57,198 nucleotides of DNA from Williamsia limnetica (lineage in GTDB: Bacteria; Actinomycetota; Actinomycetes; Mycobacteriales; Mycobacteriaceae). The notes below the pieces were generated by a model. It was not told the DNA's origin and searched no databases. It worked only from the letters and a program-made list of their open reading frames with translations. Within the stretch, counting starts at the first letter, position 1, and each line of letters begins with the position of its first letter. The DNA is taken from positions 1-57,198 of the forward strand of contig NZ_QJSP01000027.1 in assembly GCF_003217475.1 (NCBI RefSeq). Direction: 5' to 3'. Made by a program: the position numbers and the translations under genes. Below, in pieces: positions 1 to 57,198 of this stretch.

Positions 1-366
1 GTGATCACCAAAATCCTGCTCGACAACCACGCTGTGCCCCTGCAGGTGGGGCGTGAGTTCCGGACGGTCACACCCGCCATCCGCAAAGCACTGATCGCGC
101 GGGACAAAGGCTGTGCGTTCCCCGGCTGCGGGTGCCCCGCCGGATGGACCGACGCCCATCACATCACGTTCTGGAGTCACGGCGGTGAGACCAGTCTGGC
201 CAACACCGTCCTGTTGTGCAGGCGGCATCACAACTACATTCACCACAAAGGCTGGACCGTGTTCCTCGGACACGACGGACATCCCTGGTTCATCGCGCCC
301 GGGAAGACCGAACCAATGCGCTCCCATGCCAGACGCACCCTGACCAACGAACCACTCGCCGCCTAA
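1..366 (+). CDS. DUF222/13E12-family HNH endonuclease, C-terminal part (partial at window edge)
   Basis: The frame is open from the first base to a TAA at 364-366. It encodes the C-terminal part of a DUF222 (13E12 repeat) HNH protein. A CxFPGC zinc knuckle lies at residues 38-43, a DAHHI motif at about 51-55 with the catalytic His pair, and an Asn followed by LCRRHH near residues 68-76, giving the usual HNH beta-beta-alpha/metal fold. Full-length members are 400-500 residues with an N-terminal DUF222 domain, so the GTG at position 1 is almost certainly internal and the gene starts upstream of the window. Many 13E12 members are multicopy in mycobacteria and their physiological role is unclear. 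A second member begins at 56925 in the same orientation. Confidence 0.9.
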   Translation: MITKILLDNHAVPLQVGREFRTVTPAIRKALIARDKGCAFPGCGCPAGWTDAHHITFWSHGGETSLANTVLLCRRHHNYIHHKGWTVFLGHDGHPWFIAPGKTEPMRSHARRTLTNEPLAA

Positions 367-541
367 GTCCCGCCGATCGATCGAGGCCGCCACAAGTTTA
401 CGAGAAGCTCCACACGACGACGCAGTCCGAAGTTACTACCGCAGCACCGGATGACACCGGCGCGGCTCGAACATTGACAACTCCATAGTGTGAGCCCCCT
501 TGATGCCGTCAGTGTGGCGATGTTTCGATCAGGTCGATGAC

Positions 542-547
542 TAGGGT
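542..547 (+). promoter_or_regulatory. -10 element TAGGGT for a leaderless aldo/keto reductase transcript
   Basis: TAGGGT is followed by 7 nt and then the ATG at 555, the typical layout of a leaderless actinobacterial transcript (TANNNT, 6-7 nt, start codon). This argues for the ATG at 555 over the in-frame ATG at 537. The rest of the 188-nt gap 367-554 shows no other convincing element. Confidence 0.5.
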
Positions 548-554
548 GGAGGAC

Positions 555-1508
555 ATGACTCGAATCGGTGATTCAACCCTTGACGTCTATCCACTCAACC
601 TCGGCGGCAATACGTTCGGCTGGACCAGCGACGCCGAAACGTCGTTCACGGTCCTCGACGACTTCGTCTCGGCAGGAGGCAACTTCGTCGATACGTCCGA
701 CAGTTACATGGCGTCGATTCCGGGCAACACGGGCGGTGAGTCCGAAACCATCCTCGGGCAGTGGTTCAGTAAATCCGGGCGGCGGGATGACGTCGTGCTC
801 GCCACGAAGGTCAGCAGACACCCCGAGTTCCTCGGCCTGGCACCCGACAACATCGCCCGCGCTGCCGAGGCCTCGCTGCGACGGCTGCAGACCGACCGAA
901 TCGACCTGTACTACGCGCACTACGACGATCCGGACGTTCCGCTCGTCGAGACGCTCGGTGCATTCGACGCGCTGGTGAAGGCCGGAAAAGTGCGGTACCT
1001 CGGTATTTCGAACTACTCGCCGGAACGGATCGCGGAGTGGATCGCGACCGCCGAGGCCAACGGCTTCGCGAAGCCCGTTGCCCTGCAGCCTCACTACAGC
1101 TTGGTGGCGCGTGAACCCTTCGAGGCGCAGCTGCGGCCGCTCGCCGAGGAACACAGTCTCGGTGTGATGCCGTATTGGGCTTTGGCCAGTGGTTTCCTGA
1201 CCGGTAAGTACCGCACCCAGGAAGACGTGGACGCTGCTGCCCGAAGCAAGATCGTCGATCGCTACTTCAGCACCGAAGGACTCGCGGTCGTGGACGTACT
1301 CGCCGACATCGCCGAGGCACACGAGGTTGCCATCGCCACCGTCGCGATCGCCTGGACCCGACAGCAACCGACGATCGTGGCCCCGATCGTGAGCGCGCGT
1401 GTCCCGGATCAGCTCGGCGCGCTGCTGGCGTCGGTGGACGTGAGGCTTTCGGCTGAAGAACTGGAACGGCTGGATGTCGTCTCCGCCGACGTCGCGGCCG
1501 CCGGCTGA
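555..1508 (+). CDS. aldo/keto reductase
   Basis: A 317-residue NAD(P)H-dependent aldo/keto reductase of the general stress/AKR11-13 type. The (alpha/beta)8-barrel tetrad is visible: Asp46 in VDTSD, Tyr51, Lys85 in LATK and His122 in YAHYDD. Length is normal for the family. An upstream in-frame ATG at 537 exists, but the -10-like TAGGGT seven nucleotides before 555 favours the shorter form. The stop codon overlaps the start of the next gene (TGATG), so a cupin protein is translationally coupled. The substrate is unknown. Nothing in the sequence ties it to the catabolic island that starts beyond 1935. Confidence 0.85.
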   Translation: MTRIGDSTLDVYPLNLGGNTFGWTSDAETSFTVLDDFVSAGGNFVDTSDSYMASIPGNTGGESETILGQWFSKSGRRDDVVLATKVSRHPEFLGLAPDNIARAAEASLRRLQTDRIDLYYAHYDDPDVPLVETLGAFDALVKAGKVRYLGISNYSPERIAEWIATAEANGFAKPVALQPHYSLVAREPFEAQLRPLAEEHSLGVMPYWALASGFLTGKYRTQEDVDAAARSKIVDRYFSTEGLAVVDVLADIAEAHEVAIATVAIAWTRQQPTIVAPIVSARVPDQLGALLASVDVRLSAEELERLDVVSADVAAAG

Positions 1509-1927
1509 TGAAGCACGTGGTCACCGGGATTGCCGAGGACGGCAGTTCTTTCCTCGAGTCGGTCACGGTCTACGACGGGCCGGTCACCGAGTCGGCGTCG
1601 ACGGGGGTCTACGAGCACTCGTCCGCACCGGACATCACCCGTCCCGCGACCGGCATCCATCTCGACCTCGCACCTGATCCGGGGTCGGTCTCGTGGCGTC
1701 TCGTCGAGTTCTGGCCGGGTAGAGACATTCCTTTCCACCACACCGACAGTGTCGACGTCACGGTGGTGGCGCACGGAACGGTAGATTTTGCCGTCGACTC
1801 GGAGACCATCGGCCTCGACGTGGGTGACGTCGTCGTGGTCAACGGCGCCGGCCACAGCTGGAAGACGGAGTCGGGTTGCCGGTTGCTCGTAGGAATGGTG
1901 GGCGGTAGGGCAGAGCCGCCCGAGTAG
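1508..1927 (+). CDS. small cupin-domain protein
   Basis: A 139-residue single-domain cupin. The two short cupin motifs are recognisable: a His-containing strand FHHTDSVDVTVV around residues 76-87, and GDVVVVNGAGHSW around 111-123 with the second metal-ligand-type His. Its ATG overlaps the stop of the aldo/keto reductase (TGATG), so the two are probably co-translated. It converges with the GntR gene, with 7 nt between the stop codons. Cupins of this size may be isomerases, dioxygenases or sensors; no catalytic assignment is possible here. Confidence 0.75.
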   Translation: MKHVVTGIAEDGSSFLESVTVYDGPVTESASTGVYEHSSAPDITRPATGIHLDLAPDPGSVSWRLVEFWPGRDIPFHHTDSVDVTVVAHGTVDFAVDSETIGLDVGDVVVVNGAGHSWKTESGCRLLVGMVGGRAEPPE

Positions 1928-1934
1928 TCGCGGC

Positions 1935-2738
1935 TCAGATTCGCGAACGCCGGATCGACTGAATGGCCTGCCGCGACATGGCCGCAGATGCATTCACGAC
2001 CCGGTCGCCGTAGCGATCAAGGACCAGTGCCTGGGTCGCAGCGAGGTGCGCGCGGGCCAAGCGTTCGGCCTCGTCGGCGCGGCCCGCCGCGATCTCCTCG
2101 ACCAGTCGGCGATGAGCCCGAACCGCTTCTTCGGCCTCGATTTCGGACGGGTACTCGCCGTGACGGGTCCGGGCTTCGGCCCAGGCCTCTTCCTGCGCCG
2201 ACCACAACGCGACATAGCTCCCGACCGCGTACCGGATGGTCACGTTCGGGGTGAAAGAGACGACCAGATCATGGAAGTCGCGGGCGCTGTGGGTGAACTC
2301 GACGCCGTTGCCGACGAAGCCGACGGAGGCATCGATGGCGGCGGTCAGGGCGGGTACGACCACCTCGGCACGGTCGTCGCGGCGGGCGCACTCGGCGGCG
2401 CACGTTGGCTCCAGCATCTGAAGGCCCGCGGCGAGATCCCGGAGTGTCACGCGGGCGGCTTGCAGGGAAAGTCCGAGATGGTAGGCCGCTGACGTCTCGT
2501 CGGGGCGGTGCACGTCCGCGCCGCCGATGTTCCCTCGACGGACCGTGACCAGCCCCTCGGTCTCCAGGATCCGCAGAGCTTCACGGATAGAGGGATAGCT
2601 GACGCCGAAGTCTTTGACCAGCTGTTCCTGGGTGGGCAACCGGTAATCTTCGACGTCGAGGATTGCGTCGCGGATCTCTGCGGCGACTGTCTCGGCAATG
2701 CGGCGTTGCGGAACCCGCCCATTTCTGACCGTCGTCAC
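1935..2738 (-). CDS. GntR/FadR-type (FCD) transcriptional regulator
   Basis: A 267-residue GntR-family regulator. The N-terminal winged helix is clear (LPTQEQLVKDFGVSYPSIRE, then the wing LETEGLVTVRRG, residues about 34-67), and a C-terminal all-helical FCD effector domain follows (about 95-240; FHDLVV and AHRRLVEEI helices carry the usual metal/ligand His residues). It is transcribed away from the ACAD operon and lies 101 bp from it, and it is the only regulator inside the island. It is therefore the best candidate to bind the 18-bp sites found at 2806 and elsewhere, which is inference from position. The GTG start overlaps the stop of a 7-codon leader ORF (GTGA). The ligand is probably an acyl-CoA or pathway intermediate. 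Confidence 0.88.
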   Translation of the reverse strand: MTTVRNGRVPQRRIAETVAAEIRDAILDVEDYRLPTQEQLVKDFGVSYPSIREALRILETEGLVTVRRGNIGGADVHRPDETSAAYHLGLSLQAARVTLRDLAAGLQMLEPTCAAECARRDDRAEVVVPALTAAIDASVGFVGNGVEFTHSARDFHDLVVSFTPNVTIRYAVGSYVALWSAQEEAWAEARTRHGEYPSEIEAEEAVRAHRRLVEEIAAGRADEAERLARAHLAATQALVLDRYGDRVVNASAAMSRQAIQSIRRSRI

Positions 2739-2758
2739 TCAGACCGCATTTCACTCAT
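2735..2758 (-). CDS. putative 7-codon leaderless leader ORF (MSEMRSE) upstream of the GntR gene
   Basis: An ATG seven nucleotides after a TAAACT -10 element begins a 7-codon ORF whose TGA stop overlaps the GTG start of the GntR gene in GTGA. Leaderless translation of this mini-ORF would deliver ribosomes to the regulator start, which lacks a convincing Shine-Dalgarno. It is too short to judge by composition, so the call rests on the start context and the overlap. Confidence 0.4.
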   Translation of the reverse strand: MSEMRSE

Positions 2759-2765
2759 GACGGGG

Positions 2766-2771
2766 AGTTTA
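2766..2771 (-). promoter_or_regulatory. -10 element TAAACT of the GntR promoter
   Basis: On the minus strand TAAACT is followed by CCCCGTC and ATG at 2758, fitting a leaderless start. It lies back-to-back with the ACAD promoter, so one operator at 2806-2823 could control both directions. Confidence 0.45.
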
Positions 2772-2805
2772 AACTACTCGGCCTCGCGCGACCATACAAG
2801 TGTTT

Positions 2806-2823
2806 CTATCCTATCAATGATTG
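2806..2823. promoter_or_regulatory. island operator site A (CTATCCT-ATCA-ATGATTG)
   Basis: An 18-bp imperfect palindrome matching C(T/A)ATCCT-N4-ANNATTG, shared with sites at 11977, 14277 and 29675. It ends 3 nt before the TAATGT -10 of the ACAD operon, so a bound repressor would block RNA polymerase. Its position between the GntR gene and the ACAD operon suggests that GntR is the binder and that it autoregulates. Confidence 0.65.
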
Positions 2824-2826
2824 AAG

Positions 2827-2832
2827 TAATGT
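2827..2832 (+). promoter_or_regulatory. -10 element TAATGT of the ACAD operon
   Basis: TAATGT is followed by 7 nt and ATG at 2840. This supports a leaderless mRNA starting at 2840 instead of the in-frame GTG at 2831, which overlaps the -10 itself. The same TAATGT at the same distance from an operator half-site is seen upstream of the AcuI-like gene. Confidence 0.5.
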
Positions 2833-2839
2833 GATCCCC

Positions 2840-3991
2840 ATGGACTTCACGATGGGTGAGGCGGCAACCCGACTGCGCGGACAGCTGCGCGAATTACTGC
2901 GGGCGCGAATCCCTGCGGATTTCCGGGGCGCGTTCACCGACGACCCGGTCGACCTCGACATTGCGCAGCGATTCTGCCGGTACCTGGCCGCCCAGGGATT
3001 GCTGTGTTTGGCCTGGCCCGAGGAGTTCGGTGGACGTGATGCCTCCGTATGGGAGCAGACGGTGGTCCGCGAGGAGATGTGGGCTCACCACGAACCACGC
3101 GGCGCCCAGTACATGGGGGTGAACTGGGTGGGACCGACGATCATGCGGCACGGCACCTCGGAGCAGCAACGGGACCACCTGCCGCCCATATCCCGGGGCG
3201 AAGTGATTTGGTGCCAGGGCTTTTCCGAACCGGGATCGGGCTCCGACCTGGCCTCCCTTCGCACCGCAGCTCGGCGCAGTGGCGATGGTTGGCGCATCTC
3301 GGGACAGAAGATCTGGACCTCCTACGCCACGATGGCGCAATGGTGCTTCTTGCTCGCCCGGACGTCGACGGGCGACCGTAAGCAGCAGGGGCTCACCGTG
3401 TTCCTGGTGCCGATGTCGGATCCGGCAATCGAGGTGCGTCCCATTCGCGCGATGTTGGGCCCTCATCACCTCAACGAAGTGTTCTTCAACGATCTCGAGG
3501 TCACGCAAGCGCATGTCCTCGGCACAGTCGGGGAGGGCTGGAAGGTGGTCCAAGAGGTGCTCGCCTTCGAGCGTGTGGGCATCGCCCGGTACGCCCGGTG
3601 TGAACGTCTGCTGCAGACAGCCCCGGGCGTGCTCGGTGACGACTGGGACGACCTTCCCGCCGAGTTGCGCGGCCGCTGGACCCGGATGCTGGTGCATTGC
3701 CGGCGTGCACGACTGCTGGCCTACCGGGTCGTGGCGATGCAGAGCGAAGGGCGGGTACAGCCTTCCGACGCCGCGCTGTACCGGATAGCCGTGACCACAC
3801 TCGATCAGCACAGCGCCGAGGTCCTCACCGAGATCGCCTCGTACGCAACCTCATCAAACGAAGACGCCGAACGTTTCCGGCTGGACGTCCGAGATCACTG
3901 GAATTACTCTCAGGCCGCCACCGTCGCGTCGGGCAGCATCGAGATGCAGCGAATCCTGTTGGCCCGTACCCTGCTCCCGGCGGCCTCGTGA
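2840..3991 (+). CDS. acyl-CoA dehydrogenase, large/alpha-type subunit (ACAD1)
   Basis: A 383-residue FAD-dependent acyl-CoA dehydrogenase. The signature GFSEPGSGSD lies near residue 127, followed by the substrate/FAD strand GQKIWTS near 155. The C-terminal GSIEMQRIL replaces the usual GTSEIQR. It oxidises an acyl-CoA at C2-C3. It overlaps the next gene, a shorter and degenerate ACAD, by 4 nt (GTGA). Such long/short pairs form alpha2beta2 enzymes in steroid side-chain catabolism (FadE26-FadE27 type), which suggests a bulky or cyclic acyl substrate. The start at 2840 is chosen from the leaderless promoter layout. Confidence 0.9.
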   Translation: MDFTMGEAATRLRGQLRELLRARIPADFRGAFTDDPVDLDIAQRFCRYLAAQGLLCLAWPEEFGGRDASVWEQTVVREEMWAHHEPRGAQYMGVNWVGPTIMRHGTSEQQRDHLPPISRGEVIWCQGFSEPGSGSDLASLRTAARRSGDGWRISGQKIWTSYATMAQWCFLLARTSTGDRKQQGLTVFLVPMSDPAIEVRPIRAMLGPHHLNEVFFNDLEVTQAHVLGTVGEGWKVVQEVLAFERVGIARYARCERLLQTAPGVLGDDWDDLPAELRGRWTRMLVHCRRARLLAYRVVAMQSEGRVQPSDAALYRIAVTTLDQHSAEVLTEIASYATSSNEDAERFRLDVRDHWNYSQAATVASGSIEMQRILLARTLLPAAS

Positions 3992-4935
3992 ACATCGAGT
4001 TGAGCGCAGAGGCTACAGAATACGGCGCAGCGGCCCTGCGGGCATTCGAGTCTGCGGGCGGCGGGGCGCTGATCGAATCCGCGGAACGCGACCCCGCCGG
4101 ACGCGTCAGCTTGGTCGCGCCGGTCTTCGACGGGCTCGGCGCATGGGACCTGGAGCCCCGCAAGAACGGCGACGAGCTGGAGGCCGCAGCAGCACTGTGT
4201 CGCAGCGCAGGATTCTGGGCGGTGCCCTATCCGGTTGCCGAACGGTTGTCCCGGCCCACCGACCTCGACGTCGACGGGCTGTTGGTGGTCGCCGATCACA
4301 ACCCGACGGCAGCCGTGTCGGATCTCGATCTGCGCTGGGCGGCAGTCACGCTGACCGGTCAGCGATCTGTTGCGACAGCACGCTCGACGAGCGAGTCGCC
4401 GCGTACGTCCGCGTTTGTCACACCCTTGAGCCTCGCGGCGCTCGACGCCGGCGGTGCCGCCGATGTCGCGCTCGGGCTGGTGCTGCCGTGCTGGACTCTG
4501 CTCGGAATGCTGGACCGTGCAATGGCACTCACCCGCGCCCACGTCTTGTTGCGAGAGCAGTTCGGTGGTCCCCTCGCGCAGCTGCAGGGTGTGCAATTCC
4601 AGCTCACCGACGCGGAGGTCGAACGCAGCGGGGTAGAGATCCTCGCAAAGCACGCGTTGTGGAGTATCGAGTCCGGACACACCGACGCCGTCGACGATGC
4701 ACTCGCGCTACGGTTGGCGGCAATCGAGGCCGCAGACGTGGTTTTCCGAGTCGCGCATCAGTTGCACGGGGCGACGGGCTTTTGCGACGAGACCACTCTG
4801 TCCTGGATCTCTCGCTACAGCCTCCCGTTACGGAGGTTGCCGCTCGGCTTGTCGGCGACCGGCGCAGCGCTGACCGAACGTCTCGGACGGCGCGGACTGA
4901 GCGGACTGTTCAACGACGAGGCGGTCGCCCCGTGA
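3988..4935 (+). CDS. acyl-CoA dehydrogenase-like, short/beta-type subunit (ACAD2)
   Basis: A 315-residue ACAD-fold protein, about 70 residues shorter than a standard ACAD. The N-terminal helical and middle beta domains are strongly diverged and the GFSEPxxGSD signature is absent. The C-terminal helical domain is clear: REQFGGPLAQLQGVQFQLTD near 190 and HQLHGATGFCDETTLS near 260. It likely completes the FAD site of ACAD1 in an alpha2beta2 complex rather than acting alone. The GTG start overlaps the ACAD1 stop and its own stop overlaps the ECH start, so the three genes are translationally coupled. Confidence 0.82.
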   Translation: MNIELSAEATEYGAAALRAFESAGGGALIESAERDPAGRVSLVAPVFDGLGAWDLEPRKNGDELEAAAALCRSAGFWAVPYPVAERLSRPTDLDVDGLLVVADHNPTAAVSDLDLRWAAVTLTGQRSVATARSTSESPRTSAFVTPLSLAALDAGGAADVALGLVLPCWTLLGMLDRAMALTRAHVLLREQFGGPLAQLQGVQFQLTDAEVERSGVEILAKHALWSIESGHTDAVDDALALRLAAIEAADVVFRVAHQLHGATGFCDETTLSWISRYSLPLRRLPLGLSATGAALTERLGRRGLSGLFNDEAVAP

Positions 4936-5714
4936 CGTACGACCTGCCGCCCGAGTTGATCGTCGAGTCCGACGGACCGGTGCGGACCGTGGTGATCAAC
5001 CGGCCGGACGATCTCAACGCCGTCAACAAGGATCTGCACTGGGCGCTCGCCAATGTCTGGCGCCAACTCGCCGCCGATCGGGACGCAGCGGTGGTCGTGC
5101 TCACCGGCGCAGGCCGGGCCTTCAGCGCAGGTGGCGACCTGGACTGGATCACCTCGTTCCTCGACGACCCCGTGGCGCGGGACGAGAGCGTGCGCGAGGG
5201 TGCGGAAATCATCGAGGAGATGCTTCGGTTTCCGCTGCCGGTCATCGCTGCCGTGAACGGCCCGGCGGTCGGACTGGGTTGCAGTATGGCGGTGTTGTGC
5301 GACGTGGTGCTGATGTCGGAGAAGGCGTACTTCGCCGATCCGCACGTGGCTGTCGGCCTCGTCGCCGGCGACGGTGGGGCGGCCTTCTGGCCGCTGCTCA
5401 CACCGATCCTTCGGTCGCGCGAATACCTCTACACCGGAGACAGGATTCCTGCGGCGGTTGCCGTCGAACTCGGCCTGGCCACCCGCACCACCACACCTGA
5501 CGATCTGTTGTCGACCGCACACGTATTGGCCGGTAGGTTCGCGGCGCAACCGCCCGAGGCGCTGCGGAGTACCAAACGCATCGTCAACATGTATCTCTCC
5601 CAGGCGCTGTCCGGGCCCTTGCAGGCTGGTTTCGCCGCAGAGGTCGCGACGATGCAATCGGCTGTGCACAGGGAGCGGCTGCTGGCTCTGGGTCGTAAGG
5701 CGGCCGGTCGATGA
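4932..5714 (+). CDS. enoyl-CoA hydratase/isomerase family protein (crotonase fold)
   Basis: A 260-residue crotonase. The oxyanion-hole segments GRAFSAGGDLDW (about 61-72) and NGPAVGLGCSM (about 108-118) are present. The classical hydratase glutamates are not both kept: the PHVAVGLVAGDGG segment (about 137-149) has His and Asp where bovine hydratase has Glu144 and Glu164. That pattern is common in actinobacterial EchA proteins and leaves hydratase, isomerase or ring-cleaving hydrolase activity open. It sits between two ACAD pairs in one tightly overlapping operon, so it probably processes the enoyl-CoA made by them. Confidence 0.85.
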   Translation: MTYDLPPELIVESDGPVRTVVINRPDDLNAVNKDLHWALANVWRQLAADRDAAVVVLTGAGRAFSAGGDLDWITSFLDDPVARDESVREGAEIIEEMLRFPLPVIAAVNGPAVGLGCSMAVLCDVVLMSEKAYFADPHVAVGLVAGDGGAAFWPLLTPILRSREYLYTGDRIPAAVAVELGLATRTTTPDDLLSTAHVLAGRFAAQPPEALRSTKRIVNMYLSQALSGPLQAGFAAEVATMQSAVHRERLLALGRKAAGR

Positions 5715-6901
5715 CGACTCAGGTACGGGAGCACTTCCGCGCCGACGTCCGAGAGTGGTGCAGGACGCATGTGCCCGCCGACTGGCGCCGAGAGCAGACC
5801 GGCGTCGACGACGCCACGTTCGTGGCGTTCCAGCAGTGGTGGTTCGCCGAACTGCATGCGGCGGGATATGCGGTGCCGCACTGGCCTGCGGAGTGGGGTG
5901 GGGGACTGTCGGTCGCAGAACAGGTGGTGCTCTACCAGGAATTGGCCGCCCACGACGCGCCCCGCCTGGTGCTGCCTTTCGTGTCGATCCACCACGCGGC
6001 GTCGACATTGTTCGCCGCCGGCACCGATGAGCAGCGGCAGCGCCATCTGCCGGCGATCCTCGGCGGCGAGATCTGGTGTCAGGGTTTTTCAGAGCCCGGC
6101 GCGGGCTCCGACATGGCAGCGTTGACGACCTCCGCTCGCAAGGTCGACGACACCTATGTCGTCAACGGTCAAAAGCTGTGGGCCAGTGGGGCAGCACACG
6201 CCGACTGGTGCTTGCTGCTGGCGCGCACCGACCCTGAAGCCCCGAAACGTCGCGGTATCTCCTACTTCCTGATGGACATGCGTACCCCCGGCGTGGAGGT
6301 CCGCCCGATCCGGCAGGCGACCGGCGAATCCCACTTCTGCGAGATCTTCCTCAGCGACGTGGTGATCCCGGCCGAGAACCTGGTCGGACCCGAGAACGAA
6401 GGGTGGCGGGTCGCCCAGGAAACGCTCGGCGCCGAACGCGGGATGACCATGCTCGAACTGGCGGAACGTCTGGGCCACGCGGGTTTTCGCTGGCTGGTCG
6501 ACCTCTGCGGGCGAGCCGGGGCTGACGGAACACGGCCGCGCGACAATGCGATGGTCGCAGATCGACTTGCCTGTCTGGAGACCGAACTCACGGGCCTGCG
6601 TGCTCTGTGTGCGGCGTTCGTCGCTGACGACAACCCCGGCCCGGCCGATGCGTCAATCGTGAAGCTGTACTACAGCGAACTACTCCAGCGCATGACCGAC
6701 TTCGGTGCGGACGTGGCAGGCCTCGGCGGTCAGACCGGGCTGCGCAAGCCGATGTCGAGCGGATGGGAGTCGGGGAGTTGGGTGCTCGACTTCATCGGGT
6801 CCTGGGAATGGACGATCCCCGGCGGGACCAGCGAGATCCAACGCACCATCATCGGGGAACGAGGCCTCGGCCTTCCCCGCGAGCCGCAGGTGACGAAATG
6901 A
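5711..6901 (+). CDS. acyl-CoA dehydrogenase, large/alpha-type subunit (ACAD3)
   Basis: A 396-residue ACAD with full signatures: CQGFSEPGAGSDMA near residues 122-135, NGQKLWASGA near 154, and the C-terminal PGGTSEIQRTIIGERGLGLP that is typical of FadE proteins. It is coupled to the ECH upstream (ATGA) and to the short ACAD4 downstream (ATGA). It is the large partner of the second unequal ACAD pair in this operon, so two different dehydrogenation steps, or two chain lengths, are handled. Confidence 0.92.
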   Translation: MTTQVREHFRADVREWCRTHVPADWRREQTGVDDATFVAFQQWWFAELHAAGYAVPHWPAEWGGGLSVAEQVVLYQELAAHDAPRLVLPFVSIHHAASTLFAAGTDEQRQRHLPAILGGEIWCQGFSEPGAGSDMAALTTSARKVDDTYVVNGQKLWASGAAHADWCLLLARTDPEAPKRRGISYFLMDMRTPGVEVRPIRQATGESHFCEIFLSDVVIPAENLVGPENEGWRVAQETLGAERGMTMLELAERLGHAGFRWLVDLCGRAGADGTRPRDNAMVADRLACLETELTGLRALCAAFVADDNPGPADASIVKLYYSELLQRMTDFGADVAGLGGQTGLRKPMSSGWESGSWVLDFIGSWEWTIPGGTSEIQRTIIGERGLGLPREPQVTK

Positions 6902-7974
6902 CCACTACTGGTGTTGAATTCGCTGATCTCCACAATGAGTTGACCGCGGTCGCCCGTGAACTGCTCGCCGCTGCCCCGCGAGACGAGAACGTCGACTGGG
7001 CCCTGATCACCCGATCGGGCTGGACGGGGCTGGAGGTGCCGGAGACGCTCGGGGGCGCCGGCGCGACGTTCGCCGAGGTGGCGGTGATCCTGAGAGAGAT
7101 CGGACGGGCAGTGGCCCGCGGCCCCTACCCTGCGGTCGCCGGCATCGCGGTCGGTGCGCTCGGACTGCTCGAACCGAGTGCGCGCCGCGACCACCTACTC
7201 GCTGCCACCGCGTCCGGGGACAAGGCGCCGGTGGTGGCGATGTCCGGTGAAAGTCTGTTGCCGAACAGCTTTCGGATCGTCGAATCAACCCTCGGTCTGA
7301 AATTGACCGGTTCAATCGACTTCGTGCTCGACGCTCCCGGGGCCGATCGGCTGCTCATTCCTGCGGTCGGGCAGGACGGATTCGCGATCATCGTCGATGT
7401 GGACACGCGCACCCCCGGCCTGCGTGTGGACGAGCAGCCGGTGGTGGACGCGACCCGATCCTTCGGCAGGGTGGCCGTCGGCGACGTGCTGGTGTCGCCC
7501 GACTCCGTGCTGAGATTCCATCCAGACCCCGAACACTCACTGCAGCGCCTCTATGACAGAGCCGGCGTTTCCGTCGCGCTCGACAGTCTCGGGCTGAGCG
7601 AAGCGATGCTGGACGCCACCGTCGCCTACGTCGGTACGCGCGAGCAGTTCGGACGCAGGATCGGGTCATTCCAAGCGGTCAAGCATGCCTGCGCCGACAT
7701 GCTCGTCCAGATCACGATCGCCCGGACACTGGTCGCCGCGGCAGTGGAGGCACTCTGTCATCCAGATACCGAGTCCGGTGTCGCCGCCTCCATGGCGAAA
7801 GCGTTCACCACCGTCATGGCGGTCGAGGTCGCGGGGAAGGCGATGCAGCTCCACGGCGGTATGGGATACACCTGGGAAGGTGGCATCCACGTTCATCTCA
7901 AGCGTGCGATTCTCAATCGGTCACTCTTCGGTTCACCTGCGGCACATCGCAGGAGGATCGCCGAACGGTACTGA
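6898..7974 (+). CDS. acyl-CoA dehydrogenase-like, short/beta-type subunit (ACAD4)
   Basis: A 358-residue ACAD family protein. The N-terminal domain is recognisable (WTGLEVPETLGGAG near 40), the middle domain lacks the SEPxxGSD signature, and the C-terminal domain is well kept (REQFGRRIGSFQAVKH near 245; QLHGGMGYTWEGGIHVHLKR near 320). Like ACAD2 it probably contributes to a shared active site with its upstream partner. It is the last gene of the operon and converges on a FadD gene with only 7 nt between stops. No intrinsic terminator is visible. Confidence 0.85.
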   Translation: MTTTGVEFADLHNELTAVARELLAAAPRDENVDWALITRSGWTGLEVPETLGGAGATFAEVAVILREIGRAVARGPYPAVAGIAVGALGLLEPSARRDHLLAATASGDKAPVVAMSGESLLPNSFRIVESTLGLKLTGSIDFVLDAPGADRLLIPAVGQDGFAIIVDVDTRTPGLRVDEQPVVDATRSFGRVAVGDVLVSPDSVLRFHPDPEHSLQRLYDRAGVSVALDSLGLSEAMLDATVAYVGTREQFGRRIGSFQAVKHACADMLVQITIARTLVAAAVEALCHPDTESGVAASMAKAFTTVMAVEVAGKAMQLHGGMGYTWEGGIHVHLKRAILNRSLFGSPAAHRRRIAERY

Positions 7975-7981
7975 GAGAAGC

Positions 7982-9688
7982 TCACGCCAATTTCTCGGCT
8001 GCCAGAGCCTTGATGTCGTTGGTCTTGATCTTCGCGCTGCCGGTCAGCTTGATGTCGCTCTCGTCGAAGAAGACGACCTCACGCGGGACCTTGTAGCTGG
8101 CGAGTTGCCTCTTCACGAAGGCGCGGATGCCTTCGGCGTCGAGATCGGCGCCGACGTGCGGCACGATGCAGGCCACGACCACTTCGCCGAGGGTTTCGTG
8201 TGGAAGTCCGACGGTTCGCGTCACTTTGACCCCCGGATGGGACACCAGCACCTCGTCGACCTCCTGAGGAGAGACGTTGGCACCGCCGGTTTTGATGATG
8301 TCGGTGAGACGGCCTTCCCAGAAGAGCCTGCCCGCGTCGTCGAGATACCCGCCGTCGCCGGTGGGGAAGAACCCCTCGTCGTCGACGGTCTCGCTCAGCG
8401 GGGTGCCGAGGTAGCCGAGCATCAGGGTGGGGCCTTTGACACAGATCTCGCCGCGCCCGCCCAAGGGGAGGGTGTCGCCGGTCAACGTGTCGACAACTTT
8501 GAATGTCACGCCGGGAAGAGGAGTGCCGCTGCTGCCGCCGGCCTCTTCTTCGGTGGTGTCGGCGGGGAAGATCGATGAGATGGTGAAGGTCTCGGTGTTC
8601 CCGTAGGCGTAGCCGGGTTCGATCCAGTCCGCGGTGACGGAGGGGTGGCGAGCCACCGGAGTGCGGTGGTCGACGAACCGCAGACTGCTCAGATCCGCGG
8701 TGCCCCAGTTCGGGGCGGATTCGAACTGTGCCCACTGGTGCGGCCAGGCGAACGGGAAGTTGACCTTCTCGGTTTCGATGAGATCGAGTGCCTCGACCGG
8801 GTCGAAGGTCCTCTGCAACACGAGAGATCCACCGCTGGAGAGCGTGTTGCCCAGCGCCATCGCGAAGTTTCCTGACCAGAAGAACCCGTTGGCGCTCCAG
8901 CAGCGGATGTTGTCATCGGGTCCGAAATGGTACAGCTGCCGGAAACGCCACAGCTGGATGGCAACTCCGCGGTGTGCGCTGAGAATGCCCTTCGGCTTGC
9001 TCGTGGATCCGGAGGAGAAAAAGATCACGGCGGTGTCGCTCGGCTTGGTCGTGATTGCGGTTGCCTCGATCAGATCCCGCGGTTCGGATGCGCCGCGGGC
9101 AAGGAAGATATCCCAGGTCTCGATTCCGCTCGGCCCGTTCTCACCACCGCCGACCATCGCGAGGTGACGCAGAAACGGATACTTCGCGGACCGCAGGGAG
9201 CCGGGGTCGACCGAGGTGAGCTGTGGTTCGAGGTCGGTCAGGACCGACGAGAAGTCGGTCTGCAGAATCTGCCGGTCGAAGAGCAGCACCGAGATCTCGG
9301 ACACCCCGATGAGGTGGTCGAGTTCGGCCGGTGTGGAGAAGGTGCTCAGGGTGACCGCGACCCCTCCGGCCAGCGACGTCCCGAAGACCGCCGAGATCCA
9401 TTCGGGGCGGTTGGTCATCAGCACGCCCACCCGGCCGTCCTTGCCGATTCCGGCTGCCCGTAGTGCCTGCGCGACCTCGACCGCACGCTCCCACAGTTCG
9501 GCGTACGTCCAGCGGACGACGCCGTCCTCCGTGTGGAAGACGAGGGCTTCGCGCTCACCGTAGAGCGCGGTCACCTCACGGAGGAAGCCGGGCATCGTCA
9601 GTGTGCCGAGGCCGGGCTCTTCGTCGAGCGGTGGACCCGAGACGATCGACAGAGGTCGCACTGAGGAATCAACGGTGGGTGTGCTCAT
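7982..9688 (-). CDS. acyl-CoA synthetase / AMP-dependent ligase (FadD-like)
   Basis: A 568-residue adenylate-forming ligase. The P-loop-like A3 motif FFSSGSTSKPKG is at about 221-232, the A7/A8 region DDAGRLFWEGRLTDIIKTGG lies near 450-470, and the catalytic A10 Lys is in GSAKIKTND near 549. It activates a carboxylic acid to an acyl-CoA through an acyl-AMP. It is the third gene of the AcuI-MaoC-FadD operon, 37 nt after the MaoC-like gene, with an AGAGG Shine-Dalgarno. The acid is presumably an intermediate or product of the ring-opening steps encoded further along the island. Confidence 0.9.
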   Translation of the reverse strand: MSTPTVDSSVRPLSIVSGPPLDEEPGLGTLTMPGFLREVTALYGEREALVFHTEDGVVRWTYAELWERAVEVAQALRAAGIGKDGRVGVLMTNRPEWISAVFGTSLAGGVAVTLSTFSTPAELDHLIGVSEISVLLFDRQILQTDFSSVLTDLEPQLTSVDPGSLRSAKYPFLRHLAMVGGGENGPSGIETWDIFLARGASEPRDLIEATAITTKPSDTAVIFFSSGSTSKPKGILSAHRGVAIQLWRFRQLYHFGPDDNIRCWSANGFFWSGNFAMALGNTLSSGGSLVLQRTFDPVEALDLIETEKVNFPFAWPHQWAQFESAPNWGTADLSSLRFVDHRTPVARHPSVTADWIEPGYAYGNTETFTISSIFPADTTEEEAGGSSGTPLPGVTFKVVDTLTGDTLPLGGRGEICVKGPTLMLGYLGTPLSETVDDEGFFPTGDGGYLDDAGRLFWEGRLTDIIKTGGANVSPQEVDEVLVSHPGVKVTRTVGLPHETLGEVVVACIVPHVGADLDAEGIRAFVKRQLASYKVPREVVFFDESDIKLTGSAKIKTNDIKALAAEKLA

Positions 9689-9725
9689 GACTCGACCTCT
9701 TCCGGTGCCGCTCGATGGGTGGTGA

Positions 9726-10922
9726 CTAGACGGGCAGTTCGACCTCGGCGGTGCACGTCACCAGCGTGGTGCCGTCCTGACTGGTGAGCTTCAGCTTGAT
9801 CTGGACGAGAGGTACGCCCCAGTCGGAGTCGGCCTGCTTGTCGACGACCTCGGCGTCGAAGTACGTGACGTCGCCTTCGAATGCGGGCCCGCGGAAGTCG
9901 GCCTTGGTGTGCCGGACCATGCCTTCGTGACCGGCCCAGTTCGCGAGGTAGTCGGTGCACCAGGCGCCCATGGTCGCGCCGTATCCGTAGGCCCGGGCCA
10001 TGCCCACCTCACCGGCCTTGTCGGCGTCTATGTGCCCGCGTGAGGGCCCGACGTACAGACCGTCGCGCAGGCGGGGGTCGATCATCGCGCCTTCCTCGTC
10101 GAACCCGAAACCCTCACTCCAGCCCGGATCCTGGTAGACCCAGGGGTCGTTGACGCCTTCGGGGGCGACCCACTCGAAGGTGCCCCAGATGTTGAACAGG
10201 AAGGCGCGATACTCGGTGGTGAAGCTTGCGATGGTGTGGGGTCCGATGACGCGGCGATGCAGGGTGTCGCCGACCTCGACCTCGCCGAAACGCGGCGAGA
10301 TCCCGAGCCGGTTCGACAGCAGCCACGAGTGACGGAGCTTGTCGACCTCGGCGAGCTCGTCGGCGGTCCACTTCTTGGTGGCGCCGATCTGGTCGTCGTA
10401 CATGCCGCGCTTGTTCGCCTCTGCGGAGAGGTACCGGATGGCGGTCGAGCGTTCTCGGGCGACGAGGGCTCCGTGCTGATTCTTGTGCGTCGTGTCGCCG
10501 CGCGAGAACATCGTAGGACCAGCGAACTTGGTGTCGGCGACCTTGTAGTCGTGAAAGCGGCGCTCCTGGAACAGTTTGTCGCCCGGGCGCACGGGGGTGC
10601 CGTAGAACCACCACTCCTCACCGCCGAAGATCAGGTGACTGTTGGGGATGTGTCCCACACACGCCGGTGCCGCGCCGTGTCCGTAGTCCAGGGCGACCGC
10701 GATGGACTGGGGGGCGATGAGACCGCCGAACTTGGACTCTCGTGCGAACTTCTCATCCCAGTGCATGGGGTTCGGATTGTCCATGGCCATCGCCCAGCGC
10801 CGGATGTCGGAGGTGCTGCACGGATCCCACAGTTGCCCGCCGCCGATGGGTTTGCCGACTCGATGGTCGACATCAGAGAGGTCGAGTTCGACGGTGTCAG
10901 GTTCGGTTGCATGTGTCGTCAT
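9726..10922 (-). CDS. MaoC-like / FAS1-type dehydratase-domain protein (double hot dog)
   Basis: A 398-residue protein with two hot-dog-like halves. The N-terminal MaoC_dehydratas_N (FAS1-like dehydratase) half includes DNPNPMHWDEKFARESKFGG near 47-66, and the C-terminal half carries ARAYGYGATMGAWCTDYLAN followed by a KADFRGPAFEGD segment near 330-360. Proteins of this type hydrate enoyl-CoA or dehydrate 3-hydroxyacyl-CoA. The gene lies between the AcuI-like reductase and FadD (12 nt and 37 nt gaps) and has a GGGAG Shine-Dalgarno. It probably acts on the cyclic or branched CoA ester of this island as an alternative to the crotonases. Confidence 0.8.
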   Translation of the reverse strand: MTTHATEPDTVELDLSDVDHRVGKPIGGGQLWDPCSTSDIRRWAMAMDNPNPMHWDEKFARESKFGGLIAPQSIAVALDYGHGAAPACVGHIPNSHLIFGGEEWWFYGTPVRPGDKLFQERRFHDYKVADTKFAGPTMFSRGDTTHKNQHGALVARERSTAIRYLSAEANKRGMYDDQIGATKKWTADELAEVDKLRHSWLLSNRLGISPRFGEVEVGDTLHRRVIGPHTIASFTTEYRAFLFNIWGTFEWVAPEGVNDPWVYQDPGWSEGFGFDEEGAMIDPRLRDGLYVGPSRGHIDADKAGEVGMARAYGYGATMGAWCTDYLANWAGHEGMVRHTKADFRGPAFEGDVTYFDAEVVDKQADSDWGVPLVQIKLKLTSQDGTTLVTCTAEVELPV

Positions 10923-10934
10923 GTGTTCTCCCGC

Positions 10935-11918
10935 TTATCTGTTGACGTCGACGACGATGCGACCGCGCACCGTGCCTTCGATGAGTCTGGTGGCTGCATC
11001 GATGGACTCTGCCAGCGTGATCTCCTCCGCGATGGCGTCGATCGCACCCGGGTCGAGGTCTCGGGCGAGCCGCTCCCATGCTTTCTGACGTTTCTCGAGC
11101 GGAGCCATCACGCTGTCGATGCCGAGCAGGGTGACACCACGCAGGATGAACGGTGCGACCGTTGCCGGGAAGTCCATGCCCTGGGCGAGACCGCAGGCTG
11201 CGACCGCGCCGCCGTACTTCGTCTGCGCGCAGGAGTTCGCGAGGGTGTGACTGCCGACGGAGTCGACAACGCCTGCCCATCGTTCCTTCTGCATCGCCTT
11301 GCCCTTCTCGGAGAGCTCGGCGCGATCGACGACAGAACTTGCGCCGAGCTGTTCGAGATAGTCTGATTCCGAGGTCTTTCCGGTGGATGCTGCGACGGTG
11401 AAGCCGGCCTTCTTCAGCAGAGCGACGGCAAAACTGCCGACCCCGCCGGTCGCGCCGGTCACCAGGATCTCGCCCTGGTCGGGCAGGACTCCGAAGTTCA
11501 GGAGGGCGTCGACGCAGAGGCCGGCGGTGTATCCGGCAGTGCCGATCGCCATGGCCTGTCGGGTGGTGAACTCCGGGGGCAAGGGTACGAGCCAGTCGCC
11601 TTTGACTCGCGCCTGCTGAGCGAAACCGCCCCAATGGTTTTCGCCGACGCCCCAGCCGTTGAGGACCACGCGGTCACCTTCGGACCAGTCGGCGTGGGCG
11701 CTGCGGGTGACCGTACCGGCGAGGTCGATGCCGGGCACCATCGGGAATTTGCGTACCACCGGAGACGCGCCGGTGATGGCAAGTGCGTCTTTGTAATTGA
11801 GGGACGAGTAGTCGACGGCGATGTCGACATCCCCCTCGGGCAGGTCTGTTCTGGCCAGGTTTGCGAGCGTAACCGATTGGCCCGCTTCGGCTTTCTCGAT
11901 GACAACAGCAGAGAACAT
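10935..11918 (-). CDS. AcuI/YhdH-type MDR oxidoreductase (acrylyl-CoA reductase-like)
   Basis: A 327-residue zinc-independent medium-chain reductase of the YhdH/AcuI group. [14 protein letters not shown] near 37-50 and PGIDLAGTV near 62-70 are hallmarks, and the NADPH-binding [10 protein letters not shown] is at about 154-163. AcuI reduces acrylyl-CoA to propionyl-CoA. Here it may reduce acrylyl-CoA or another short 2-enoyl-CoA produced by chain degradation. The gene heads a minus-strand operon with its own promoter: operator B at 11977-11994, TAATGT -10 at 11968-11973, and an AAAGGA Shine-Dalgarno 9 nt before the ATG. Confidence 0.85.
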
Positions 11919-11967
11919 CGTGTGTCATTCCTTTCCGGGCCGAGGTGGTGACCACGCAGTGTGGCCG

Positions 11968-11994
11968 ACATTACGTCAATCCTAGTAAGGATTG
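11968..11994 (-). promoter_or_regulatory. AcuI-operon promoter with island operator site B
   Basis: Positions 11977-11994 read CAATCCT-AGTA-AGGATTG, a perfect palindrome apart from the 4-nt centre and the best version of the shared 18-bp site. On the minus strand it is followed after 3 nt by the -10 TAATGT (11968-11973). The stretch GATTGACGTAATGT differs by one base from the ACAD promoter at 2819-2832. The transcript would begin near 11960, giving a leader of about 40 nt. Confidence 0.65.
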
Positions 11995-12003
11995 CAATAC
12001 TTG

Positions 12004-12762
12004 CTACCGTGTGGTCCACCCCCCATCGACGACGATGGTTTGGCCGGTGACATAGTTTCCCGCGTCGCCTGCCAGCCACAGCACGGCACCCACGATGTCT
12101 TGTGCCGAGCCCTCTTTGGGCAGTGGTGTGTTCCGGCGCAGGTAGGCGGCGGCCCGTTCGCTGTCGTAGAGTGGGCCGGTGATCTCGCTCCGAAAGAATC
12201 CCGGAGCGACTGTGTTCACGCGGATCGAGTGACGTGCCCACTGGACCGCGAGTTCGGCCGTGAGGCCGGACAGCCCGGCTTTACTCGCCGCGTACGACGC
12301 CTGAGGAATTCCGGGTATGCCGACCCGCCCGCTGATGGACGAGATGTTGACGATCGAACCGCGGCCGGCCGCGACCATGTGTGGAAATGCGCCCTGCGCG
12401 AGCAGGAATGGTGCAATCAGGTTGAGGCCCAACGTCTGCTCGATGGCGCTGCGTGGTTCTGCCTCGGCTTTCTCCTCGGTGAACATACTGCCTGCGGCGT
12501 TGATCAGGATTTCTGGTGGACCGAGGGCGTCGACGACGGCGGGTATCACCGAATCGGCCTGTTCGAGATCGGAGAGGTCGCGTGCAATGGCGACTCCATC
12601 GATGCGCTGGGCGACATCCGCGAGTCTGTCGGCGCGGCGGGCGACGACCGCCACGCGGGCGCCCGCCGACGCCAGTGTTTCTGCGATCGCCACACCGAGC
12701 CCAGACGAGGCGCCGGTGATCACGGCCACGCGGCCGTCTAGATCGAACATGTCGCTGCTCAT
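12004..12762 (-). CDS. short-chain dehydrogenase/reductase (SDR)
   Basis: A 252-residue classical SDR: TGASSGLG cofactor motif at 17-24, NAAG at 88-91, catalytic Ser near 141 and YxxxK as Tyr157/Lys161, with a C-terminal VDGGWTTR. It oxidises an alcohol or reduces a ketone; a 3-hydroxyacyl-CoA or ring alcohol is plausible in this context. The start overlaps the stop of the upstream FadD (ATGA), so the pair is co-transcribed from the promoter region near 14270. Confidence 0.87.
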   Translation of the reverse strand: MSSDMFDLDGRVAVITGASSGLGVAIAETLASAGARVAVVARRADRLADVAQRIDGVAIARDLSDLEQADSVIPAVVDALGPPEILINAAGSMFTEEKAEAEPRSAIEQTLGLNLIAPFLLAQGAFPHMVAAGRGSIVNISSISGRVGIPGIPQASYAASKAGLSGLTAELAVQWARHSIRVNTVAPGFFRSEITGPLYDSERAAAYLRRNTPLPKEGSAQDIVGAVLWLAGDAGNYVTGQTIVVDGGWTTR

Positions 12763-14261
12763 GTGTCGACCTGCAGCAATTTGCGTTGTGCGTCAACGTA
12801 TTCCGCGAGGCCGGGCCGTTGCACCTTCCCCATGGCGTTGACCGGCAGTTTCGCCACCTGCGTCCAGCTCTCCGGTACCTTGTACGGCGACAGTTCGCGT
12901 CGGCACAGGGCGTCGAGTGTTCCGATGTCGAGTTGGACCGGACTCTCGAAGGCTGCCGCCACCCGCTGACCCAGTCTGTCGTCTGCGACGGGGTAAACGG
13001 CAACACGGGCCACGTCGGGGTGGGTCGTGATCACTCGTTCGACCTCGAGCGGGTAGATGTTGGCGCCGCCCCTGATGATGACGAGTTTCTTGCGGTCCAG
13101 GACGGTCAGCCACCCGTCGGCGTCGACCGTTCCGACGTCGCCCGTGGCAAACGCGCCTGATTCTGCTTGCAATACAGTGCCGTTCTCCCAGTAGCCGAGC
13201 AGCGGCCGCCATGCATCGGCCCACGGCCCGCTGGTGGCTCCCGTCAGCCGTAGTTCGCCCAGTTCGCCTGGCGGAAGCCTCGCGCCGTCATCGTCGTAGG
13301 CAGCCACGTCGTACTGCGGCTGAACCCGACCGCTGCTGCCTGCCTGCCACTGCCGGCCCGGCGGATCGATCGACACGACGGTCGGTGCCTCCGTCAGGCC
13401 ATACGTCGCCCTCGGGGTGAGACCGTGCGCCCGTGCGAATTCGTCGCGCAGCGAATCGGAGGTGTCGCTGCCGCCGCTCCACACTTCGCGCAGAGATGAC
13501 AAATCGACATCGCTGCGACGGGCCAGGTCGTAGAGCTGGGCAGGCGCCCCGTTCCACACGGTGACCCTGCGGGTCGAGATCCACTCGGCGACGCCGTCGA
13601 CGTCGCGCCGGTTCATGATCACGCTGCAGCCGCCGACCTGGGCGGTGAGGAGCGTGGACAAGATCATGAGATTGAGGATCGTCAGCGGGAAGCTGTCGCC
13701 CTTGCGCAGGTCCGGACCCCATCCGCGGGTGGCGCCGAGCACCGCACCCGGAAGCAACAGGTTGCGCTGACTGTGCACGACAGCCTTGGGCGTCCCCGAT
13801 GTCCCACTGGTGAAAGCGATTCCGGCCGGGGTGTCGATGTCGATGTCGACTGATGGTGCCGATATGTCTGCGGCAAGAAGGCTGCCCCAGTGTTCACCGT
13901 CTACCGATTCCGGCGCATCGATGCGGCACTTGGGTCCCGCCAGTATCACTTTCGGGTCGCATAGGTCGCGTATCTGCTCTTGCTCGCCGACGGCCAGCGT
14001 TTCTCCGATCCCGGCCCAGATCGCGCCGATCCGCTGGGCGCCGTGAAAGGCCGCGACGATGTCGAGGTCGTTGGGCAGGCACGCCGCGACCCGGTCACCA
14101 GGTCGGACACCGAGCGACCACAGGGCTCCCGAAGCGCGTCTGGCCTGATCATCGAGTTCGGCATACGACCAGATCCCGGAGGCCGCCTCGACGGCGGGGG
14201 CGTCGGGCCGTTCCGCGAGGGCCGTGTCGAGGACTGTGTCGATCGTCCGCAATGTGGTCAC
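12759..14261 (-). CDS. acyl-CoA synthetase / AMP-dependent ligase (FadD-like)
   Basis: A 500-residue adenylate-forming ligase. A3 motif FTSGTSGTPKA near 150-160, A7/A8 region GDVGTVDADGWLTVLDRKK followed by IRGGANIYP near 375-405, and a C-terminal A10 Lys in NAMGKVQRPG near 480. It is one of two CoA ligases in the island and differs strongly from the one at 7982, so each probably serves a different acid. The GTG start at 14261 lies 16 nt from operator C. It is divergent from the CaiB-like gene. Confidence 0.88.
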   Translation of the reverse strand: MTTLRTIDTVLDTALAERPDAPAVEAASGIWSYAELDDQARRASGALWSLGVRPGDRVAACLPNDLDIVAAFHGAQRIGAIWAGIGETLAVGEQEQIRDLCDPKVILAGPKCRIDAPESVDGEHWGSLLAADISAPSVDIDIDTPAGIAFTSGTSGTPKAVVHSQRNLLLPGAVLGATRGWGPDLRKGDSFPLTILNLMILSTLLTAQVGGCSVIMNRRDVDGVAEWISTRRVTVWNGAPAQLYDLARRSDVDLSSLREVWSGGSDTSDSLRDEFARAHGLTPRATYGLTEAPTVVSIDPPGRQWQAGSSGRVQPQYDVAAYDDDGARLPPGELGELRLTGATSGPWADAWRPLLGYWENGTVLQAESGAFATGDVGTVDADGWLTVLDRKKLVIIRGGANIYPLEVERVITTHPDVARVAVYPVADDRLGQRVAAAFESPVQLDIGTLDALCRRELSPYKVPESWTQVAKLPVNAMGKVQRPGLAEYVDAQRKLLQVDT

Positions 14262-14276
14262 CCGTTACTAATACCA

Positions 14277-14294
14277 CTATCCTTGTAAACATTG
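14277..14294. promoter_or_regulatory. island operator site C (CTATCCT-TGTA-AACATTG)
   Basis: The shared 18-bp site in the 52-nt gap between the divergent FadD (start 14261) and CaiB (start 14314) genes. The left half-site is identical to sites A and D, and the right half-site keeps ATTG. One bound protein could control both directions. Confidence 0.6.
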
Positions 14295-14300
14295 ACCTGA

Positions 14301-14306
14301 TAGCGT
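14301..14306 (+). promoter_or_regulatory. -10 element TAGCGT of the CaiB operon
   Basis: TAGCGT, 7 nt, then the ATG at 14314: a leaderless layout. It lies 6 nt downstream of operator C. Confidence 0.5.
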
Positions 14307-14313
14307 CGAACAC

Positions 14314-15468
14314 ATGAAACACACCGGCCCTCTCGCGGGGTTGCGCGTTGTGGACCTGACGGGCATGGTCATGGGCCCGTACTGCACGCAGATCATGGCC
14401 GACATGGGCGCCGAGGTGATCAAGGTCGAACCGCCTGCCGGCGACAACACCCGGTACATCTCCGTGGGTCCCGAGCCTGGCATGAGTGGCGTGTTCGCCA
14501 ACGTCAATCGCGGCAAACGCAGCCTGGTGTTGGATCTGCGGACCGAGGAAGACAAATCCGTATTGCGCGAACTCATCGTGCAGAGTGATGTCTTCATCCA
14601 CTCCATGCGTGCCAGCGCGATCAGGGCGCTGAGTTTTTCGTATGACGATGTCGTGGCCCTCAATACGTCGATCATCTACACGAACTGTTATGGCTACGGC
14701 CGCGGTGGACCGGATTCCGGGCTCACCGCTTACGACGACACGATCCAGGCGGAGTGCGGGCTGCCCTACGTGCAGGAGCAATTGACCGGCGAGGCGGGAT
14801 ACGTGGGCACGATCATTGCCGACAAGGTCGCCGGATTGACAGCGTTGTATGCCACGACGATGGCCCTCTACCACCGCGAGCGCACCGGCGAGGGGCAAGA
14901 GGTCGAGGTCGCCATGTTCGAGACCATGGCCGCCTTCATGTTGGTCGAGCATGCGGGCGGTGCGATGTTCGACCCGCCGCTCGCGCCTGCCGGGTATCCG
15001 CGCGCTGTGTCGCCGAATCGAAAGCCGTATCGCACCAAAGACGGCCACATCTCGGCGTTGGTCTACAACGACAAACAGTGGGCGGCGTTCATCGACGCTG
15101 TGAACCCGGCGTGGGCGGGCGAGCACTACGCGACGCTCGAGCAACGGGCGCGTCAGATCGACACGGTCTACGGGCTGCTGGCCGAGACGTTCGCCGAACG
15201 GACGACGCAGGAATGGCTCGATCTGTTTCGCGCGCGGGATATTCCTGCGGCGCCTGTGCGCACTCTCGACGAGTTGTTCGACAACCCGCACCTCGACGCG
15301 GTCGGATTCTTCGAGGAGGTCGACTCGCCCAACGGTCCGGTTCGATTCCCTGGACCCCCGACATGGTTCTCCCGGACGCCGGGGCGAGTGGCGGGGCCGG
15401 CGCCGAGACTCGGCGCTCACAACGATGCTGTGCGTGACGAATTGGACAGCAGCCGGAGAACAATTTGA
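14314..15468 (+). CDS. CaiB/BaiF family (class III) CoA-transferase
   Basis: A 384-residue class III CoA-transferase. The N-terminal GLRVVDLTGMVMGPYCTQIM and NRGKRSLVLDL segments are typical. Asp170 in IIADKVAG aligns with the catalytic Asp169 of formyl-CoA transferase (alignment by eye). It moves CoA between acids without adenylation. Family members act on oxalate/formyl-CoA, carnitine, bile acids and alpha-methylacyl-CoA (racemases are in the same family). A racemase role on an alpha-methyl acyl-CoA, or transfer from formyl-CoA produced by the ThDP lyase, are both possible. It is the first gene of a three-gene operon overlapping the next gene (TTGA). Confidence 0.88.
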   Translation: MKHTGPLAGLRVVDLTGMVMGPYCTQIMADMGAEVIKVEPPAGDNTRYISVGPEPGMSGVFANVNRGKRSLVLDLRTEEDKSVLRELIVQSDVFIHSMRASAIRALSFSYDDVVALNTSIIYTNCYGYGRGGPDSGLTAYDDTIQAECGLPYVQEQLTGEAGYVGTIIADKVAGLTALYATTMALYHRERTGEGQEVEVAMFETMAAFMLVEHAGGAMFDPPLAPAGYPRAVSPNRKPYRTKDGHISALVYNDKQWAAFIDAVNPAWAGEHYATLEQRARQIDTVYGLLAETFAERTTQEWLDLFRARDIPAAPVRTLDELFDNPHLDAVGFFEEVDSPNGPVRFPGPPTWFSRTPGRVAGPAPRLGAHNDAVRDELDSSRRTI

Positions 15469-16745
15469 GCCCGGACCGGCACCCCGGTGGCGGATGCGAG
15501 GTCGATCTCGCCCGCGTTCTATTGCCAGGCGACCGCATTGTCGTCGGGCAGGCGTGCGGCGAACCCACTGCTCTGATCGAGGCGTTGACCGAACAGGGCG
15601 GCGGGGTCGGTGGGCTGTCGGTGTTCATCGCCACCAGCTTCTCCGGACTCTTTACCCCGGACTCGGCGGTGAGCTTCGAGTTGTCGAGTATGGGGGCGAT
15701 GGGATCGCTGCGCTCGATGACCAAAGCTCATGAACTGCAGATCATTCCGTGCCACGTCAGCCAAGTCGGACCGATGATCGCCGCGGGTGCACTCGGCTGC
15801 GACGTCGCGCTGATCCAGGTCAGCCCCGCTGATGTCGACGGCAACCACAGTCTGGGACTGATCAGCGACTACGTCCAGGCAGCGGTCGCCAGGGCCCGGG
15901 TGGTCGTGGCCGAGATCAACGACCAGGTTCCCTGCACACGCGGTGAGGTGCTGCACCGCAGCGAGTTCGACTACGCCGTACATGTCTCACGGCGGCCGGT
16001 GGAGGTCACATCGGCAGCGATCGGAGACACCGACCTGGCCATGGCGAAGCACGCCGCCGCCTATATCGACGACGGTTCGGTCATTCAGATGGGCATCGGC
16101 GCGGTCCCCGAGGCCATGCTGCGGTTGCTGCGTGATCGCACAGATCTCGGCGTCCACTCGGGGATGCTGGGAGACGGCCTCGTCGATCTGATCGAGGCGG
16201 GAGCGGTGACCAACGCCCGCAAACGGATCGATCGTGGCGTGACCATCACGGGTGCGTTGATCGGCACCCGTCGTCTGTACGACTACGCACACCAGAACCC
16301 GGAGATCCGGATGTGCACCACGGATTACACCCACGACGCGGCCGTCATGGCGCAGCTGGACAAGTTGGTGACCATCAACTCCGCTCTGGAGGTCGACCTG
16401 ACGGGCCAGGTCAACGCGGAGCAGAGCGGCTCGTCATATCTGGGTGGGACCGGCGGCCAACTCGACTTCGTCCGAGCCGGGTCCCGTTCTCCCGGCGGGC
16501 ACGCCATCATCGCGCTGCCTGCCACTGCCAAAGGTGGCACGATCAGCCGGATCACCACAACGTTGTCTGGTCCGGTCACCACCCCGCGCAGTGACGTCGA
16601 CATAATAATCACCGAATTCGGCGCAGCGGAACTGCGCGGGCAGTCGCTCGGCGAGCGCGCCAGACGGCTGGTCGCCATCGCACATCCGGACTTTCAGGAA
16701 GATCTGGCCCGCGAAGCGCACAGTGTTCAACGAAGGGGCTTCTAG
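15465..16745 (+). CDS. acetyl-CoA hydrolase/transferase family (class I CoA-transferase, Cat1/4-hydroxybutyrate type)
   Basis: A 426-residue class I CoA-transferase of the acetyl-CoA hydrolase/4-hydroxybutyrate CoA-transferase group. GIGAVPEAML near 207-216 and HSGMLGDG near 226 are family hallmarks. The probable catalytic Glu is Glu309 in NSALEVDLTGQVN. The start is a TTG overlapping the CaiB stop and preceded by GGAGAA. It could use acetyl-CoA or succinyl-CoA as donor for a hydroxy acid, which would suit an acid formed by lactone opening. Confidence 0.87.
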   Translation: MSPDRHPGGGCEVDLARVLLPGDRIVVGQACGEPTALIEALTEQGGGVGGLSVFIATSFSGLFTPDSAVSFELSSMGAMGSLRSMTKAHELQIIPCHVSQVGPMIAAGALGCDVALIQVSPADVDGNHSLGLISDYVQAAVARARVVVAEINDQVPCTRGEVLHRSEFDYAVHVSRRPVEVTSAAIGDTDLAMAKHAAAYIDDGSVIQMGIGAVPEAMLRLLRDRTDLGVHSGMLGDGLVDLIEAGAVTNARKRIDRGVTITGALIGTRRLYDYAHQNPEIRMCTTDYTHDAAVMAQLDKLVTINSALEVDLTGQVNAEQSGSSYLGGTGGQLDFVRAGSRSPGGHAIIALPATAKGGTISRITTTLSGPVTTPRSDVDIIITEFGAAELRGQSLGERARRLVAIAHPDFQEDLAREAHSVQRRGF

Positions 16746-17510
16746 ATGGGTGATGCCGTGCTCTTCGATGCTCGCGACGACGGTATCGCCGTCATCACCC
16801 TGAACCGTCCTGATACGCGGAACTGCTTGTCCGCGGACGTGCGCGACGGTTTGCGCGACGCCTGGCACAGATTCGAGGCCGACTCGTCGCTGCGTGTGGG
16901 CATCCTGACGGGCAGCGGTGAGACCTTCTGTGCGGGCGGTGACCTCAAAGAGATGGTGCAGACCGGTATGCAGATCCCGCCGCGGGACATGTTTCCGCTG
17001 CCCTACGACACCGTTGAATTGTCCAAGCCCACCATCGCGGCCGTCAACGGTGCCGCCTTCGCGGGTGGCTGGATGATCGCCCAGGCGTGTGACCTGTGCG
17101 TGGCGAGTACCGGCGCGCGATTCGCGGTGACGGAGGTCAAGGTCGGCCGCAGTTCGCCGTGGGCATCTCCGCTGATCCACATGATCCCGCAGCGGATCAT
17201 GATGGAGATCCTGCTGACCGGTAGGCCGATCACTGCTGAACGGGCCTACGAGATAGGGCTGGTCAATCGCCTGGCTGAGCCAGAAGCATTGATGAACAGT
17301 GCAATCGACTTGGCGCGGGAGATCCTCGTGGGCGCGCCGCTGTCGGTGAAGGCTGCGAGGGACACGGTCATGCTCGCGACGGAGATGGGGCGATCAGCCG
17401 CTCTGCAGGCTGCCCGAGCGGCATCTGAACGGTGCTACACCAGCTCCGACGCCCAGGAGGGGCCACGGGCCTTCGCGCACAGGCGTTTTCCGGTGTGGAC
17501 CAACTCCTGA
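16746..17510 (+). CDS. enoyl-CoA hydratase/isomerase family protein
   Basis: A 254-residue crotonase whose ATG directly follows the CoA-transferase stop. The oxyanion-hole segments are GETFCAGGDLKEM (58-70) and NGAAFAGGWMI (101-111). Glu130 in VTEVKVG corresponds to the first catalytic glutamate, and the second position is not an acid (RSSPWASP). It differs from the crotonase at 4932, which keeps only the second acid as Asp. It is the last gene of the operon and converges on the CMD-like gene with 21 nt between stops. Confidence 0.87.
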   Translation: MGDAVLFDARDDGIAVITLNRPDTRNCLSADVRDGLRDAWHRFEADSSLRVGILTGSGETFCAGGDLKEMVQTGMQIPPRDMFPLPYDTVELSKPTIAAVNGAAFAGGWMIAQACDLCVASTGARFAVTEVKVGRSSPWASPLIHMIPQRIMMEILLTGRPITAERAYEIGLVNRLAEPEALMNSAIDLAREILVGAPLSVKAARDTVMLATEMGRSAALQAARAASERCYTSSDAQEGPRAFAHRRFPVWTNS

Positions 17511-17531
17511 CTGAACCGGGACAACGGAGGG

Positions 17532-18122
17532 CTATCGGGGCTGCGGGGCGGGAAGGAACGGCACGAGCGCTTCCTCGGGTTGAACGCCGAAGCTGCGCAG
17601 GGCCATTGCGAGCATGGAGTAGCAGCCGACGGTGAACACAACATCCATCAGTTTCTGCTCCCCGAACTCACCGGCCAGGACGGCCCAGGTCGCATCGCCG
17701 ATGGCGCCATCGGTGAGAAGATCGTCCACCGATTGCAGCAGGGCGCGGTCGATCGTAGACCAATCAGGTGCTTCGGGCCCCTCGGCCACAGCGGCGAACT
17801 CGTCGGCCGTCACCCCGGCCCGATCGGCGAGAATCACATGCTGGGCCCACTCGTAGTCGGAGCGTTTGATCCGAGCGACCCGCAGGACCAGCAACTCCCG
17901 CTGCCGCACGGAGAGCGCCGACTGCGAGAGCAGATGCCGGTTGAAGGTCAGGAACGCCATCGACAGACCCGGATAGCGAGCGAGGGTGCCGAGCAGGTTG
18001 TCGCCCGCCTGCCGCCCCTCTTCCGGGCCGGCGCTCGCGACCGCGGACCGGAAGCCGTCGACGAACGCGGTCATCTCAGGAGACCAATCGGCCCGCAGCG
18101 CGGGAGTGATCCGGGCACTCAC
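17532..18122 (-). CDS. carboxymuconolactone decarboxylase-like (AhpD-fold) protein
   Basis: A 196-residue CMD-family protein with the core SVRQRELLVLRVARIKRSDYEWAQHV split around residues 92-117. Glu and His ligand-type residues are present, but there is no CxxC, so it is unlike redox-active AhpD. Homologues are common at the end of catabolic operons and often have no assigned reaction. It overlaps the SDR upstream by 4 nt and is the last gene of the ten-gene operon starting at 29632. Confidence 0.8.
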   Translation of the reverse strand: MSARITPALRADWSPEMTAFVDGFRSAVASAGPEEGRQAGDNLLGTLARYPGLSMAFLTFNRHLLSQSALSVRQRELLVLRVARIKRSDYEWAQHVILADRAGVTADEFAAVAEGPEAPDWSTIDRALLQSVDDLLTDGAIGDATWAVLAGEFGEQKLMDVVFTVGCYSMLAMALRSFGVQPEEALVPFLPAPQPR

Positions 18123-18862
18123 GTGTTGCGCCCGCCGTTGACGCCGATGATCTGACCGGTGATGTACCCGGCCTCTTCACTGACGAGAAATGCGCACGTC
18201 GCCGCGACATCCTCGGGTTGCCCGATCCGGCCCACCGGTGTCTTGGCGACCTGTGCATCGACGTCGACCATTCCCGAGTCGACGGTGGCGCGGAGCATCG
18301 GGGTGTCGATGAATCCGGGAGGGACAGTGTTGACTGTGATTCCGCGCCTGCCGAATTCGAGCGCCAATACCTTGGTCAGTCCCACCACACCGGACTTTGC
18401 CGTCACGTAGCCGGCGAGCCCGGGGGAGCCGCTGTGCACACTCGACGACGAGATGTTCACGATACGGCCCCAGCCCTCCTCGAGCATCTCGGGAAGGACG
18501 GCCTGGCAACAGTGGAACGTGCTCGAGAGGTTCAACGCCAGCACCCGATTCCAGGTCTCCTCGGTGATGTCGAGGAAGGGGCCGGCGAGAGTTCCGCCTG
18601 CACTGTTGACCAGCACCGTGGGTCGCCCCAAGCGTGCTTTGACCTCGGCGACAGCGGCGTCGATGCGGCTGCGGTCGGTGACATCGACTGCCAGACCGAT
18701 CGCTTTGCCCCCAGCTTTCTCGATGGAGACGGCAGTTGTCACGGCGGCCTCGCCATTGATGTCGAAGATGGCGACCAGATCACCGTCGGCAGCGAGGCGC
18801 CGGGCGATGGCCTCGCCGATACCCGATGCGCCTCCGGTGACAATGGCAGTATGACCGCTCAT
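18119..18862 (-). CDS. short-chain dehydrogenase/reductase (FabG-like SDR)
   Basis: A 247-residue classical SDR: TGGASGIG at 9-16, NSAGG at 86-90, Ser140-region and Tyr152/Lys156. The C-terminal GYITGQIIGVNGG is FabG-like. It may act as a 3-hydroxyacyl-CoA or secondary-alcohol dehydrogenase. The ATG at 18862 is preceded by AGGAAAGGA and overlaps the stop of the dioxygenase (ATGA). A longer frame reaching 18961 exists but would lie inside the upstream gene. Confidence 0.87.
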   Translation of the reverse strand: MSGHTAIVTGGASGIGEAIARRLAADGDLVAIFDINGEAAVTTAVSIEKAGGKAIGLAVDVTDRSRIDAAVAEVKARLGRPTVLVNSAGGTLAGPFLDITEETWNRVLALNLSSTFHCCQAVLPEMLEEGWGRIVNISSSSVHSGSPGLAGYVTAKSGVVGLTKVLALEFGRRGITVNTVPPGFIDTPMLRATVDSGMVDVDAQVAKTPVGRIGQPEDVAATCAFLVSEEAGYITGQIIGVNGGRNT

Positions 18863-19692
18863 TTGATCCTTTCCTGACCCGCGACGGTGGATCGATGCAT
18901 GGTGCGTGGCTTGCTTCGGTCGAAGTCGCGGACGCGATGGACGAGGCCGGTGTTGTCCCACAGCACCGTGTCGCCCTCTGACCAGCTGTGCCGGCAGACA
19001 AGCTCCGGCGCGGTGATGCGTTCCTGCAGATCCCGCAACAGAGCGCGACCCTCATCGATGTCCATCCCGACGATGTGTGACGCGGTTGCTCCCAGTACCA
19101 ACGAGCGTCGACCCGAATCGTGTTCCCACACCAGGGGATGTTCGCGCACCGAGCGAGAGGCCCATTCGGCCACCTGCTCCGGTGTCGGATCGGGGTAGGT
19201 GAGGCGCTGGATCGCCTCGAACGTGTGTACCACCCGAAGGTCGGCGAAACGTACCTTCTCATCGTCGGTCAGTGCGTCGTAGGCGTCGTAGGTGCTCGCG
19301 AACTCGGTCTCACCACCCTCTGCGGATGTCACCCGTGCAGTGAGCATCGATGTCTTCGGGGCAATCTCGTCGAGAAGCCCGTCGATGTGCCAGAAGCAGT
19401 TGCTGGCAAAGTACTCCGCGTTCGGATTGCTGGGATCAAAACTGATCTCCATCACCTCAGCGGTTGCCGGGGGCAGGTGGGAGAAGTTGATCAGGGTGCC
19501 CAGCTTCCTGCAGAACTCGACCAAGGTCTCGTCGCCGGCATCGAGCTCTGGAAACAGCAACACCGAATAGGTTTCGAGCGCTTCGGCCACGGCATCTGCG
19601 AGATCGGTGTCTTCACGCAACTGGTCGGCGTCGATGCCGAGCACTTTGACCCCGACCGTGTCCGTGAGCCGCTCGACGGCAAGTGTGCTCAT
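18859..19692 (-). CDS. TauD/TfdA-family Fe(II)/2-oxoglutarate dioxygenase
   Basis: A 277-residue TauD-fold protein. The iron triad is visible as His102-x-Asp104 in FWHIDG and His252 in NTGLVHRV, and Arg263 in KPRTMHR is the likely 2-oxoglutarate anchor. It hydroxylates an unactivated carbon with decarboxylation of 2-oxoglutarate. It is followed by an aldehyde dehydrogenase and a ThDP lyase in the same operon. This trio resembles the logic of alpha-oxidation (2-hydroxylation, C1-C2 cleavage, aldehyde oxidation), although phytanoyl-CoA hydroxylase belongs to a different family. Strong AGGAAGGGGG Shine-Dalgarno. Confidence 0.88.
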   Translation of the reverse strand: MSTLAVERLTDTVGVKVLGIDADQLREDTDLADAVAEALETYSVLLFPELDAGDETLVEFCRKLGTLINFSHLPPATAEVMEISFDPSNPNAEYFASNCFWHIDGLLDEIAPKTSMLTARVTSAEGGETEFASTYDAYDALTDDEKVRFADLRVVHTFEAIQRLTYPDPTPEQVAEWASRSVREHPLVWEHDSGRRSLVLGATASHIVGMDIDEGRALLRDLQERITAPELVCRHSWSEGDTVLWDNTGLVHRVRDFDRSKPRTMHRSTVAGQERIK

Positions 19693-19706
19693 GGTGACCC
19701 CCTTCC

Positions 19707-21137
19707 TCAGGCCTCGTCCGGCGCATAGCCGAGGATGCCTTTGATCTCCAGGTAGTCCTCGAAACCGAATGCACCCCATTCCCGGCCGTTTCCGCTCTTC
19801 TTGTAGCCGCCGAACGGGGCGCTGAAGTCGAATCCACCATTGATGGCAACGGATCCCGAGCGGATGCGGCGGGCCACCGAGCGGGCGAGGGCGAGGTCGG
19901 CACCTGCGACAGCGCCCGCGAGGCCGTACTCGGTGTCGTTGGCGATCTCGATGGCATGGTCGATGCTGTCGTAGCCGAGGATCGTCAGCACGGGACCGAA
20001 GATCTCCTCGCGGGCAATGCTCATGTCGTTCTTGACGTCGGCGAACACGGTCGGCTGGACGAAGAAGCCCTTGTCGATACCCTCAGGACGACCGGGACCG
20101 CCCGCTGCCAGGGTCGCACCGTCCGCGATACCCTGCGCGATCAGCTCCTGGATCTTGTCGAACTGCGACTTCGAGACCACCGGCCCGATGGCGAAGTCGC
20201 CGTTAGGATCTCCGACGGTCACCGACGCCGCTGCGTCCTTCGCAACGCCGATGGCCTCCTCCATCCGCTCTGCCGGGACCAGCATGCGGGACGGCGCGCT
20301 GCAGGTCTGGCCGGAGTTGAGCATCATCGTGACGACGCCCTTTCCCACATTCGCTGCGAAGTCTTGGTCGTCGAGGACGATGTTGGGGCCCTTGCCGCCG
20401 AGTTCCTGGGTGACCCGCTTCACGCCGGCCGCCGCGTTGGTTGCGATGTCGATCCCGGCGCGCGTCGAGCCGGTGAACGAGATCATGTCGACGTCGGGAT
20501 GACCGGACAGAGGCACGCCCACCCCGGGTCCGTCACCCTGCACGAGGTTGAACACACCGGCGGGAACGCCGGCCGCCTCCAGGATTTCGGCGAAGATCTG
20601 ACCGGTGAAAGGGGAGCGTTCAGACGGCTTGAGGATCATCGTGCAGCCGGTCGCCAGCGCTGGGAAAACCTTGACGGCTATCTGGTTCAGTGGCCAGTTC
20701 CACGGGGTGATCAGAGCGCAGACGCCGATGGGCTCTTTGACGATGAGCGAACTGCCATGCTGCTCCTCGAAGGTGTATCCCTTGAGCGCCTCGATGGCCG
20801 TCGCGAGATGGCCGGCACCCAGGTTGATCTGGAAGCCGTTCGCCAGTTCCTTCGGGGCGCCCATCTCTTCGGTCAGCGCCGCACCGAGATCGTTTGCACG
20901 CTTTTGGTATTCCGCGGCGATGTTCTCGAGGAGCGTGACCCGATCGGCGACCGGTGTCGTCGACCAGGTCGTGAAGGCACGTCGTGCAGCCGCGACAGCC
21001 TTGTCCACATCCGCCGATGATCCGACGGCCACCGTACCGGCGAGCTCTTCGGTCGCGGGATTGACGACTTCCAGGACTGCGGGTGTGGTCGGATCGACCC
21101 ATCGGCCGTCGATGAAGAGCTTCGTGTATTCACGCAT
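19707..21137 (-). CDS. NAD(P)-dependent aldehyde dehydrogenase
   Basis: A 476-residue ALDH. Catalytic Cys279 in NSGQTCSAPSRM and general base Glu245 in TQELGGKGPN are present, as are the cofactor strands TPWNWPL near 144-150 and FTGSTRAG near 221-228. It oxidises an aldehyde to a carboxylate, plausibly the aldehyde released by the neighbouring ThDP lyase. The ATG at 21137 is preferred to a further upstream ATG at 21164, because the MREYTKLFIDGRW start matches the usual ALDH N-terminus. It lies 39 nt after the ThDP enzyme and 14 nt before the dioxygenase. Confidence 0.9.
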   Translation of the reverse strand: MREYTKLFIDGRWVDPTTPAVLEVVNPATEELAGTVAVGSSADVDKAVAAARRAFTTWSTTPVADRVTLLENIAAEYQKRANDLGAALTEEMGAPKELANGFQINLGAGHLATAIEALKGYTFEEQHGSSLIVKEPIGVCALITPWNWPLNQIAVKVFPALATGCTMILKPSERSPFTGQIFAEILEAAGVPAGVFNLVQGDGPGVGVPLSGHPDVDMISFTGSTRAGIDIATNAAAGVKRVTQELGGKGPNIVLDDQDFAANVGKGVVTMMLNSGQTCSAPSRMLVPAERMEEAIGVAKDAAASVTVGDPNGDFAIGPVVSKSQFDKIQELIAQGIADGATLAAGGPGRPEGIDKGFFVQPTVFADVKNDMSIAREEIFGPVLTILGYDSIDHAIEIANDTEYGLAGAVAGADLALARSVARRIRSGSVAINGGFDFSAPFGGYKKSGNGREWGAFGFEDYLEIKGILGYAPDEA

Positions 21138-21176
21138 GAGGAGTCCTGACTTTGTGTTGTGCAACGGGACGAGGTG

Positions 21177-22883
21177 TCACTGCTGGCCCTCGGCGTACCA
21201 GGTCCGGAACTCGTCGTAGCTCGGCATCTCTTCGGAGTTGGCCTTCGGGTCGACGGCGACGTGGATGACACCGGGCCTGCCACTGGCGTAGGCGCGTTTG
21301 ATGGCGGGCGCGATGTCCTCGTCTCGGTCGACGTACTCGCCGTAGCAGCCGAAGCCCTCGGCGACCTTGTCGAGACGGGTATCGCTGCTCCAGTGGACGC
21401 CGGTCTCGAGTGATCCCTGGCCGTAGGTGCGTTTGTAGACACCCACCTCCAGACCCCAGGCGTAGTCCACGGCGACCACGCAGACCAACGGAAGGTTGAG
21501 GCGAGCAGCTGTTTCGAGTTCGGCGATGTGGAACTGGAACGACGAATCGCCGGTGATCAGCATCATCGGGCGTTTGCCACCGTCGGCGACACCGGCGCCG
21601 ACCGCGTACGGCAGACCGGTACCGAGATGGCCGAAGTTCTGGTTCCACATGACGTCATGGGGTTTGGCCTGCGAGTACGTCCAGCCGAAGATGGTGGTGG
21701 CCCCGCCGTCGCGGACCATGATGCCGTCGGATGGGAAGTCCTTGGTGGCCTCGACGATGAGCCTGGCCGGATGTACCGGCGACATGCCGGAGGGCGCTGT
21801 CTCGGCCAGCTCCGCGAGCTGTGCTGCATCTTCTTTGATCCACGCTGCCAGTTCGGGCGTGGCGGTCCGCGGCGAATCCTTCAGGGCCTCCGCCAGCTGA
21901 GGGACGATGGCTCGGAGGTCTCCGACGAGCGGTACGTCGATCGCCCGGTTGACGCCGATCGCCGCCGGATCCTGTTCGATGTAGATCCAGCTGCGGTTGG
22001 CCTCGCCTGCCACCCAGTGCCTGCCGCGCCCGAAGTGCACCGGTTCGCCCAGTTCGGTGCCGATGGCGAGGCAGAGATCGGATTTGACGACGGCGTCGAC
22101 CGCGGCCGTCGAGAAACCGTAGGGGAAGGTGCGGTCTTCGAGACCTTCGATGAACGAGGTGCCGCCGGAGGTCTGGATGACCGGGCAGGCGAGCAGGTCG
22201 GCGAGTTGCTTCACCGAGGCTCCTGCGCGCGTGGTGTGGACCCCGTGACCGACCAGGAGGATTGGTTGCTTCGCTGCGCCGATCAGGCGGACGGCCTCAT
22301 CGATCTGAGCTTGGCCCGCGGTCTGTCCGACGAGACGGTAGGCCTTCGGTGGTAGGGCCGGCGGCACGTCGAGTTCTTCCTGAATCACGTGCGACGGGTA
22401 TTCGATGTACACCGGGCCCGGGGTTCCCGAGAGCGCCTTGCGCAGGCCCTCTCGGATGATCTCATCGGTTTGATCGGCGTATTCGATACTCGCGCTGTAT
22501 TTTACGGACGGCTCGATCAGCCCGGACTGCTGGACGAACTGGATGCGGCCGCGGCGGACACGCTGCTCGGTGATTCGTGCGCGTTGCCCGCCGAGGAAGA
22601 TGACCGGAGAGTTCTCCACCTTGGCGCACATGATGGCGCCGGCCAGGTTTGCGATACCGGGGCCGAGGGTGCCGATGCACACCGCGGCCGTACCGGTCAT
22701 GCGTGACACCGCCTCTGCCATGAAGCCCGCGGACTCTTCGTGGTGGGGTGCAACAACATTCCAGCCGCGCTCTTCGGCGAGATGGAACAGGTGGACGAAG
22801 TTGGGATCGGGGATCCCGAAGATGGTGTTGATGCCTTCGGCCTCGAAGAGGTCGAGAATGCGTTCGTAGACTTTAACCGACAT
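21177..22883 (-). CDS. thiamine-diphosphate-dependent enzyme (2-hydroxyacyl-CoA lyase / acetolactate-synthase-like)
   Basis: A 568-residue ThDP enzyme of the AHAS/oxalyl-CoA decarboxylase/2-hydroxyacyl-CoA lyase superfamily. The cofactor-activating Glu is in HHEESAGF (residues 47-54), the central domain is present, and the ThDP/Mg motif starts at GDSSFQFHIAELE near 444. The motif ends VVAVDYAWG, where the usual Asn is replaced. The FAD-type features of true AHAS are not evident. Its neighbours are an aldehyde dehydrogenase and a 2-oxoglutarate dioxygenase, so cleavage of a 2-hydroxyacyl-CoA to an aldehyde is an attractive hypothesis. Benzoylformate-type decarboxylation or carboligation cannot be excluded. 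Confidence 0.83.
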   Translation of the reverse strand: MSVKVYERILDLFEAEGINTIFGIPDPNFVHLFHLAEERGWNVVAPHHEESAGFMAEAVSRMTGTAAVCIGTLGPGIANLAGAIMCAKVENSPVIFLGGQRARITEQRVRRGRIQFVQQSGLIEPSVKYSASIEYADQTDEIIREGLRKALSGTPGPVYIEYPSHVIQEELDVPPALPPKAYRLVGQTAGQAQIDEAVRLIGAAKQPILLVGHGVHTTRAGASVKQLADLLACPVIQTSGGTSFIEGLEDRTFPYGFSTAAVDAVVKSDLCLAIGTELGEPVHFGRGRHWVAGEANRSWIYIEQDPAAIGVNRAIDVPLVGDLRAIVPQLAEALKDSPRTATPELAAWIKEDAAQLAELAETAPSGMSPVHPARLIVEATKDFPSDGIMVRDGGATTIFGWTYSQAKPHDVMWNQNFGHLGTGLPYAVGAGVADGGKRPMMLITGDSSFQFHIAELETAARLNLPLVCVVAVDYAWGLEVGVYKRTYGQGSLETGVHWSSDTRLDKVAEGFGCYGEYVDRDEDIAPAIKRAYASGRPGVIHVAVDPKANSEEMPSYDEFRTWYAEGQQ

Positions 22884-23814
22884 GTGCGCTGCCTTCCATG
22901 GCTATCGCGAAGCTCTTGGTGATGTGGTCGAGGTGGGCCGACGGGACGACCGGCAGGATCCACGGGTCGCTGGTGTCGCGGATGGCTGCCATCTGTTCGT
23001 CGACTTCTTCGACGGTCCAGGACGGCCGGTATACGCCGGGTGTCTCGGCGATGAAGGCCCGCGCGACCCTACCGGCGATGGCCACCAGCATTTCCCCTGT
23101 GATCGAACAATTCTCGTGCGCGAGCCAGCCGACCGCGGGGGCCGTCAGCTCAGGTCCCATCGGTGGGTACGCAGAGGTGTCAAGACCCTCCGCGAGCCGG
23201 GTGAGAGCGGCGGGAACGATGACGTTCGACTTCACCCCGAACTCCTGGCCCTCGAGTGCCGCCACGTTCGACAAGCCGATGATCCCTGCCTTGGACGCGG
23301 CGTAGTTGGCGACGTTCTTGTTCCCGTAGATGCCACCGATCGACGAGGTGAGCACGATCCGTCCGTACCCGGCATCGCACATCAGCGAGAATGCGGGCCG
23401 AACAACGTGAAAGGCGCCCCGGAGGTGGACATCGAGCACGGCGTCGAAGTCCTCGTACGTCATCTCGGCGAGAGAGGCGTATCGATTGTTGCCCGCGTTG
23501 TGGACGAGGATGTCGATCCGGCCGAAATGCTCGACGGCGGTGTCGATGATGGCCTGCCCGCCTTCGGGGGTGGCCACCGACGCCGTGCTGACCACGGCCT
23601 CGCCTCCGGCCGAGACAATTTCGGCAACAACTTCTTCGGCGGGTCCGGCGTCGACGCTCTCTCCGCTGATCGCGGCTCCGGGGTCGTTGACCACGACCCT
23701 TGCGCCTTTGGAGGCGAGTAGCAGAGCATAGGCGCGACCCAGCCCCCTACCGGCGCCGGTGATCACGGCGACCCGACCATCGAATCTGAGCTCGGGTGCT
23801 GGCTGGTCGGTCAC
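22873..23814 (-). CDS. SDR, MFE-2/3-hydroxyacyl-CoA dehydrogenase type
   Basis: A 313-residue SDR resembling the dehydrogenase unit of peroxisomal multifunctional enzyme 2: TGAGRGLGRAYALLLASKG (19-37), VVNDPG (41-46), NAG at 106-108, and Tyr171/Lys175. About 60 residues follow the usual SDR core, as in MFE-type proteins. It probably oxidises a 3-hydroxyacyl-CoA. GTG start overlaps the BVMO stop (GTGA), and its 3' end overlaps the ThDP gene by 11 nt. Confidence 0.87.
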   Translation of the reverse strand: MTDQPAPELRFDGRVAVITGAGRGLGRAYALLLASKGARVVVNDPGAAISGESVDAGPAEEVVAEIVSAGGEAVVSTASVATPEGGQAIIDTAVEHFGRIDILVHNAGNNRYASLAEMTYEDFDAVLDVHLRGAFHVVRPAFSLMCDAGYGRIVLTSSIGGIYGNKNVANYAASKAGIIGLSNVAALEGQEFGVKSNVIVPAALTRLAEGLDTSAYPPMGPELTAPAVGWLAHENCSITGEMLVAIAGRVARAFIAETPGVYRPSWTVEEVDEQMAAIRDTSDPWILPVVPSAHLDHITKSFAIAMEGSAHVG

Positions 23815-25646
23815 TTCTCGAGCACCAGGCCTTCGAGCTCGCCCGTGTCGCGCCAGGCCTGCAGCAACTCGGTGAGTTCGTAGAACCCTCCCCAGAACGG
23901 ATCACCGAGGAACGACCGGCCGTTCGGTTCGCCCTCGCTGTTGTAATAACCGGGTGTGCACTCGGAGGTGAACGTGCTGTTGTCGACCGAGTTCGCCCGG
24001 ATCGTCGCGACCCATTCGTCTTCGGCCTGTGCGGTCGGCTCGACGTACGTGGCTCCGCGGTCCTGGGCTTGTTTGATGATGTAGGCGATGTGGTCGGCCT
24101 GTTGCTCGAACATCAGAGTCGTCGATGCGGTGACACCGCCTTGGACAAATCCGGTGGCGAAGTGGTTGGGGAATCCGTGCGCCATCACCCCGTGCAGGGT
24201 GCGGAACCCTTTGCCCCAGTGGTCGTACAGCGATGTCCCCTCGCGGCCGGCGAAGGGTTTGATGTCGAACTGCCGGTCAAGGGCCGTGGTGATCTCGAAG
24301 CCGCTGGCGAAGACGATGCAGTCGAACTCGTGCTCGACACCGTCGACGATGATGCCCTTGTCGGTGATACGTTCGACGCCCTTCGTCTCGGATACGTCGA
24401 CGAGGGTGACGTTGGGCCGGTTGAAGGTCGGCAGATACTCGTCGTTGAAGACGGGGCGCTTACACATGTTGCGGTAGTACGGCTTCAACAGTTCTGCAGT
24501 CGCCGGATCGTCGACGATCTGCTCGACGCGTTGCCGCAGGCGCTCCATCGCCCGGTAGTCCTCGATCTCTTTGAGCTTCATGAACTCGGCGGGATCGGCC
24601 AGGGCCGCCCAGCCCGAGAAGTTCTCGGTCGCATTGAGTTTCGCGGCCATGTTGCGCGAGACCTCTGTCCAGCCGTCGCAGATGAGGTCGGGCTCGCCGG
24701 GAGAGTAGAACGAGAAGGCCGCGTTGTGGAAGTTGCGCTGCCGCGCCGCCCGCCAACCCGGTTCCAGGCTCGCCACCCACTCGGGGTCGGTCGGATAGTT
24801 GGCCCGCTCGAAGATGTAGGACGGAGTGCGTTGGAAGACCGTCAGGTGCTTTGCACCCTTGGCCAGATGCGGGATGGCCTGGATGCCACTCGATCCCGTG
24901 CCGATGACCGCGATCTTCTTGTCGGCGATCTTGTCCAGTCCACCGTGCAGGTCGCCGCCGGTGTACTCGTAGTCCCACCGTGCCGTGTGGAACGTGTGTC
25001 CCTTGAAGTCCCTGATGCCCGGGATGCCGGGGAGTTTCGGCCGGTTGTACGGACCCTGGCAGAGGATGACGTGGCGGGCGCGGATCTCATCGCCGCGGTT
25101 GGTGCTGATCTGCCACCTGTTGACCTCCCCATCCCATTTCAGTGAGCGGATCAGGGTGTGGAAGATCGCGTTGTCGTAGAGCCCGAAGTGGGTGCCGATG
25201 CGCTGGGCGTGTTCGAAGCACTCGTCGCCCTTGGAGAACTTCTCCTTGGGGATGTACCCGGTCTCTTCGAGTAGGGGAAGGTAACAGTAGGCATCGGAGT
25301 CGATTTGGATGCCGGGGTAGCGATTCCAGTACCAGACCCCGCCGAAGTCGCCGCCCAGTTCGATGATTTTGAAGTCCGTGACACCCGCCTGCTGAAGGCG
25401 ATGCGCGGTGATCAGGCCGCAGAACCCGCCGCCGAGGATCACCACCTCGATGTCGTCGGTGATCGGCTGCCGCGGCTCCACCGGCGTGTGGGGATCGCCT
25501 TCGTAGAACTCCGAGAAGTCGTCCTCGGCCTCCAAGTACTGCTGCTGTCCGTCGGCACGGATTCGCTTGTCGCGCTCGAGGAGGTACTTCTCGCGCAGGG
25601 CCGGGATGTCGACGTCGGGAGTCTGCGTAGGTGCGCAGGGCTGCAT
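23811..25646 (-). CDS. type I Baeyer-Villiger monooxygenase (FAD/NADPH)
   Basis: A 611-residue flavin monooxygenase with the full BVMO fingerprint FxGxxxHxxxW(D): Phe214, Gly216, His220, Trp224, Asp225. It is flanked by two Rossmann motifs, GGGFCG (72-77) and GTGSSG (249-254), and [11 protein letters not shown] lies near 102-112. The length and the roughly 60-residue N-terminal extension recall the cyclopentadecanone/steroid-type BVMO group. It inserts oxygen next to a ketone to give an ester or lactone. The operon also carries an SMP-30 lactonase-like gene and SDRs, a classic alcohol-ketone-lactone-hydroxyacid set. AAGGAA Shine-Dalgarno. Confidence 0.92.
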
Positions 25647-25657
25647 GGTGATTCCTT

Positions 25658-25702
25658 GACTCGGGGGTTCGGGACTCGGGGGTTCGGGACTCGGGGGTTC
25701 AG
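25658..25702. repeat. three tandem 15-bp repeats between Rieske and BVMO genes
   Basis: GACTCGGGGGTTCGG occurs three times head to tail (last copy ends AG). It fills most of the 76-nt gap between the Rieske stop and the BVMO start, just outside the Shine-Dalgarno. The 15-bp period equals that of the coding repeat at 27076, but the sequences differ. Confidence 0.8.
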
Positions 25703-25722
25703 GCAGATGGGGAGGTGGATGG

Positions 25723-27162
25723 TCAGTCGAGATCGGTGGGCGCGCCGGTGCCCATGTACATGGCCAGGTTGTGGTGCAGGTTGACGATGCTGCGCTCGCG
25801 ATAGGGGTTGGGCTTTGGGCCGGTGAAACCGCGTGCCTTCATGCCCTTTTGGACCGCGGCCATGTTCGAGAAGTCCTGTGGCAGCACGGTCCGCCACCCG
25901 GGATCGTCCTCGGGGGTGTACTCCCACTTGGTCTCGGGCTCTTCGCCTTCGGGGAACAGTTCGTAGACTGCCGCTTCGAAGATGCACTTGTCCGGGTCGT
26001 CCCCGTATGGCCGCGCGCTGTAGCAGAGCATGTTGTTCAGCGCGTGCCCGATCTGGAAGTTGGGGAAGATCTGCCACGCGGTACCGCTCTTGGCGATCAC
26101 CTCGGGGTCGACTTCGGGCCACACCACCCCGCGGTTGGCATCGTCCTTCTTGGCCGAGGCGAGCCAGTGCCGCAGTACCTCACCCGGCGGGGTGCCTTCG
26201 GGGAGTTCGTCGGTCAACCGCTCGGCGGCATCGACCAATGTCCGGGTGGTGTTCGTGTTGGCGTTCTCCCAGGTGAAGTTCTGTAGCTCGATGGTCGACA
26301 GGCGTGCATCGGGACCATCGGCGACGCGAAGCTTCGCTTGGTTCTCCTCCATGCCCTTAGGTGCGTCATAGCCGATGTTGCTGTGCCGGCCCTGGTAACG
26401 CGACCAGCCCAGGAACGTACCGAACTTCCGGAACTCGGGATGGGTGTAGGGCACATGGTAGGTCTCCATGAAGGCCTCGAGGGCGACCTTCCAGTTGCAG
26501 TCGAACACCAGCCATTTCCGCCACCGGTAGCGCATGTTCTCGAGCCCGAACGGGTCGAGGAGGGTGGCTGCCGGTTCGAGATACTTGCGCAGCGGCTCAG
26601 CGTCGGGATCCATGTTGATCCATATCCAGCCACCCCAGGTGTCCACCTGAACGGGTGTGAGTCGAGTTCGGTTGTCGGTCAACCCTGTCGGCCAGTCCTC
26701 TTTCTCGGCGGCCCACGTGTTGTTGCCTTCGAGGTCGTATGTCCATCCGTGGAAACCGCAGACGAAGGCTCGGCAGCTGCCACGTGCCTCGTGTTCGCCC
26801 GGTGCCCTGTCGACCAGTCGGCGCCCACGGTGGGAGCAGACGTTGTGGTACGCGCTGATGCTGCCTGTGTTCCCTGGTCCGGCCAGACCGGTGCGCGTGA
26901 TGATGATGGAGTCGTCCATGATCTCGTACGTGAGGTAGTCGCCGACCTTGGGGATCTCCTCGACCCGGCCGACCTGCTGCCACACCTTCGACCAGAGCAG
27001 ATCGCCTTCGGCTCTGGCGTAGTCCCGCGATAGGTAGGCATCGACGCCGATCGTCAGCGGGGTCGTCGCCGGTGTCTGGGCGCCTGGTTTCTGGGCCCCT
27101 GGTTTCTGGGCCCCTGGTTTCTGGGCCCCTGGTGTCTGGGCGTTCTCGACAGTATCGGTCAT
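25723..27162 (-). CDS. Rieske non-heme iron oxygenase, alpha subunit
   Basis: A 479-residue aromatic-ring-hydroxylating-type oxygenase. The Rieske [2Fe-2S] ligands are Cys109/His111 and Cys135/His138. The mononuclear iron ligands include His236 and His241 in ETYHVPYTH. The N-terminus (residues 11-30) is a PGAQ(K/T) tandem repeat, unusual for the family and probably disordered. No beta subunit, ferredoxin or reductase gene is seen in the window, so it may be a homo-oligomer fed by housekeeping electron carriers. ATG at 27162 with AGAAGG Shine-Dalgarno; the frame is open further upstream but overlaps the SDR. Confidence 0.92.
   Translation of the reverse strand: MTDTVENAQTPGAQKPGAQKPGAQKPGAQTPATTPLTIGVDAYLSRDYARAEGDLLWSKVWQQVGRVEEIPKVGDYLTYEIMDDSIIITRTGLAGPGNTGSISAYHNVCSHRGRRLVDRAPGEHEARGSCRAFVCGFHGWTYDLEGNNTWAAEKEDWPTGLTDNRTRLTPVQVDTWGGWIWINMDPDAEPLRKYLEPAATLLDPFGLENMRYRWRKWLVFDCNWKVALEAFMETYHVPYTHPEFRKFGTFLGWSRYQGRHSNIGYDAPKGMEENQAKLRVADGPDARLSTIELQNFTWENANTNTTRTLVDAAERLTDELPEGTPPGEVLRHWLASAKKDDANRGVVWPEVDPEVIAKSGTAWQIFPNFQIGHALNNMLCYSARPYGDDPDKCIFEAAVYELFPEGEEPETKWEYTPEDDPGWRTVLPQDFSNMAAVQKGMKARGFTGPKPNPYRERSIVNLHHNLAMYMGTGAPTDLD
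27076..27135. repeat. four tandem 15-bp in-frame repeats in the Rieske gene
   Basis: CTGGGCCCCTGGTTT repeats four times, the first and last copies each with one base change. On the coding strand this gives four PGAQ(K/T) units near the N-terminus. Copy-number change by slippage would keep the frame. Confidence 0.85.
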
Positions 27163-27188
27163 GACCTTCTCCCGTGTGAAAAATGTGG

Positions 27189-28037
27189 TTAGGACCGCGT
27201 CATGGCTGCGCGGAACGACTCGTCCTTGAGGAAGAGCGACGTGTGGTCGGCACCCATGTGGGTCCACTTCAGGTTGAGACCGCCGTCGACCAGGAGTGTC
27301 TGCCCGGTGATGTAGGTCGACAGGTCGGACAGCAGGAACAGGATGGCCCCGGCCTGCTCCTCGGGGCTTCCTCTGCGTCCCATGGCGATTGCCTGCTGGT
27401 CGCGATCGGGGTCGTCGTCGACGTACATGAGTGAGGCCGGCGTTGCGGTGACGCCCGGTGCGATGGCGTTCACGCGGATTCCGTCGGTCGCCAATTCGAC
27501 TGCCATCGTGCGGGTTGCGGCAACCAGCGCCGCTTTGGCGGTGCCGTAACCGATGTGGAACGGGGCCGTGTTCATTCCACTGATCGACGAGATCGACACG
27601 ATGGAACCCGGTGATCCCGCGGTCTTGAGTTCGGCGGCGACGGCCTGGCTCATGAAGAACATCGTCTCGAGGTTCTGGGTGAACAGACCTCGCCAATCGG
27701 CCCGCGTGACGCGGGTGGCGGGCATCCAGGTCGCGGGCCCGGCGCCGCCTGCGACGTTGACCAGACCGTGCAGATCTCCTGGGGTTCGCCGGACCTTACG
27801 AAGGACCGCCGCGATCCCGTCGTCGGTCGAGGCGTCGGCGGCCACCGGGATCACCGACAGGCCCTCGGCGGCGAGCGGTTCGATGTGAGTGCCGAGATTG
27901 TCTTCTGAGCGGCTGACCGCGATCACTGTGGCGCCGGACTGAGCGACCATACGGGTCACCGAGGTTCCGATCCCACCACCTGCTGCCCCCGAAACGATCA
28001 CGACTTTGCCGTCGAGCCCGATGAAGTCTTGTGTCAC
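27189..28037 (-). CDS. short-chain dehydrogenase/reductase (SDR)
   Basis: A 282-residue SDR with a slightly altered cofactor loop SGAAGGGIGTS (16-26), NVAGG at 94-98, Ser150/151 and Tyr164/Lys168. A C-terminal tail of about 30 residues extends beyond the usual VDGG. GTG start overlaps the SMP-30 stop (GTGA). Placed between the lactonase-like gene and the Rieske oxygenase, it may turn the hydroxylated product into the ketone used by the BVMO. Confidence 0.87.
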   Translation of the reverse strand: MTQDFIGLDGKVVIVSGAAGGGIGTSVTRMVAQSGATVIAVSRSEDNLGTHIEPLAAEGLSVIPVAADASTDDGIAAVLRKVRRTPGDLHGLVNVAGGAGPATWMPATRVTRADWRGLFTQNLETMFFMSQAVAAELKTAGSPGSIVSISSISGMNTAPFHIGYGTAKAALVAATRTMAVELATDGIRVNAIAPGVTATPASLMYVDDDPDRDQQAIAMGRRGSPEEQAGAILFLLSDLSTYITGQTLLVDGGLNLKWTHMGADHTSLFLKDESFRAAMTRS

Positions 28038-29632
28038 GGTCGGCTTCCCGACCGCAGCGCGAGGACGCTGCCTTCCGCATCGCCCGAGATGTACAGCGTC
28101 CCTTCGGCGTCGGCGGCAATACCTGCATAGGGCCCCTGGGGTCCGGAGAACGGTGCCAGGCCGACGAGAGGCTTCGGGGCGACTCCGGGAGGAGCGCCCA
28201 CGGGAAGATTCTGGGCCAGCGTCTGTCGGGCCTTCGACTCGAGGTCGAACGCGACGAGTGCCTTCGCATCGACGTCGACGATGTAGAGCATGCTGCCGAC
28301 GACGACGATGCCCTGGGGGCGTTCGAGTCCGTCGACCAGGGTGTCGACGCCCGAACCGGTCACCGAGACGATCCGTCCCGCACCGGCTTCGGAGACGAGT
28401 AGGGTGCCGTCGGAGGTGAACGCGACGCCGGTCGGGTGGTCGAGACCGCCGGCGAGTTCTATCGCGTTTCCGGACTCGACGGAGTACACCCTGCCTGTGC
28501 CCAGGTCCGCGACGGCGATGGCTCCGGTGGCCGAGACAGCGACGCCGTAGAGCTGGTCCAGTCCCTCGACCAGGATGTCGCTCTCGCTGCTCGCTGGGTG
28601 GTACCGCGACACCGTGCCGTTGCCGGTGACGATGAACTCGCCGTCGCCGGTGGCGGTGAGACCCCTGATGTATCCCGGGTATCCGGGACTGAACAGCATG
28701 CCCAGCGTGTGCAATTCGCCGCCCCGCGGCTTCGCCAGCAAGAAGGTCCCGTCGGCGATGTAGAGCGTGCCGTCTGCTCCGATGGTGATGTCAAGAGGCC
28801 AGGTCAACCCGTCGGGCAGAGCGGTGCGCGTCTCGCCGCCACCGAGAATCTCGGTGATCTGGCCGGTGAAGCCGGACACGAAGAGTCGGTCGCCTACGAA
28901 TGTCAGGTTGTCGAGCCCGGGGCTCAAACTCGCGAGAACTGTCTGGTCACCGTTGCGCGGATTGATTCGCAGCACCTGCCCCGAGGCGACCTGGGTGGAG
29001 ACGATGAAACCCTCGGAGTCGAACTTCACGGCGTCGGGGACCCCGAGATCGCCTGCAACACGCTCGGGTTCGCCACCCTCGGGATCGATGCGCCAGATGT
29101 CGTTGGTTCCGAGCAGGGGATAGTAGAGCTTGCCGTCGGGTCCGACCTCCATGCCGTTGGGCATCGGGAGCTCGTCCAGCAACACCCGCGGCGCACCGCC
29201 GGTTGGATCTATTTCCATCAGCCGGCCACCGACGCGGCACTCGTTCACGAAGAGTCTGCCCTGATGAATGGTGATGCCGTTGGCGCCGGGGAGGTCGTCG
29301 CGCACGAGGCGGGTGGTCCCGTCGGGACTGCGCACGCTGACCCGGCCGTCGTAGTACTCGGTGATGTACATGTCGCCCGAGGGCGCGAAGGCGACGTCGT
29401 CAGGTGCGACGATGTCGCCGCCCTTTGCGCTGATCGTCTCCAGCTGTCCGGTGTCGAGGTCGAGGGCGCTGATCTGGCTGCCTGCCACCTGTGCGACATA
29501 GATACGACCGTCCGGACCCGTTCGGATCCCGTTCGCGCCGAACAGCCTGCTGGGTGCTGTGAGCCGCTCCAGACCCCACCCTTCGGCGACGGTGATGGAT
29601 GTCGAACCGGTGTAGCGGGCCGCCTGCGTCAC
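28034..29632 (-). CDS. SMP-30/gluconolactonase/LRE-like beta-propeller protein, double length
   Basis: A 532-residue beta-propeller protein of the SMP-30/gluconolactonase family. Repeats of the type GPDGRIYVAQ, PDDVAFAPSGDMYI, MPNGMEVGPDGKLYYP and HPTGVAFTSDGTLLV run through the whole length. Single-propeller members are about 300 residues, so this is probably two fused propellers. Several members hydrolyse lactones with a metal ion, and next to a BVMO a lactonase role is plausible. It is the first gene of the ten-gene operon. GTG start with AGAGAGG Shine-Dalgarno; operator D lies 43 nt upstream. Confidence 0.83.
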   Translation of the reverse strand: MTQAARYTGSTSITVAEGWGLERLTAPSRLFGANGIRTGPDGRIYVAQVAGSQISALDLDTGQLETISAKGGDIVAPDDVAFAPSGDMYITEYYDGRVSVRSPDGTTRLVRDDLPGANGITIHQGRLFVNECRVGGRLMEIDPTGGAPRVLLDELPMPNGMEVGPDGKLYYPLLGTNDIWRIDPEGGEPERVAGDLGVPDAVKFDSEGFIVSTQVASGQVLRINPRNGDQTVLASLSPGLDNLTFVGDRLFVSGFTGQITEILGGGETRTALPDGLTWPLDITIGADGTLYIADGTFLLAKPRGGELHTLGMLFSPGYPGYIRGLTATGDGEFIVTGNGTVSRYHPASSESDILVEGLDQLYGVAVSATGAIAVADLGTGRVYSVESGNAIELAGGLDHPTGVAFTSDGTLLVSEAGAGRIVSVTGSGVDTLVDGLERPQGIVVVGSMLYIVDVDAKALVAFDLESKARQTLAQNLPVGAPPGVAPKPLVGLAPFSGPQGPYAGIAADAEGTLYISGDAEGSVLALRSGSRP

Positions 29633-29674
29633 GGTGGGCCTCTCTTTGTCGAAGCTGCACTACTTCAATCATTA

Positions 29675-29692
29675 CTATCCTTGTTAGGATTG
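29675..29692. promoter_or_regulatory. island operator site D (CTATCCT-TGTT-AGGATTG)
   Basis: The shared 18-bp palindrome upstream of the ten-gene operon. On the minus strand it reads CAATCCT-AACA-AGGATAG and runs directly into TAATGATT and AAGTAGTG, which may hold the -10. TTCAATC and GATTGAA flank the region as an outer inverted repeat. Confidence 0.62.
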
Positions 29693-29791
29693 AAGTGTAA
29701 CGCTCGAAAGTGACCAACATCAATGGTTTGAACGAAGAGCCGCATTCTCGTCTGGGACGCCGGTCGTAAAGAGCGACGCCGGTCGCAAAAG

Positions 29792-29827
29792 ATCAGCGGC
29801 GACCGACTGGTGTCGGTCGCCGCTGAT
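29792..29827 (-). terminator. intrinsic terminator downstream of the alcohol dehydrogenase gene
   Basis: A perfect 16-bp stem (ATCAGCGGCGACCGAC with its complement) closes a TGGT loop. On the minus strand it is followed by CTTTTG, giving a short U-tract. It lies 35 nt after the NDMA-type dehydrogenase stop and separates that gene from the island promoter. A smaller GCGAC-GCCG-GTCGC hairpin at 29773-29786, followed by TCTTT, may reinforce it. Confidence 0.75.
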
Positions 29828-29862
29828 GGCGTGCTGGGGTCGCGCCGGATCGGCGCGGTCGA

Positions 29863-30990
29863 TCAGTAGTCGTCGTCTCCGTAGATCACGACGCCTCGGA
29901 GGTTCTTGCCGTCGGCCATGTCGCGGTAGCCCTGGTTGATGTCTTCGAGCTTGTAGGTGGTGGTCACCAGCTCGTCGAGCTTGAGAGCCCCGCTGCGGTA
30001 GAGGTTGAGCAGCTTGGGAATCTGGGTACGGGGCCCGACGCCACCAAAGATCGCGCCCTGGACCCGCTTCTGCAGAAGTGTCAGCTCGAACAGGTTGAGG
30101 TGCGCATCGACCTGGTCGTACGGTCCCATTGCGGTGACGATGACCTGGCCACCCTTACCGGTCATGGTCAGTGCTTGCTGGATGAACTCACCCCGGACGA
30201 CGCCCATGGTCAGGATGACCGTGTTGGCCATCGCGCCCCAGGTGAGGTCGCCGAGCTCGGCGGTGGCCTCTTCGAAGGTCGCGTAGGTGTGGGTCGCTCC
30301 GAAATCAAGCGCGATCTTGCGCTTGTCCTCGACGGGATCGATCGCGATGACGTGCCGGGCACCGGCGTATGCCGCGCCCTGCACCGAGTTGATCCCGACA
30401 CCGCCGATGCCGGCAATGACGACGGTGTCGCCGGGGCGGGTGTTGCCGATGTCGACCGCAGAGCCCCAGCCGGTGGAGACCCCGCAGCCGAGTAGGGCAG
30501 CTTTGTCCAGGGGGATGTCCTTCTCGATCTTGACGACCGATGCCTGGTGGACGGTGACATAGGGCGCAAAGGTTCCGAGCAGGCACATCTGGACCACGGG
30601 CGCACCATCTTTGGTGACGCGGAAGGTTCCGTCGGAGATCGCCTGACCGGTGAGCAGGCCGGCTCCCAGGTCGCAGATGTTCTGCAGTCCCTTGGCGCAC
30701 GACGGGCAGGTACCGCAGGCGGGGATGAATGCGAGAACGACGTGGTCGCCTTCTTCGAGGCCGGACACGCCGGGTCCTACCTTGGTGATGACGCCTGCGC
30801 CCTCGTGGCCACCGACCACGGGGAAGATCGGGATCGGACTGGATCCGTCGACGATGTGTGCGTCTGAGTGGCAGAGACCGGATGCGGCCAGCTTGACCTG
30901 TACCTCTCCGGCGACCGGGTCGCCGAGGTCGATCTCGTCGATCTTCCAGTCGGTGTGCAGCCCGGTCAGAATTGCGGCCTTAGTTTTCAT
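29863..30990 (-). CDS. NDMA-type Zn-dependent alcohol dehydrogenase (MDR family)
   Basis: A 375-residue zinc MDR dehydrogenase. Catalytic zinc ligands are Cys40 and His62/Glu63, with a third Cys near 174 (LLGCGVSTGWG). The structural zinc ligands are Cys92, Cys95, Cys98 and Cys106. The GIGGVGINSVQGA nucleotide motif is near 198-210. It resembles the NDMA-dependent alcohol dehydrogenases (Rxyl_3153-like), which hold NAD(H) tightly and are linked to the mycofactocin redox system in actinobacteria. No mycofactocin genes are in the window. ATG at 30990 is chosen because MKTKAAILTG is the family start. It is followed by a terminator, so it is a separate unit from the island. Confidence 0.87.
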   Translation of the reverse strand: MKTKAAILTGLHTDWKIDEIDLGDPVAGEVQVKLAASGLCHSDAHIVDGSSPIPIFPVVGGHEGAGVITKVGPGVSGLEEGDHVVLAFIPACGTCPSCAKGLQNICDLGAGLLTGQAISDGTFRVTKDGAPVVQMCLLGTFAPYVTVHQASVVKIEKDIPLDKAALLGCGVSTGWGSAVDIGNTRPGDTVVIAGIGGVGINSVQGAAYAGARHVIAIDPVEDKRKIALDFGATHTYATFEEATAELGDLTWGAMANTVILTMGVVRGEFIQQALTMTGKGGQVIVTAMGPYDQVDAHLNLFELTLLQKRVQGAIFGGVGPRTQIPKLLNLYRSGALKLDELVTTTYKLEDINQGYRDMADGKNLRGVVIYGDDDY

Positions 30991-31301
30991 CGCGGTGACT
31001 CTCTGCTCGTGGCCGCGGCTGTGAGCGCCCGGCCATGCAATTACTGTGACCCATGCCACTGTACTCATGTGTCAAGCTGCGAGGCTGAGATTCATCGAAG
31101 ACTGAAAACGCGGCTGTTCAGATCGTCGACCATCGACGCTGAGCACCATGCAACATCTTGTTAGTCCCGGCGTGACCATCCCGAAATAATGCGGGCCTGT
31201 ACTTGTACCAAGGCCGAACGCGGCACACCGAAGTGCCGAGCGCCTGGCGTGGAAGCAGTTGCAAGGCCACGACCCCTCCTACCTGGTCTGAGGATCACGA
31301 T
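30991..31301. other. 311-nt divergent intergenic region
   Basis: This lies between the alcohol dehydrogenase and the carbon-nitrogen hydrolase, which are divergently transcribed. It contains the 28-bp inverted repeat at 31047-31074. A weak ORF extends the hydrolase frame back to 31203, but its composition is not convincing. No RNA gene was recognised. Confidence 0.6.
31047..31074. promoter_or_regulatory. inverted repeat TGACCCATG-N10-CATGTGTCA
   Basis: Two 9-bp arms with one mismatch and a 10-bp spacer, about 57 nt upstream of the alcohol dehydrogenase ATG and 228 nt upstream of the hydrolase. The size and symmetry fit a dimeric repressor or activator site. No regulator gene is adjacent. Confidence 0.45.
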
Positions 31302-32201
31302 ATGACAACTCTCGCTGCAGTTTCGGCAAATTTCACCCGAGATCTCAATCAGAACTACGCACTCATCGAAACGCTCGTCGACGAGGCCAGAGAGCGTGGC
31401 GTCGACTTTCTGGCACTGCCGGAGGCTGCCATCGGCGGTTACCTCTCGTCGCTCGGCAACCACGGCGACACCGTCAAGACCACCGGCCGATCACTGCCGC
31501 CGGCGATCTCGGTCGACGGCCCGGAACTGCGGCGTGTCCAGAGCATCGTCGGAGACATCATCGTGGCGATCGGCTTCTGCGAACTCGCTGAGGATGGCGA
31601 AACCCGCTACAACGCAGCAGCTCTGCTCGACGGTGGTCAGATCTACGGCACGTATCGCAAGGTGCACCAGCCACTCGGCGAGCACATGTCGTACTCTGCC
31701 GGCTCCGCGTACCCGGTCTTCGCGACGCCGGTGGGCCGGATCGGTCTGCAGATCTGCTACGACAAGGCGTTCCCCGAGGCCGCCCGCATGATGGCTCTCG
31801 ACGGCGCCGAGATCATCGCGAGCCTGTCGGCCTGGCCGGCGGCACGTACGGCGACCGCGGAGAACCTTCAGGACGATCGCTGGACCTACCGATTCAACCA
31901 GTTCGACATCGCCCGCGCGCTCGACAATCAGGTGTTCTGGGTGGCGGCAAATCAGTCAGGAACCTTCGGATCATTGCAGTACGTCGGCAACTCCAAGGTG
32001 GTTGATCCAGGCGGAAACATCCTGGCGACAACACTTCTCGGCAGCGGCATGGCGGTCGCAGAGGTCGACATCGCCGCGAAGTTCGCCGAGATGCGCGGAG
32101 GTATGTTCCACCTGCGCGACCGGCGACCCGACGTCTACGGGAAAGTCGCCGAACTCGACGAAGCCGGCACTGCGACCTGGCGGGGGTTGACCCATGCCTG
32201 A
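31302..32201 (+). CDS. carbon-nitrogen hydrolase (nitrilase superfamily)
   Basis: A 299-residue nitrilase-superfamily enzyme with the catalytic triad Glu41 (LPEAAIGG), Lys120 (YRKVHQPLGEH) and Cys152 (QICYDKAFPE). The cysteine context is CYDKAFPE rather than the CWEN of true nitrilases, so an amidase-type reaction is more likely than nitrile hydrolysis. ATG at 31302 has an AGGA Shine-Dalgarno. It overlaps the flavoprotein gene by 8 nt, so the two are probably co-translated. The pairing recalls Nit1C-type clusters, but the other members are missing. Confidence 0.87.
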   Translation: MTTLAAVSANFTRDLNQNYALIETLVDEARERGVDFLALPEAAIGGYLSSLGNHGDTVKTTGRSLPPAISVDGPELRRVQSIVGDIIVAIGFCELAEDGETRYNAAALLDGGQIYGTYRKVHQPLGEHMSYSAGSAYPVFATPVGRIGLQICYDKAFPEAARMMALDGAEIIASLSAWPAARTATAENLQDDRWTYRFNQFDIARALDNQVFWVAANQSGTFGSLQYVGNSKVVDPGGNILATTLLGSGMAVAEVDIAAKFAEMRGGMFHLRDRRPDVYGKVAELDEAGTATWRGLTHA

Positions 32202-33495
32202 GCGCACCCACGTCCCGGTCGCGATCATCGGTGCAGGGCAGGCCGGGCTCTCGGTCAGTTGGTACCTCGGCCGCCACGGCATCGAACACCTCGTCATCGA
32301 GGCCGAGACTCCCGTGCACGCCTGGACCGACACCCGCTGGGACAACTTCACCCTCGTCACCCCGAATTGGCATTGTCGCCTGCCCGGCTACAGCTACGCC
32401 GGCGACGATCCCGACGGTTTCATGAAGCGAGATGAAGTCGTCGAATGGCTGAACGGTTGGCTGGACACCTTCAACCCACCGCTGCGTACCCACACCCGGG
32501 TCACCAGGTTGCGTCAAGGCGCCGACGGCGGATTCGAACTCACGCTCGTCTCCGCCGACGCCGAACAGTTGCTCACCGCGGACGACGTCGTGATCGCGAC
32601 CGGCGGGTACCCGCTGCCCGTCATCCCGACGTTCGCGCGCACTCTTGATCCCGCTGTGCGGCAATTGCATTCGGAAGAATACAAGAACGCCGACCAACTG
32701 CCCGACGGTGCCGTGATGGTCGTCGGCACCGGGCAATCCGGTGCGCAGATCGCCGAAGATCTCCATCTCGCCGGGCGCACCGTGCATCTCGCGATGGGCA
32801 AGGCCCCGCGGGTCGCCCGCTTTTACCGCGGCCGCGACTGCATGACCTGGCTCGCCGACATGGGTGTCTACGACGTCGGGGTCCAGGAATATCCCGGTGG
32901 TCAGGCAGCGAGAGAGAAGACCAATCACTATGTCACCGGCCGCGACGGTGGCCGCGACATCGATCTGCGCGAGTTCGCGGCGCAGGGCATGCACCTCTAC
33001 GGTCTGCTCGAAGACGGCCGCGACAGCCGGCTCCAGTTCGCCCCGACCCTGCGTGAATCGCTCGATTCCGCCGATGCAACCTACAACTCGATCTGCGCGG
33101 ACATCGATCGACACATCGAAAGAGAAGGCATCGAGGCTCCGCCCGCCACCCGGTACGAGCCGGTGTGGGAGCCCGACGACGAGCCGACCGCACTCGACTT
33201 GGCCGCGGCCGGGGTCACCAGCATCGTGTGGGCGATCGGGTACCGGCCCGACTACCGGTGGATCGAGGCCAGTGTCTTCGACGGCGGCGGGCGTCCCATG
33301 CAGACCAGGGGAGTGACCGCGCTGCCCGGGCTGGCGTTCATCGGATTGCCGTGGATGTACACCTGGGGTTCGGGACGATTCCACGGAATCGACCGCGATG
33401 CTGCACATATCGCGGCCTCGATCATCGATCGGGTGGCCCGGGGCTCGGCGGGCAGCGTCGTGACCGACGGTGCCACGCTTGCGACCACACCTTGA
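32194..33495 (+). CDS. flavin-dependent monooxygenase-like oxidoreductase (MSMEG_0569-like)
   Basis: A 433-residue FAD/NAD(P)-binding protein: FAD Rossmann GAGQAG at 13-18, second nucleotide motif GTGQSG near 178-183, and a late ATG-like GYRPDY near 350. The segment DNFTLVTPNWHCRLPGYSY near 50-68 is characteristic of the MSMEG_0569 family known from nitrilase-containing (Nit1C) clusters. This attribution is from memory of the family. It has no BVMO fingerprint. It overlaps the carbon-nitrogen hydrolase, suggesting successive steps on a nitrogen-containing compound. Confidence 0.83.
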   Translation: MPERTHVPVAIIGAGQAGLSVSWYLGRHGIEHLVIEAETPVHAWTDTRWDNFTLVTPNWHCRLPGYSYAGDDPDGFMKRDEVVEWLNGWLDTFNPPLRTHTRVTRLRQGADGGFELTLVSADAEQLLTADDVVIATGGYPLPVIPTFARTLDPAVRQLHSEEYKNADQLPDGAVMVVGTGQSGAQIAEDLHLAGRTVHLAMGKAPRVARFYRGRDCMTWLADMGVYDVGVQEYPGGQAAREKTNHYVTGRDGGRDIDLREFAAQGMHLYGLLEDGRDSRLQFAPTLRESLDSADATYNSICADIDRHIEREGIEAPPATRYEPVWEPDDEPTALDLAAAGVTSIVWAIGYRPDYRWIEASVFDGGGRPMQTRGVTALPGLAFIGLPWMYTWGSGRFHGIDRDAAHIAASIIDRVARGSAGSVVTDGATLATTP

Positions 33496-33533
33496 CCGTG
33501 ACGCACCGACGCAGGAAAAATCCGCCGACCTCG

Positions 33534-33539
33534 TAACCT
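33534..33539 (+). promoter_or_regulatory. -10 element TAACCT for the luciferase-like gene
   Basis: TAACCT, 6 nt, then ATG at 33546: a leaderless layout. It indicates that the gene has its own promoter despite lying only 50 nt after the flavoprotein. Confidence 0.45.
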
Positions 33540-33545
33540 TGCTGG

Positions 33546-34478
33546 ATGAGCATGAAAGTACGCATCGGTGTCGGGCTGATACCGACCGACGGGCAACACC
33601 GGGGTACCGGGCTCGCAGAACTTGTGGACGATTTGGAAGAACTCGGCATCGATTCGGTGTGGCTCTCCGATCAGGTGTCGTCCCCCGATCACGCCGACCC
33701 GCTGATCGGTCTCGCGTATGCGGCGGGAAGAACAGAGAAACTCAAATTGGGTACCGGGGTGCTGGTGTTACCCGGACGCAATCCCGCGTTGGTTGCGGCA
33801 CAACTCGCCGGACTGGCCGCGCTGGCCCCGGGCCGGGTGTTGCCCGCGTTCGGGGTGCAGCCCGCGACGCCCGGAGACCGCACGATGTATCCGGCGCCTG
33901 CCGGCAGGCGAGGCGAGCTGTTCGAAGAGGCGATCAAGGTCGTCCGGGCATTGCTGACCGAACCGGTTGTCACCCATCACGGCGAGTTCTTCCATCTTCA
34001 GGAGGCGTCCGTCGGGCCTTTGCCGGCGAAGCCCCTCGACCTGTGGCTCGGCGGCAGGTTGCCGGTGAGCATGGACAGGATCGGCCGGCTGGGCGACGGC
34101 TGGCTCGGCAGCTTCATCACCCCGGCCGAGGCGCAGCGGTGCCGCGAGCAGATCGAGGCTGCCGCGGCCGAGGCGGGGCGCGGCGTCGAGGCCGATCACT
34201 ACGGCACCAACATCATCGTCGCACCGGACGGGACGGACGAGGCGGTCGTCGATGCGCTGGTGGCCAGGGCGGCCGGCAGGCGCAAAGACATCTCGGACCC
34301 GAATGTGCTCGTCTGTCGTGGTTGGCAGCAGGCTCGTACCCAGGTCCGGGCCTTCGTCGACGTCGGTCTCACCAAGTTCGTGGTGCGCCCGATCGCACCG
34401 GTGTCCTCGCGTCGAGAGTTTCTCGAACAATTCACACAAGAATTGCTTCCACTGCAGAACATCAATGATGTGAATTGA
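33546..34478 (+). CDS. LLM-class (luciferase-like) flavin/F420-dependent oxidoreductase
   Basis: A 310-residue luciferase-like (alpha/beta)8 barrel. SVWLSDQVSSPDH near 38-50, KLGTGVLVLPGRNP near 66-79 and PLDLWLGGRLP near 163 are typical. Such enzymes use F420H2 or reduced FMN. The cofactor cannot be settled by eye, though F420 is common in this order. The substrate is unknown. Confidence 0.83.
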   Translation: MSMKVRIGVGLIPTDGQHRGTGLAELVDDLEELGIDSVWLSDQVSSPDHADPLIGLAYAAGRTEKLKLGTGVLVLPGRNPALVAAQLAGLAALAPGRVLPAFGVQPATPGDRTMYPAPAGRRGELFEEAIKVVRALLTEPVVTHHGEFFHLQEASVGPLPAKPLDLWLGGRLPVSMDRIGRLGDGWLGSFITPAEAQRCREQIEAAAAEAGRGVEADHYGTNIIVAPDGTDEAVVDALVARAAGRRKDISDPNVLVCRGWQQARTQVRAFVDVGLTKFVVRPIAPVSSRREFLEQFTQELLPLQNINDVN

Positions 34479-34542
34479 TCAGCACTAGACTTCGAGTGAA
34501 TACCCGACATTGACGTCGGCGTACGCGAAAGGCCGCGACACG

Positions 34543-35541
34543 ATGCTGGTGCTACCGATTGTGGTTCTCGGTTATGGCGCGGTCTCGCGCGCCTTTATCG
34601 CCCAGATCATTTCTCATCGTGCCGAATATCGTTCCCGATTCGACGTCGATCTCTACGTGGCCGCGGTCAGGACTCATCGAGCGCAGACGGAGATCACCGA
34701 CGACACCATCCCGCCTCGGCCGCAATGGAGCGCACCGACGTCACTGGACGACTTGATCGCCAGGGTCGGTGCCAGGGTGGTGGTGCAGGCTGTGCCGTCG
34801 GTCGATGCCGACGCTGACGGGGCGGTCGCGGACGGTGTCTGTGCACTCCGCAACGGCGCCCACCTCGTGACGGCGACCAAGACGACATTGCTGCACGGTT
34901 GGTGCGCCCTCGATGCGGTGTCCAGGGAGACCGGCCGCGCCGTCAAGCTCTCCGGCACCACTGGCGCCATGCTGCCTGCCGCCGATGTGGCCCGATCGCT
35001 ACGCAACGGCATCCATGTGACCTCGGTCAGCGGATGTGTCAACGGAACGGCGACCTTCGTCCTCGATCGACTCTCTGACGGTGACTCGCTGGGTGAGGCG
35101 GTCGAGGCGGCCCGACGCGTCGGCATCGCCGAGGGAGATCCGTCCGCGGATCTGTCGGGGCGGGACGTGGCGATGAAGATCCAGATCTTGACCGGCCTGC
35201 TCTGGGGACGTGATCCGGGGGCCGCCGAGACCATTCTCGAGCCCATCACCCCGGCCATCAGGTCGGCAGCGGTGCGGGCGAAAGGACGTGGTCAGCGGCT
35301 ACGACAGGTGGCGGTCGCCGATCTGGACATCCCGGATCTGGTGACGGTGTCGATTCGGGCGGTGACCCGCGACAGCCCACTCGGAGCGCTCAACGGACCC
35401 GAGAAGGCCGTGATCTTCGACTGCGGCGAGTTCGGCCCGGTGACCGTCACCGGTGGTCAGAGCAGCCCCACCGGCGCCGCGATGGCGATGATCAAGGACA
35501 CCTTGTCCCTCGCTCTCGAGACAGCCCCGGGTCTGCGCTGA
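34543..35541 (+). CDS. homoserine dehydrogenase-like protein without ACT domain
   Basis: A 332-residue homoserine-dehydrogenase-fold protein. The Rossmann motif VLGYGAVSRAF is at residues 7-17, TATKTTLL with the usual Lys is near 110, and the catalytic block GCVNGTATFVLDRLS, GIAEGDPSADLSG and MKIQIL lies near 165-220. Canonical actinobacterial Hom is about 440 residues with a C-terminal ACT domain, which is absent here. It may therefore be a second, feedback-insensitive paralogue or act on another oxo acid. The ATG at 34543 is preferred over the TTG at 34510; a TAGACT at 34487-34492 could be the -10. Confidence 0.78.
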   Translation: MLVLPIVVLGYGAVSRAFIAQIISHRAEYRSRFDVDLYVAAVRTHRAQTEITDDTIPPRPQWSAPTSLDDLIARVGARVVVQAVPSVDADADGAVADGVCALRNGAHLVTATKTTLLHGWCALDAVSRETGRAVKLSGTTGAMLPAADVARSLRNGIHVTSVSGCVNGTATFVLDRLSDGDSLGEAVEAARRVGIAEGDPSADLSGRDVAMKIQILTGLLWGRDPGAAETILEPITPAIRSAAVRAKGRGQRLRQVAVADLDIPDLVTVSIRAVTRDSPLGALNGPEKAVIFDCGEFGPVTVTGGQSSPTGAAMAMIKDTLSLALETAPGLR

Positions 35542-35604
35542 CCGGGCACCCGGTTCAATTGACTGCGGTCGCCATCGGGAACGGTATGTGGTCCGAATTG
35601 TCCG

Positions 35605-35610
35605 TAATGT
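35605..35610 (+). promoter_or_regulatory. -10 element TAATGT for ponA2
   Basis: TAATGT, 7 nt, then the in-frame GTG at 35618. This leaderless layout places the ponA2 start 10 codons inside the longest frame, which would begin at GTG 35588. Confidence 0.45.
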
Positions 35611-35617
35611 GGACGTC

Positions 35618-38074
35618 GTGTCGAAGTCCAGATCTTTGTCGATGTTGCTCGGGTGCTGCTTGCTGGCCGGCATTCTCGTAGCCGGATTGTTGTTCCCTCT
35701 GGTCGGGGGAGTGGGTTTCGTGTCGAGTCGGGCAGCCAGCGCCGTCGACAACGTCGAATCGGAGCTGGTGGGCGGCCAGGTTCCCGAGGTCTCCACGATG
35801 ACCGACGTCAACGGGAAACCGATCGCATTCCTCTATGATCAACGGCGTTTCCAGGTGGGGTACAACGACATCTCCCCAGAGATGATCCGCGCCATCATCT
35901 CCGTCGAGGACCGGCGTTTCCTCGAGCACGATGGTGTGGACTGGCGGGGCACGATCCGCGCACTGGTGACCAACCAGGCGTCCGGCGAAGTGCAGCAGGG
36001 TGCCTCGACCCTCGATCAGCAGTACGTCAAGAACTATCAGCTGCTGGTTCTGGCGCGCACGGATGCCGAGCGTCGCGCCGCCACCGAGACGACAGCCGCC
36101 CGCAAACTCCGCGAGATCCGGATGGCGCGGACGCTGGAGCAGACGCTGACCGCCCAGGCCATGAGCGAGAAAAACCTCGACGCGGATGCGGCGAAACAAG
36201 AGGCCAAGAAGGGCATCGTCACCCGGTATCTGAATCTGGTGCCTTTCGGCAACGGCGCCTATGGCATCGAGGCTGCTGCCGGAACCTACTTTGGTAAGGC
36301 TGCCAAGGACCTCACGGTGCCCGAGGCGGCGATGCTCGCAGGAATGGTGCAGTCCAGTTCGGCCCTGGACCCCTACAACAATCCGGAGGGCGTGCTCGAA
36401 CGGCGAAATGTCGTGCTCGACACGATGATCGCGAACTTCCCTGAACGCTCCGCCGAATACGTGGCCGCCAAGGACACCCCGCTCGGGGTGCTGCCGTCAC
36501 CGCGCTCGCTCGACCAGGGCTGCATTTCCGCAGGCGACGCGGGATTCTTCTGTGACTACGCCCTGCAGTTCCTGGCAGAGAACGGCATCACCCGAGATCA
36601 GATCGCGCGCGGGGGCTACCTGATCCGCACGACCCTCGACCCCCAGGTGCAGGAGGCGACCCACAACGCGGTCCGGACCTACGCGTCGCCCGATCTGACC
36701 GGTGTCGCCAACGTGATGAACGTGATCCGGCCCGGTACCGAATCGCATGACGTCCTCGCGATGACGTCGAGCCGCGACTACGGGCTCAACCGCGACATCG
36801 GACAGACGATGCAACCGCAGCCCTATTCGATGGTCGGGAACGGCGCCGGATCTGTCTTCAAGGTCTTCACCGTCGCCGCGGCGATGGAGCGCGGTCTCGG
36901 GGCGGGCTCGTCGCTGCAGGTGCCGTCGACCTTCCAGGCCAGGGGGATGGGCAGCAGCGGCGGCGTCAACGGCTGCCCCGCCAACACCTACTGCGTGCGC
37001 AACGATGGCAGCTACCCGGGCAGTATGTCCGTCACGAATGCGCTGGCACAGTCGCCCAACACCGCGTTCGTGAAATTGCTGCAGGACGTCGGGGTCGGGC
37101 CGACCGTCGACATGGCGGTCCGGTTGGGACTTCGGTCGTACACCAATCCGGGGACCTCTGGTTTCGGTGAGCAGAGCCTGGCCGACTACATCAAAGAGAA
37201 CAACCTCGGGTCGTTCACGCTCGGACCGACCGCGGTCGATGCACTGGAACTGTCCAACGTGGCAGCGACTCTGGCCTCGGGTGGGGTCTGGTGCCCGCCG
37301 AACCCGATCGCGTCGATCACCCAGCCCAAACGGGACAGCAACGGCAACCGGGTACTCGAGGCCGATGGCAGGCCCGGCGTCGTCGAGGTGGCACTGGAAA
37401 AGCCTGCCTGTGAGCGAGTGGTGGAGCCGGGCCTTGCCAACACCCTGGCGAATGCGATGAGTGAGGACGACAGGGGCGCGGGCACGGCAGCCAACGCCGC
37501 CGGTTCGACGGGGTGGAGCCTGCCGATGTCGGGCAAGACCGGCACCACCGAGGCCAACCGATCATCGGCCTTCCTCGGATTCACCAACAACCTCGCGGGT
37601 GCGACCTACGTGTACAACGATTCGCCGACGATCTCCGAACTGTGTTCGGGACCGTTGCGCCAGTGCGGGTACGGAAACCTTTACGGCGGTAATGAACCGG
37701 CCCGCACCTGGTTCACGGCCATGTTGCCTGTGGCGAACAAGTTCGGCCCCACGGCGCTGCCGCCGCGAGATCCGGCGTATGTGGCCGGCGTGGGTGGCAA
37801 GGCGGTCCCGTCGGTGGTCGGTTTGTCCGCGAGCGAGGCGACTGCGCGGCTCGAAGCCGAGGGTTTCCGGGTCAATCAGGTGACTGTCGGCAGCGGTCAG
37901 GCCTCGGGAACGGTGGTCTCGTCCACACCGGACGGGTCGGCGATACCGGGAAGCACCATCACGATCTCCGTCAGCAACGGCCGCGCACCGCTTCCACCGC
38001 GCCGCGCCGCGCCGCCGCCGGCGACGATCACGGTTCCCGGTGTCGGGCCGATCGTGATTCCGCTACCGGGGTGA
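35618..38074 (+). CDS. ponA2: bifunctional class A penicillin-binding protein with PASTA domain
   Basis: An 818-residue membrane-anchored peptidoglycan synthase. One N-terminal membrane helix (LLGCCLLAGILVAGLLFPL, about 9-27) is followed by a GT51 glycosyltransferase with EDRRFLEH near 97, STLDQQ near 129 and RKLREIRMA near 165. The transpeptidase has Ser412-x-x-Lys in GSVFK, a SPN box and Lys640 in KTGTT. A single PASTA repeat (VPSVVGLSASEATARLEAEG, about 730-795) and a Pro-rich tail end it. Overall order and motifs match mycobacterial PonA2. An Ala/Lys/Glu-rich stretch near 178-198 inside GT51 looks like an insertion relative to M. tuberculosis. Confidence 0.93.
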   Translation: MSKSRSLSMLLGCCLLAGILVAGLLFPLVGGVGFVSSRAASAVDNVESELVGGQVPEVSTMTDVNGKPIAFLYDQRRFQVGYNDISPEMIRAIISVEDRRFLEHDGVDWRGTIRALVTNQASGEVQQGASTLDQQYVKNYQLLVLARTDAERRAATETTAARKLREIRMARTLEQTLTAQAMSEKNLDADAAKQEAKKGIVTRYLNLVPFGNGAYGIEAAAGTYFGKAAKDLTVPEAAMLAGMVQSSSALDPYNNPEGVLERRNVVLDTMIANFPERSAEYVAAKDTPLGVLPSPRSLDQGCISAGDAGFFCDYALQFLAENGITRDQIARGGYLIRTTLDPQVQEATHNAVRTYASPDLTGVANVMNVIRPGTESHDVLAMTSSRDYGLNRDIGQTMQPQPYSMVGNGAGSVFKVFTVAAAMERGLGAGSSLQVPSTFQARGMGSSGGVNGCPANTYCVRNDGSYPGSMSVTNALAQSPNTAFVKLLQDVGVGPTVDMAVRLGLRSYTNPGTSGFGEQSLADYIKENNLGSFTLGPTAVDALELSNVAATLASGGVWCPPNPIASITQPKRDSNGNRVLEADGRPGVVEVALEKPACERVVEPGLANTLANAMSEDDRGAGTAANAAGSTGWSLPMSGKTGTTEANRSSAFLGFTNNLAGATYVYNDSPTISELCSGPLRQCGYGNLYGGNEPARTWFTAMLPVANKFGPTALPPRDPAYVAGVGGKAVPSVVGLSASEATARLEAEGFRVNQVTVGSGQASGTVVSSTPDGSAIPGSTITISVSNGRAPLPPRRAAPPPATITVPGVGPIVIPLPG

Positions 38075-38091
38075 GCGTCGCCCGGCTGGCA

Positions 38092-38097
38092 TAGGCT
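38092..38097 (+). promoter_or_regulatory. -10 element TAGGCT upstream of TetR
   Basis: TAGGCT would start transcription near 38104, about 35 nt before the GTG start, whose Shine-Dalgarno CAGGAGGAG is strong. Confidence 0.35.
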
Positions 38098-38138
38098 CAA
38101 GCGATCGGTCATCGACCCTTTGCCGTCAGGAGGAGCTC

Positions 38139-38786
38139 GTGAAGTCTGAGGCGGATCCGCAATCGTTGCTGGAGCGCGCGTTCACCGACGCGGTGGAACG
38201 CGCCGACGACAACGACCAGACGCGCATCAGGCTTCTCGACGCGGCGTACGAGCAGTTCTGCCGTATGGGTATCCAGCGTTCGTCGATGGAGGACGTGGCC
38301 AAACGCGCCGGCATGTCCCGGATCACGGTCTACCGGCGCTTCGCGACGAAGGACGCGTTGGTCGAACAGGTGATCCTGCGGGAGTTCCGCCGATACTTCG
38401 ACCGGTTCCTGGCCGATATACGTGATGCCCAGTCGGCTGCCGACCGGGTGGTGCTGGGATTCGTGAGCTCGCTGCGCGCATTCCGCGGCAATCCGCTCAT
38501 CGGTGGGCTCATGAACGCGGAACCGACCCTGCTTGCGGGTTCGATGATCGGCGACGACGGCCGGATGCTCGGTGCCGTATCGCAGTTTGTTGCCGGTCAG
38601 CTGCGGCGGGAGCAGCAGGCGGGCACGGTGGCGACAACCCTCGACACCGACCTCGTCGCCGAGATGATGGTGCGGGTCGCAGCGTCGTTTCTGACCATCC
38701 CCAGTCGAGTGGTCGACCTCGACGACGAGAGTGAGCTGGAGTCGGTGGCCAGGCAATTCCTGGTGCCGATGCTTACGCCCGGTTGA
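38139..38786 (+). CDS. TetR-family transcriptional regulator
   Basis: A 215-residue TetR regulator. The helix-turn-helix lies at about 30-75 (SSMEDVAKRAGMSRITVYRRF), and the C-terminal ligand domain is all-helical. GTG start with an AGGAGGAG Shine-Dalgarno. Neighbours are ponA2 upstream in the same direction and another TetR gene convergent downstream, so the target is not evident. Confidence 0.88.
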   Translation: MKSEADPQSLLERAFTDAVERADDNDQTRIRLLDAAYEQFCRMGIQRSSMEDVAKRAGMSRITVYRRFATKDALVEQVILREFRRYFDRFLADIRDAQSAADRVVLGFVSSLRAFRGNPLIGGLMNAEPTLLAGSMIGDDGRMLGAVSQFVAGQLRREQQAGTVATTLDTDLVAEMMVRVAASFLTIPSRVVDLDDESELESVARQFLVPMLTPG

Positions 38787-38842
38787 TCAGCCGAGGTCAC
38801 ATCCGAGCGATATGGATCTCCGTGACGATCGCGACGGGGAGG

Positions 38843-39418
38843 CTACCGCCGAAGCCCCGCAATGAGGAGTTCGACCAGCCGACGCGCGTCGTAGTCGGGG
38901 TTGTCGGCACCGATGCATAGATTGCCTACCCCACGCATCAGCTGCAGGGCCTCGATGTCGGAGCGGATCTCGCCGGCCGCGACCGAGGCCTCGAGAAGCG
39001 TCGCGCAGACAGGCACGAGGCGGTCGAGGAAGTAGGCATGGAGTGTCTCGAACCCGGCGTCACCCGACTGCATGGCCTCGGCGAGGCCGTGTTTGGTGAC
39101 CAGGAAGTCGACGAAAAGGTCGATCCACGCTCGCAATGCGGCATGGGGGGTGGCGCTGTCGGTCAGGAGTGTCGGACCGGCCTTCGCGCAGGCCTCGACC
39201 TGGTGGCGGTAGACGGCGACGATGAGGTCGGCGCGGGTGGGGAAGTGACGGTAGATGGTCCCGACCCCCACTCCCGCCCGGGTGGCGATGTCGCGCACAG
39301 GGGCGTCCACACCTGATGCGACGAACGCCGCGGCCGCGGCATCGAGTAGTGCCGCCTGGTTGCGGCGAGCATCAGCCCGCTTGTGCGGCGCCGGAGGCAC
39401 TGTTTCGGCGTCAGCCAT
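38843..39418 (-). CDS. TetR-family transcriptional regulator (divergent from aldo/keto reductase)
   Basis: A 191-residue TetR regulator: NQAALLDAAAAAFVASG followed by DIATRAGVGVGTIYRHFPTR (about 20-63), with the C-terminal SBI-like domain. Its ATG has a GAAGGG Shine-Dalgarno. It is divergent from the aldo/keto reductase at 39561. Two identical 15-bp palindromes in the shared gap are almost certainly its operators, so it likely represses itself and the aldo/keto reductase/LLM pair until an electrophile or drug-like ligand binds. Confidence 0.9.
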   Translation of the reverse strand: MADAETVPPAPHKRADARRNQAALLDAAAAAFVASGVDAPVRDIATRAGVGVGTIYRHFPTRADLIVAVYRHQVEACAKAGPTLLTDSATPHAALRAWIDLFVDFLVTKHGLAEAMQSGDAGFETLHAYFLDRLVPVCATLLEASVAAGEIRSDIEALQLMRGVGNLCIGADNPDYDARRLVELLIAGLRR

Positions 39419-39447
39419 TGCGGAGCCCTTCCATCGCAGTTGGCAAA

Positions 39448-39489
39448 CGGAACATTGTTCCGTATATTGGTTATCGGAACATTGTTCCG
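39448..39489. promoter_or_regulatory. two copies of the TetR operator CGGAACATTGTTCCG
   Basis: Perfect palindromes (CGGAACA-T-TGTTCCG) at 39448-39462 and 39475-39489, 27 bp apart centre to centre, between the divergent TetR and aldo/keto reductase genes. Identical tandem sites suggest cooperative binding. Confidence 0.8.
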
Positions 39490-39560
39490 TTTGTCCAGGA
39501 TGTCAGATTGGCCGGAGGCCGAGACCGCGGGGCATCCCATCACCACCCAGGAGGACCACC

Positions 39561-40580
39561 ATGAAGTTTCGAACTCTGGGACGTACCGGCGTCCAGGTCA
39601 GCACCCTTGCACTCGGTGCCATGAACTTCGGTGCCATCGGCCGCACCACGCAGGACGATGCCACCGCCATCGTCGATGCCGCTCTCGATGCGGGCATCAA
39701 CGTCATCGACACCGCGGACATGTACAGCCAGGGCGAGTCCGAGGTGATGGTCGGCAAGGCCATCGCCGGCCGCCGCGACGACGTCGTGCTCGCCACCAAG
39801 GTGTTCAACCCGATGGGGGATGAGCGCAATCACCGGGGAAGTTCACGCAGGTGGATCGTCGCCGAACTGGAGAACAGCCTGCGACGGCTCGACGTCGATC
39901 ATGTGGATCTCTACCAAATCCATCGCTGGGATCCGAACACGAGTGACGAAGAGACGCTGTCAGCGCTCACCGATCTACAGCGCGCGGGCAAGATCCGGTA
40001 CTTCGGCTCTTCCACGTATCCCGCCTATCGCATCGTTGAAGGCCAGTGGGCGGCCCGCGAGCATCACCTCGGCAGGTTCGTGACCGAGCAGCCGCCCTAT
40101 TCAATTCTGCAGCGCGGCATCGAATCCCATGTCCTTCCGGTCACCGAACAGTACGGACTCGGCGTGCTGGTGTGGAGTCCGCTTGCCTCTGGTTGGCTCT
40201 CGGGCGCAATCCGTGAGGGCCGGAAAATGACAACCAGCCGTTCAACTTTGATGCCCCAACGCTTCGACACCGCGATCGCGACCAACCGCGCAAAGATGGA
40301 CGCCGTCGAGAAGTTGGCCGCCGTCGCCGATGGCGCCGGACTCACCCTGATCCAGCTCGCGCTCGGATTCGTCACCGCCCATCCGGGCGTCACCAGTGCC
40401 ATCATCGGCCCGCGCACCGTCGATCATCTGCACTCGCAACTCGCGGCCGCCGACACGGTGCTTTCCGCCGATGTTCTCGATGCGATCGACGAGATAGTCG
40501 CTCCCGGTGTCGATCTTGCGCCCGGGGAGAAGTTCGACACGCCACCTTCGCTCCTCGATCCGTCGCTGCGGCGCCGCTGA
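39561..40580 (+). CDS. aldo/keto reductase
   Basis: A 339-residue AKR. The tetrad is recognisable as Asp in IDTADMYSQGESE (about 52-64), the following Tyr, Lys in LATKVF (about 79-84) and His in QIHRWD (about 119-124). AGGAGG Shine-Dalgarno 6 nt before the ATG at 39561; a longer frame back to 39255 would overlap the TetR gene and the operators. It is followed after 28 nt by a luciferase-like gene, probably in one operon under TetR control. Confidence 0.9.
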   Translation: MKFRTLGRTGVQVSTLALGAMNFGAIGRTTQDDATAIVDAALDAGINVIDTADMYSQGESEVMVGKAIAGRRDDVVLATKVFNPMGDERNHRGSSRRWIVAELENSLRRLDVDHVDLYQIHRWDPNTSDEETLSALTDLQRAGKIRYFGSSTYPAYRIVEGQWAAREHHLGRFVTEQPPYSILQRGIESHVLPVTEQYGLGVLVWSPLASGWLSGAIREGRKMTTSRSTLMPQRFDTAIATNRAKMDAVEKLAAVADGAGLTLIQLALGFVTAHPGVTSAIIGPRTVDHLHSQLAAADTVLSADVLDAIDEIVAPGVDLAPGEKFDTPPSLLDPSLRRR

Positions 40581-40608
40581 CCCCCGCTCAGTTCAAAGGA
40601 CCACGCGC

Positions 40609-41526
40609 ATGCCACAGCACGTTGCACCGAGTTTCGGGATCATGACCGCACCCATGAATGTCGGCTATGACGACATCCTCCGGGTGTGGCGCGAGGCCGA
40701 CGCGATCGAAGAGATCGAGCACGCCTGGCTCTTCGATCATCTGATGCCCATCGGCGGCGACCCGAACGGGCCGATCTTCGAGGGGTGGACGTTGCTGTCC
40801 GCCCTGGCCGCGCAGACCGACCGGCTTCGTCTCGGACTTTTGGTGACCAGCAACAGATTTCGTCCTCCGGTGATGCTCGCCAAGATTGCGGCGACCGTGG
40901 ACGTCGTCTCGGGAGGTCGTCTCGATTTCGGTATCGGTGTGGGATCACGCCCGAATCCACCCATGGCCCGGCGGGAATACCCGGCGCACGGCCTACCGTT
41001 TCTGGATGTCCCGCACGCCGTCGGCAGCCTCGACGAAGCCTGCACCGTGATCAAGAGACTGTGGACCGAAGACGAGCCGTTCGATTTCGCCGGCGACCAC
41101 GTGCAGCTCACCGGTGCGCTGGGCAACCCCAAACCCGTTCAGCGCCCGGGCCCGCCGTTCCTCGTCGGCGGGCGTTCGGCTTCCGTGCTGCGGGTGGTTG
41201 CCGAACACGCCGACCTATGGAACATCCCCGGCGGCGACCTCGGCGATGCGATCGGCCGCAGTGCGCTCCTCGATCGCTACTGCGCCGAGATCGGTCGCGA
41301 CCCCGCCACCATCGCAAGGTCGATCCACTTATCGGTGGACTACGACCAACCGCAGCACACCCGCGACGCAATCGGACAGGCGCTCGACGCCGGCTTCAGC
41401 CACTTCGTCCTGGGCTTGGGCGCTCCGTATCCCGCCGGGGCCGCCCGCTGGGTCGCGGATGAGTTGATCACACCGTTCGTCCAACGGGGCAGCCGCGATC
41501 CTGCTGTGAGCGTGGGCCGCCTTTAG
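40609..41526 (+). CDS. LLM-class flavin/F420-dependent oxidoreductase
   Basis: A 305-residue luciferase-like oxidoreductase. AWLFDHLMPIGGDP near 39-52, RLGLLVTSNRFRPPVMLAK near 75-93 and GPPFLVGGRS near 180 are family landmarks. AAAGGA Shine-Dalgarno 9 nt before the ATG. It likely shares the TetR-controlled transcript of the aldo/keto reductase. Its TAG stop is also part of the TAGGAT -10 of the next gene. Confidence 0.85.
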   Translation: MPQHVAPSFGIMTAPMNVGYDDILRVWREADAIEEIEHAWLFDHLMPIGGDPNGPIFEGWTLLSALAAQTDRLRLGLLVTSNRFRPPVMLAKIAATVDVVSGGRLDFGIGVGSRPNPPMARREYPAHGLPFLDVPHAVGSLDEACTVIKRLWTEDEPFDFAGDHVQLTGALGNPKPVQRPGPPFLVGGRSASVLRVVAEHADLWNIPGGDLGDAIGRSALLDRYCAEIGRDPATIARSIHLSVDYDQPQHTRDAIGQALDAGFSHFVLGLGAPYPAGAARWVADELITPFVQRGSRDPAVSVGRL

Positions 41527-41529
41527 GAT
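41524..41529 (+). promoter_or_regulatory. -10 element TAGGAT overlapping a stop codon
   Basis: TAGGAT, 7 nt, then ATG at 41537. The TAG is the stop codon of the upstream gene. This supports the ATG at 41537 over the ATG at 41528, which overlaps the -10. Confidence 0.45.
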
Positions 41530-41536
41530 GGTCACC

Positions 41537-42652
41537 ATGGTTATGGCTGATCGTCCCGAGGTGGAGACCGCATCCGCGCCGGTGACCGCGCTCGCCGTAT
41601 TCGGTTTGGCAGAGAGCATGCTCAACGGACTCGCGAGGGTGCCGTTTCGTCGGCCGTGGGAAGGGCCCGCAGGTCTGCTGGACAACATCGGCCAGTCGGT
41701 GACGCGTCAGACCATCCGCTCGTTCATGGGATATTCGATGAGCCTTCCGATCGAAGAGTTCCGGTCGATGGAGCGCATCCTCGACGGCATCTGCCGAGTC
41801 GTGATGCCACCGTTCATCGGACTGGCGGACGACGTCGAGATCACCGACGACACCATCGGTGGCGTCGACGGCATCTGGTGCCGCGCCAAAGCGAGCAGCA
41901 ATGCACACGTCGACGACCTCGACGACAAACAGACGATCGGCGCGACGATCCTCTACCTGCACGGTGGCGGGTACATCGGCACGTCACCGGTCATGTACTC
42001 CGCGTTCGCGGCCAAGCTGGTCAAGATCACCGGCTACGAGGTCTTCATCGCCGATTACCGGATGGCTCCGGAATTCCCGTTCCCCGCGGGCGTGCACGAT
42101 GCGGCCGACGTGTACCGAGGGTTGCTCGAACGTGGCGTCGATGCCGATCATCTCGTGGTCGCCGGCGACTCGGGCGGTGGTGGCCTCGCGACGTCGCTGA
42201 TCAAGTATCTGCACGACCATGACCTGCCGAAGCCGGCCGCGGTCGCGCTGTTCTCACCCGAGGTCGACCTCGACTTCAACCATCCGTCGATCACGGCGAA
42301 CGCCCAGTCGGACATCCTGCCCTGGAGTCTGCCTGCCGCTCCGTATCTGGCCGGGGTCCAACCCAACGACGAGCGCGTGTCCGCGGTTCACTCGGTGGCG
42401 GATCCGGCGTGGTTCCCGCCGACATTCGTGTGCTGGGGCGCCGACGAGATGTTCCGCGACGGGATCCGTGAGTTCGCAGAGAATCTGGGCAAGGCCGGAG
42501 TGCCCGTGCACGCCATGGAAGAAATCGGGATGTTCCACGTCTTCCCCATTCTCATGCCGTGGGCCGAGTCATCGAAGCGGGTTTTCCGCGAACTGCACGA
42601 CCTGGCCGGTCGCCACGTCACCCCCGATCCCGACGCTGAGCCGACTCACTGA
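41537..42652 (+). CDS. alpha/beta hydrolase, hormone-sensitive-lipase (Abhydrolase_3) type
   Basis: A 371-residue HSL-family esterase/lipase. The oxyanion motif HGGGY is at about 142-146, the nucleophile elbow GDSGGGG near 210, the acid in GADEMFRDG near 300, and His in MFHVFP near 334. The elbow has Gly where GDSAGG has Ala. The N-terminal 130 residues form a cap-like extension. Leaderless start predicted. The substrate is unknown. Confidence 0.87.
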   Translation: MVMADRPEVETASAPVTALAVFGLAESMLNGLARVPFRRPWEGPAGLLDNIGQSVTRQTIRSFMGYSMSLPIEEFRSMERILDGICRVVMPPFIGLADDVEITDDTIGGVDGIWCRAKASSNAHVDDLDDKQTIGATILYLHGGGYIGTSPVMYSAFAAKLVKITGYEVFIADYRMAPEFPFPAGVHDAADVYRGLLERGVDADHLVVAGDSGGGGLATSLIKYLHDHDLPKPAAVALFSPEVDLDFNHPSITANAQSDILPWSLPAAPYLAGVQPNDERVSAVHSVADPAWFPPTFVCWGADEMFRDGIREFAENLGKAGVPVHAMEEIGMFHVFPILMPWAESSKRVFRELHDLAGRHVTPDPDAEPTH

Positions 42653-42780
42653 CGCAGAGTCGAGGCTTTACTGCACTTCCAGTTCATCCGTCTGGTGCGG
42701 CCAACCAGCCCACGAAGTAGGCAATTCAGTTGCAGACTTGAGGCATCGCTTCCAGCCGTACCGACGAAAGAGTGTTTTCG

Positions 42781-44178
42781 ATGACCGTCACCACCGACCC
42801 CCATCGGCCCGCCCCGATCGCCCCAGACAATCGACACCTGGTCGGGGTGTTCGCCCCGCAACGCGACGAGACGGATGCGACGGATCTGCCGGTCACCGGC
42901 GAGATCCCCGCCGACCTGAGTGGCAGCTACCTACGCAACGGGCCCAATCCGCGGTTCGATCCCATCGGATCGTTCGTGTTCCCGCTGGACGGCGACGGCA
43001 TGGTGCACCGGGTCACGCTGGAGGGAGGTCGGGCCTCGTACAGCAATCGGTTCGTCCGGACACCCATGGTGGAGTTGGAAGAAGAACGCGGCGAGGCGAT
43101 TTGGTCCGGCCTCACCGACGGTTACACACCACCGGCGAGCGTCGTCGGCGAAGAACTCGCCGGAACCACCCGCGCGCTGCCCGACATCAACGTCGTTCGG
43201 CACGGCGGTCGCCTGATGGCCATGGCAGAGGCGGACAAGCCCTACCTGCTCGACCCACGCACATTGGCGACGCTGGGCACCGAGGACTGCGACGGAGCAA
43301 TGCGGGTGGGCAGCACCGCCCATCCGAAGATCGATCCTCGGACCGGCGAGATGGTGTTGTTCAACTACATTCTCGAGGCGCCCTATCTCACGTGGTCGGT
43401 CGTGGCCGCGGACGGCACCTCGCTGCGCCCGCCGACCGCGATCGACGGCCTCGACGCCCCGGTGATGATCCACGACATGGCGCTGACCGAGAAATACGTG
43501 GTGCTGTTCGTGTGTCCGCTGATCTTCGACATCGCGGCAGTCATGGCCGGTGGATCGCTGCTTTCCTGGCGGCCCGACGACGGCACCCGCATCGCACTCA
43601 TCCCGCGCGACGGCGGTGCCGTGCGCTGGATCCACGCGGAGCCGTTCTGGGTGTGGCACTTCGCCAACGCCTTCGACAATGCAGACGGAACGGTCACGGT
43701 CGATTACGTCGAGTGGACCTACCCCGGTGGGTTCGCAGAAACAGGGGTCCCGAACACGTCGGGACTGATGCGCGCGGCGATCAACCCGACCGCCGGCACC
43801 ATCAACCGCACCCGGGTCAGCGAGCGGACGGATATCGACTTTCCTCGGGTCGACGACCGGTTGCTCACGCGTGACCATCAACGGGTGGCCACCGTAGGTA
43901 AGTCCGACTCCGACACCGGCTTCCAGGAGAGCCTGTGGTTCCACGATGTCGCGAAAAGCGCCGAGGTGTCGTGGAGTCCGGGTGTCGCCATCGGTGAACC
44001 TATCTACATTCCAGGCGCCGGCCAGGATTACTGGGGTGCAATCGGTACCGACCCCCAGGACCTGCGATCGCGGTTCTATCTGCTGACCGCCGAGAGTCCG
44101 GAAGACGGCCCGATCGCCACGATCGATCTGCCGATCCGGGTACCGGCGGGGCTGCATGGCGTGTGGCTCGAGACGTAG
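42781..44178 (+). CDS. carotenoid oxygenase family protein (CCD/lignostilbene dioxygenase type)
   Basis: A 465-residue seven-bladed propeller non-heme iron oxygenase. The four iron His are at about 180 (HPKID), 230 (IHDMALTE), 292 (HFANAFDN) and 458 (LHGVW). The N-terminal [16 protein letters not shown] (about 44-59) is a family landmark. It cleaves a conjugated double bond in a carotenoid, apocarotenoid or stilbene. No carotenoid biosynthesis gene is nearby. ATG at 42781 with a GAAAGAG Shine-Dalgarno; the 128-nt gap upstream holds nothing else recognisable. Confidence 0.9.
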
Positions 44179-44187
44179 CCCGCACGC

Positions 44188-44193
44188 TAGGGT
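44188..44193 (+). promoter_or_regulatory. -10 element TAGGGT for cinA
   Basis: TAGGGT, 7 nt, then ATG at 44201: a leaderless layout identical to that of the aldo/keto reductase at 555. Confidence 0.5.
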
Positions 44194-44200
44194 CGGGAGA

Positions 44201-45472
44201 ATGGCAGTGCGTGCAGGTGTGGTGGTCACGGGTACCGAGGTTCTCAGCGGGCGGGTCACCGATCAGAACGGTCCGTGGGTGGCCCGCCAACTCCTCGAGA
44301 TGGGTGTCGACGTCGCGCACATCACCGTGTGCGGCGATCGGCCCGCCGACCTGACCGCCCAGTTGCAGTTCCTGGCCGATCAGCGCGTCGACCTCATCAT
44401 CACGACGGGTGGCCTGGGGCCGACCGCCGACGATCTCACGGTGGCCACCGTCGCAGCGTTGTGCGGACGTGCACTGCACCTCGACATCGAACTCGAGCAA
44501 CGGATTGACGCCATCGTGCAGCGGTGGCGCAGCCGGATGAGCACGGCGATCGACTCGGAGCCGTTGAACGCGGGGATCCGGAAACAAGCCATGGTTCCGG
44601 CGGGTGCGCTGTCGATTGCCCCGACGGGCACCGCTCCGGGCGTTGCGATTCCGGCCACCGGCGAGCTGCCCGCGATCCTGATCCTGCCAGGGCCTCCCCG
44701 CGAATTGCAGGAGATGTGGCCCGATGCGCTCGAAACTGCACCGGTCGCAGAGGCTTTGGCGAACAGGGCCGAAGTTCGCCAGTCCACGATCCGTGCGTAC
44801 GGACTGTCCGAGGCCGACCTCGCCGCGACGCTGCGGGCGGCCGAGCTGAAAGTTTCGGGCTTCGACGATCTCGAGATCACGACCTGCCTGCGCCTCGGCG
44901 AACTCGAGATGGTGACCCGCTATCCCGATTCTGCCGACGCCGCGTACGCGAAGCTGGTGACGCAGGTTGCGGAATCCCATGGCAAGCAGATCTTCTCGAC
45001 CGATGGATCGACCATCGACGACATCGTCGCCCACCGTCTGTCCGGTCGGCGGATCGCCACCGCCGAATCGTGTACCGGCGGCATGATCGCCGCACGACTG
45101 ACCGACAGGGCCGGATCGTCGGCGTACGTGATCGGGGGTGTGGTGTCCTACTCCAACGAGGTGAAGTCGGGCATCCTCGGTGTGCCCCCGGAGATGATCT
45201 CCGAACACGGTGCGGTCAGCGAACCGGTGGCGGCGGCCATGGCAGAGGGGGCTCGCGAGGGCCTCGGCACCGACATCGCGGTGTCCACCACAGGTGTGGC
45301 AGGACCAGGCGGTGGTACCGAGCTCAAGCCGGTCGGCACCGTCTGCTTCGGGATCGCTGTGTCCGGTCGCGCCACGGTCACCCGTACCCTGCACCTTTCC
45401 GGGGACCGGGCGAGTGTGCGAGCACTGTCCACGGCGGCCGCGATGCACATGCTGGCGAACGCTCTAGCCTAG
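44201..45472 (+). CDS. cinA: CinA family protein (MoCF domain plus nicotinamide-nucleotide amidase domain)
   Basis: A 423-residue two-domain CinA. The N-terminal COG1058/MoCF-like domain has [15 protein letters not shown] near 8-22 and [11 protein letters not shown] near 67-77. The C-terminal PncC/NMN deamidase domain has [10 protein letters not shown] near 287 and [10 protein letters not shown] near 365. It is linked to pyridine-nucleotide recycling and, in some bacteria, competence. The longest frame starts at 44156 inside the carotenoid oxygenase; ATG 44201 fits the known N-terminus and the -10. It converges on an esterase gene with a 9-nt overlap. Confidence 0.92.
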
Positions 45473-46372
45473 GCAGTTCAGCAGCCAATGTTCGATATCT
45501 GTCCGCGCCGTGGAGGCCATGGCGGTGGGGTGATTCGTGAAACCGTGTGGCGACGCCTGGTAGATACGCAGGTCGACTTCTGCTCCGGCGACTGCGAGCC
45601 GTGAGGCCATCGCCGTGTTGTCCTCGAGCAGGATGTCCGATTCGCCCACCACCAGGAGCAGTGGCGGTAGCTCATGTAGGTCCGCATAGATCGGTGAGAC
45701 ATCGGGCAGGGTGCGGTCTGCCACGTGGCCGGTGTACGCATCGAGGAAGTACTCGTCGGTGATCAGGCGCCCGGCCGGCGTCTGCCCACTCAGGTCGTAG
45801 GTACCGAATTGCAGTACGCCACCCGCGAACTCTTTGTTAACACCTCTGTCTCGAAGTCGCAGCAGGGTGGTCATGGCCAAGGTCGACCCGGCGGAGAACC
45901 CGCCGATCGTCAACCGTGACGTGCCGAAAAGGCGCTCGGTGTTCGTGGTCAGCCATACCGCGGCGGCCTCGCAGTCGTCGGGTGCTGCGGGCCAGGGGTT
46001 TTCGGGTGCGAGTCGGTAGTCGACACTGACCACCGCAGTCCCCAGCGAATCTGCCAGCTGCTGATTCCGTGTGTCGTTGCGCGCAGCGGAATCCATGTAG
46101 AAACCGCCGCCGTGGATGTCCAGGTGAACGCCGCGCGGCGGCAACCCGGTGGGGGTGATGATGCGTACCGGCACGCTCCGGCCGGCAGCTTCAGCGATCG
46201 TCACGACGACCGCCGCGTCGGAGGTCTCGACCCTCCGCGCCGCGCGTGCCTGTCGCAACTCAGCGAGATTGCGGGGTCCGCGTCCGGGCGGTCGGGCCGC
46301 GTAGAACGCCAACGCCTCGTCGACGTGTTCGGCTGGAACAGGCCGCATGAAGTCGGACAAACGACCCTGCAT
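45464..46372 (-). CDS. alpha/beta hydrolase (HSL-type esterase)
   Basis: A 302-residue Abhydrolase_3 protein: oxyanion HGGGFYMDS near 87-95, nucleophile GFSAGST near 158-164, acid in [10 protein letters not shown] near 250, and His in SPHGFTNHP near 277. It is close to mycobacterial Lip-type esterases. GGGAG Shine-Dalgarno before the ATG. It overlaps the 3' end of cinA by 9 nt in convergent orientation. Confidence 0.9.
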
Positions 46373-46565
46373 ATGACTCCCTGCTTCTCCAGCTAGTAAT
46401 CGTTCACCTGATTCGTCCCCAGGAGGGGCCGCCGAGGGTGATCTACCCTCGCCGGCTCCATACGGGGCTGTATGTGGTGAGCAACCATAGCGAGTGCCGT
46501 CACCGATGACTTTTGGCCAGCGCCGTGGTCTGTACGTGAAGGTGCAGCCGATCGGAAGGAATCAG

Positions 46566-47132
46566 ATGATCGACTTCACAGCGGCGTCCGAGGCGTTGGC
46601 CGGCCTCATCGCGCAGGTCGAGGACATCGATCTCGCGCGGTCGACGCCCTGCGAGAGTTACACAGTGGCCGATCTGTTGCTGCACATCGATGAGGGCGCA
46701 ACAGGGTTCACCGCTGCCGCAGGCGGCGAGATCTCGAGTCCTCCGGTGACAGCGGTCGACGACGCCGCATCGCGGAGCAGGGTCGCGGTACACGTCCGCG
46801 ACCTGGCACGAGCGTGGGCGGAACCGCAGGCCTGGGATGGTGGGTCGGACTTGGCCGGCCTCGAACTGCCGAATCGGACGTGGGGGAGGATCGCGCTGAC
46901 AGAGGTGATCGTGCACGGATGGGACCTCGCCGTCGCGACCGATCACGGGTTCGACCCGCCGGAATCAGTGGTGCACGCCTGCCACGATCATGTCGAAGGA
47001 TTCCTGACCGAGGCGCCGCTGCCCGAACTCTGGGGCGAACCGGTCGCCGCCGATCACACGCTGTCGCTCCTGGACCGGACCGTGGCCATCGCCGGACGCG
47101 ATCCACGATCGTGGCACCGTGCGCCTATGTGA
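46566..47132 (+). CDS. maleylpyruvate isomerase-like / DinB-superfamily protein (TIGR03086 type)
   Basis: A 188-residue MDMPI N-terminal-domain protein. The His ligands characteristic of the DinB-like four-helix bundle are in LLLHIDEG near 39-46 and VIVHGWDLA near 117-125. Proteins of this group are often annotated as TIGR03086 and use mycothiol or unknown partners. GGAAGGA lies 6 nt before the ATG at 46566, which is preferred over a GTG at 46494. It converges directly with the membrane protein gene. Confidence 0.83.
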   Translation: MIDFTAASEALAGLIAQVEDIDLARSTPCESYTVADLLLHIDEGATGFTAAAGGEISSPPVTAVDDAASRSRVAVHVRDLARAWAEPQAWDGGSDLAGLELPNRTWGRIALTEVIVHGWDLAVATDHGFDPPESVVHACHDHVEGFLTEAPLPELWGEPVAADHTLSLLDRTVAIAGRDPRSWHRAPM

Positions 47133-47600
47133 TCAATGCCGGCGGGCCCAGAACTCACGGACGGCGACAGCCAGCAGAACCGCGCCCATCGTGGTCATCG
47201 TGCCCAGTTGCCAGCTGTCGACGACACCCGGCGTGACGACGATCAGAATGCCCAGTGCCACCACGGGAGCGACGACCGTCACGATTGCCGGGACCACTCG
47301 GCGAACCGCAACTGCCTCGGTCACCGCCGCGATGATGACAATCGCGAAAGCAACCGCGGAGAACACCTCAGGCTCGGTCCACCACTCGTACGGCGCCGGA
47401 CCGGTGAAGTTGGCGATGCCGACCGTGGCGTCCGTCAGCGGGGTGTAGGCCGTCCATCCCGTCGACGGACCGGAGAACACGCCTTCGTCGTCGAGTCCGA
47501 GCCAGGTGATACCGCCGGCGAAGAGGGTCGCGACGATGAAAATCCACCATGCGATGTGGCCGGTGATGCGAGCCGCCAACAATACTCGTGCGCGAGTCAT
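47133..47600 (-). CDS. small integral membrane protein, unknown function
   Basis: A protein of about 155 residues with four likely membrane helices (around WIFIVATLFAGGITWL, AVAFAIVIIAAVTEAVAV, VPAIVTVVAPVVALGILIVV and TMTTMGAVLLAVAV), ending in a short basic FWARRH tail. An extracytoplasmic loop rich in Trp, Pro and Thr follows helix 1. The start is uncertain: in-frame ATGs at 47630, 47618 and 47600 exist, and only the last has a GGAAGA-like sequence upstream. No family was recognised. Confidence 0.6.
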   Translation of the reverse strand: MTRARVLLAARITGHIAWWIFIVATLFAGGITWLGLDDEGVFSGPSTGWTAYTPLTDATVGIANFTGPAPYEWWTEPEVFSAVAFAIVIIAAVTEAVAVRRVVPAIVTVVAPVVALGILIVVTPGVVDSWQLGTMTTMGAVLLAVAVREFWARRH

Positions 47601-47704
47601 GGATATCGAGTCTTCCATTGCGCGCGTCATATCCCGCGCAGGGCGTGGCTCATGCCCAAGGCTCGCGCCGGTGCCACCAGTGGAGTGTCCGCGGCGCGTC
47701 GGTC

Positions 47705-47730
47705 GGAACCGTCACGTCTCGGAAGCGGTT
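47705..47730 (+). promoter_or_regulatory. possible ECF (SigH/SigE-like) promoter upstream of csbD-like gene
   Basis: GGAA, 19 nt, GTT in the 249-nt region preceding the CsbD-like gene. The spacing is within the range for SigH-type promoters (GGAA...GTT) and CsbD proteins are stress-induced, but two such short elements are easily matched by chance. Confidence 0.25.
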
Positions 47731-47879
47731 GTCGAGCCGCGTTACTGCAATCTGCAGTCTTCGAACACATCGTGTTCTGGCTCACTTCCCCGTGCAAATC
47801 CGGTGCCTTGGGCCGTCTCAATTCATGTAGGGCGCGGACGGGCAACGAGGCTCGGCGCGATGAACACGAGGAGAGAACA

Positions 47880-48077
47880 ATGGCTGACTTCATCGACAAG
47901 GCAAAGCACAAGGCCGAAGAGGTTGCGGGTAAGGCAAAGGAAAAAATCGGCGAGGCGACCGGCAACGACGACCTCAGGGCCGAGGGCGCAGCCGATCAGG
48001 GCAAGGGTAAGACCAAGCAGGTCGGCGACAACATCTCGGACGCAGCGTCGAACGTCAAGAGCAAGCTCACCGACTGA
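47880..48077 (+). CDS. CsbD-like general stress protein
   Basis: A 65-residue, highly charged Lys/Glu/Asp-rich protein with the CsbD pattern (KAEEVAGKAKEKIGEATG, then LRAEGAADQGKGKTKQ). It is predicted to be helical and soluble. CsbD family proteins are abundant stress-induced proteins of unknown mechanism. AGGAGAG Shine-Dalgarno before the ATG. Confidence 0.88.
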   Translation: MADFIDKAKHKAEEVAGKAKEKIGEATGNDDLRAEGAADQGKGKTKQVGDNISDAASNVKSKLTD

Positions 48078-48107
48078 GTTCGGCTGACACATAAGCGCGA
48101 GGGGTGG

Positions 48108-48133
48108 GGTGGTGGCCGCTATCGGCCACCACC
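48108..48133. terminator. GC-rich hairpin after the csbD-like gene
   Basis: An 11-bp perfect stem (GGTGGTGGCCG with its complement) with a CTAT loop, 30 nt after the CsbD stop and 30 nt before the next ATG. It lacks a U-tract, so it may be a weak terminator, attenuator or mRNA-stability element between the two genes. Confidence 0.5.
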
Positions 48134-48163
48134 TCCGTCGCAGACAATGAACACAGGAGAACA

Positions 48164-48415
48164 ATGATCCCGCTGTTGGCACGAAAGTACGTGTACCGCT
48201 ACTTGATTCTGGCTATCGTCCTACCACTGGTGGCGAAGGTGTTGCTGACTACAGGGCACCGGTTGGAGCAGCGAAACGACAACCCGACGGCCGTATCCAA
48301 GCTGTTGATCAAGGTCGGCTCGTACAGTCGCCGTAAGGCGCGCACGGCAAATGCCGACGCCGATGTCGAACAGAAGAAGACGCGCCGGTCGGTCATCGGC
48401 CGTCGTAAAAAGTAG
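48164..48415 (+). CDS. small membrane-anchored basic protein, unknown function
   Basis: An 83-residue protein with one N-terminal hydrophobic helix (YLILAIVLPLVAKVLL, about 13-28), then a polar linker and a strongly basic C-terminus ending RRSVIGRRKK. The AGGAGAACA-ATG start context closely matches that of the CsbD-like gene upstream. Together with its location this suggests co-regulation. No family was recognised. Confidence 0.6.
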   Translation: MIPLLARKYVYRYLILAIVLPLVAKVLLTTGHRLEQRNDNPTAVSKLLIKVGSYSRRKARTANADADVEQKKTRRSVIGRRKK

Positions 48416-48427
48416 TTGTCCGGGAGG

Positions 48428-49087
48428 CTACGGCCGGCGGAAGGTCCCGACGATGCGATCGACGACTCCGCCGGCGACGTCGAGGGTAACGGAATCCTCT
48501 GCAGCACAGTAACGGTCGGCGTCGGCGTCGTAGGTCGCGCCGGCGATTGAGCCGTGATCGGCTTCAAATATCACCAGCTCGTGTGGCCACTGACCGAGTG
48601 CTGCCGCGAAGTCCTCGCTCACAGCGAGCGGCACGACGTCGTCGGAGTCCCCGTGCAGCAGCGTGATCGGTACAGCGGCTCCCGCGTGCAGGTCATCAAT
48701 TGGGAGTTTGTCGCCCGTCAACGGATTGTCGGCGTTGAATGCACCGGCCAGGCAGATGACGGAAGACACGGGACTGTCGTAGTGGTCGCTGCGCAGAGCC
48801 ACCCCGGCGGCGGCTGTACCACCCAGCGACCATCCGATCAGCGCGAACTCCCCAGCAGTCGCGGCGTACCGCAAGGAGTTCAGAAGATCGTCCCGTCCAC
48901 GGTCACCGGCGTGCGAGTCCCAGTCCGGGACGATCACGTAGAAGCGCTGCTCGGCGAGCAGCGTCGCAAACGGGCGCAGCGTCTTGCGCGCATCGGTCTG
49001 CGTTCCGTGCCACAACAGGACTGCGGGGTCTGATTTGTTGCCGAATGTATCGACTGACCGGCCCGGGGCGTATTCGTTGGTCTCCAC
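48428..49087 (-). CDS. dienelactone hydrolase-like alpha/beta hydrolase
   Basis: A serine hydrolase of about 219 residues: VLLWHGTQTDARK near 23-35, nucleophile GWSLGGTAAAG near 86-96, acid in HGDSDDVVPL near 142, and His in ADHGSIAGATYD near 173. The frame stays open to 49474, but the extra 129 residues are Ala/Pro/Thr-rich and antisense to the repeat protein on the other strand. I place the start at GTG 49087 (VETNEYAPGRSVD), six nt after a CACACT that could be a -10. The start is therefore uncertain. Confidence 0.72.
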   Translation of the reverse strand: METNEYAPGRSVDTFGNKSDPAVLLWHGTQTDARKTLRPFATLLAEQRFYVIVPDWDSHAGDRGRDDLLNSLRYAATAGEFALIGWSLGGTAAAGVALRSDHYDSPVSSVICLAGAFNADNPLTGDKLPIDDLHAGAAVPITLLHGDSDDVVPLAVSEDFAAALGQWPHELVIFEADHGSIAGATYDADADRYCAAEDSVTLDVAGGVVDRIVGTFRRP

Positions 49088-49142
49088 GGCTTCAGTGTGC
49101 CCAGCGACGGAAGCCGGGACACATCGCTGGAACTGCGGCAGA

Positions 49143-49589
49143 ATGACCGGCGTGACGAAGTCGTGCAATAACGGCGCAGCGGTCTGTGATTCCCCGGCCA
49201 CGGTGGATGCGACCGCGGTCGCCGGGTCGGTGGCCACATCATCGAGCACCGCTGTGGCGGGGTCGGTCGGAACCGTGGTCAGCGCAGGTGTCGCAGGCTC
49301 CGCAGGCACTGTGGCCAGCGCGGGCGTGGCGACGTCAGTCGCGACAGTTGCCAGTGCGGTGGTCGCTGGTTCTGCCGTCACTGCAACGAGCGCGGTGGTC
49401 GCGGGAAGTGCGGGCACTGCGTTTTCTTTTGGTATCGCCGGCTGTTTCGGCGTGGTGGCGAGCGCGCTGTGCAAGCGTTGTATCGCGTGCGTGGGGTGCG
49501 TGGGCTGTACCGATTGCGTCGGATGCGTGGGCTGCTACAACTGCTCAGGCCTGCGCGGAGCAGTCGGTCTGCGCGACGTGCACGTCTGA
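49143..49589 (+). CDS. 12-residue-repeat protein with a Cys-every-third-residue ladder, unknown function
   Basis: A 148-residue protein with no recognised family. Residues 27-110 are seven 12-residue repeats (consensus AGSxGTVASAVV) rich in Ala, Gly, Ser, Thr and Val, with small or hydroxyl residues at every third position. Residues 110-134 continue the same three-residue period with Cys: nine cysteines spaced x-x-C. A short GLRGAVGLRDVHV tail ends it. The stop lies 8 nt before the DAPG-hydrolase start, so the two genes are probably coupled. A GTG at 49152, seven nt after CAGAAT, is an alternative start. The ORF is antisense to an extension of the hydrolase on the other strand. Confidence 0.65.
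   Translation: MTGVTKSCNNGAAVCDSPATVDATAVAGSVATSSSTAVAGSVGTVVSAGVAGSAGTVASAGVATSVATVASAVVAGSAVTATSAVVAGSAGTAFSFGIAGCFGVVASALCKRCIACVGCVGCTDCVGCVGCYNCSGLRGAVGLRDVHV
49221..49472 (+). repeat. seven tandem 36-nt coding repeats (12 residues each)
   Basis: The repeats read AGSVATSSSTAV, AGSVGTVVSAGV, AGSAGTVASAGV, ATSVATVASAVV, AGSAVTATSAVV, AGSAGTAFSFGI and AGCFGVVASALC. They are conserved as protein more than as DNA, which supports translation on this strand. Confidence 0.75.
49470..49544 (+). repeat. CxxCxxC ladder (nine Cys codons every 9 nt)
   Basis: Cys codons occur at every third codon from 49470 to 49542 (LC, KRC, IAC, VGC, VGC, TDC, VGC, VGC, YNC). A metal cluster, a disulfide ladder or a covalently stabilised solenoid could use such spacing. 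Confidence 0.8.
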
Positions 49590-49597
49590 AGGTGACG

Positions 49598-50518
49598 GTG
49601 TCGCCCTATCAGGTCACCGCCGCTGATCGTCAGGCTCTGCCGAACGCGCTGCGTGGCCGTTCACACGGCCACCTCGGCTATGACGACGCCGAACGTGCGC
49701 GTCCTTTCGCCCACTACTTCCGCTCGTATACCGAGCCGATTCAACCGCATGTCCACGATGGGTTGCTCCGGGGGCGAGCGCCGGCCGAGTTGGGCTACGA
49801 GGTGGACGATGCTCCGGCGCGACTGACGGCATCCGGGTACGGCTCGATGGAAACCGGCTGGACGCGGACGACCAAGGGTACGGTGCTCGTTTCGTGTCTG
49901 ACCGATATGCCCGACGTGACCGCACAGATGTGGGACTGGTGGTTCGGGTGGCATCTCGTGGACTCTGCGCGCTACAAACTGTGGCATCCGGGGGCACATC
50001 AGCAGGCCTGTGTTGCCGACGACCGAAGCGGCTACGCGGGGCTGACCGATCGTGAGAAGTACATCGGCAACGTCTCGTTCGTCGACGAGTACATCGGGGC
50101 GAAAAAGCTCCGCCTCGCCATCCGCTTCGTGGATCCCGCGACGCTCGGATTCGCCGATCGACCAGGCACTACTCACATCTGCGCTCGAATCGGCGTGACC
50201 TACCTGCCTGTGGCGGCCGGCTGGCTCGTCCATCAGGTGAGGCCCACAGAGCGCGGCAGCGAGATGCGGTCCCGGTTCTTCATGGGGCCCAACGAGATTC
50301 TTTCGCTGCCGGGTAGAGCGGTGTCTCTTCCTGGCGCCGGAGCGTTCCTCGCGTCTCGAGTGGGCAGGTCGATGGCGCGCCCGGTTGTCGACGTCGCCGT
50401 ACGAGCGAACTTCGGCGATCGGCTCGCCCACGACCTCCTTCACCATTGCGCAAGCGAAATGAACCATCTTGCAGGCTTTTTGCCCGCTCTGTACGACGAG
50501 TTCCAGTCGATGCCCTGA
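49598..50518 (+). CDS. DAPG (2,4-diacetylphloroglucinol) hydrolase family protein, PhlG-like
   Basis: A 306-residue protein of the PhlG-like C-C bond hydrolase family. The zinc-ligand candidates are His in DWWFGWH near 118, Glu in VDEYIG near 163, and His/Glu in LLHHCASEMNH near 280-290. The segment SARYKLWHPGAHQ near 124-136 is a family landmark. PhlG cleaves an acetyl group from diacetylphloroglucinol; the substrate here is unknown and no phl genes are present. GAAGG precedes the GTG at 49598; GTG 49592 is an alternative. It lies 8 nt after the Cys-ladder gene. Confidence 0.82.
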   Translation: MSPYQVTAADRQALPNALRGRSHGHLGYDDAERARPFAHYFRSYTEPIQPHVHDGLLRGRAPAELGYEVDDAPARLTASGYGSMETGWTRTTKGTVLVSCLTDMPDVTAQMWDWWFGWHLVDSARYKLWHPGAHQQACVADDRSGYAGLTDREKYIGNVSFVDEYIGAKKLRLAIRFVDPATLGFADRPGTTHICARIGVTYLPVAAGWLVHQVRPTERGSEMRSRFFMGPNEILSLPGRAVSLPGAGAFLASRVGRSMARPVVDVAVRANFGDRLAHDLLHHCASEMNHLAGFLPALYDEFQSMP

Positions 50519-50519
50519 C

Positions 50520-50972
50520 TCATCCGGCGCCGGACTCGACAAGTGCGTCGCGGCAGGAACTGAGCAGCGTGAGCAGTCTCGAAGTGTCGGATGCGGAGAG
50601 GTGGCCGGTCATCGTCTTTGCCACCGCAGCGACTTCTGTGCGTGCACGCCCGAGAAGGGAGATGGCAGCAGGAGTGAGAACGGTTGCGCGTTCGCGTCGT
50701 GGCCCCGGCTCCTCGGAACGCTCGATGAGTCCACGTTTCTCAAGGCCCTGCAGCAGGACGTTCATGGATTGACGCGATACGAAAGCGTGCCGAGCGAGGT
50801 CGGAACTCGTGCTGGCGGGCGTGTGATCCAGCGCCTGCAGACATGCGTACTGCGGCACGCTCAGTTCGAGGTGGCGCAGTCGCTCGGCCATTCGCAGATG
50901 CAGGATCGCCTGGGTTTCCTTGACGAGGAGTCCCAGTGCCTCGGCAGTCGAATGATCGCCCGATGGTGTCAT
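50520..50972 (-). CDS. MarR-family transcriptional regulator
   Basis: A 150-residue winged-helix MarR protein: LSVPQYACLQALDHTP, the recognition-helix region STSSDLARHAFVSRQSMNVLLQGLE split around 53-76, and the wing RRERATVLT near 93-101. ATG at 50972 is preferred to the GTG at 50990. It lies within the first operator and six nt after CAAAAT, so the transcript may be leaderless. Divergent from a VOC-domain gene, with two matching palindromes in the gap that are almost certainly its sites. Confidence 0.9.
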   Translation of the reverse strand: MTPSGDHSTAEALGLLVKETQAILHLRMAERLRHLELSVPQYACLQALDHTPASTSSDLARHAFVSRQSMNVLLQGLEKRGLIERSEEPGPRRERATVLTPAAISLLGRARTEVAAVAKTMTGHLSASDTSRLLTLLSSCRDALVESGAG

Positions 50973-50987
50973 GTCAACATTTTGACA
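50972..50987. promoter_or_regulatory. MarR operator 1, TGTCAA-CATT-TTGACA
   Basis: A perfect 6+6 inverted repeat with a 4-nt centre overlapping the MarR start codon and its probable -10. It indicates autorepression. Confidence 0.75.
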
Positions 50988-51001
50988 CACCGCAAAATGA
51001 G

Positions 51002-51017
51002 TGTCAGTATATTGACA
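51002..51017. promoter_or_regulatory. MarR operator 2, TGTCAG-TATA-TTGACA
   Basis: The second copy of the palindrome with one mismatch, 30 bp from the first (same helix face), upstream of the VOC gene. TATATT inside it may be part of that promoter. Confidence 0.72.
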
Positions 51018-51050
51018 TCAACTGAAGCTCATCGACGGCAGGAGCTCGAC

Positions 51051-51446
51051 ATGACAGGCAGCACGAACCGCATCAACCCAACTCTCAGCGGACCCGACTT
51101 TGTGTCGTTCCAGGTGCGCGACCTGGAGACCTCGGCGACGTTCTATGAGGACGCGCTCGGGCTCAATCGGCTGCCGGCAACCAATCCCGCTGCAGTGGTG
51201 TTTTCCTCGGGCGGAACTGCATTCGCGGTTCGGGAACCGTTCCCGGGCGTAGATCTCAACGCCATCGGCCAACTCGGTGCAGGCATCGGCGTGTGGTTCG
51301 GGAGCAAGGATCCGTCCGGGCTGCACGCACGTCTCGTCGCGCGAGATGTGCCGATCGTGCAGGAGCCATTCGAGGGTCCCTTCGGGCTGCAATTCTCGCT
51401 TCGTGACCCCGACGGCTATGTCGTCACCATCCACACCGCGGGTTGA
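51051..51446 (+). CDS. VOC-family (glyoxalase/bleomycin-resistance fold) protein
   Basis: A 131-residue single VOC domain made of two beta-alpha-beta-beta-beta units (VSFQVRDLETSATFYEDALG near 15-34 and FSLRDPDGYVVTIH near 114-127). The terminal Glu of metal-dependent glyoxalases is not obvious, so a binding or resistance role is possible. GGCAGGAG Shine-Dalgarno. It is divergent from and probably repressed by the MarR protein. Confidence 0.87.
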   Translation: MTGSTNRINPTLSGPDFVSFQVRDLETSATFYEDALGLNRLPATNPAAVVFSSGGTAFAVREPFPGVDLNAIGQLGAGIGVWFGSKDPSGLHARLVARDVPIVQEPFEGPFGLQFSLRDPDGYVVTIHTAG

Positions 51447-51473
51447 GGGTTCGGTAGGGGCGGGCCGGGCCGA

Positions 51474-51872
51474 TCAGGTCGGCGTGATGGTGCCGTCGAC
51501 GTACACCCAGCGTCCGTCGTGCCGTTCGAAATTGCTGCGCTCCATAAGGTTTCCCGCGGTGCCACCCTTGACACGGTAGAACGCGGTGAATACGACCTCG
51601 CCTGTCGCATCGAATGGTGAACCGCCGCAGGTGGACTCGATATCAAGGCGATACCAGCGCATCGCCTCGTCGAGGTCGAGCTCGACGGGTCTTGTCCTCG
51701 GGTGCCAGCTGTGGAGAAGGTAGTCGCGGTCTCCGGTTGCGAACGCGGTGAAGCGTGAACGCATCAGCTCGACGGCGGTCGGCGCCTGGCGCTCGCCGGC
51801 CAGCACCGGTTCGCAGCACTCGGCGAACGGGAGTCCGCTGGTGCACGGGCAGCGTCGATTGGAGGTGGCCAC
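51474..51872 (-). CDS. YchJ family (UPF0225) protein with SEC-C-like zinc motif
   Basis: A 132-residue protein with the N-terminal CPCTSGLPFAECC zinc-binding motif (residues 8-20) and the YchJ core AVELMRSRFTAFATGDRDYL near 33-52, FTAFYRV near 95. The function of the family is unknown. TACGCT at 51879-51884 is six nt before the GTG at 51872, favouring that start over the GTG one codon upstream. Confidence 0.87.
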   Translation of the reverse strand: MATSNRRCPCTSGLPFAECCEPVLAGERQAPTAVELMRSRFTAFATGDRDYLLHSWHPRTRPVELDLDEAMRWYRLDIESTCGGSPFDATGEVVFTAFYRVKGGTAGNLMERSNFERHDGRWVYVDGTITPT

Positions 51873-51895
51873 CACGACAGCGTATGTGGGTGCGG

Positions 51896-52831
51896 CTAGG
51901 TGGACAGACTCGCCTGCATGCGATGGGTACTCGGGTTGACCCCTTTCGTGCGCTTGAACGCCGTGCTGAAGGTGAATGGATCGGCGTACCCGACGGACTG
52001 TGCAACGTCTGCGATGGTCAGGTCAGGACGGTCGCTGAGTTGATCGGCGGCCAGGGTCATCCGCCACCGGGTCAGGTAGGTCAGTGGGGGTTCGCCGACG
52101 AGGTCGGTGAACCTTTTTGCAAGGGTGGCGCGGGACACCCCTGCGCGGCGGGCCAGTGATGCAACGGTCCATGGGGCGTCCACCTCAGCGTGCATGAGTT
52201 GGAGCACCGGACCGACAACTGGATCGTGCAAGGCCGAATACCACTGCGGTGCAGCCTGTTCCTGGTCGTCGAACCAGGTGCGGAGTGAGCAGACCAGCAG
52301 CCAGTCGAGGAGTCGATCGAGGACGATCTGTTGCCCTGGGCGATCCGCAGCGACTTCCGCCGCGAGATAGCGCGCCACCGGGTCGGCGTCGGTGTCGGGT
52401 GGGATGCGTATCAGCGGTGGCAGCACCTGCAGTAACCGATCACCGATCTCGCCGTGCACCGGGTAGGCGCCGACGACGATAGAGGTCGACGCGTTCGGGT
52501 CCCGGCAATCGGCCCACCCCAGGCGGTGTCGCGCGCCACCGTTCTCGGGGATGGAGCACTGCTCGCCGCAGGCCACCGGTGTGGCCGAGGTGTCGGGGTC
52601 ATCGACGAACGAGAACGGCTCGGGTCCGCGGACGACGACGGTGTCCCCGCCGGACACGCGCAGAGGGTCGTGGTCACCTCTGACGATCCACCCCGCACCG
52701 TCGACGATCACGCACAGGGTCAGGGGAGCGCCGTCGACGAAGTCGAGCGCCCACGGGGCCGAGAGGGTCGAATAGCCGAAGACAGAGCCGTGCGACCGCA
52801 CACCCCGGAGAAGGTCACCGAACGCATCCAT
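51896..52831 (-). CDS. AraC-family regulator with Cupin_6 sensor domain
   Basis: A 311-residue regulator: an N-terminal cupin (GDTVVVRGPEPFSFVDDPDT near 58-77) and a C-terminal double HTH (WTVASLARRAGVSRATLAKR near 215-234, then LTIADVAQSVGYADPFTFST near 265-284). It is divergent from two tandem NmrA-like genes and probably controls them, as is common for this pair. ATG 52831 is set by TAAAGT seven nt upstream; the frame is open to 53056 but would cross the divergent gene. Confidence 0.9.
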   Translation of the reverse strand: MDAFGDLLRGVRSHGSVFGYSTLSAPWALDFVDGAPLTLCVIVDGAGWIVRGDHDPLRVSGGDTVVVRGPEPFSFVDDPDTSATPVACGEQCSIPENGGARHRLGWADCRDPNASTSIVVGAYPVHGEIGDRLLQVLPPLIRIPPDTDADPVARYLAAEVAADRPGQQIVLDRLLDWLLVCSLRTWFDDQEQAAPQWYSALHDPVVGPVLQLMHAEVDAPWTVASLARRAGVSRATLAKRFTDLVGEPPLTYLTRWRMTLAADQLSDRPDLTIADVAQSVGYADPFTFSTAFKRTKGVNPSTHRMQASLST

Positions 52832-52838
52832 GGACACC

Positions 52839-52844
52839 ACTTTA
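52839..52844 (-). promoter_or_regulatory. -10 element TAAAGT of the araC-like gene
   Basis: On the minus strand TAAAGT, 7 nt, then ATG at 52831: a leaderless layout. Confidence 0.45.
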
Positions 52845-52900
52845 GACGAATCAACAGGTAAACCGGCGCCTGAGCCATGGATTGCTCTGCTTCGAGCGGC

Positions 52901-52912
52901 TTGACTGGTCAA
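52901..52912. promoter_or_regulatory. palindrome TTGAC-TG-GTCAA at the NmrA start
   Basis: A perfect 5+5 inverted repeat ending one nt before the ATG of the first NmrA-like gene, which has no Shine-Dalgarno. It could be an operator, but the symmetric form is not typical of AraC sites. Confidence 0.35.
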
Positions 52913-52913
52913 C

Positions 52914-53747
52914 ATGAGCCAAAACACGATTCTTGTTATCGGTGCCACCGGCAAAACCGGACGCCGAGTGACCGCCCGCCTCCGACTACTCGGCGAACAG
53001 GTGCGTCCGGTATCTCGATCCAGCGCCATCCCCTTCGATTGGTCAGATCCGCGCACATGGGACGCCGCACTCGACGGTGCGTCGTCGGCCTACCTCGTCC
53101 CGCCTGTCGAAATCGGCCCGATCGACCACTTCATCGACCGGGCGCAATCGGTGGGTGTCCGCCGTGTGGCGCTGCTGTCCGGACGGGCGGCCGACAGCTG
53201 GGGCGACTCGGCTTTCGGCCTCGACATGCGCGCGGCCGAACGTGCCGTGCACGCGTCCTCGCTGGACTGGACCATCGTTCGATCGTCGAACTTCAGCCAG
53301 AACTTCTCTGAGGAAGTTCTTTTGGAGCCGCTCCTGCGGGGTGAGCTTGCGGCGCCTCCGGGGGAGGTTCCAGAACCTTTTGTCGACATCGAAGACGTGG
53401 CCGCGGTTGCGGCTCAGGTGCTGACGACCCCCGGGCATGAGGGGCAGACGTACGAACTGACCGGACCGAGAGGCATCACATTCGGTGAAGCGGTGGGTTT
53501 GATCGCTGCGGCATCGGGCCGGACGATCACCTACCGGCAGATCACCCCGGGTCAATACGCGCAGAGCCTGACCGAGCAGGGTCTGACCCGCGAGGAAGCC
53601 GACACCATTGCTGAGATGTACGTGCTCATGGAGCGTGGACTGATCTCCGAGACCACCGATGACGTCCACCGCCTACTGGGCAGGCCGGCTGCGACATTCG
53701 AAGACTACGTCATTCGCACTGCTGCCGACGGACGGTGGCCGGCATGA
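52914..53747 (+). CDS. NmrA-like NAD(P)-binding protein
   Basis: A 277-residue atypical SDR of the NmrA/QOR2 type. The GATGKTGRRV nucleotide motif is at 10-19, DWSDPRTWDAALDGA near 42-56 and WTIVRSSNFSQNF near 118-130. There is no YxxxK dyad, consistent with a redox sensor or quinone-reductase-like role. It overlaps the following paralogue by 4 nt (ATGA). Confidence 0.85.
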   Translation: MSQNTILVIGATGKTGRRVTARLRLLGEQVRPVSRSSAIPFDWSDPRTWDAALDGASSAYLVPPVEIGPIDHFIDRAQSVGVRRVALLSGRAADSWGDSAFGLDMRAAERAVHASSLDWTIVRSSNFSQNFSEEVLLEPLLRGELAAPPGEVPEPFVDIEDVAAVAAQVLTTPGHEGQTYELTGPRGITFGEAVGLIAAASGRTITYRQITPGQYAQSLTEQGLTREEADTIAEMYVLMERGLISETTDDVHRLLGRPAATFEDYVIRTAADGRWPA

Positions 53748-54577
53748 GGGTTCTGGTGCTGGGAGCGACGGGAAAGACCGGCCGGCAGGTGGTGCGTGCG
53801 TTGACCTCTGTGGACGGGGTAGAGGTGAGGGCGGCGTCTCGGTCGGCGAAGGTTCGGTTCGACTGGGATGACCGCTCCACGTGGGCGTCGGCGGTCGAGG
53901 GCGTCGACGCGGTGTATCTGGTCGACTCGCAACAATCGGATGCGGCGCAATCGATGTCGGACTTCACCGATGTCGCGAGGCGCGGCGGGGTTGCTCATGC
54001 TGTGCTGTTGTCGTCGCGCGACGCCGTTGTGTCACACCGGCCGGTCGACGCAGCGGTGGTATCTGCGGTGAAGGCGTCCGGAATGACGTGGACGGTGCTT
54101 CGGCCGACGTGGTTCATGCAGGTCTTCAGCGAATGGGATCTGTTCCGTGACAGTGTCATCGATCGCCGCCTTGCCGGAACATCAGGCAGCGGGCTGGAGC
54201 CGTTCATCGACACCCGCGACATCGGGGATGTCGCGGCGGCATCACTGTTGCACCCGGAACGTCATACAGGAAAGGACTATCAGCTCTCCGGTCCTGACCT
54301 CCTGACGTTCGAGGGCGCAGCCGGCGCGATCGGAAAGGTGGTCGGCGCCGACGTCGAGTTCGAACAGATGGCTGATGAAGATTTTGTCGCTTACCTGACC
54401 GGCCGCCGCGGAGTCGCAGGGCCGCTGGCGGAGGATCTGACGCAAGTGTTCGGATGGATCCGCGAGGGGCGCAACGCCCACCTGTCAGCAGGGGTTCGCG
54501 AGGTACTCGGGCGACCCCCACGAACGTTCGACGATTTCGTCAGAGAGGCTGCCGCCCAGGGGGTCTGGCGTGAGTGA
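53744..54577 (+). CDS. NmrA-like NAD(P)-binding protein (tandem paralogue)
   Basis: A 277-residue paralogue of the preceding gene with the same GATGKTGRQV motif (7-16), DWDDRSTWASAVEGVDAVYL near 44-63 and WTVLRPTWFMQVF near 114-126. Equal length and tandem arrangement point to duplication followed by divergence. ATG 53744 overlaps the upstream stop; a GTG at 53735 is possible. Confidence 0.85.
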   Translation: MRVLVLGATGKTGRQVVRALTSVDGVEVRAASRSAKVRFDWDDRSTWASAVEGVDAVYLVDSQQSDAAQSMSDFTDVARRGGVAHAVLLSSRDAVVSHRPVDAAVVSAVKASGMTWTVLRPTWFMQVFSEWDLFRDSVIDRRLAGTSGSGLEPFIDTRDIGDVAAASLLHPERHTGKDYQLSGPDLLTFEGAAGAIGKVVGADVEFEQMADEDFVAYLTGRRGVAGPLAEDLTQVFGWIREGRNAHLSAGVREVLGRPPRTFDDFVREAAAQGVWRE

Positions 54578-54601
54578 ACTACTGTGGCGACCGCCGGGGA
54601 C

Positions 54602-55171
54602 TCATGCCCGCGCGGCGAGGGCTTCCGGTGTCCATGGAGGCCACGATATTGCGCCGACGGGTGAGCCGCCGGTGAACCGGGCCACGATCCGGGGAGTGCC
54701 GGACGCGGAGTCGTACACCGTGGCCTGCTGGGAACGGACAACGGCTGTGGCGACAAGCGGCCATAGACGATGGTAGCGTTCCCGGATCTTCGCTTCCGGC
54801 ACTGAGTGGCCACCGGCCGAGACCCGATGTGAGACACGCAGCACCGCAACGGCTTCTGGCACCAGTAGAACGTGTACGACGACTGCGAACCCATGTGCTT
54901 GAGCCCGGGAGATCAGGTCGAGCTTCGAGGGGTGAGAGAACACGGTTTCGGCGATGAAGGATCGTCCCGCGTCGATGAGTGCGTCCCGCGTGGCGGCCGC
55001 CGATTGTGCTGCCTCGTACGACATCGCCTCGGCGTCATCGGGCCATGTCTGGCGCGCGATGATGTCGGCGTTGACGAAGACGCTGGTCGGCAGGACGGGA
55101 GCGAGGGTGAGCTCGACAAAGGTGGATTTACCCGAACCGTTCGGGCCGATCACCAGGTCGAGACGCTTCAT
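54602..55171 (-). CDS. zeta-toxin-like P-loop ATPase/kinase
   Basis: A 189-residue P-loop protein with Walker A GPNGSGKST at residues 9-17 and FIAETVFSHPSK near 72-83, as in zeta-type kinases. Zeta toxins phosphorylate UDP-N-acetylglucosamine and so poison cell-wall synthesis; members of this shorter chromosomal group are less studied. It overlaps the upstream ParD-like gene by 4 nt (ATGA), the order typical of antitoxin-toxin operons. Confidence 0.82.
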   Translation of the reverse strand: MKRLDLVIGPNGSGKSTFVELTLAPVLPTSVFVNADIIARQTWPDDAEAMSYEAAQSAAATRDALIDAGRSFIAETVFSHPSKLDLISRAQAHGFAVVVHVLLVPEAVAVLRVSHRVSAGGHSVPEAKIRERYHRLWPLVATAVVRSQQATVYDSASGTPRIVARFTGGSPVGAISWPPWTPEALAARA

Positions 55172-55554
55172 TCGGTGTCGAGCAGGCGTGTTGTGCCGTC
55201 AGGGCTCCGCTCGGTGAGTCGGCCCTGCTCGTCCAGGACAACCGTCGTGATGCCGCGTGCTGCGAGGGTCGCCTGGTAGTCGGTGTGCGACAGGCTGTCG
55301 GCGATCTTCACGTCGACCTCGGCGTGGAAGAGTCGGCCTTCCTCGTCAGTGAGGTCGGAGGTTGGCAACGTTCCCGACAGGGCTTGCTGCACTCGACTCA
55401 GGGCCGACGTCTCATATGCTGTCATGGCCTGACCGATGCGGGCCCAGTACTCGAGCTGCTGGCGGCCGGTTCGATTCTGTCGGCGCCCTTCGGCAATTGC
55501 CGAGTCGACGAGAGTCGAGTCGAATCTGGTCACCTTGTCAGCGGTCTGGGTCAT
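55168..55554 (-). CDS. ParD-like antitoxin
   Basis: A 128-residue protein with a ribbon-helix-helix-like N-terminus (RFDSTLVDSAIAEGRRQNRT, then GRQQLEYWARIG, about 9-42), matching the ParD-like antitoxin family where an IEYWARIG-type segment is conserved. The C-terminal part probably wraps the zeta-like toxin. GAGGAG Shine-Dalgarno before ATG 55554. Repeats immediately upstream look like its operator. Confidence 0.78.
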   Translation of the reverse strand: MTQTADKVTRFDSTLVDSAIAEGRRQNRTGRQQLEYWARIGQAMTAYETSALSRVQQALSGTLPTSDLTDEEGRLFHAEVDVKIADSLSHTDYQATLAARGITTVVLDEQGRLTERSPDGTTRLLDTE

Positions 55555-55567
55555 GACAGCTCCTCGC

Positions 55568-55602
55568 GTAGCACTCTGCAACCGATTGTAGCACTCTGCT
55601 AC
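55568..55602. promoter_or_regulatory. toxin-antitoxin operator: two GTAGCACTCTGC direct repeats
   Basis: GTAGCACTCTGC occurs at 55568-55579 and 55588-55599, 20 bp apart. The second copy extends to a perfect palindrome GTAGCA-CTC-TGCTAC (55588-55602). Tandem sites two helical turns apart fit cooperative RHH antitoxin binding. Confidence 0.65.
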
Positions 55603-55635
55603 GAGACGTGTTGTCATGCGACAGCGCTGCGCGAC

Positions 55636-56466
55636 TCAGCGATACGGATCTGCGGCGGCGACGAACTCGTCGAGCTTGGCCAGTGTCTCGGCTTCGGGAC
55701 GAGTCGGTAGTAAGAAGGTCACGCGCTCGACTTTCGCCGAGGCGTAGCCGTCGAGTTCTTCAGCTTTGCGTCCGGCGCCGAAGATGGTGAAGGGGATGTC
55801 GGGGCGGCCGCGATCGGCCAGCTCGGCTCGCACCCGGATGAGCTCGTCCGCGCTGGTATGGGCTCTGGGAAGCCAAGCGTCGGCGTATTTCACCAGGCGA
55901 TCGATGGCTGCGGCGCTTTCGCCGCCGATGTAGATCGGGGGATGCGGTTTCTGGACTGGTTTGGGCCAGGCGAAGATGGGGTCGAAGTCGACGTGGTCAC
56001 CGTGGAACTCGGCCTCGTCCTCGGTCCAGATCTGTTTCAGCGCGGCCAACTGCTCGTTGATGAGCGCACCACGGGTCTTCGGGTCGGTCCCGTGATTGCT
56101 CATCTCTTCGCGGTTCCAGCCGACGCCCACACCGAAAGCGGTCCGTCCGTTGGAGAGCAGGTCCAAGGTTGCGACCTCCTTGGCGGTATGGATGAGGTCA
56201 CGTTGGGGAAGCAGGGCGATTCCGGTGCCGAGGATCAGTCTTTCGGTCACCGCCGCGGCTGCGGTGAGTGCGAGAAACGGGTCGAGGGTGCGGTAGTAGA
56301 CCCGGGGCAGGTCGCCGCCGCCCGGGTAAGGCGATTCTCGGCTGACCGGTATGTGGGAGTGTTCGGCAAGGAACAACGAATCGAATCCGCGCTCCTCGAG
56401 TGCCTTGGCGAGCACGTCGGGCCGGATGCCTTCATCGGTCACAAATGTCGATACGCCGAAGTCCAT
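55636..56466 (-). CDS. LLM-class F420-dependent oxidoreductase (TIGR03619/Rv2161c type)
   Basis: A 276-residue luciferase-like protein. DSLFLAEHSHIPVSRESPYPGGGDLP split around 29-54 and GTGIALLPQRDLIHTAKE near 80-97 are hallmarks of the TIGR03619 F420 group, as is GVGVGWNREEMSNHG near 112-126. Probably uses F420. GGAGG lies only one nt before ATG 56466, so the start is not ideal, but no better one is visible. Confidence 0.87.
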   Translation of the reverse strand: MDFGVSTFVTDEGIRPDVLAKALEERGFDSLFLAEHSHIPVSRESPYPGGGDLPRVYYRTLDPFLALTAAAAVTERLILGTGIALLPQRDLIHTAKEVATLDLLSNGRTAFGVGVGWNREEMSNHGTDPKTRGALINEQLAALKQIWTEDEAEFHGDHVDFDPIFAWPKPVQKPHPPIYIGGESAAAIDRLVKYADAWLPRAHTSADELIRVRAELADRGRPDIPFTIFGAGRKAEELDGYASAKVERVTFLLPTRPEAETLAKLDEFVAAADPYR

Positions 56467-56505
56467 ACCTCCATGGAAGCACAGCGGGCAGTGGCCGCCC
56501 GGCGC

Positions 56506-56712
56506 TCAGCAGTGACGTGCATGGACGGCACTGGTGGTGTGCGCCTCTCGGCATGCGTCTTCGGCGATTTCAAGGGCGACCACGACGCGTCCGAGGGCAA
56601 CTCGCGCGTCGATGTCTCCGTGCAGTGCGGCTGAGCGTTGAGCGTTCAGTGCGTGTATCCGTGCCTCGTGCAGGGACTCGGACAGCTCTGTGTTCGCACG
56701 AAAGTCGCTCAC
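56506..56712 (-). CDS. small helical protein, unknown function
   Basis: A 68-residue ORF, GTG start, predicted to be mostly helical (ELSESLHEARIHALNAQRSA, then ARVALGRVVVALEIAEDACR) and ending in a His/Cys tail. Shine-Dalgarno is poor, but a good promoter (TTGACA-18-TAGTTT) lies about 80 nt upstream on the same strand. No family was recognised. Confidence 0.45.
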   Translation of the reverse strand: MSDFRANTELSESLHEARIHALNAQRSAALHGDIDARVALGRVVVALEIAEDACREAHTTSAVHARHC

Positions 56713-56789
56713 CTGGATGACGCAGGATGTGGCTGTTGAGTGGTTGTTGGCATGTGACTCCCGACTGTTTCCTCGCCTCCCGAATGCTC

Positions 56790-56819
56790 AAACTAGACAC
56801 TATGCGGGACTAGTGTCAA
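56790..56819 (-). promoter_or_regulatory. promoter TTGACA-N18-TAGTTT with embedded operator GACACTA-N8-TAGTGTC
   Basis: On the minus strand a consensus -35 (56814-56819) and a TAGTTT -10 (56790-56795) are 18 bp apart. A perfect 7+7 inverted repeat at 56796-56817 fills the spacer and overlaps the -35, as expected for a repressor site. It would serve the small ORF at 56506-56712. Confidence 0.5.
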
Positions 56820-56905
56820 GTAGTCGGTTTGCCGGCGTCCCGTCGAGGCCCGAGGGCTCTGGCTAGAGCGATAGTCAGCGTAGGTCCGCGACCCTTCGTC
56901 AGACC

Positions 56906-56921
56906 TCGAATGTATGTTCTA
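56906..56921. promoter_or_regulatory. LexA-like SOS box and -10 of the DUF222 gene
   Basis: TCGAAT-GTAT-GTTCTA matches 10 of 12 defined positions of the actinobacterial SOS box TCGAAC-N4-GTTCGA. TATGTT at 56913-56918, six nt before ATG 56925, is the probable -10 and overlaps the box. Some 13E12 family genes of M. tuberculosis are known LexA targets. Confidence 0.6.
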
Positions 56922-56924
56922 TCC

Positions 56925-57198
56925 ATGGCTTGGGTGGGGACCGCAACGGAGTATGGGGTCGAGCTCCGCTGCGCTTCGTCTCTGATGGACGCGGAGGCGT
57001 CGGAGTTGTTGTCGCGGGTGCGGTCTGGGACGCGTGAGGTGAATCAGGCGTGGGTTGGGCGTCTGGAGGATGGTCTGGCGTACTACCGCTATGTCTCGTC
57101 GAGTGAGGATGAGCATGGGACGCGGGCGGCGGCGTGTGAGATTGCGGTGGCGTGGCGGTGCACGACCGGGCAGGCTGATCATCTTCTTCGGTGCCGGC
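56925..57198 (+). CDS. DUF222/13E12-family protein, N-terminal part (partial at window edge)
   Basis: An open frame of 91 codons running off the window, MAWVGTATEYG..., with the DUF222-like segment CEIAVAWRCTTGQADHLL near 70-87. DUF222 is the N-terminal domain of 13E12-type HNH endonucleases such as the one ending at 366. The start is set by the TATGTT -10 six nt upstream (leaderless). The HNH domain, if present, lies beyond the window. Confidence 0.78.
   Translation, partial: MAWVGTATEYGVELRCASSLMDAEASELLSRVRSGTREVNQAWVGRLEDGLAYYRYVSSSEDEHGTRAAACEIAVAWRCTTGQADHLLRCR

Follow-up and report, generated by a model that had tools for sequence, protein, structure and literature searches.

A palindrome at the promoters of a Williamsia catabolic gene island very probably serves as the binding site for its GntR protein

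The stretch of DNA analysed here (the window; 57,198 nucleotides from Williamsia limnetica) carries a catabolic gene island with its own candidate regulator. This is a GntR/FadR-subfamily protein (GntR wHTH and FCD domains; 1935..2738, minus strand), the predicted binder and autoregulator described below. Facing away from it on the plus strand is the ACAD operon (2831..7974), with ACAD1 (2831-3991), a crotonase-type protein (4143-5714), ACAD2 (5711-6901) and ACAD3 (6763-7974, start uncertain). The AcuI operon follows on the minus strand (7982..11918), encoding AcuI (10935-11918; 530 bits against an equivalog cutoff of 440), a MaoC/HadA-like protein (9726-10922) and an acyl-CoA ligase (7982-9688). 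Next to it lie a minus-strand unit (12004..14261) of an SDR (12004-12762) and a second acyl-CoA ligase (12759-14261), and the plus-strand CaiB unit (14314..17510), comprising a CaiB-type CoA transferase (14314-15468), a further CoA transferase (15465-16745) and a crotonase (16746-17510).

The ten-gene oxygenase operon (17532..29632) is read on the minus strand from an SMP-30/NHL propeller gene (28034-29632), through an SDR (27189-28037), a Rieske oxygenase (25723 to about 27162), a PtlE-like BVMO (23811-25646), a second SDR (22873-23814), a TPP enzyme (21177-22883), an ALDH (19707-21164), TauD (18859-19779) and a third SDR (18119-18961), to CMD (17532-18122). A 657-aa reading of the Rieske gene is wrong and was rejected because its first 178 residues overlap the SDR gene in another frame; the Rieske '0.3' pieces at orthologous loci belong to this overlapped SDR region. 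Judged from its enzyme families, the island probably degrades a bulky alicyclic or polycyclic ketone.

Four 18-bp sites mark the promoter regions of these operons, i.e., operator 1 between gntR and the ACAD operon (2806..2823, plus strand), operator 2 at the AcuI operon (11977..11994, minus strand), with perfect CAATCCT..AGGATTG arms, operator 3 in the divergent ligase/CaiB promoter (14277..14294, plus strand) and operator 4 at the oxygenase operon (29675..29692, minus strand). All four fit CWATCCTNNNNANNATTG with 0 mismatches, and the sequences and coordinates given for them in a preliminary description are correct. Its assignment of the sites to operons was right as well, with ten ORFs in the oxygenase operon once the SDR at 27189-28037 is included. 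The lowest symmetry among the four belongs to operator 3 (2 mismatches to the degenerate palindrome CWATCMTNNNNAKGATWG), and its asymmetric letters are found again in several Williamsia and other orthologs.

Allowing up to two mismatches, the pattern gave 10 matches at 6 places in the window (palindromes score on both strands), compared with a mean of 1.92 (sd 1.45, maximum 6) in 100 dinucleotide shuffles. A scan of the genome's 52 contigs (6,353,494 bases) located the exact pattern at 4 places, every one in the window's contig, and a single mismatch adds only one place (C7:203934); at up to two mismatches there were 157 matches on both strands, against 80 for a reversed-pattern control. The degenerate palindrome CWATCMTNNNNAKGATWG has 3 exact places, all within the window, and no place in the genome at 1 mismatch. 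At 2 mismatches it has 32 places (5 in the window) compared with 16 for its reversed control, an excess that counts as a point against the proposal.

The site is also retained at the heads of orthologous operons. It was found before ACAD1 in 29/29 cases, AcuI in 12/12, CaiB in 10/10, the ligase in 10/11, the propeller gene of the oxygenase operon in 21/21 and gntR in 25/26, having dropped matches below 60% identity or beginning after query residue 25; these counts are not independent, as one site is mostly common to ACAD1 and gntR, and likewise to the ligase and CaiB. Before five internal genes it was found in 0/78 cases (0/19, 0/18, 0/21, 0/10 and 0/10). In six genomes gntR lies elsewhere, yet all six retain the site directly before ACAD1. 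A genome scan and a comparison of orthologous operons had been named beforehand as possible refutations of a single regulon; the exact site occurs nowhere else in the genome and is kept even when an operon is unlinked from gntR, and both results support the one regulon proposed. The neighbouring NDMA-dependent alcohol dehydrogenase (29863-31068) and aldo-keto reductase (537-1508) had the site in 0/4 promoters examined each, and were therefore left outside the regulon.

Across 401 genomes of the family, the strict palindrome is present in 35/43 genomes with a GntR ortholog and in 4/358 without one (Fisher p 4e-38, nominal as the genomes are related), while the exact motif was found in 0/47 genomes with only GntR paralogs (≤51% identity). 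Using a matrix built from the four window sites, with the 99.9% level of random 360-mers (11.17 bits) as the threshold, a site was detected upstream of 44/46 gntR ortholog copies (29/30, 14/15 and L144); the matrix peaked at 3.6 bits in 60 coding-control stretches. The two copies below this level are L094 (10.8 bits) and L250 (-8.6 bits), where gntR is placed after an SDR gene. A set of named loci, from genomes partly the same as those above, passed in 78/80 cases, including Actinomadura, Actinocorallia, one of two Amycolatopsis and a Frankia MAG. GntR had been put forward as the nearest candidate binder from position only, and it is this co-occurrence, together with the upstream sites, that carries the proposal further. 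Chance recurrence of the palindrome is ruled out by the shuffles, the genome scan and the co-occurrence with the ortholog.

Exceptions occur in both directions. The exact motif is lacking in 8/43 GntR genomes, four of which have clear variants (G124, G204, G298 and G038) and four only weak ones of 10.8-14.6 bits (G099, G111, G384 and G380). Sites before gntR are mostly degenerate in a Nocardia group (10.8-14.6 bits in L093-L098; 10.8-19.7 bits in a set of 14 loci). Conversely, four genomes (G069, G257, G310 and G344) have the motif with no GntR ortholog; loci from three of them (L053, L054 and L066, the last of 1,668 bases) had no match to 30 window proteins at E 1e-8, and the matches in these three are therefore read as chance. 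Within the genus, the motif occurs at ≤1 mismatch in 6/9 genomes, four of which have GntR, and G003 and G005 each have one isolated match (L028, L030) with no island orthologs alongside. GntR loci as a whole occur in Williamsia, Gordonia, Rhodococcus, Nocardia, Aldersonia, Actinomadura, Amycolatopsis and some mycobacteria.

We conclude that the island's GntR protein very probably binds this palindrome. A different co-inherited regulator, encoded elsewhere and having gntR merely as a target, could bind it instead, since position and co-occurrence alone do not tell a binding protein apart from an ever-present target gene, and the ACAD1 site is unlinked from gntR in six genomes. We consider this improbable, however, as GntR persists while the gene content of the islands changes. 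For example, two Mycolicibacterium loci of ~20 kb each (L212 and L215) both carry a perfect 18-bp palindrome, although only GntR, ACAD1 and ACAD2 reach ≥60% identity among the 30 window proteins searched; the absence of the exact motif from all 47 paralog-only genomes also argues against another regulator.

The palindrome is often extended. At operator 2 a third 9-bp element abuts it exactly (11995..12003, minus strand; CAATACTTG on the plus strand, CAAGTATTG on the minus strand), operator 1 is abutted by CAAGTGTTT (2797..2805, plus strand; 2 mismatches to CAAGTATTG) and operator 4 by a weak variant, CAATCATTA (29666..29674, plus strand; 3 mismatches); operator 3 is without one, as are the ligase/CaiB sites of orthologous loci (0/10). 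Over 152 distinct sites (only those >20 bits, each oriented by its better flank, excluding L140-L144 from genomes already represented) the consensus is CWATCCTTRYRAGGATTG, and the element abuts the palindrome in 112/152, compared with 0-1 at the other offsets tested. Its side relative to transcription varies, i.e., upstream in 24/29 ACAD1 promoters and downstream in 15/21 oxygenase-operon promoters. This variable side argues against the repeated sequence being a shared sigma-factor or promoter element rather than an operator, a reading suggested by its location in promoters and by the TTG and TANNNT that flank most sites at a fixed distance. As the sequence is also palindromic, has no exact match elsewhere in the genome and tracks one regulator gene, we regard that reading as very remote.

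Two operators, those of the ACAD1 and AcuI promoters, overlap promoter-like elements. At ACAD1 a -10-like TAATGT (2827..2832, plus strand) lies directly behind operator 1, as does another TAATGT at AcuI (11968..11973, minus strand) behind operator 2, and among orthologs TANNNT begins 2-3 nt after the site in 29/29 ACAD1 and 11/12 AcuI promoters. At CaiB a TAGCGT (14301..14306, plus strand) stands 7 nt before the ATG at 14314, and 9/10 CaiB promoters have TANNNT ≤7 nt from the site. A -10 directly after the site was found in only 5/21 oxygenase-operon, 0/10 ligase and 0/25 gntR promoters. Because the operator immediately precedes the -10 at the ACAD1 and AcuI promoters, GntR is read as an autorepressor, a direction we infer from promoter geometry. 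GntR might instead be an activator or dual regulator, as many Rhodococcus and Gordonia oxygenase-operon palindromes lie 142-185 bp upstream of the gene, before a possible -35, and so few of these promoters have a -10 right after the site. However, the arrangement at ACAD1 and AcuI, and the extension of the operator to the aligned gntR start in some mycobacteria (L215 and L218), speak for repression, and we consider activation or dual regulation unlikely, although less so than binding by another regulator.

The joint reading, in which we have high confidence, is that GntR represses its own gene and five island operons through the four operators and is released by a pathway intermediate. When substrate is absent, a GntR dimer would occupy CWATCCT-N4-AGGATWG, often extended by the abutting CAAGTATTG, overlap the core promoter and so block RNA polymerase; an intermediate, probably a carboxylic acid or acyl-CoA, would then bind the FCD domain and free the DNA. 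We infer binding, repression and inducer alike from these sequence patterns, and the island can accordingly be viewed as a single degradation pathway under common control.

The GntR protein matches PF00392 (46.5 bits, cutoff 27) from residue 14, followed by PF07729 (43.4 bits, cutoff 24.3), and in a structure model (mean pLDDT 82.1) the C-terminal domain is all-helical (81-94, 99-119, 123-139, 145-161, 166-191, 199-217 and 221-243), with an extra low-confidence tail helix. A GntR wHTH with an all-helical FCD domain, divergent autoregulation and palindromic promoter operators are shared with the FadR subfamily, for which the available part of PMC4494728 gives the consensus TKGT..ACMA (GT and AC 2-3 nt apart) and names NanR and BioR as exceptions. 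The consensus of the 152 sites does not fit this box, and the G-reading Arg35 and Arg45 of FadR are replaced by Glu/Asp38 and Tyr48 (aligned through NanR and PdhR). Position 48 is Tyr in 30/30 (A1) and 78/80 named orthologs, and His in 2/80.

NanR is the best NCBIfam and PDB match, although a weak one (62 bits against a cutoff of 260; E 1.4e-6). Three cooperating dimers of E. coli NanR bind a (GGTATA)3 operator, according to the part of PMC8012715 available, and the three 9-bp elements lend themselves to comparison with this arrangement. The repeats of NanR are direct GGTATA, however, and the three units here are not; its Arg59 and Arg69 correspond to Glu/Asp and Tyr, and it has a long N-terminal extension for cooperativity, which the present protein lacks, its GntR domain starting at residue 14. 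We tentatively suggest a code-switched FadR lineage, in which AGGATWG arms replaced the TKGT/ACMA box as Glu/Asp38 and Tyr48 replaced the two arginines. The 27-bp operator would consist of three 9-bp YAANNNTTR-like units, bound by up to three cooperating dimers as in NanR but without its N-terminal arm, and specificity would depend on residue 48 together with the residues around it, with Leu48 or Arg48 paralogs having other CTAT-armed operators. As a point against the pairing of palindrome and ortholog, paralogs of 41-51% identity also passed the matrix in 2/20 cases (L234, 23.0 bits; L238, 13.3 bits).

Other regulators of catabolism are similar in logic but not in family. KstR and KstR2 are autoregulated, with local regulons for bulky-substrate catabolism in the same bacterial groups (PMC3068626, in the part available), whereas they are TetR-type repressors with 14-bp palindromes. 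Allowing ≤1 mismatch, none of the four sites matches the KstR2 consensus AnCAAGnnCTTGnT as given in that part of PMC3068626. The same holds for the KstR consensus; a search of PMC6498646 found no mention of KstR. Control of the island by either is thus rejected, and the preliminary description had likewise noted that the motif matches neither consensus. BkaR is likewise an autoregulatory repressor with a palindrome at its own promoter and nearby catabolic genes, but is TetR-type with the core GTTA(N)T(N4)A(N)TAAC (PMC3920632, in the part available).

Among the matches listed in open-access literature, as judged from title and the start of the abstract, no paper dealt with the motif, regulator or island. 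The predicted regulon brings gntR and five operons, some two dozen genes in all, under a named candidate regulator, and its operator offers a direct means of searching for the inducer of the BVMO/Rieske/TPP pathway and, through it, for the substrate. The naturally occurring paralogs that differ at position 48 and in their upstream elements provide a test bed for specificity change in FadR-type proteins. With respect to starts, ACAD1 may begin at an ATG at 2840 as well as at the GTG at 2831 of the ORF list, and the ACAD operon mRNA from 2840 and the CaiB mRNA from the ATG at 14314 are possibly leaderless.

The preliminary description held that a single 18-bp palindrome marks four promoters of the catabolic island, and this observation was confirmed, as the sequences at 2806, 11977, 14277 and 29675 all fit the given pattern exactly. 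The window is a complete contig, C27, and a scan of the whole genome (6,353,494 bases, 52 contigs) found the exact pattern at these four places only; the next-best place has one mismatch and lies on a different contig. The palindromic form CWATCMTNNNNAKGATWG occurs exactly at three places in the genome, all within the window, and nowhere with one mismatch, while at two mismatches there are 32 places (five in the window) against 16 for the reversed control, i.e., some excess. One further palindrome, CAATTCACACAAGAATTG at 34428-34445, has two mismatches to the site pattern, lies within or at the end of an open reading frame beyond the island and is probably a chance match.

According to Pfam and NCBIfam assignments, an acyl-CoA dehydrogenase operon follows site 2806, an AcuI/MaoC/ligase operon on the minus strand lies before site 11977, a divergent pair (ligase-SDR and CaiB-CoA transferase-crotonase) surrounds site 14277, and the ten-gene oxygenase operon lies before site 29675. 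The regulator encoded at 1935-2738 on the minus strand has GntR and FCD domains, and the start of its gene, gntR, is 67 bp from site 2806. The tenth gene of the oxygenase operon is an SDR gene at 27189-28037, given which the Rieske gene starts at about 27162; a 657-residue reading frame at 25723-28037 was rejected as a single gene, being an out-of-frame read of the SDR gene joined to the Rieske gene. About 270 N-terminal residues of the crotonase-type protein at 4143-5714 have no Pfam match at E 0.001.

The idea that these scattered operons form one regulon is supported by where the sites fall. The comparison covered 25 stretches of the island together with the window and five other loci. A site precedes ACAD1, the first acyl-CoA dehydrogenase gene, in 29/29 cases, AcuI in 12/12, CaiB in 10/10, the ligase in 10/11, gntR in 25/26 and the propeller gene, which heads the oxygenase operon, in 21/21; these counts are not independent because CaiB and the ligase, and mostly ACAD1 and gntR, have common sites. 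In the same set, no site was found before five internal genes (0/19, 0/18, 0/21, 0/10 and 0/10) or two flanking genes (0/4 each). The motif is kept even where ACAD1 is unlinked to gntR: in six Nocardia-type genomes the motif and gntR are on separate contigs or at least 77 kb apart, and each unlinked site directly precedes an ACAD1 ortholog, which is the best indication that a trans-acting factor works through the site.

To search the 300 bp in front of each gntR ortholog, a matrix was trained solely on the four sites of the window, and the threshold was set at 11.17 bits, the 99.9% level for random sequence. A site exceeded this level in 29 of 30 copies, the remaining one scoring 10.8, and 14 of 15 further copies passed, as did L144, giving 44/46. 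Among named loci with the regulator, in genomes partly overlapping those of the other counts, 78/80 passed; the two misses were Amycolatopsis acididurans, where the site is instead at the head of an SDR-gntR gene pair, and Nocardia paucivorans, which has only a degenerate site. Paralogs with 41-51% identity mostly failed (18/20), with L234 (23.0) and L238 (13.3) passing. Two gntR copies (87% and 82%) occur in Williamsia faeni, where they adjoin separate, partly different gene clusters, each with its own sites.

The GntR protein had been proposed as binder from its position, and co-occurrence agrees with this predicted binding. Of 401 family genomes, evenly drawn out of a larger group, 39 had the strict palindrome CWATCCTNNNNAGGATWG and 43 had an ortholog of at least 64% identity (one a fragment); the palindrome was found in 35 of these 43 genomes versus 4/358 others, and in 0/47 genomes having only more distant relatives (Fisher p 4e-38, nominal because the genomes are related).

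The 152 distinct sites above 20 bits give the consensus CWATCCTTRYRAGGATTG, mostly with TTG immediately before it. A third, 9-bp element with at most two mismatches to CAAGTATTG exactly abuts the palindrome in 112/152 sites, and at 21 other offsets was seen zero times or once each. Among the four window sites, the one at 11977 has an exact copy of this element, those at 2806 and 29675 have copies with two and three mismatches, respectively, and the one at 14277 has none. The element is on the upstream side of the palindrome in 24/29 ACAD1 promoters and on the downstream side in 15/21 oxygenase-operon promoters, and this placement on either side speaks for a unit bound by protein and against a promoter box. 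In 29/29 ACAD1 and 11/12 AcuI promoters a -10-like TANNNT comes 2-3 nt after the palindrome, an arrangement seen in only 5/21 oxygenase-operon promoters; within 7 nt, TANNNT starts in 9/10 CaiB, 0/10 ligase and 1/25 gntR promoters. The predicted ACAD1 and AcuI operators thus sit between -35- and -10-like elements, a position in which a bound protein would block polymerase; the geometry at the other promoters is less clear. The spacing to the ATGs at 2840 and 14314 suggests that the messages there are leaderless.

In the regulator, the FCD domain histidines 156, 209 and 231 are invariant in 30/30 orthologs, and an aspartate of NanR, which we take to be a metal ligand there, is replaced by Ala in 29/30. 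The base-reading Arg35 and Arg45 of FadR (table in PMC4494728) and Arg59 and Arg69 of NanR, thought to read bases as well (PMC8012715), correspond to Glu/Asp38 and Tyr48 in alignments to NanR and PdhR. Tyr48 is present in 30/30 aligned and 78/80 named orthologs, the other two having His; it is not strictly required, since these two (L209 and L212) retain a perfect palindrome. Leu48 paralogs (46-51% identity; L222-L225, L227-L232, genus g29) have a different common upstream element close to GCTATTTATACCATTACTGCTAAAATAGC, with exact GCTATTT/AAATAGC arms and a 15-nt spacer in 10/16, while the Arg48 paralog L234 (44% identity) has CTATCTTTTATAAGATAG, a palindrome that also spans 18 bp and shares the geometry but differs in its inner bases; these relatives offer a lead as to how the code may change. 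The palindrome does not fit the published FadR-subfamily consensus TKGT/ACMA (PMC4494728). We read the island as a putative local autoregulated GntR/FCD regulon with a predicted operator outside the subfamily consensus.

The BVMO most closely matches 5mq6, presumably a polycyclic ketone monooxygenase, and next phenylacetone monooxygenase. The TPP enzyme matches acetolactate synthase, 2-hydroxyacyl-CoA lyase and, less strongly, cyclohexane-1,2-dione hydrolase, while ACAD1 matches actinobacterial dehydrogenases, e.g., Tcur3483, which we assume to have a steroid role. The substrate may reasonably be guessed to be a bulky alicyclic ketone, but this is only a guess. Outside the regulon, a nitrilase-like protein adjoins an MSMEG_0569-family flavin oxidoreductase at 31203-33495. 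Elsewhere in the window, a DAPG hydrolase domain protein (49469-50518) lies near an AraC-type regulator that carries a cupin domain (51896-53056).
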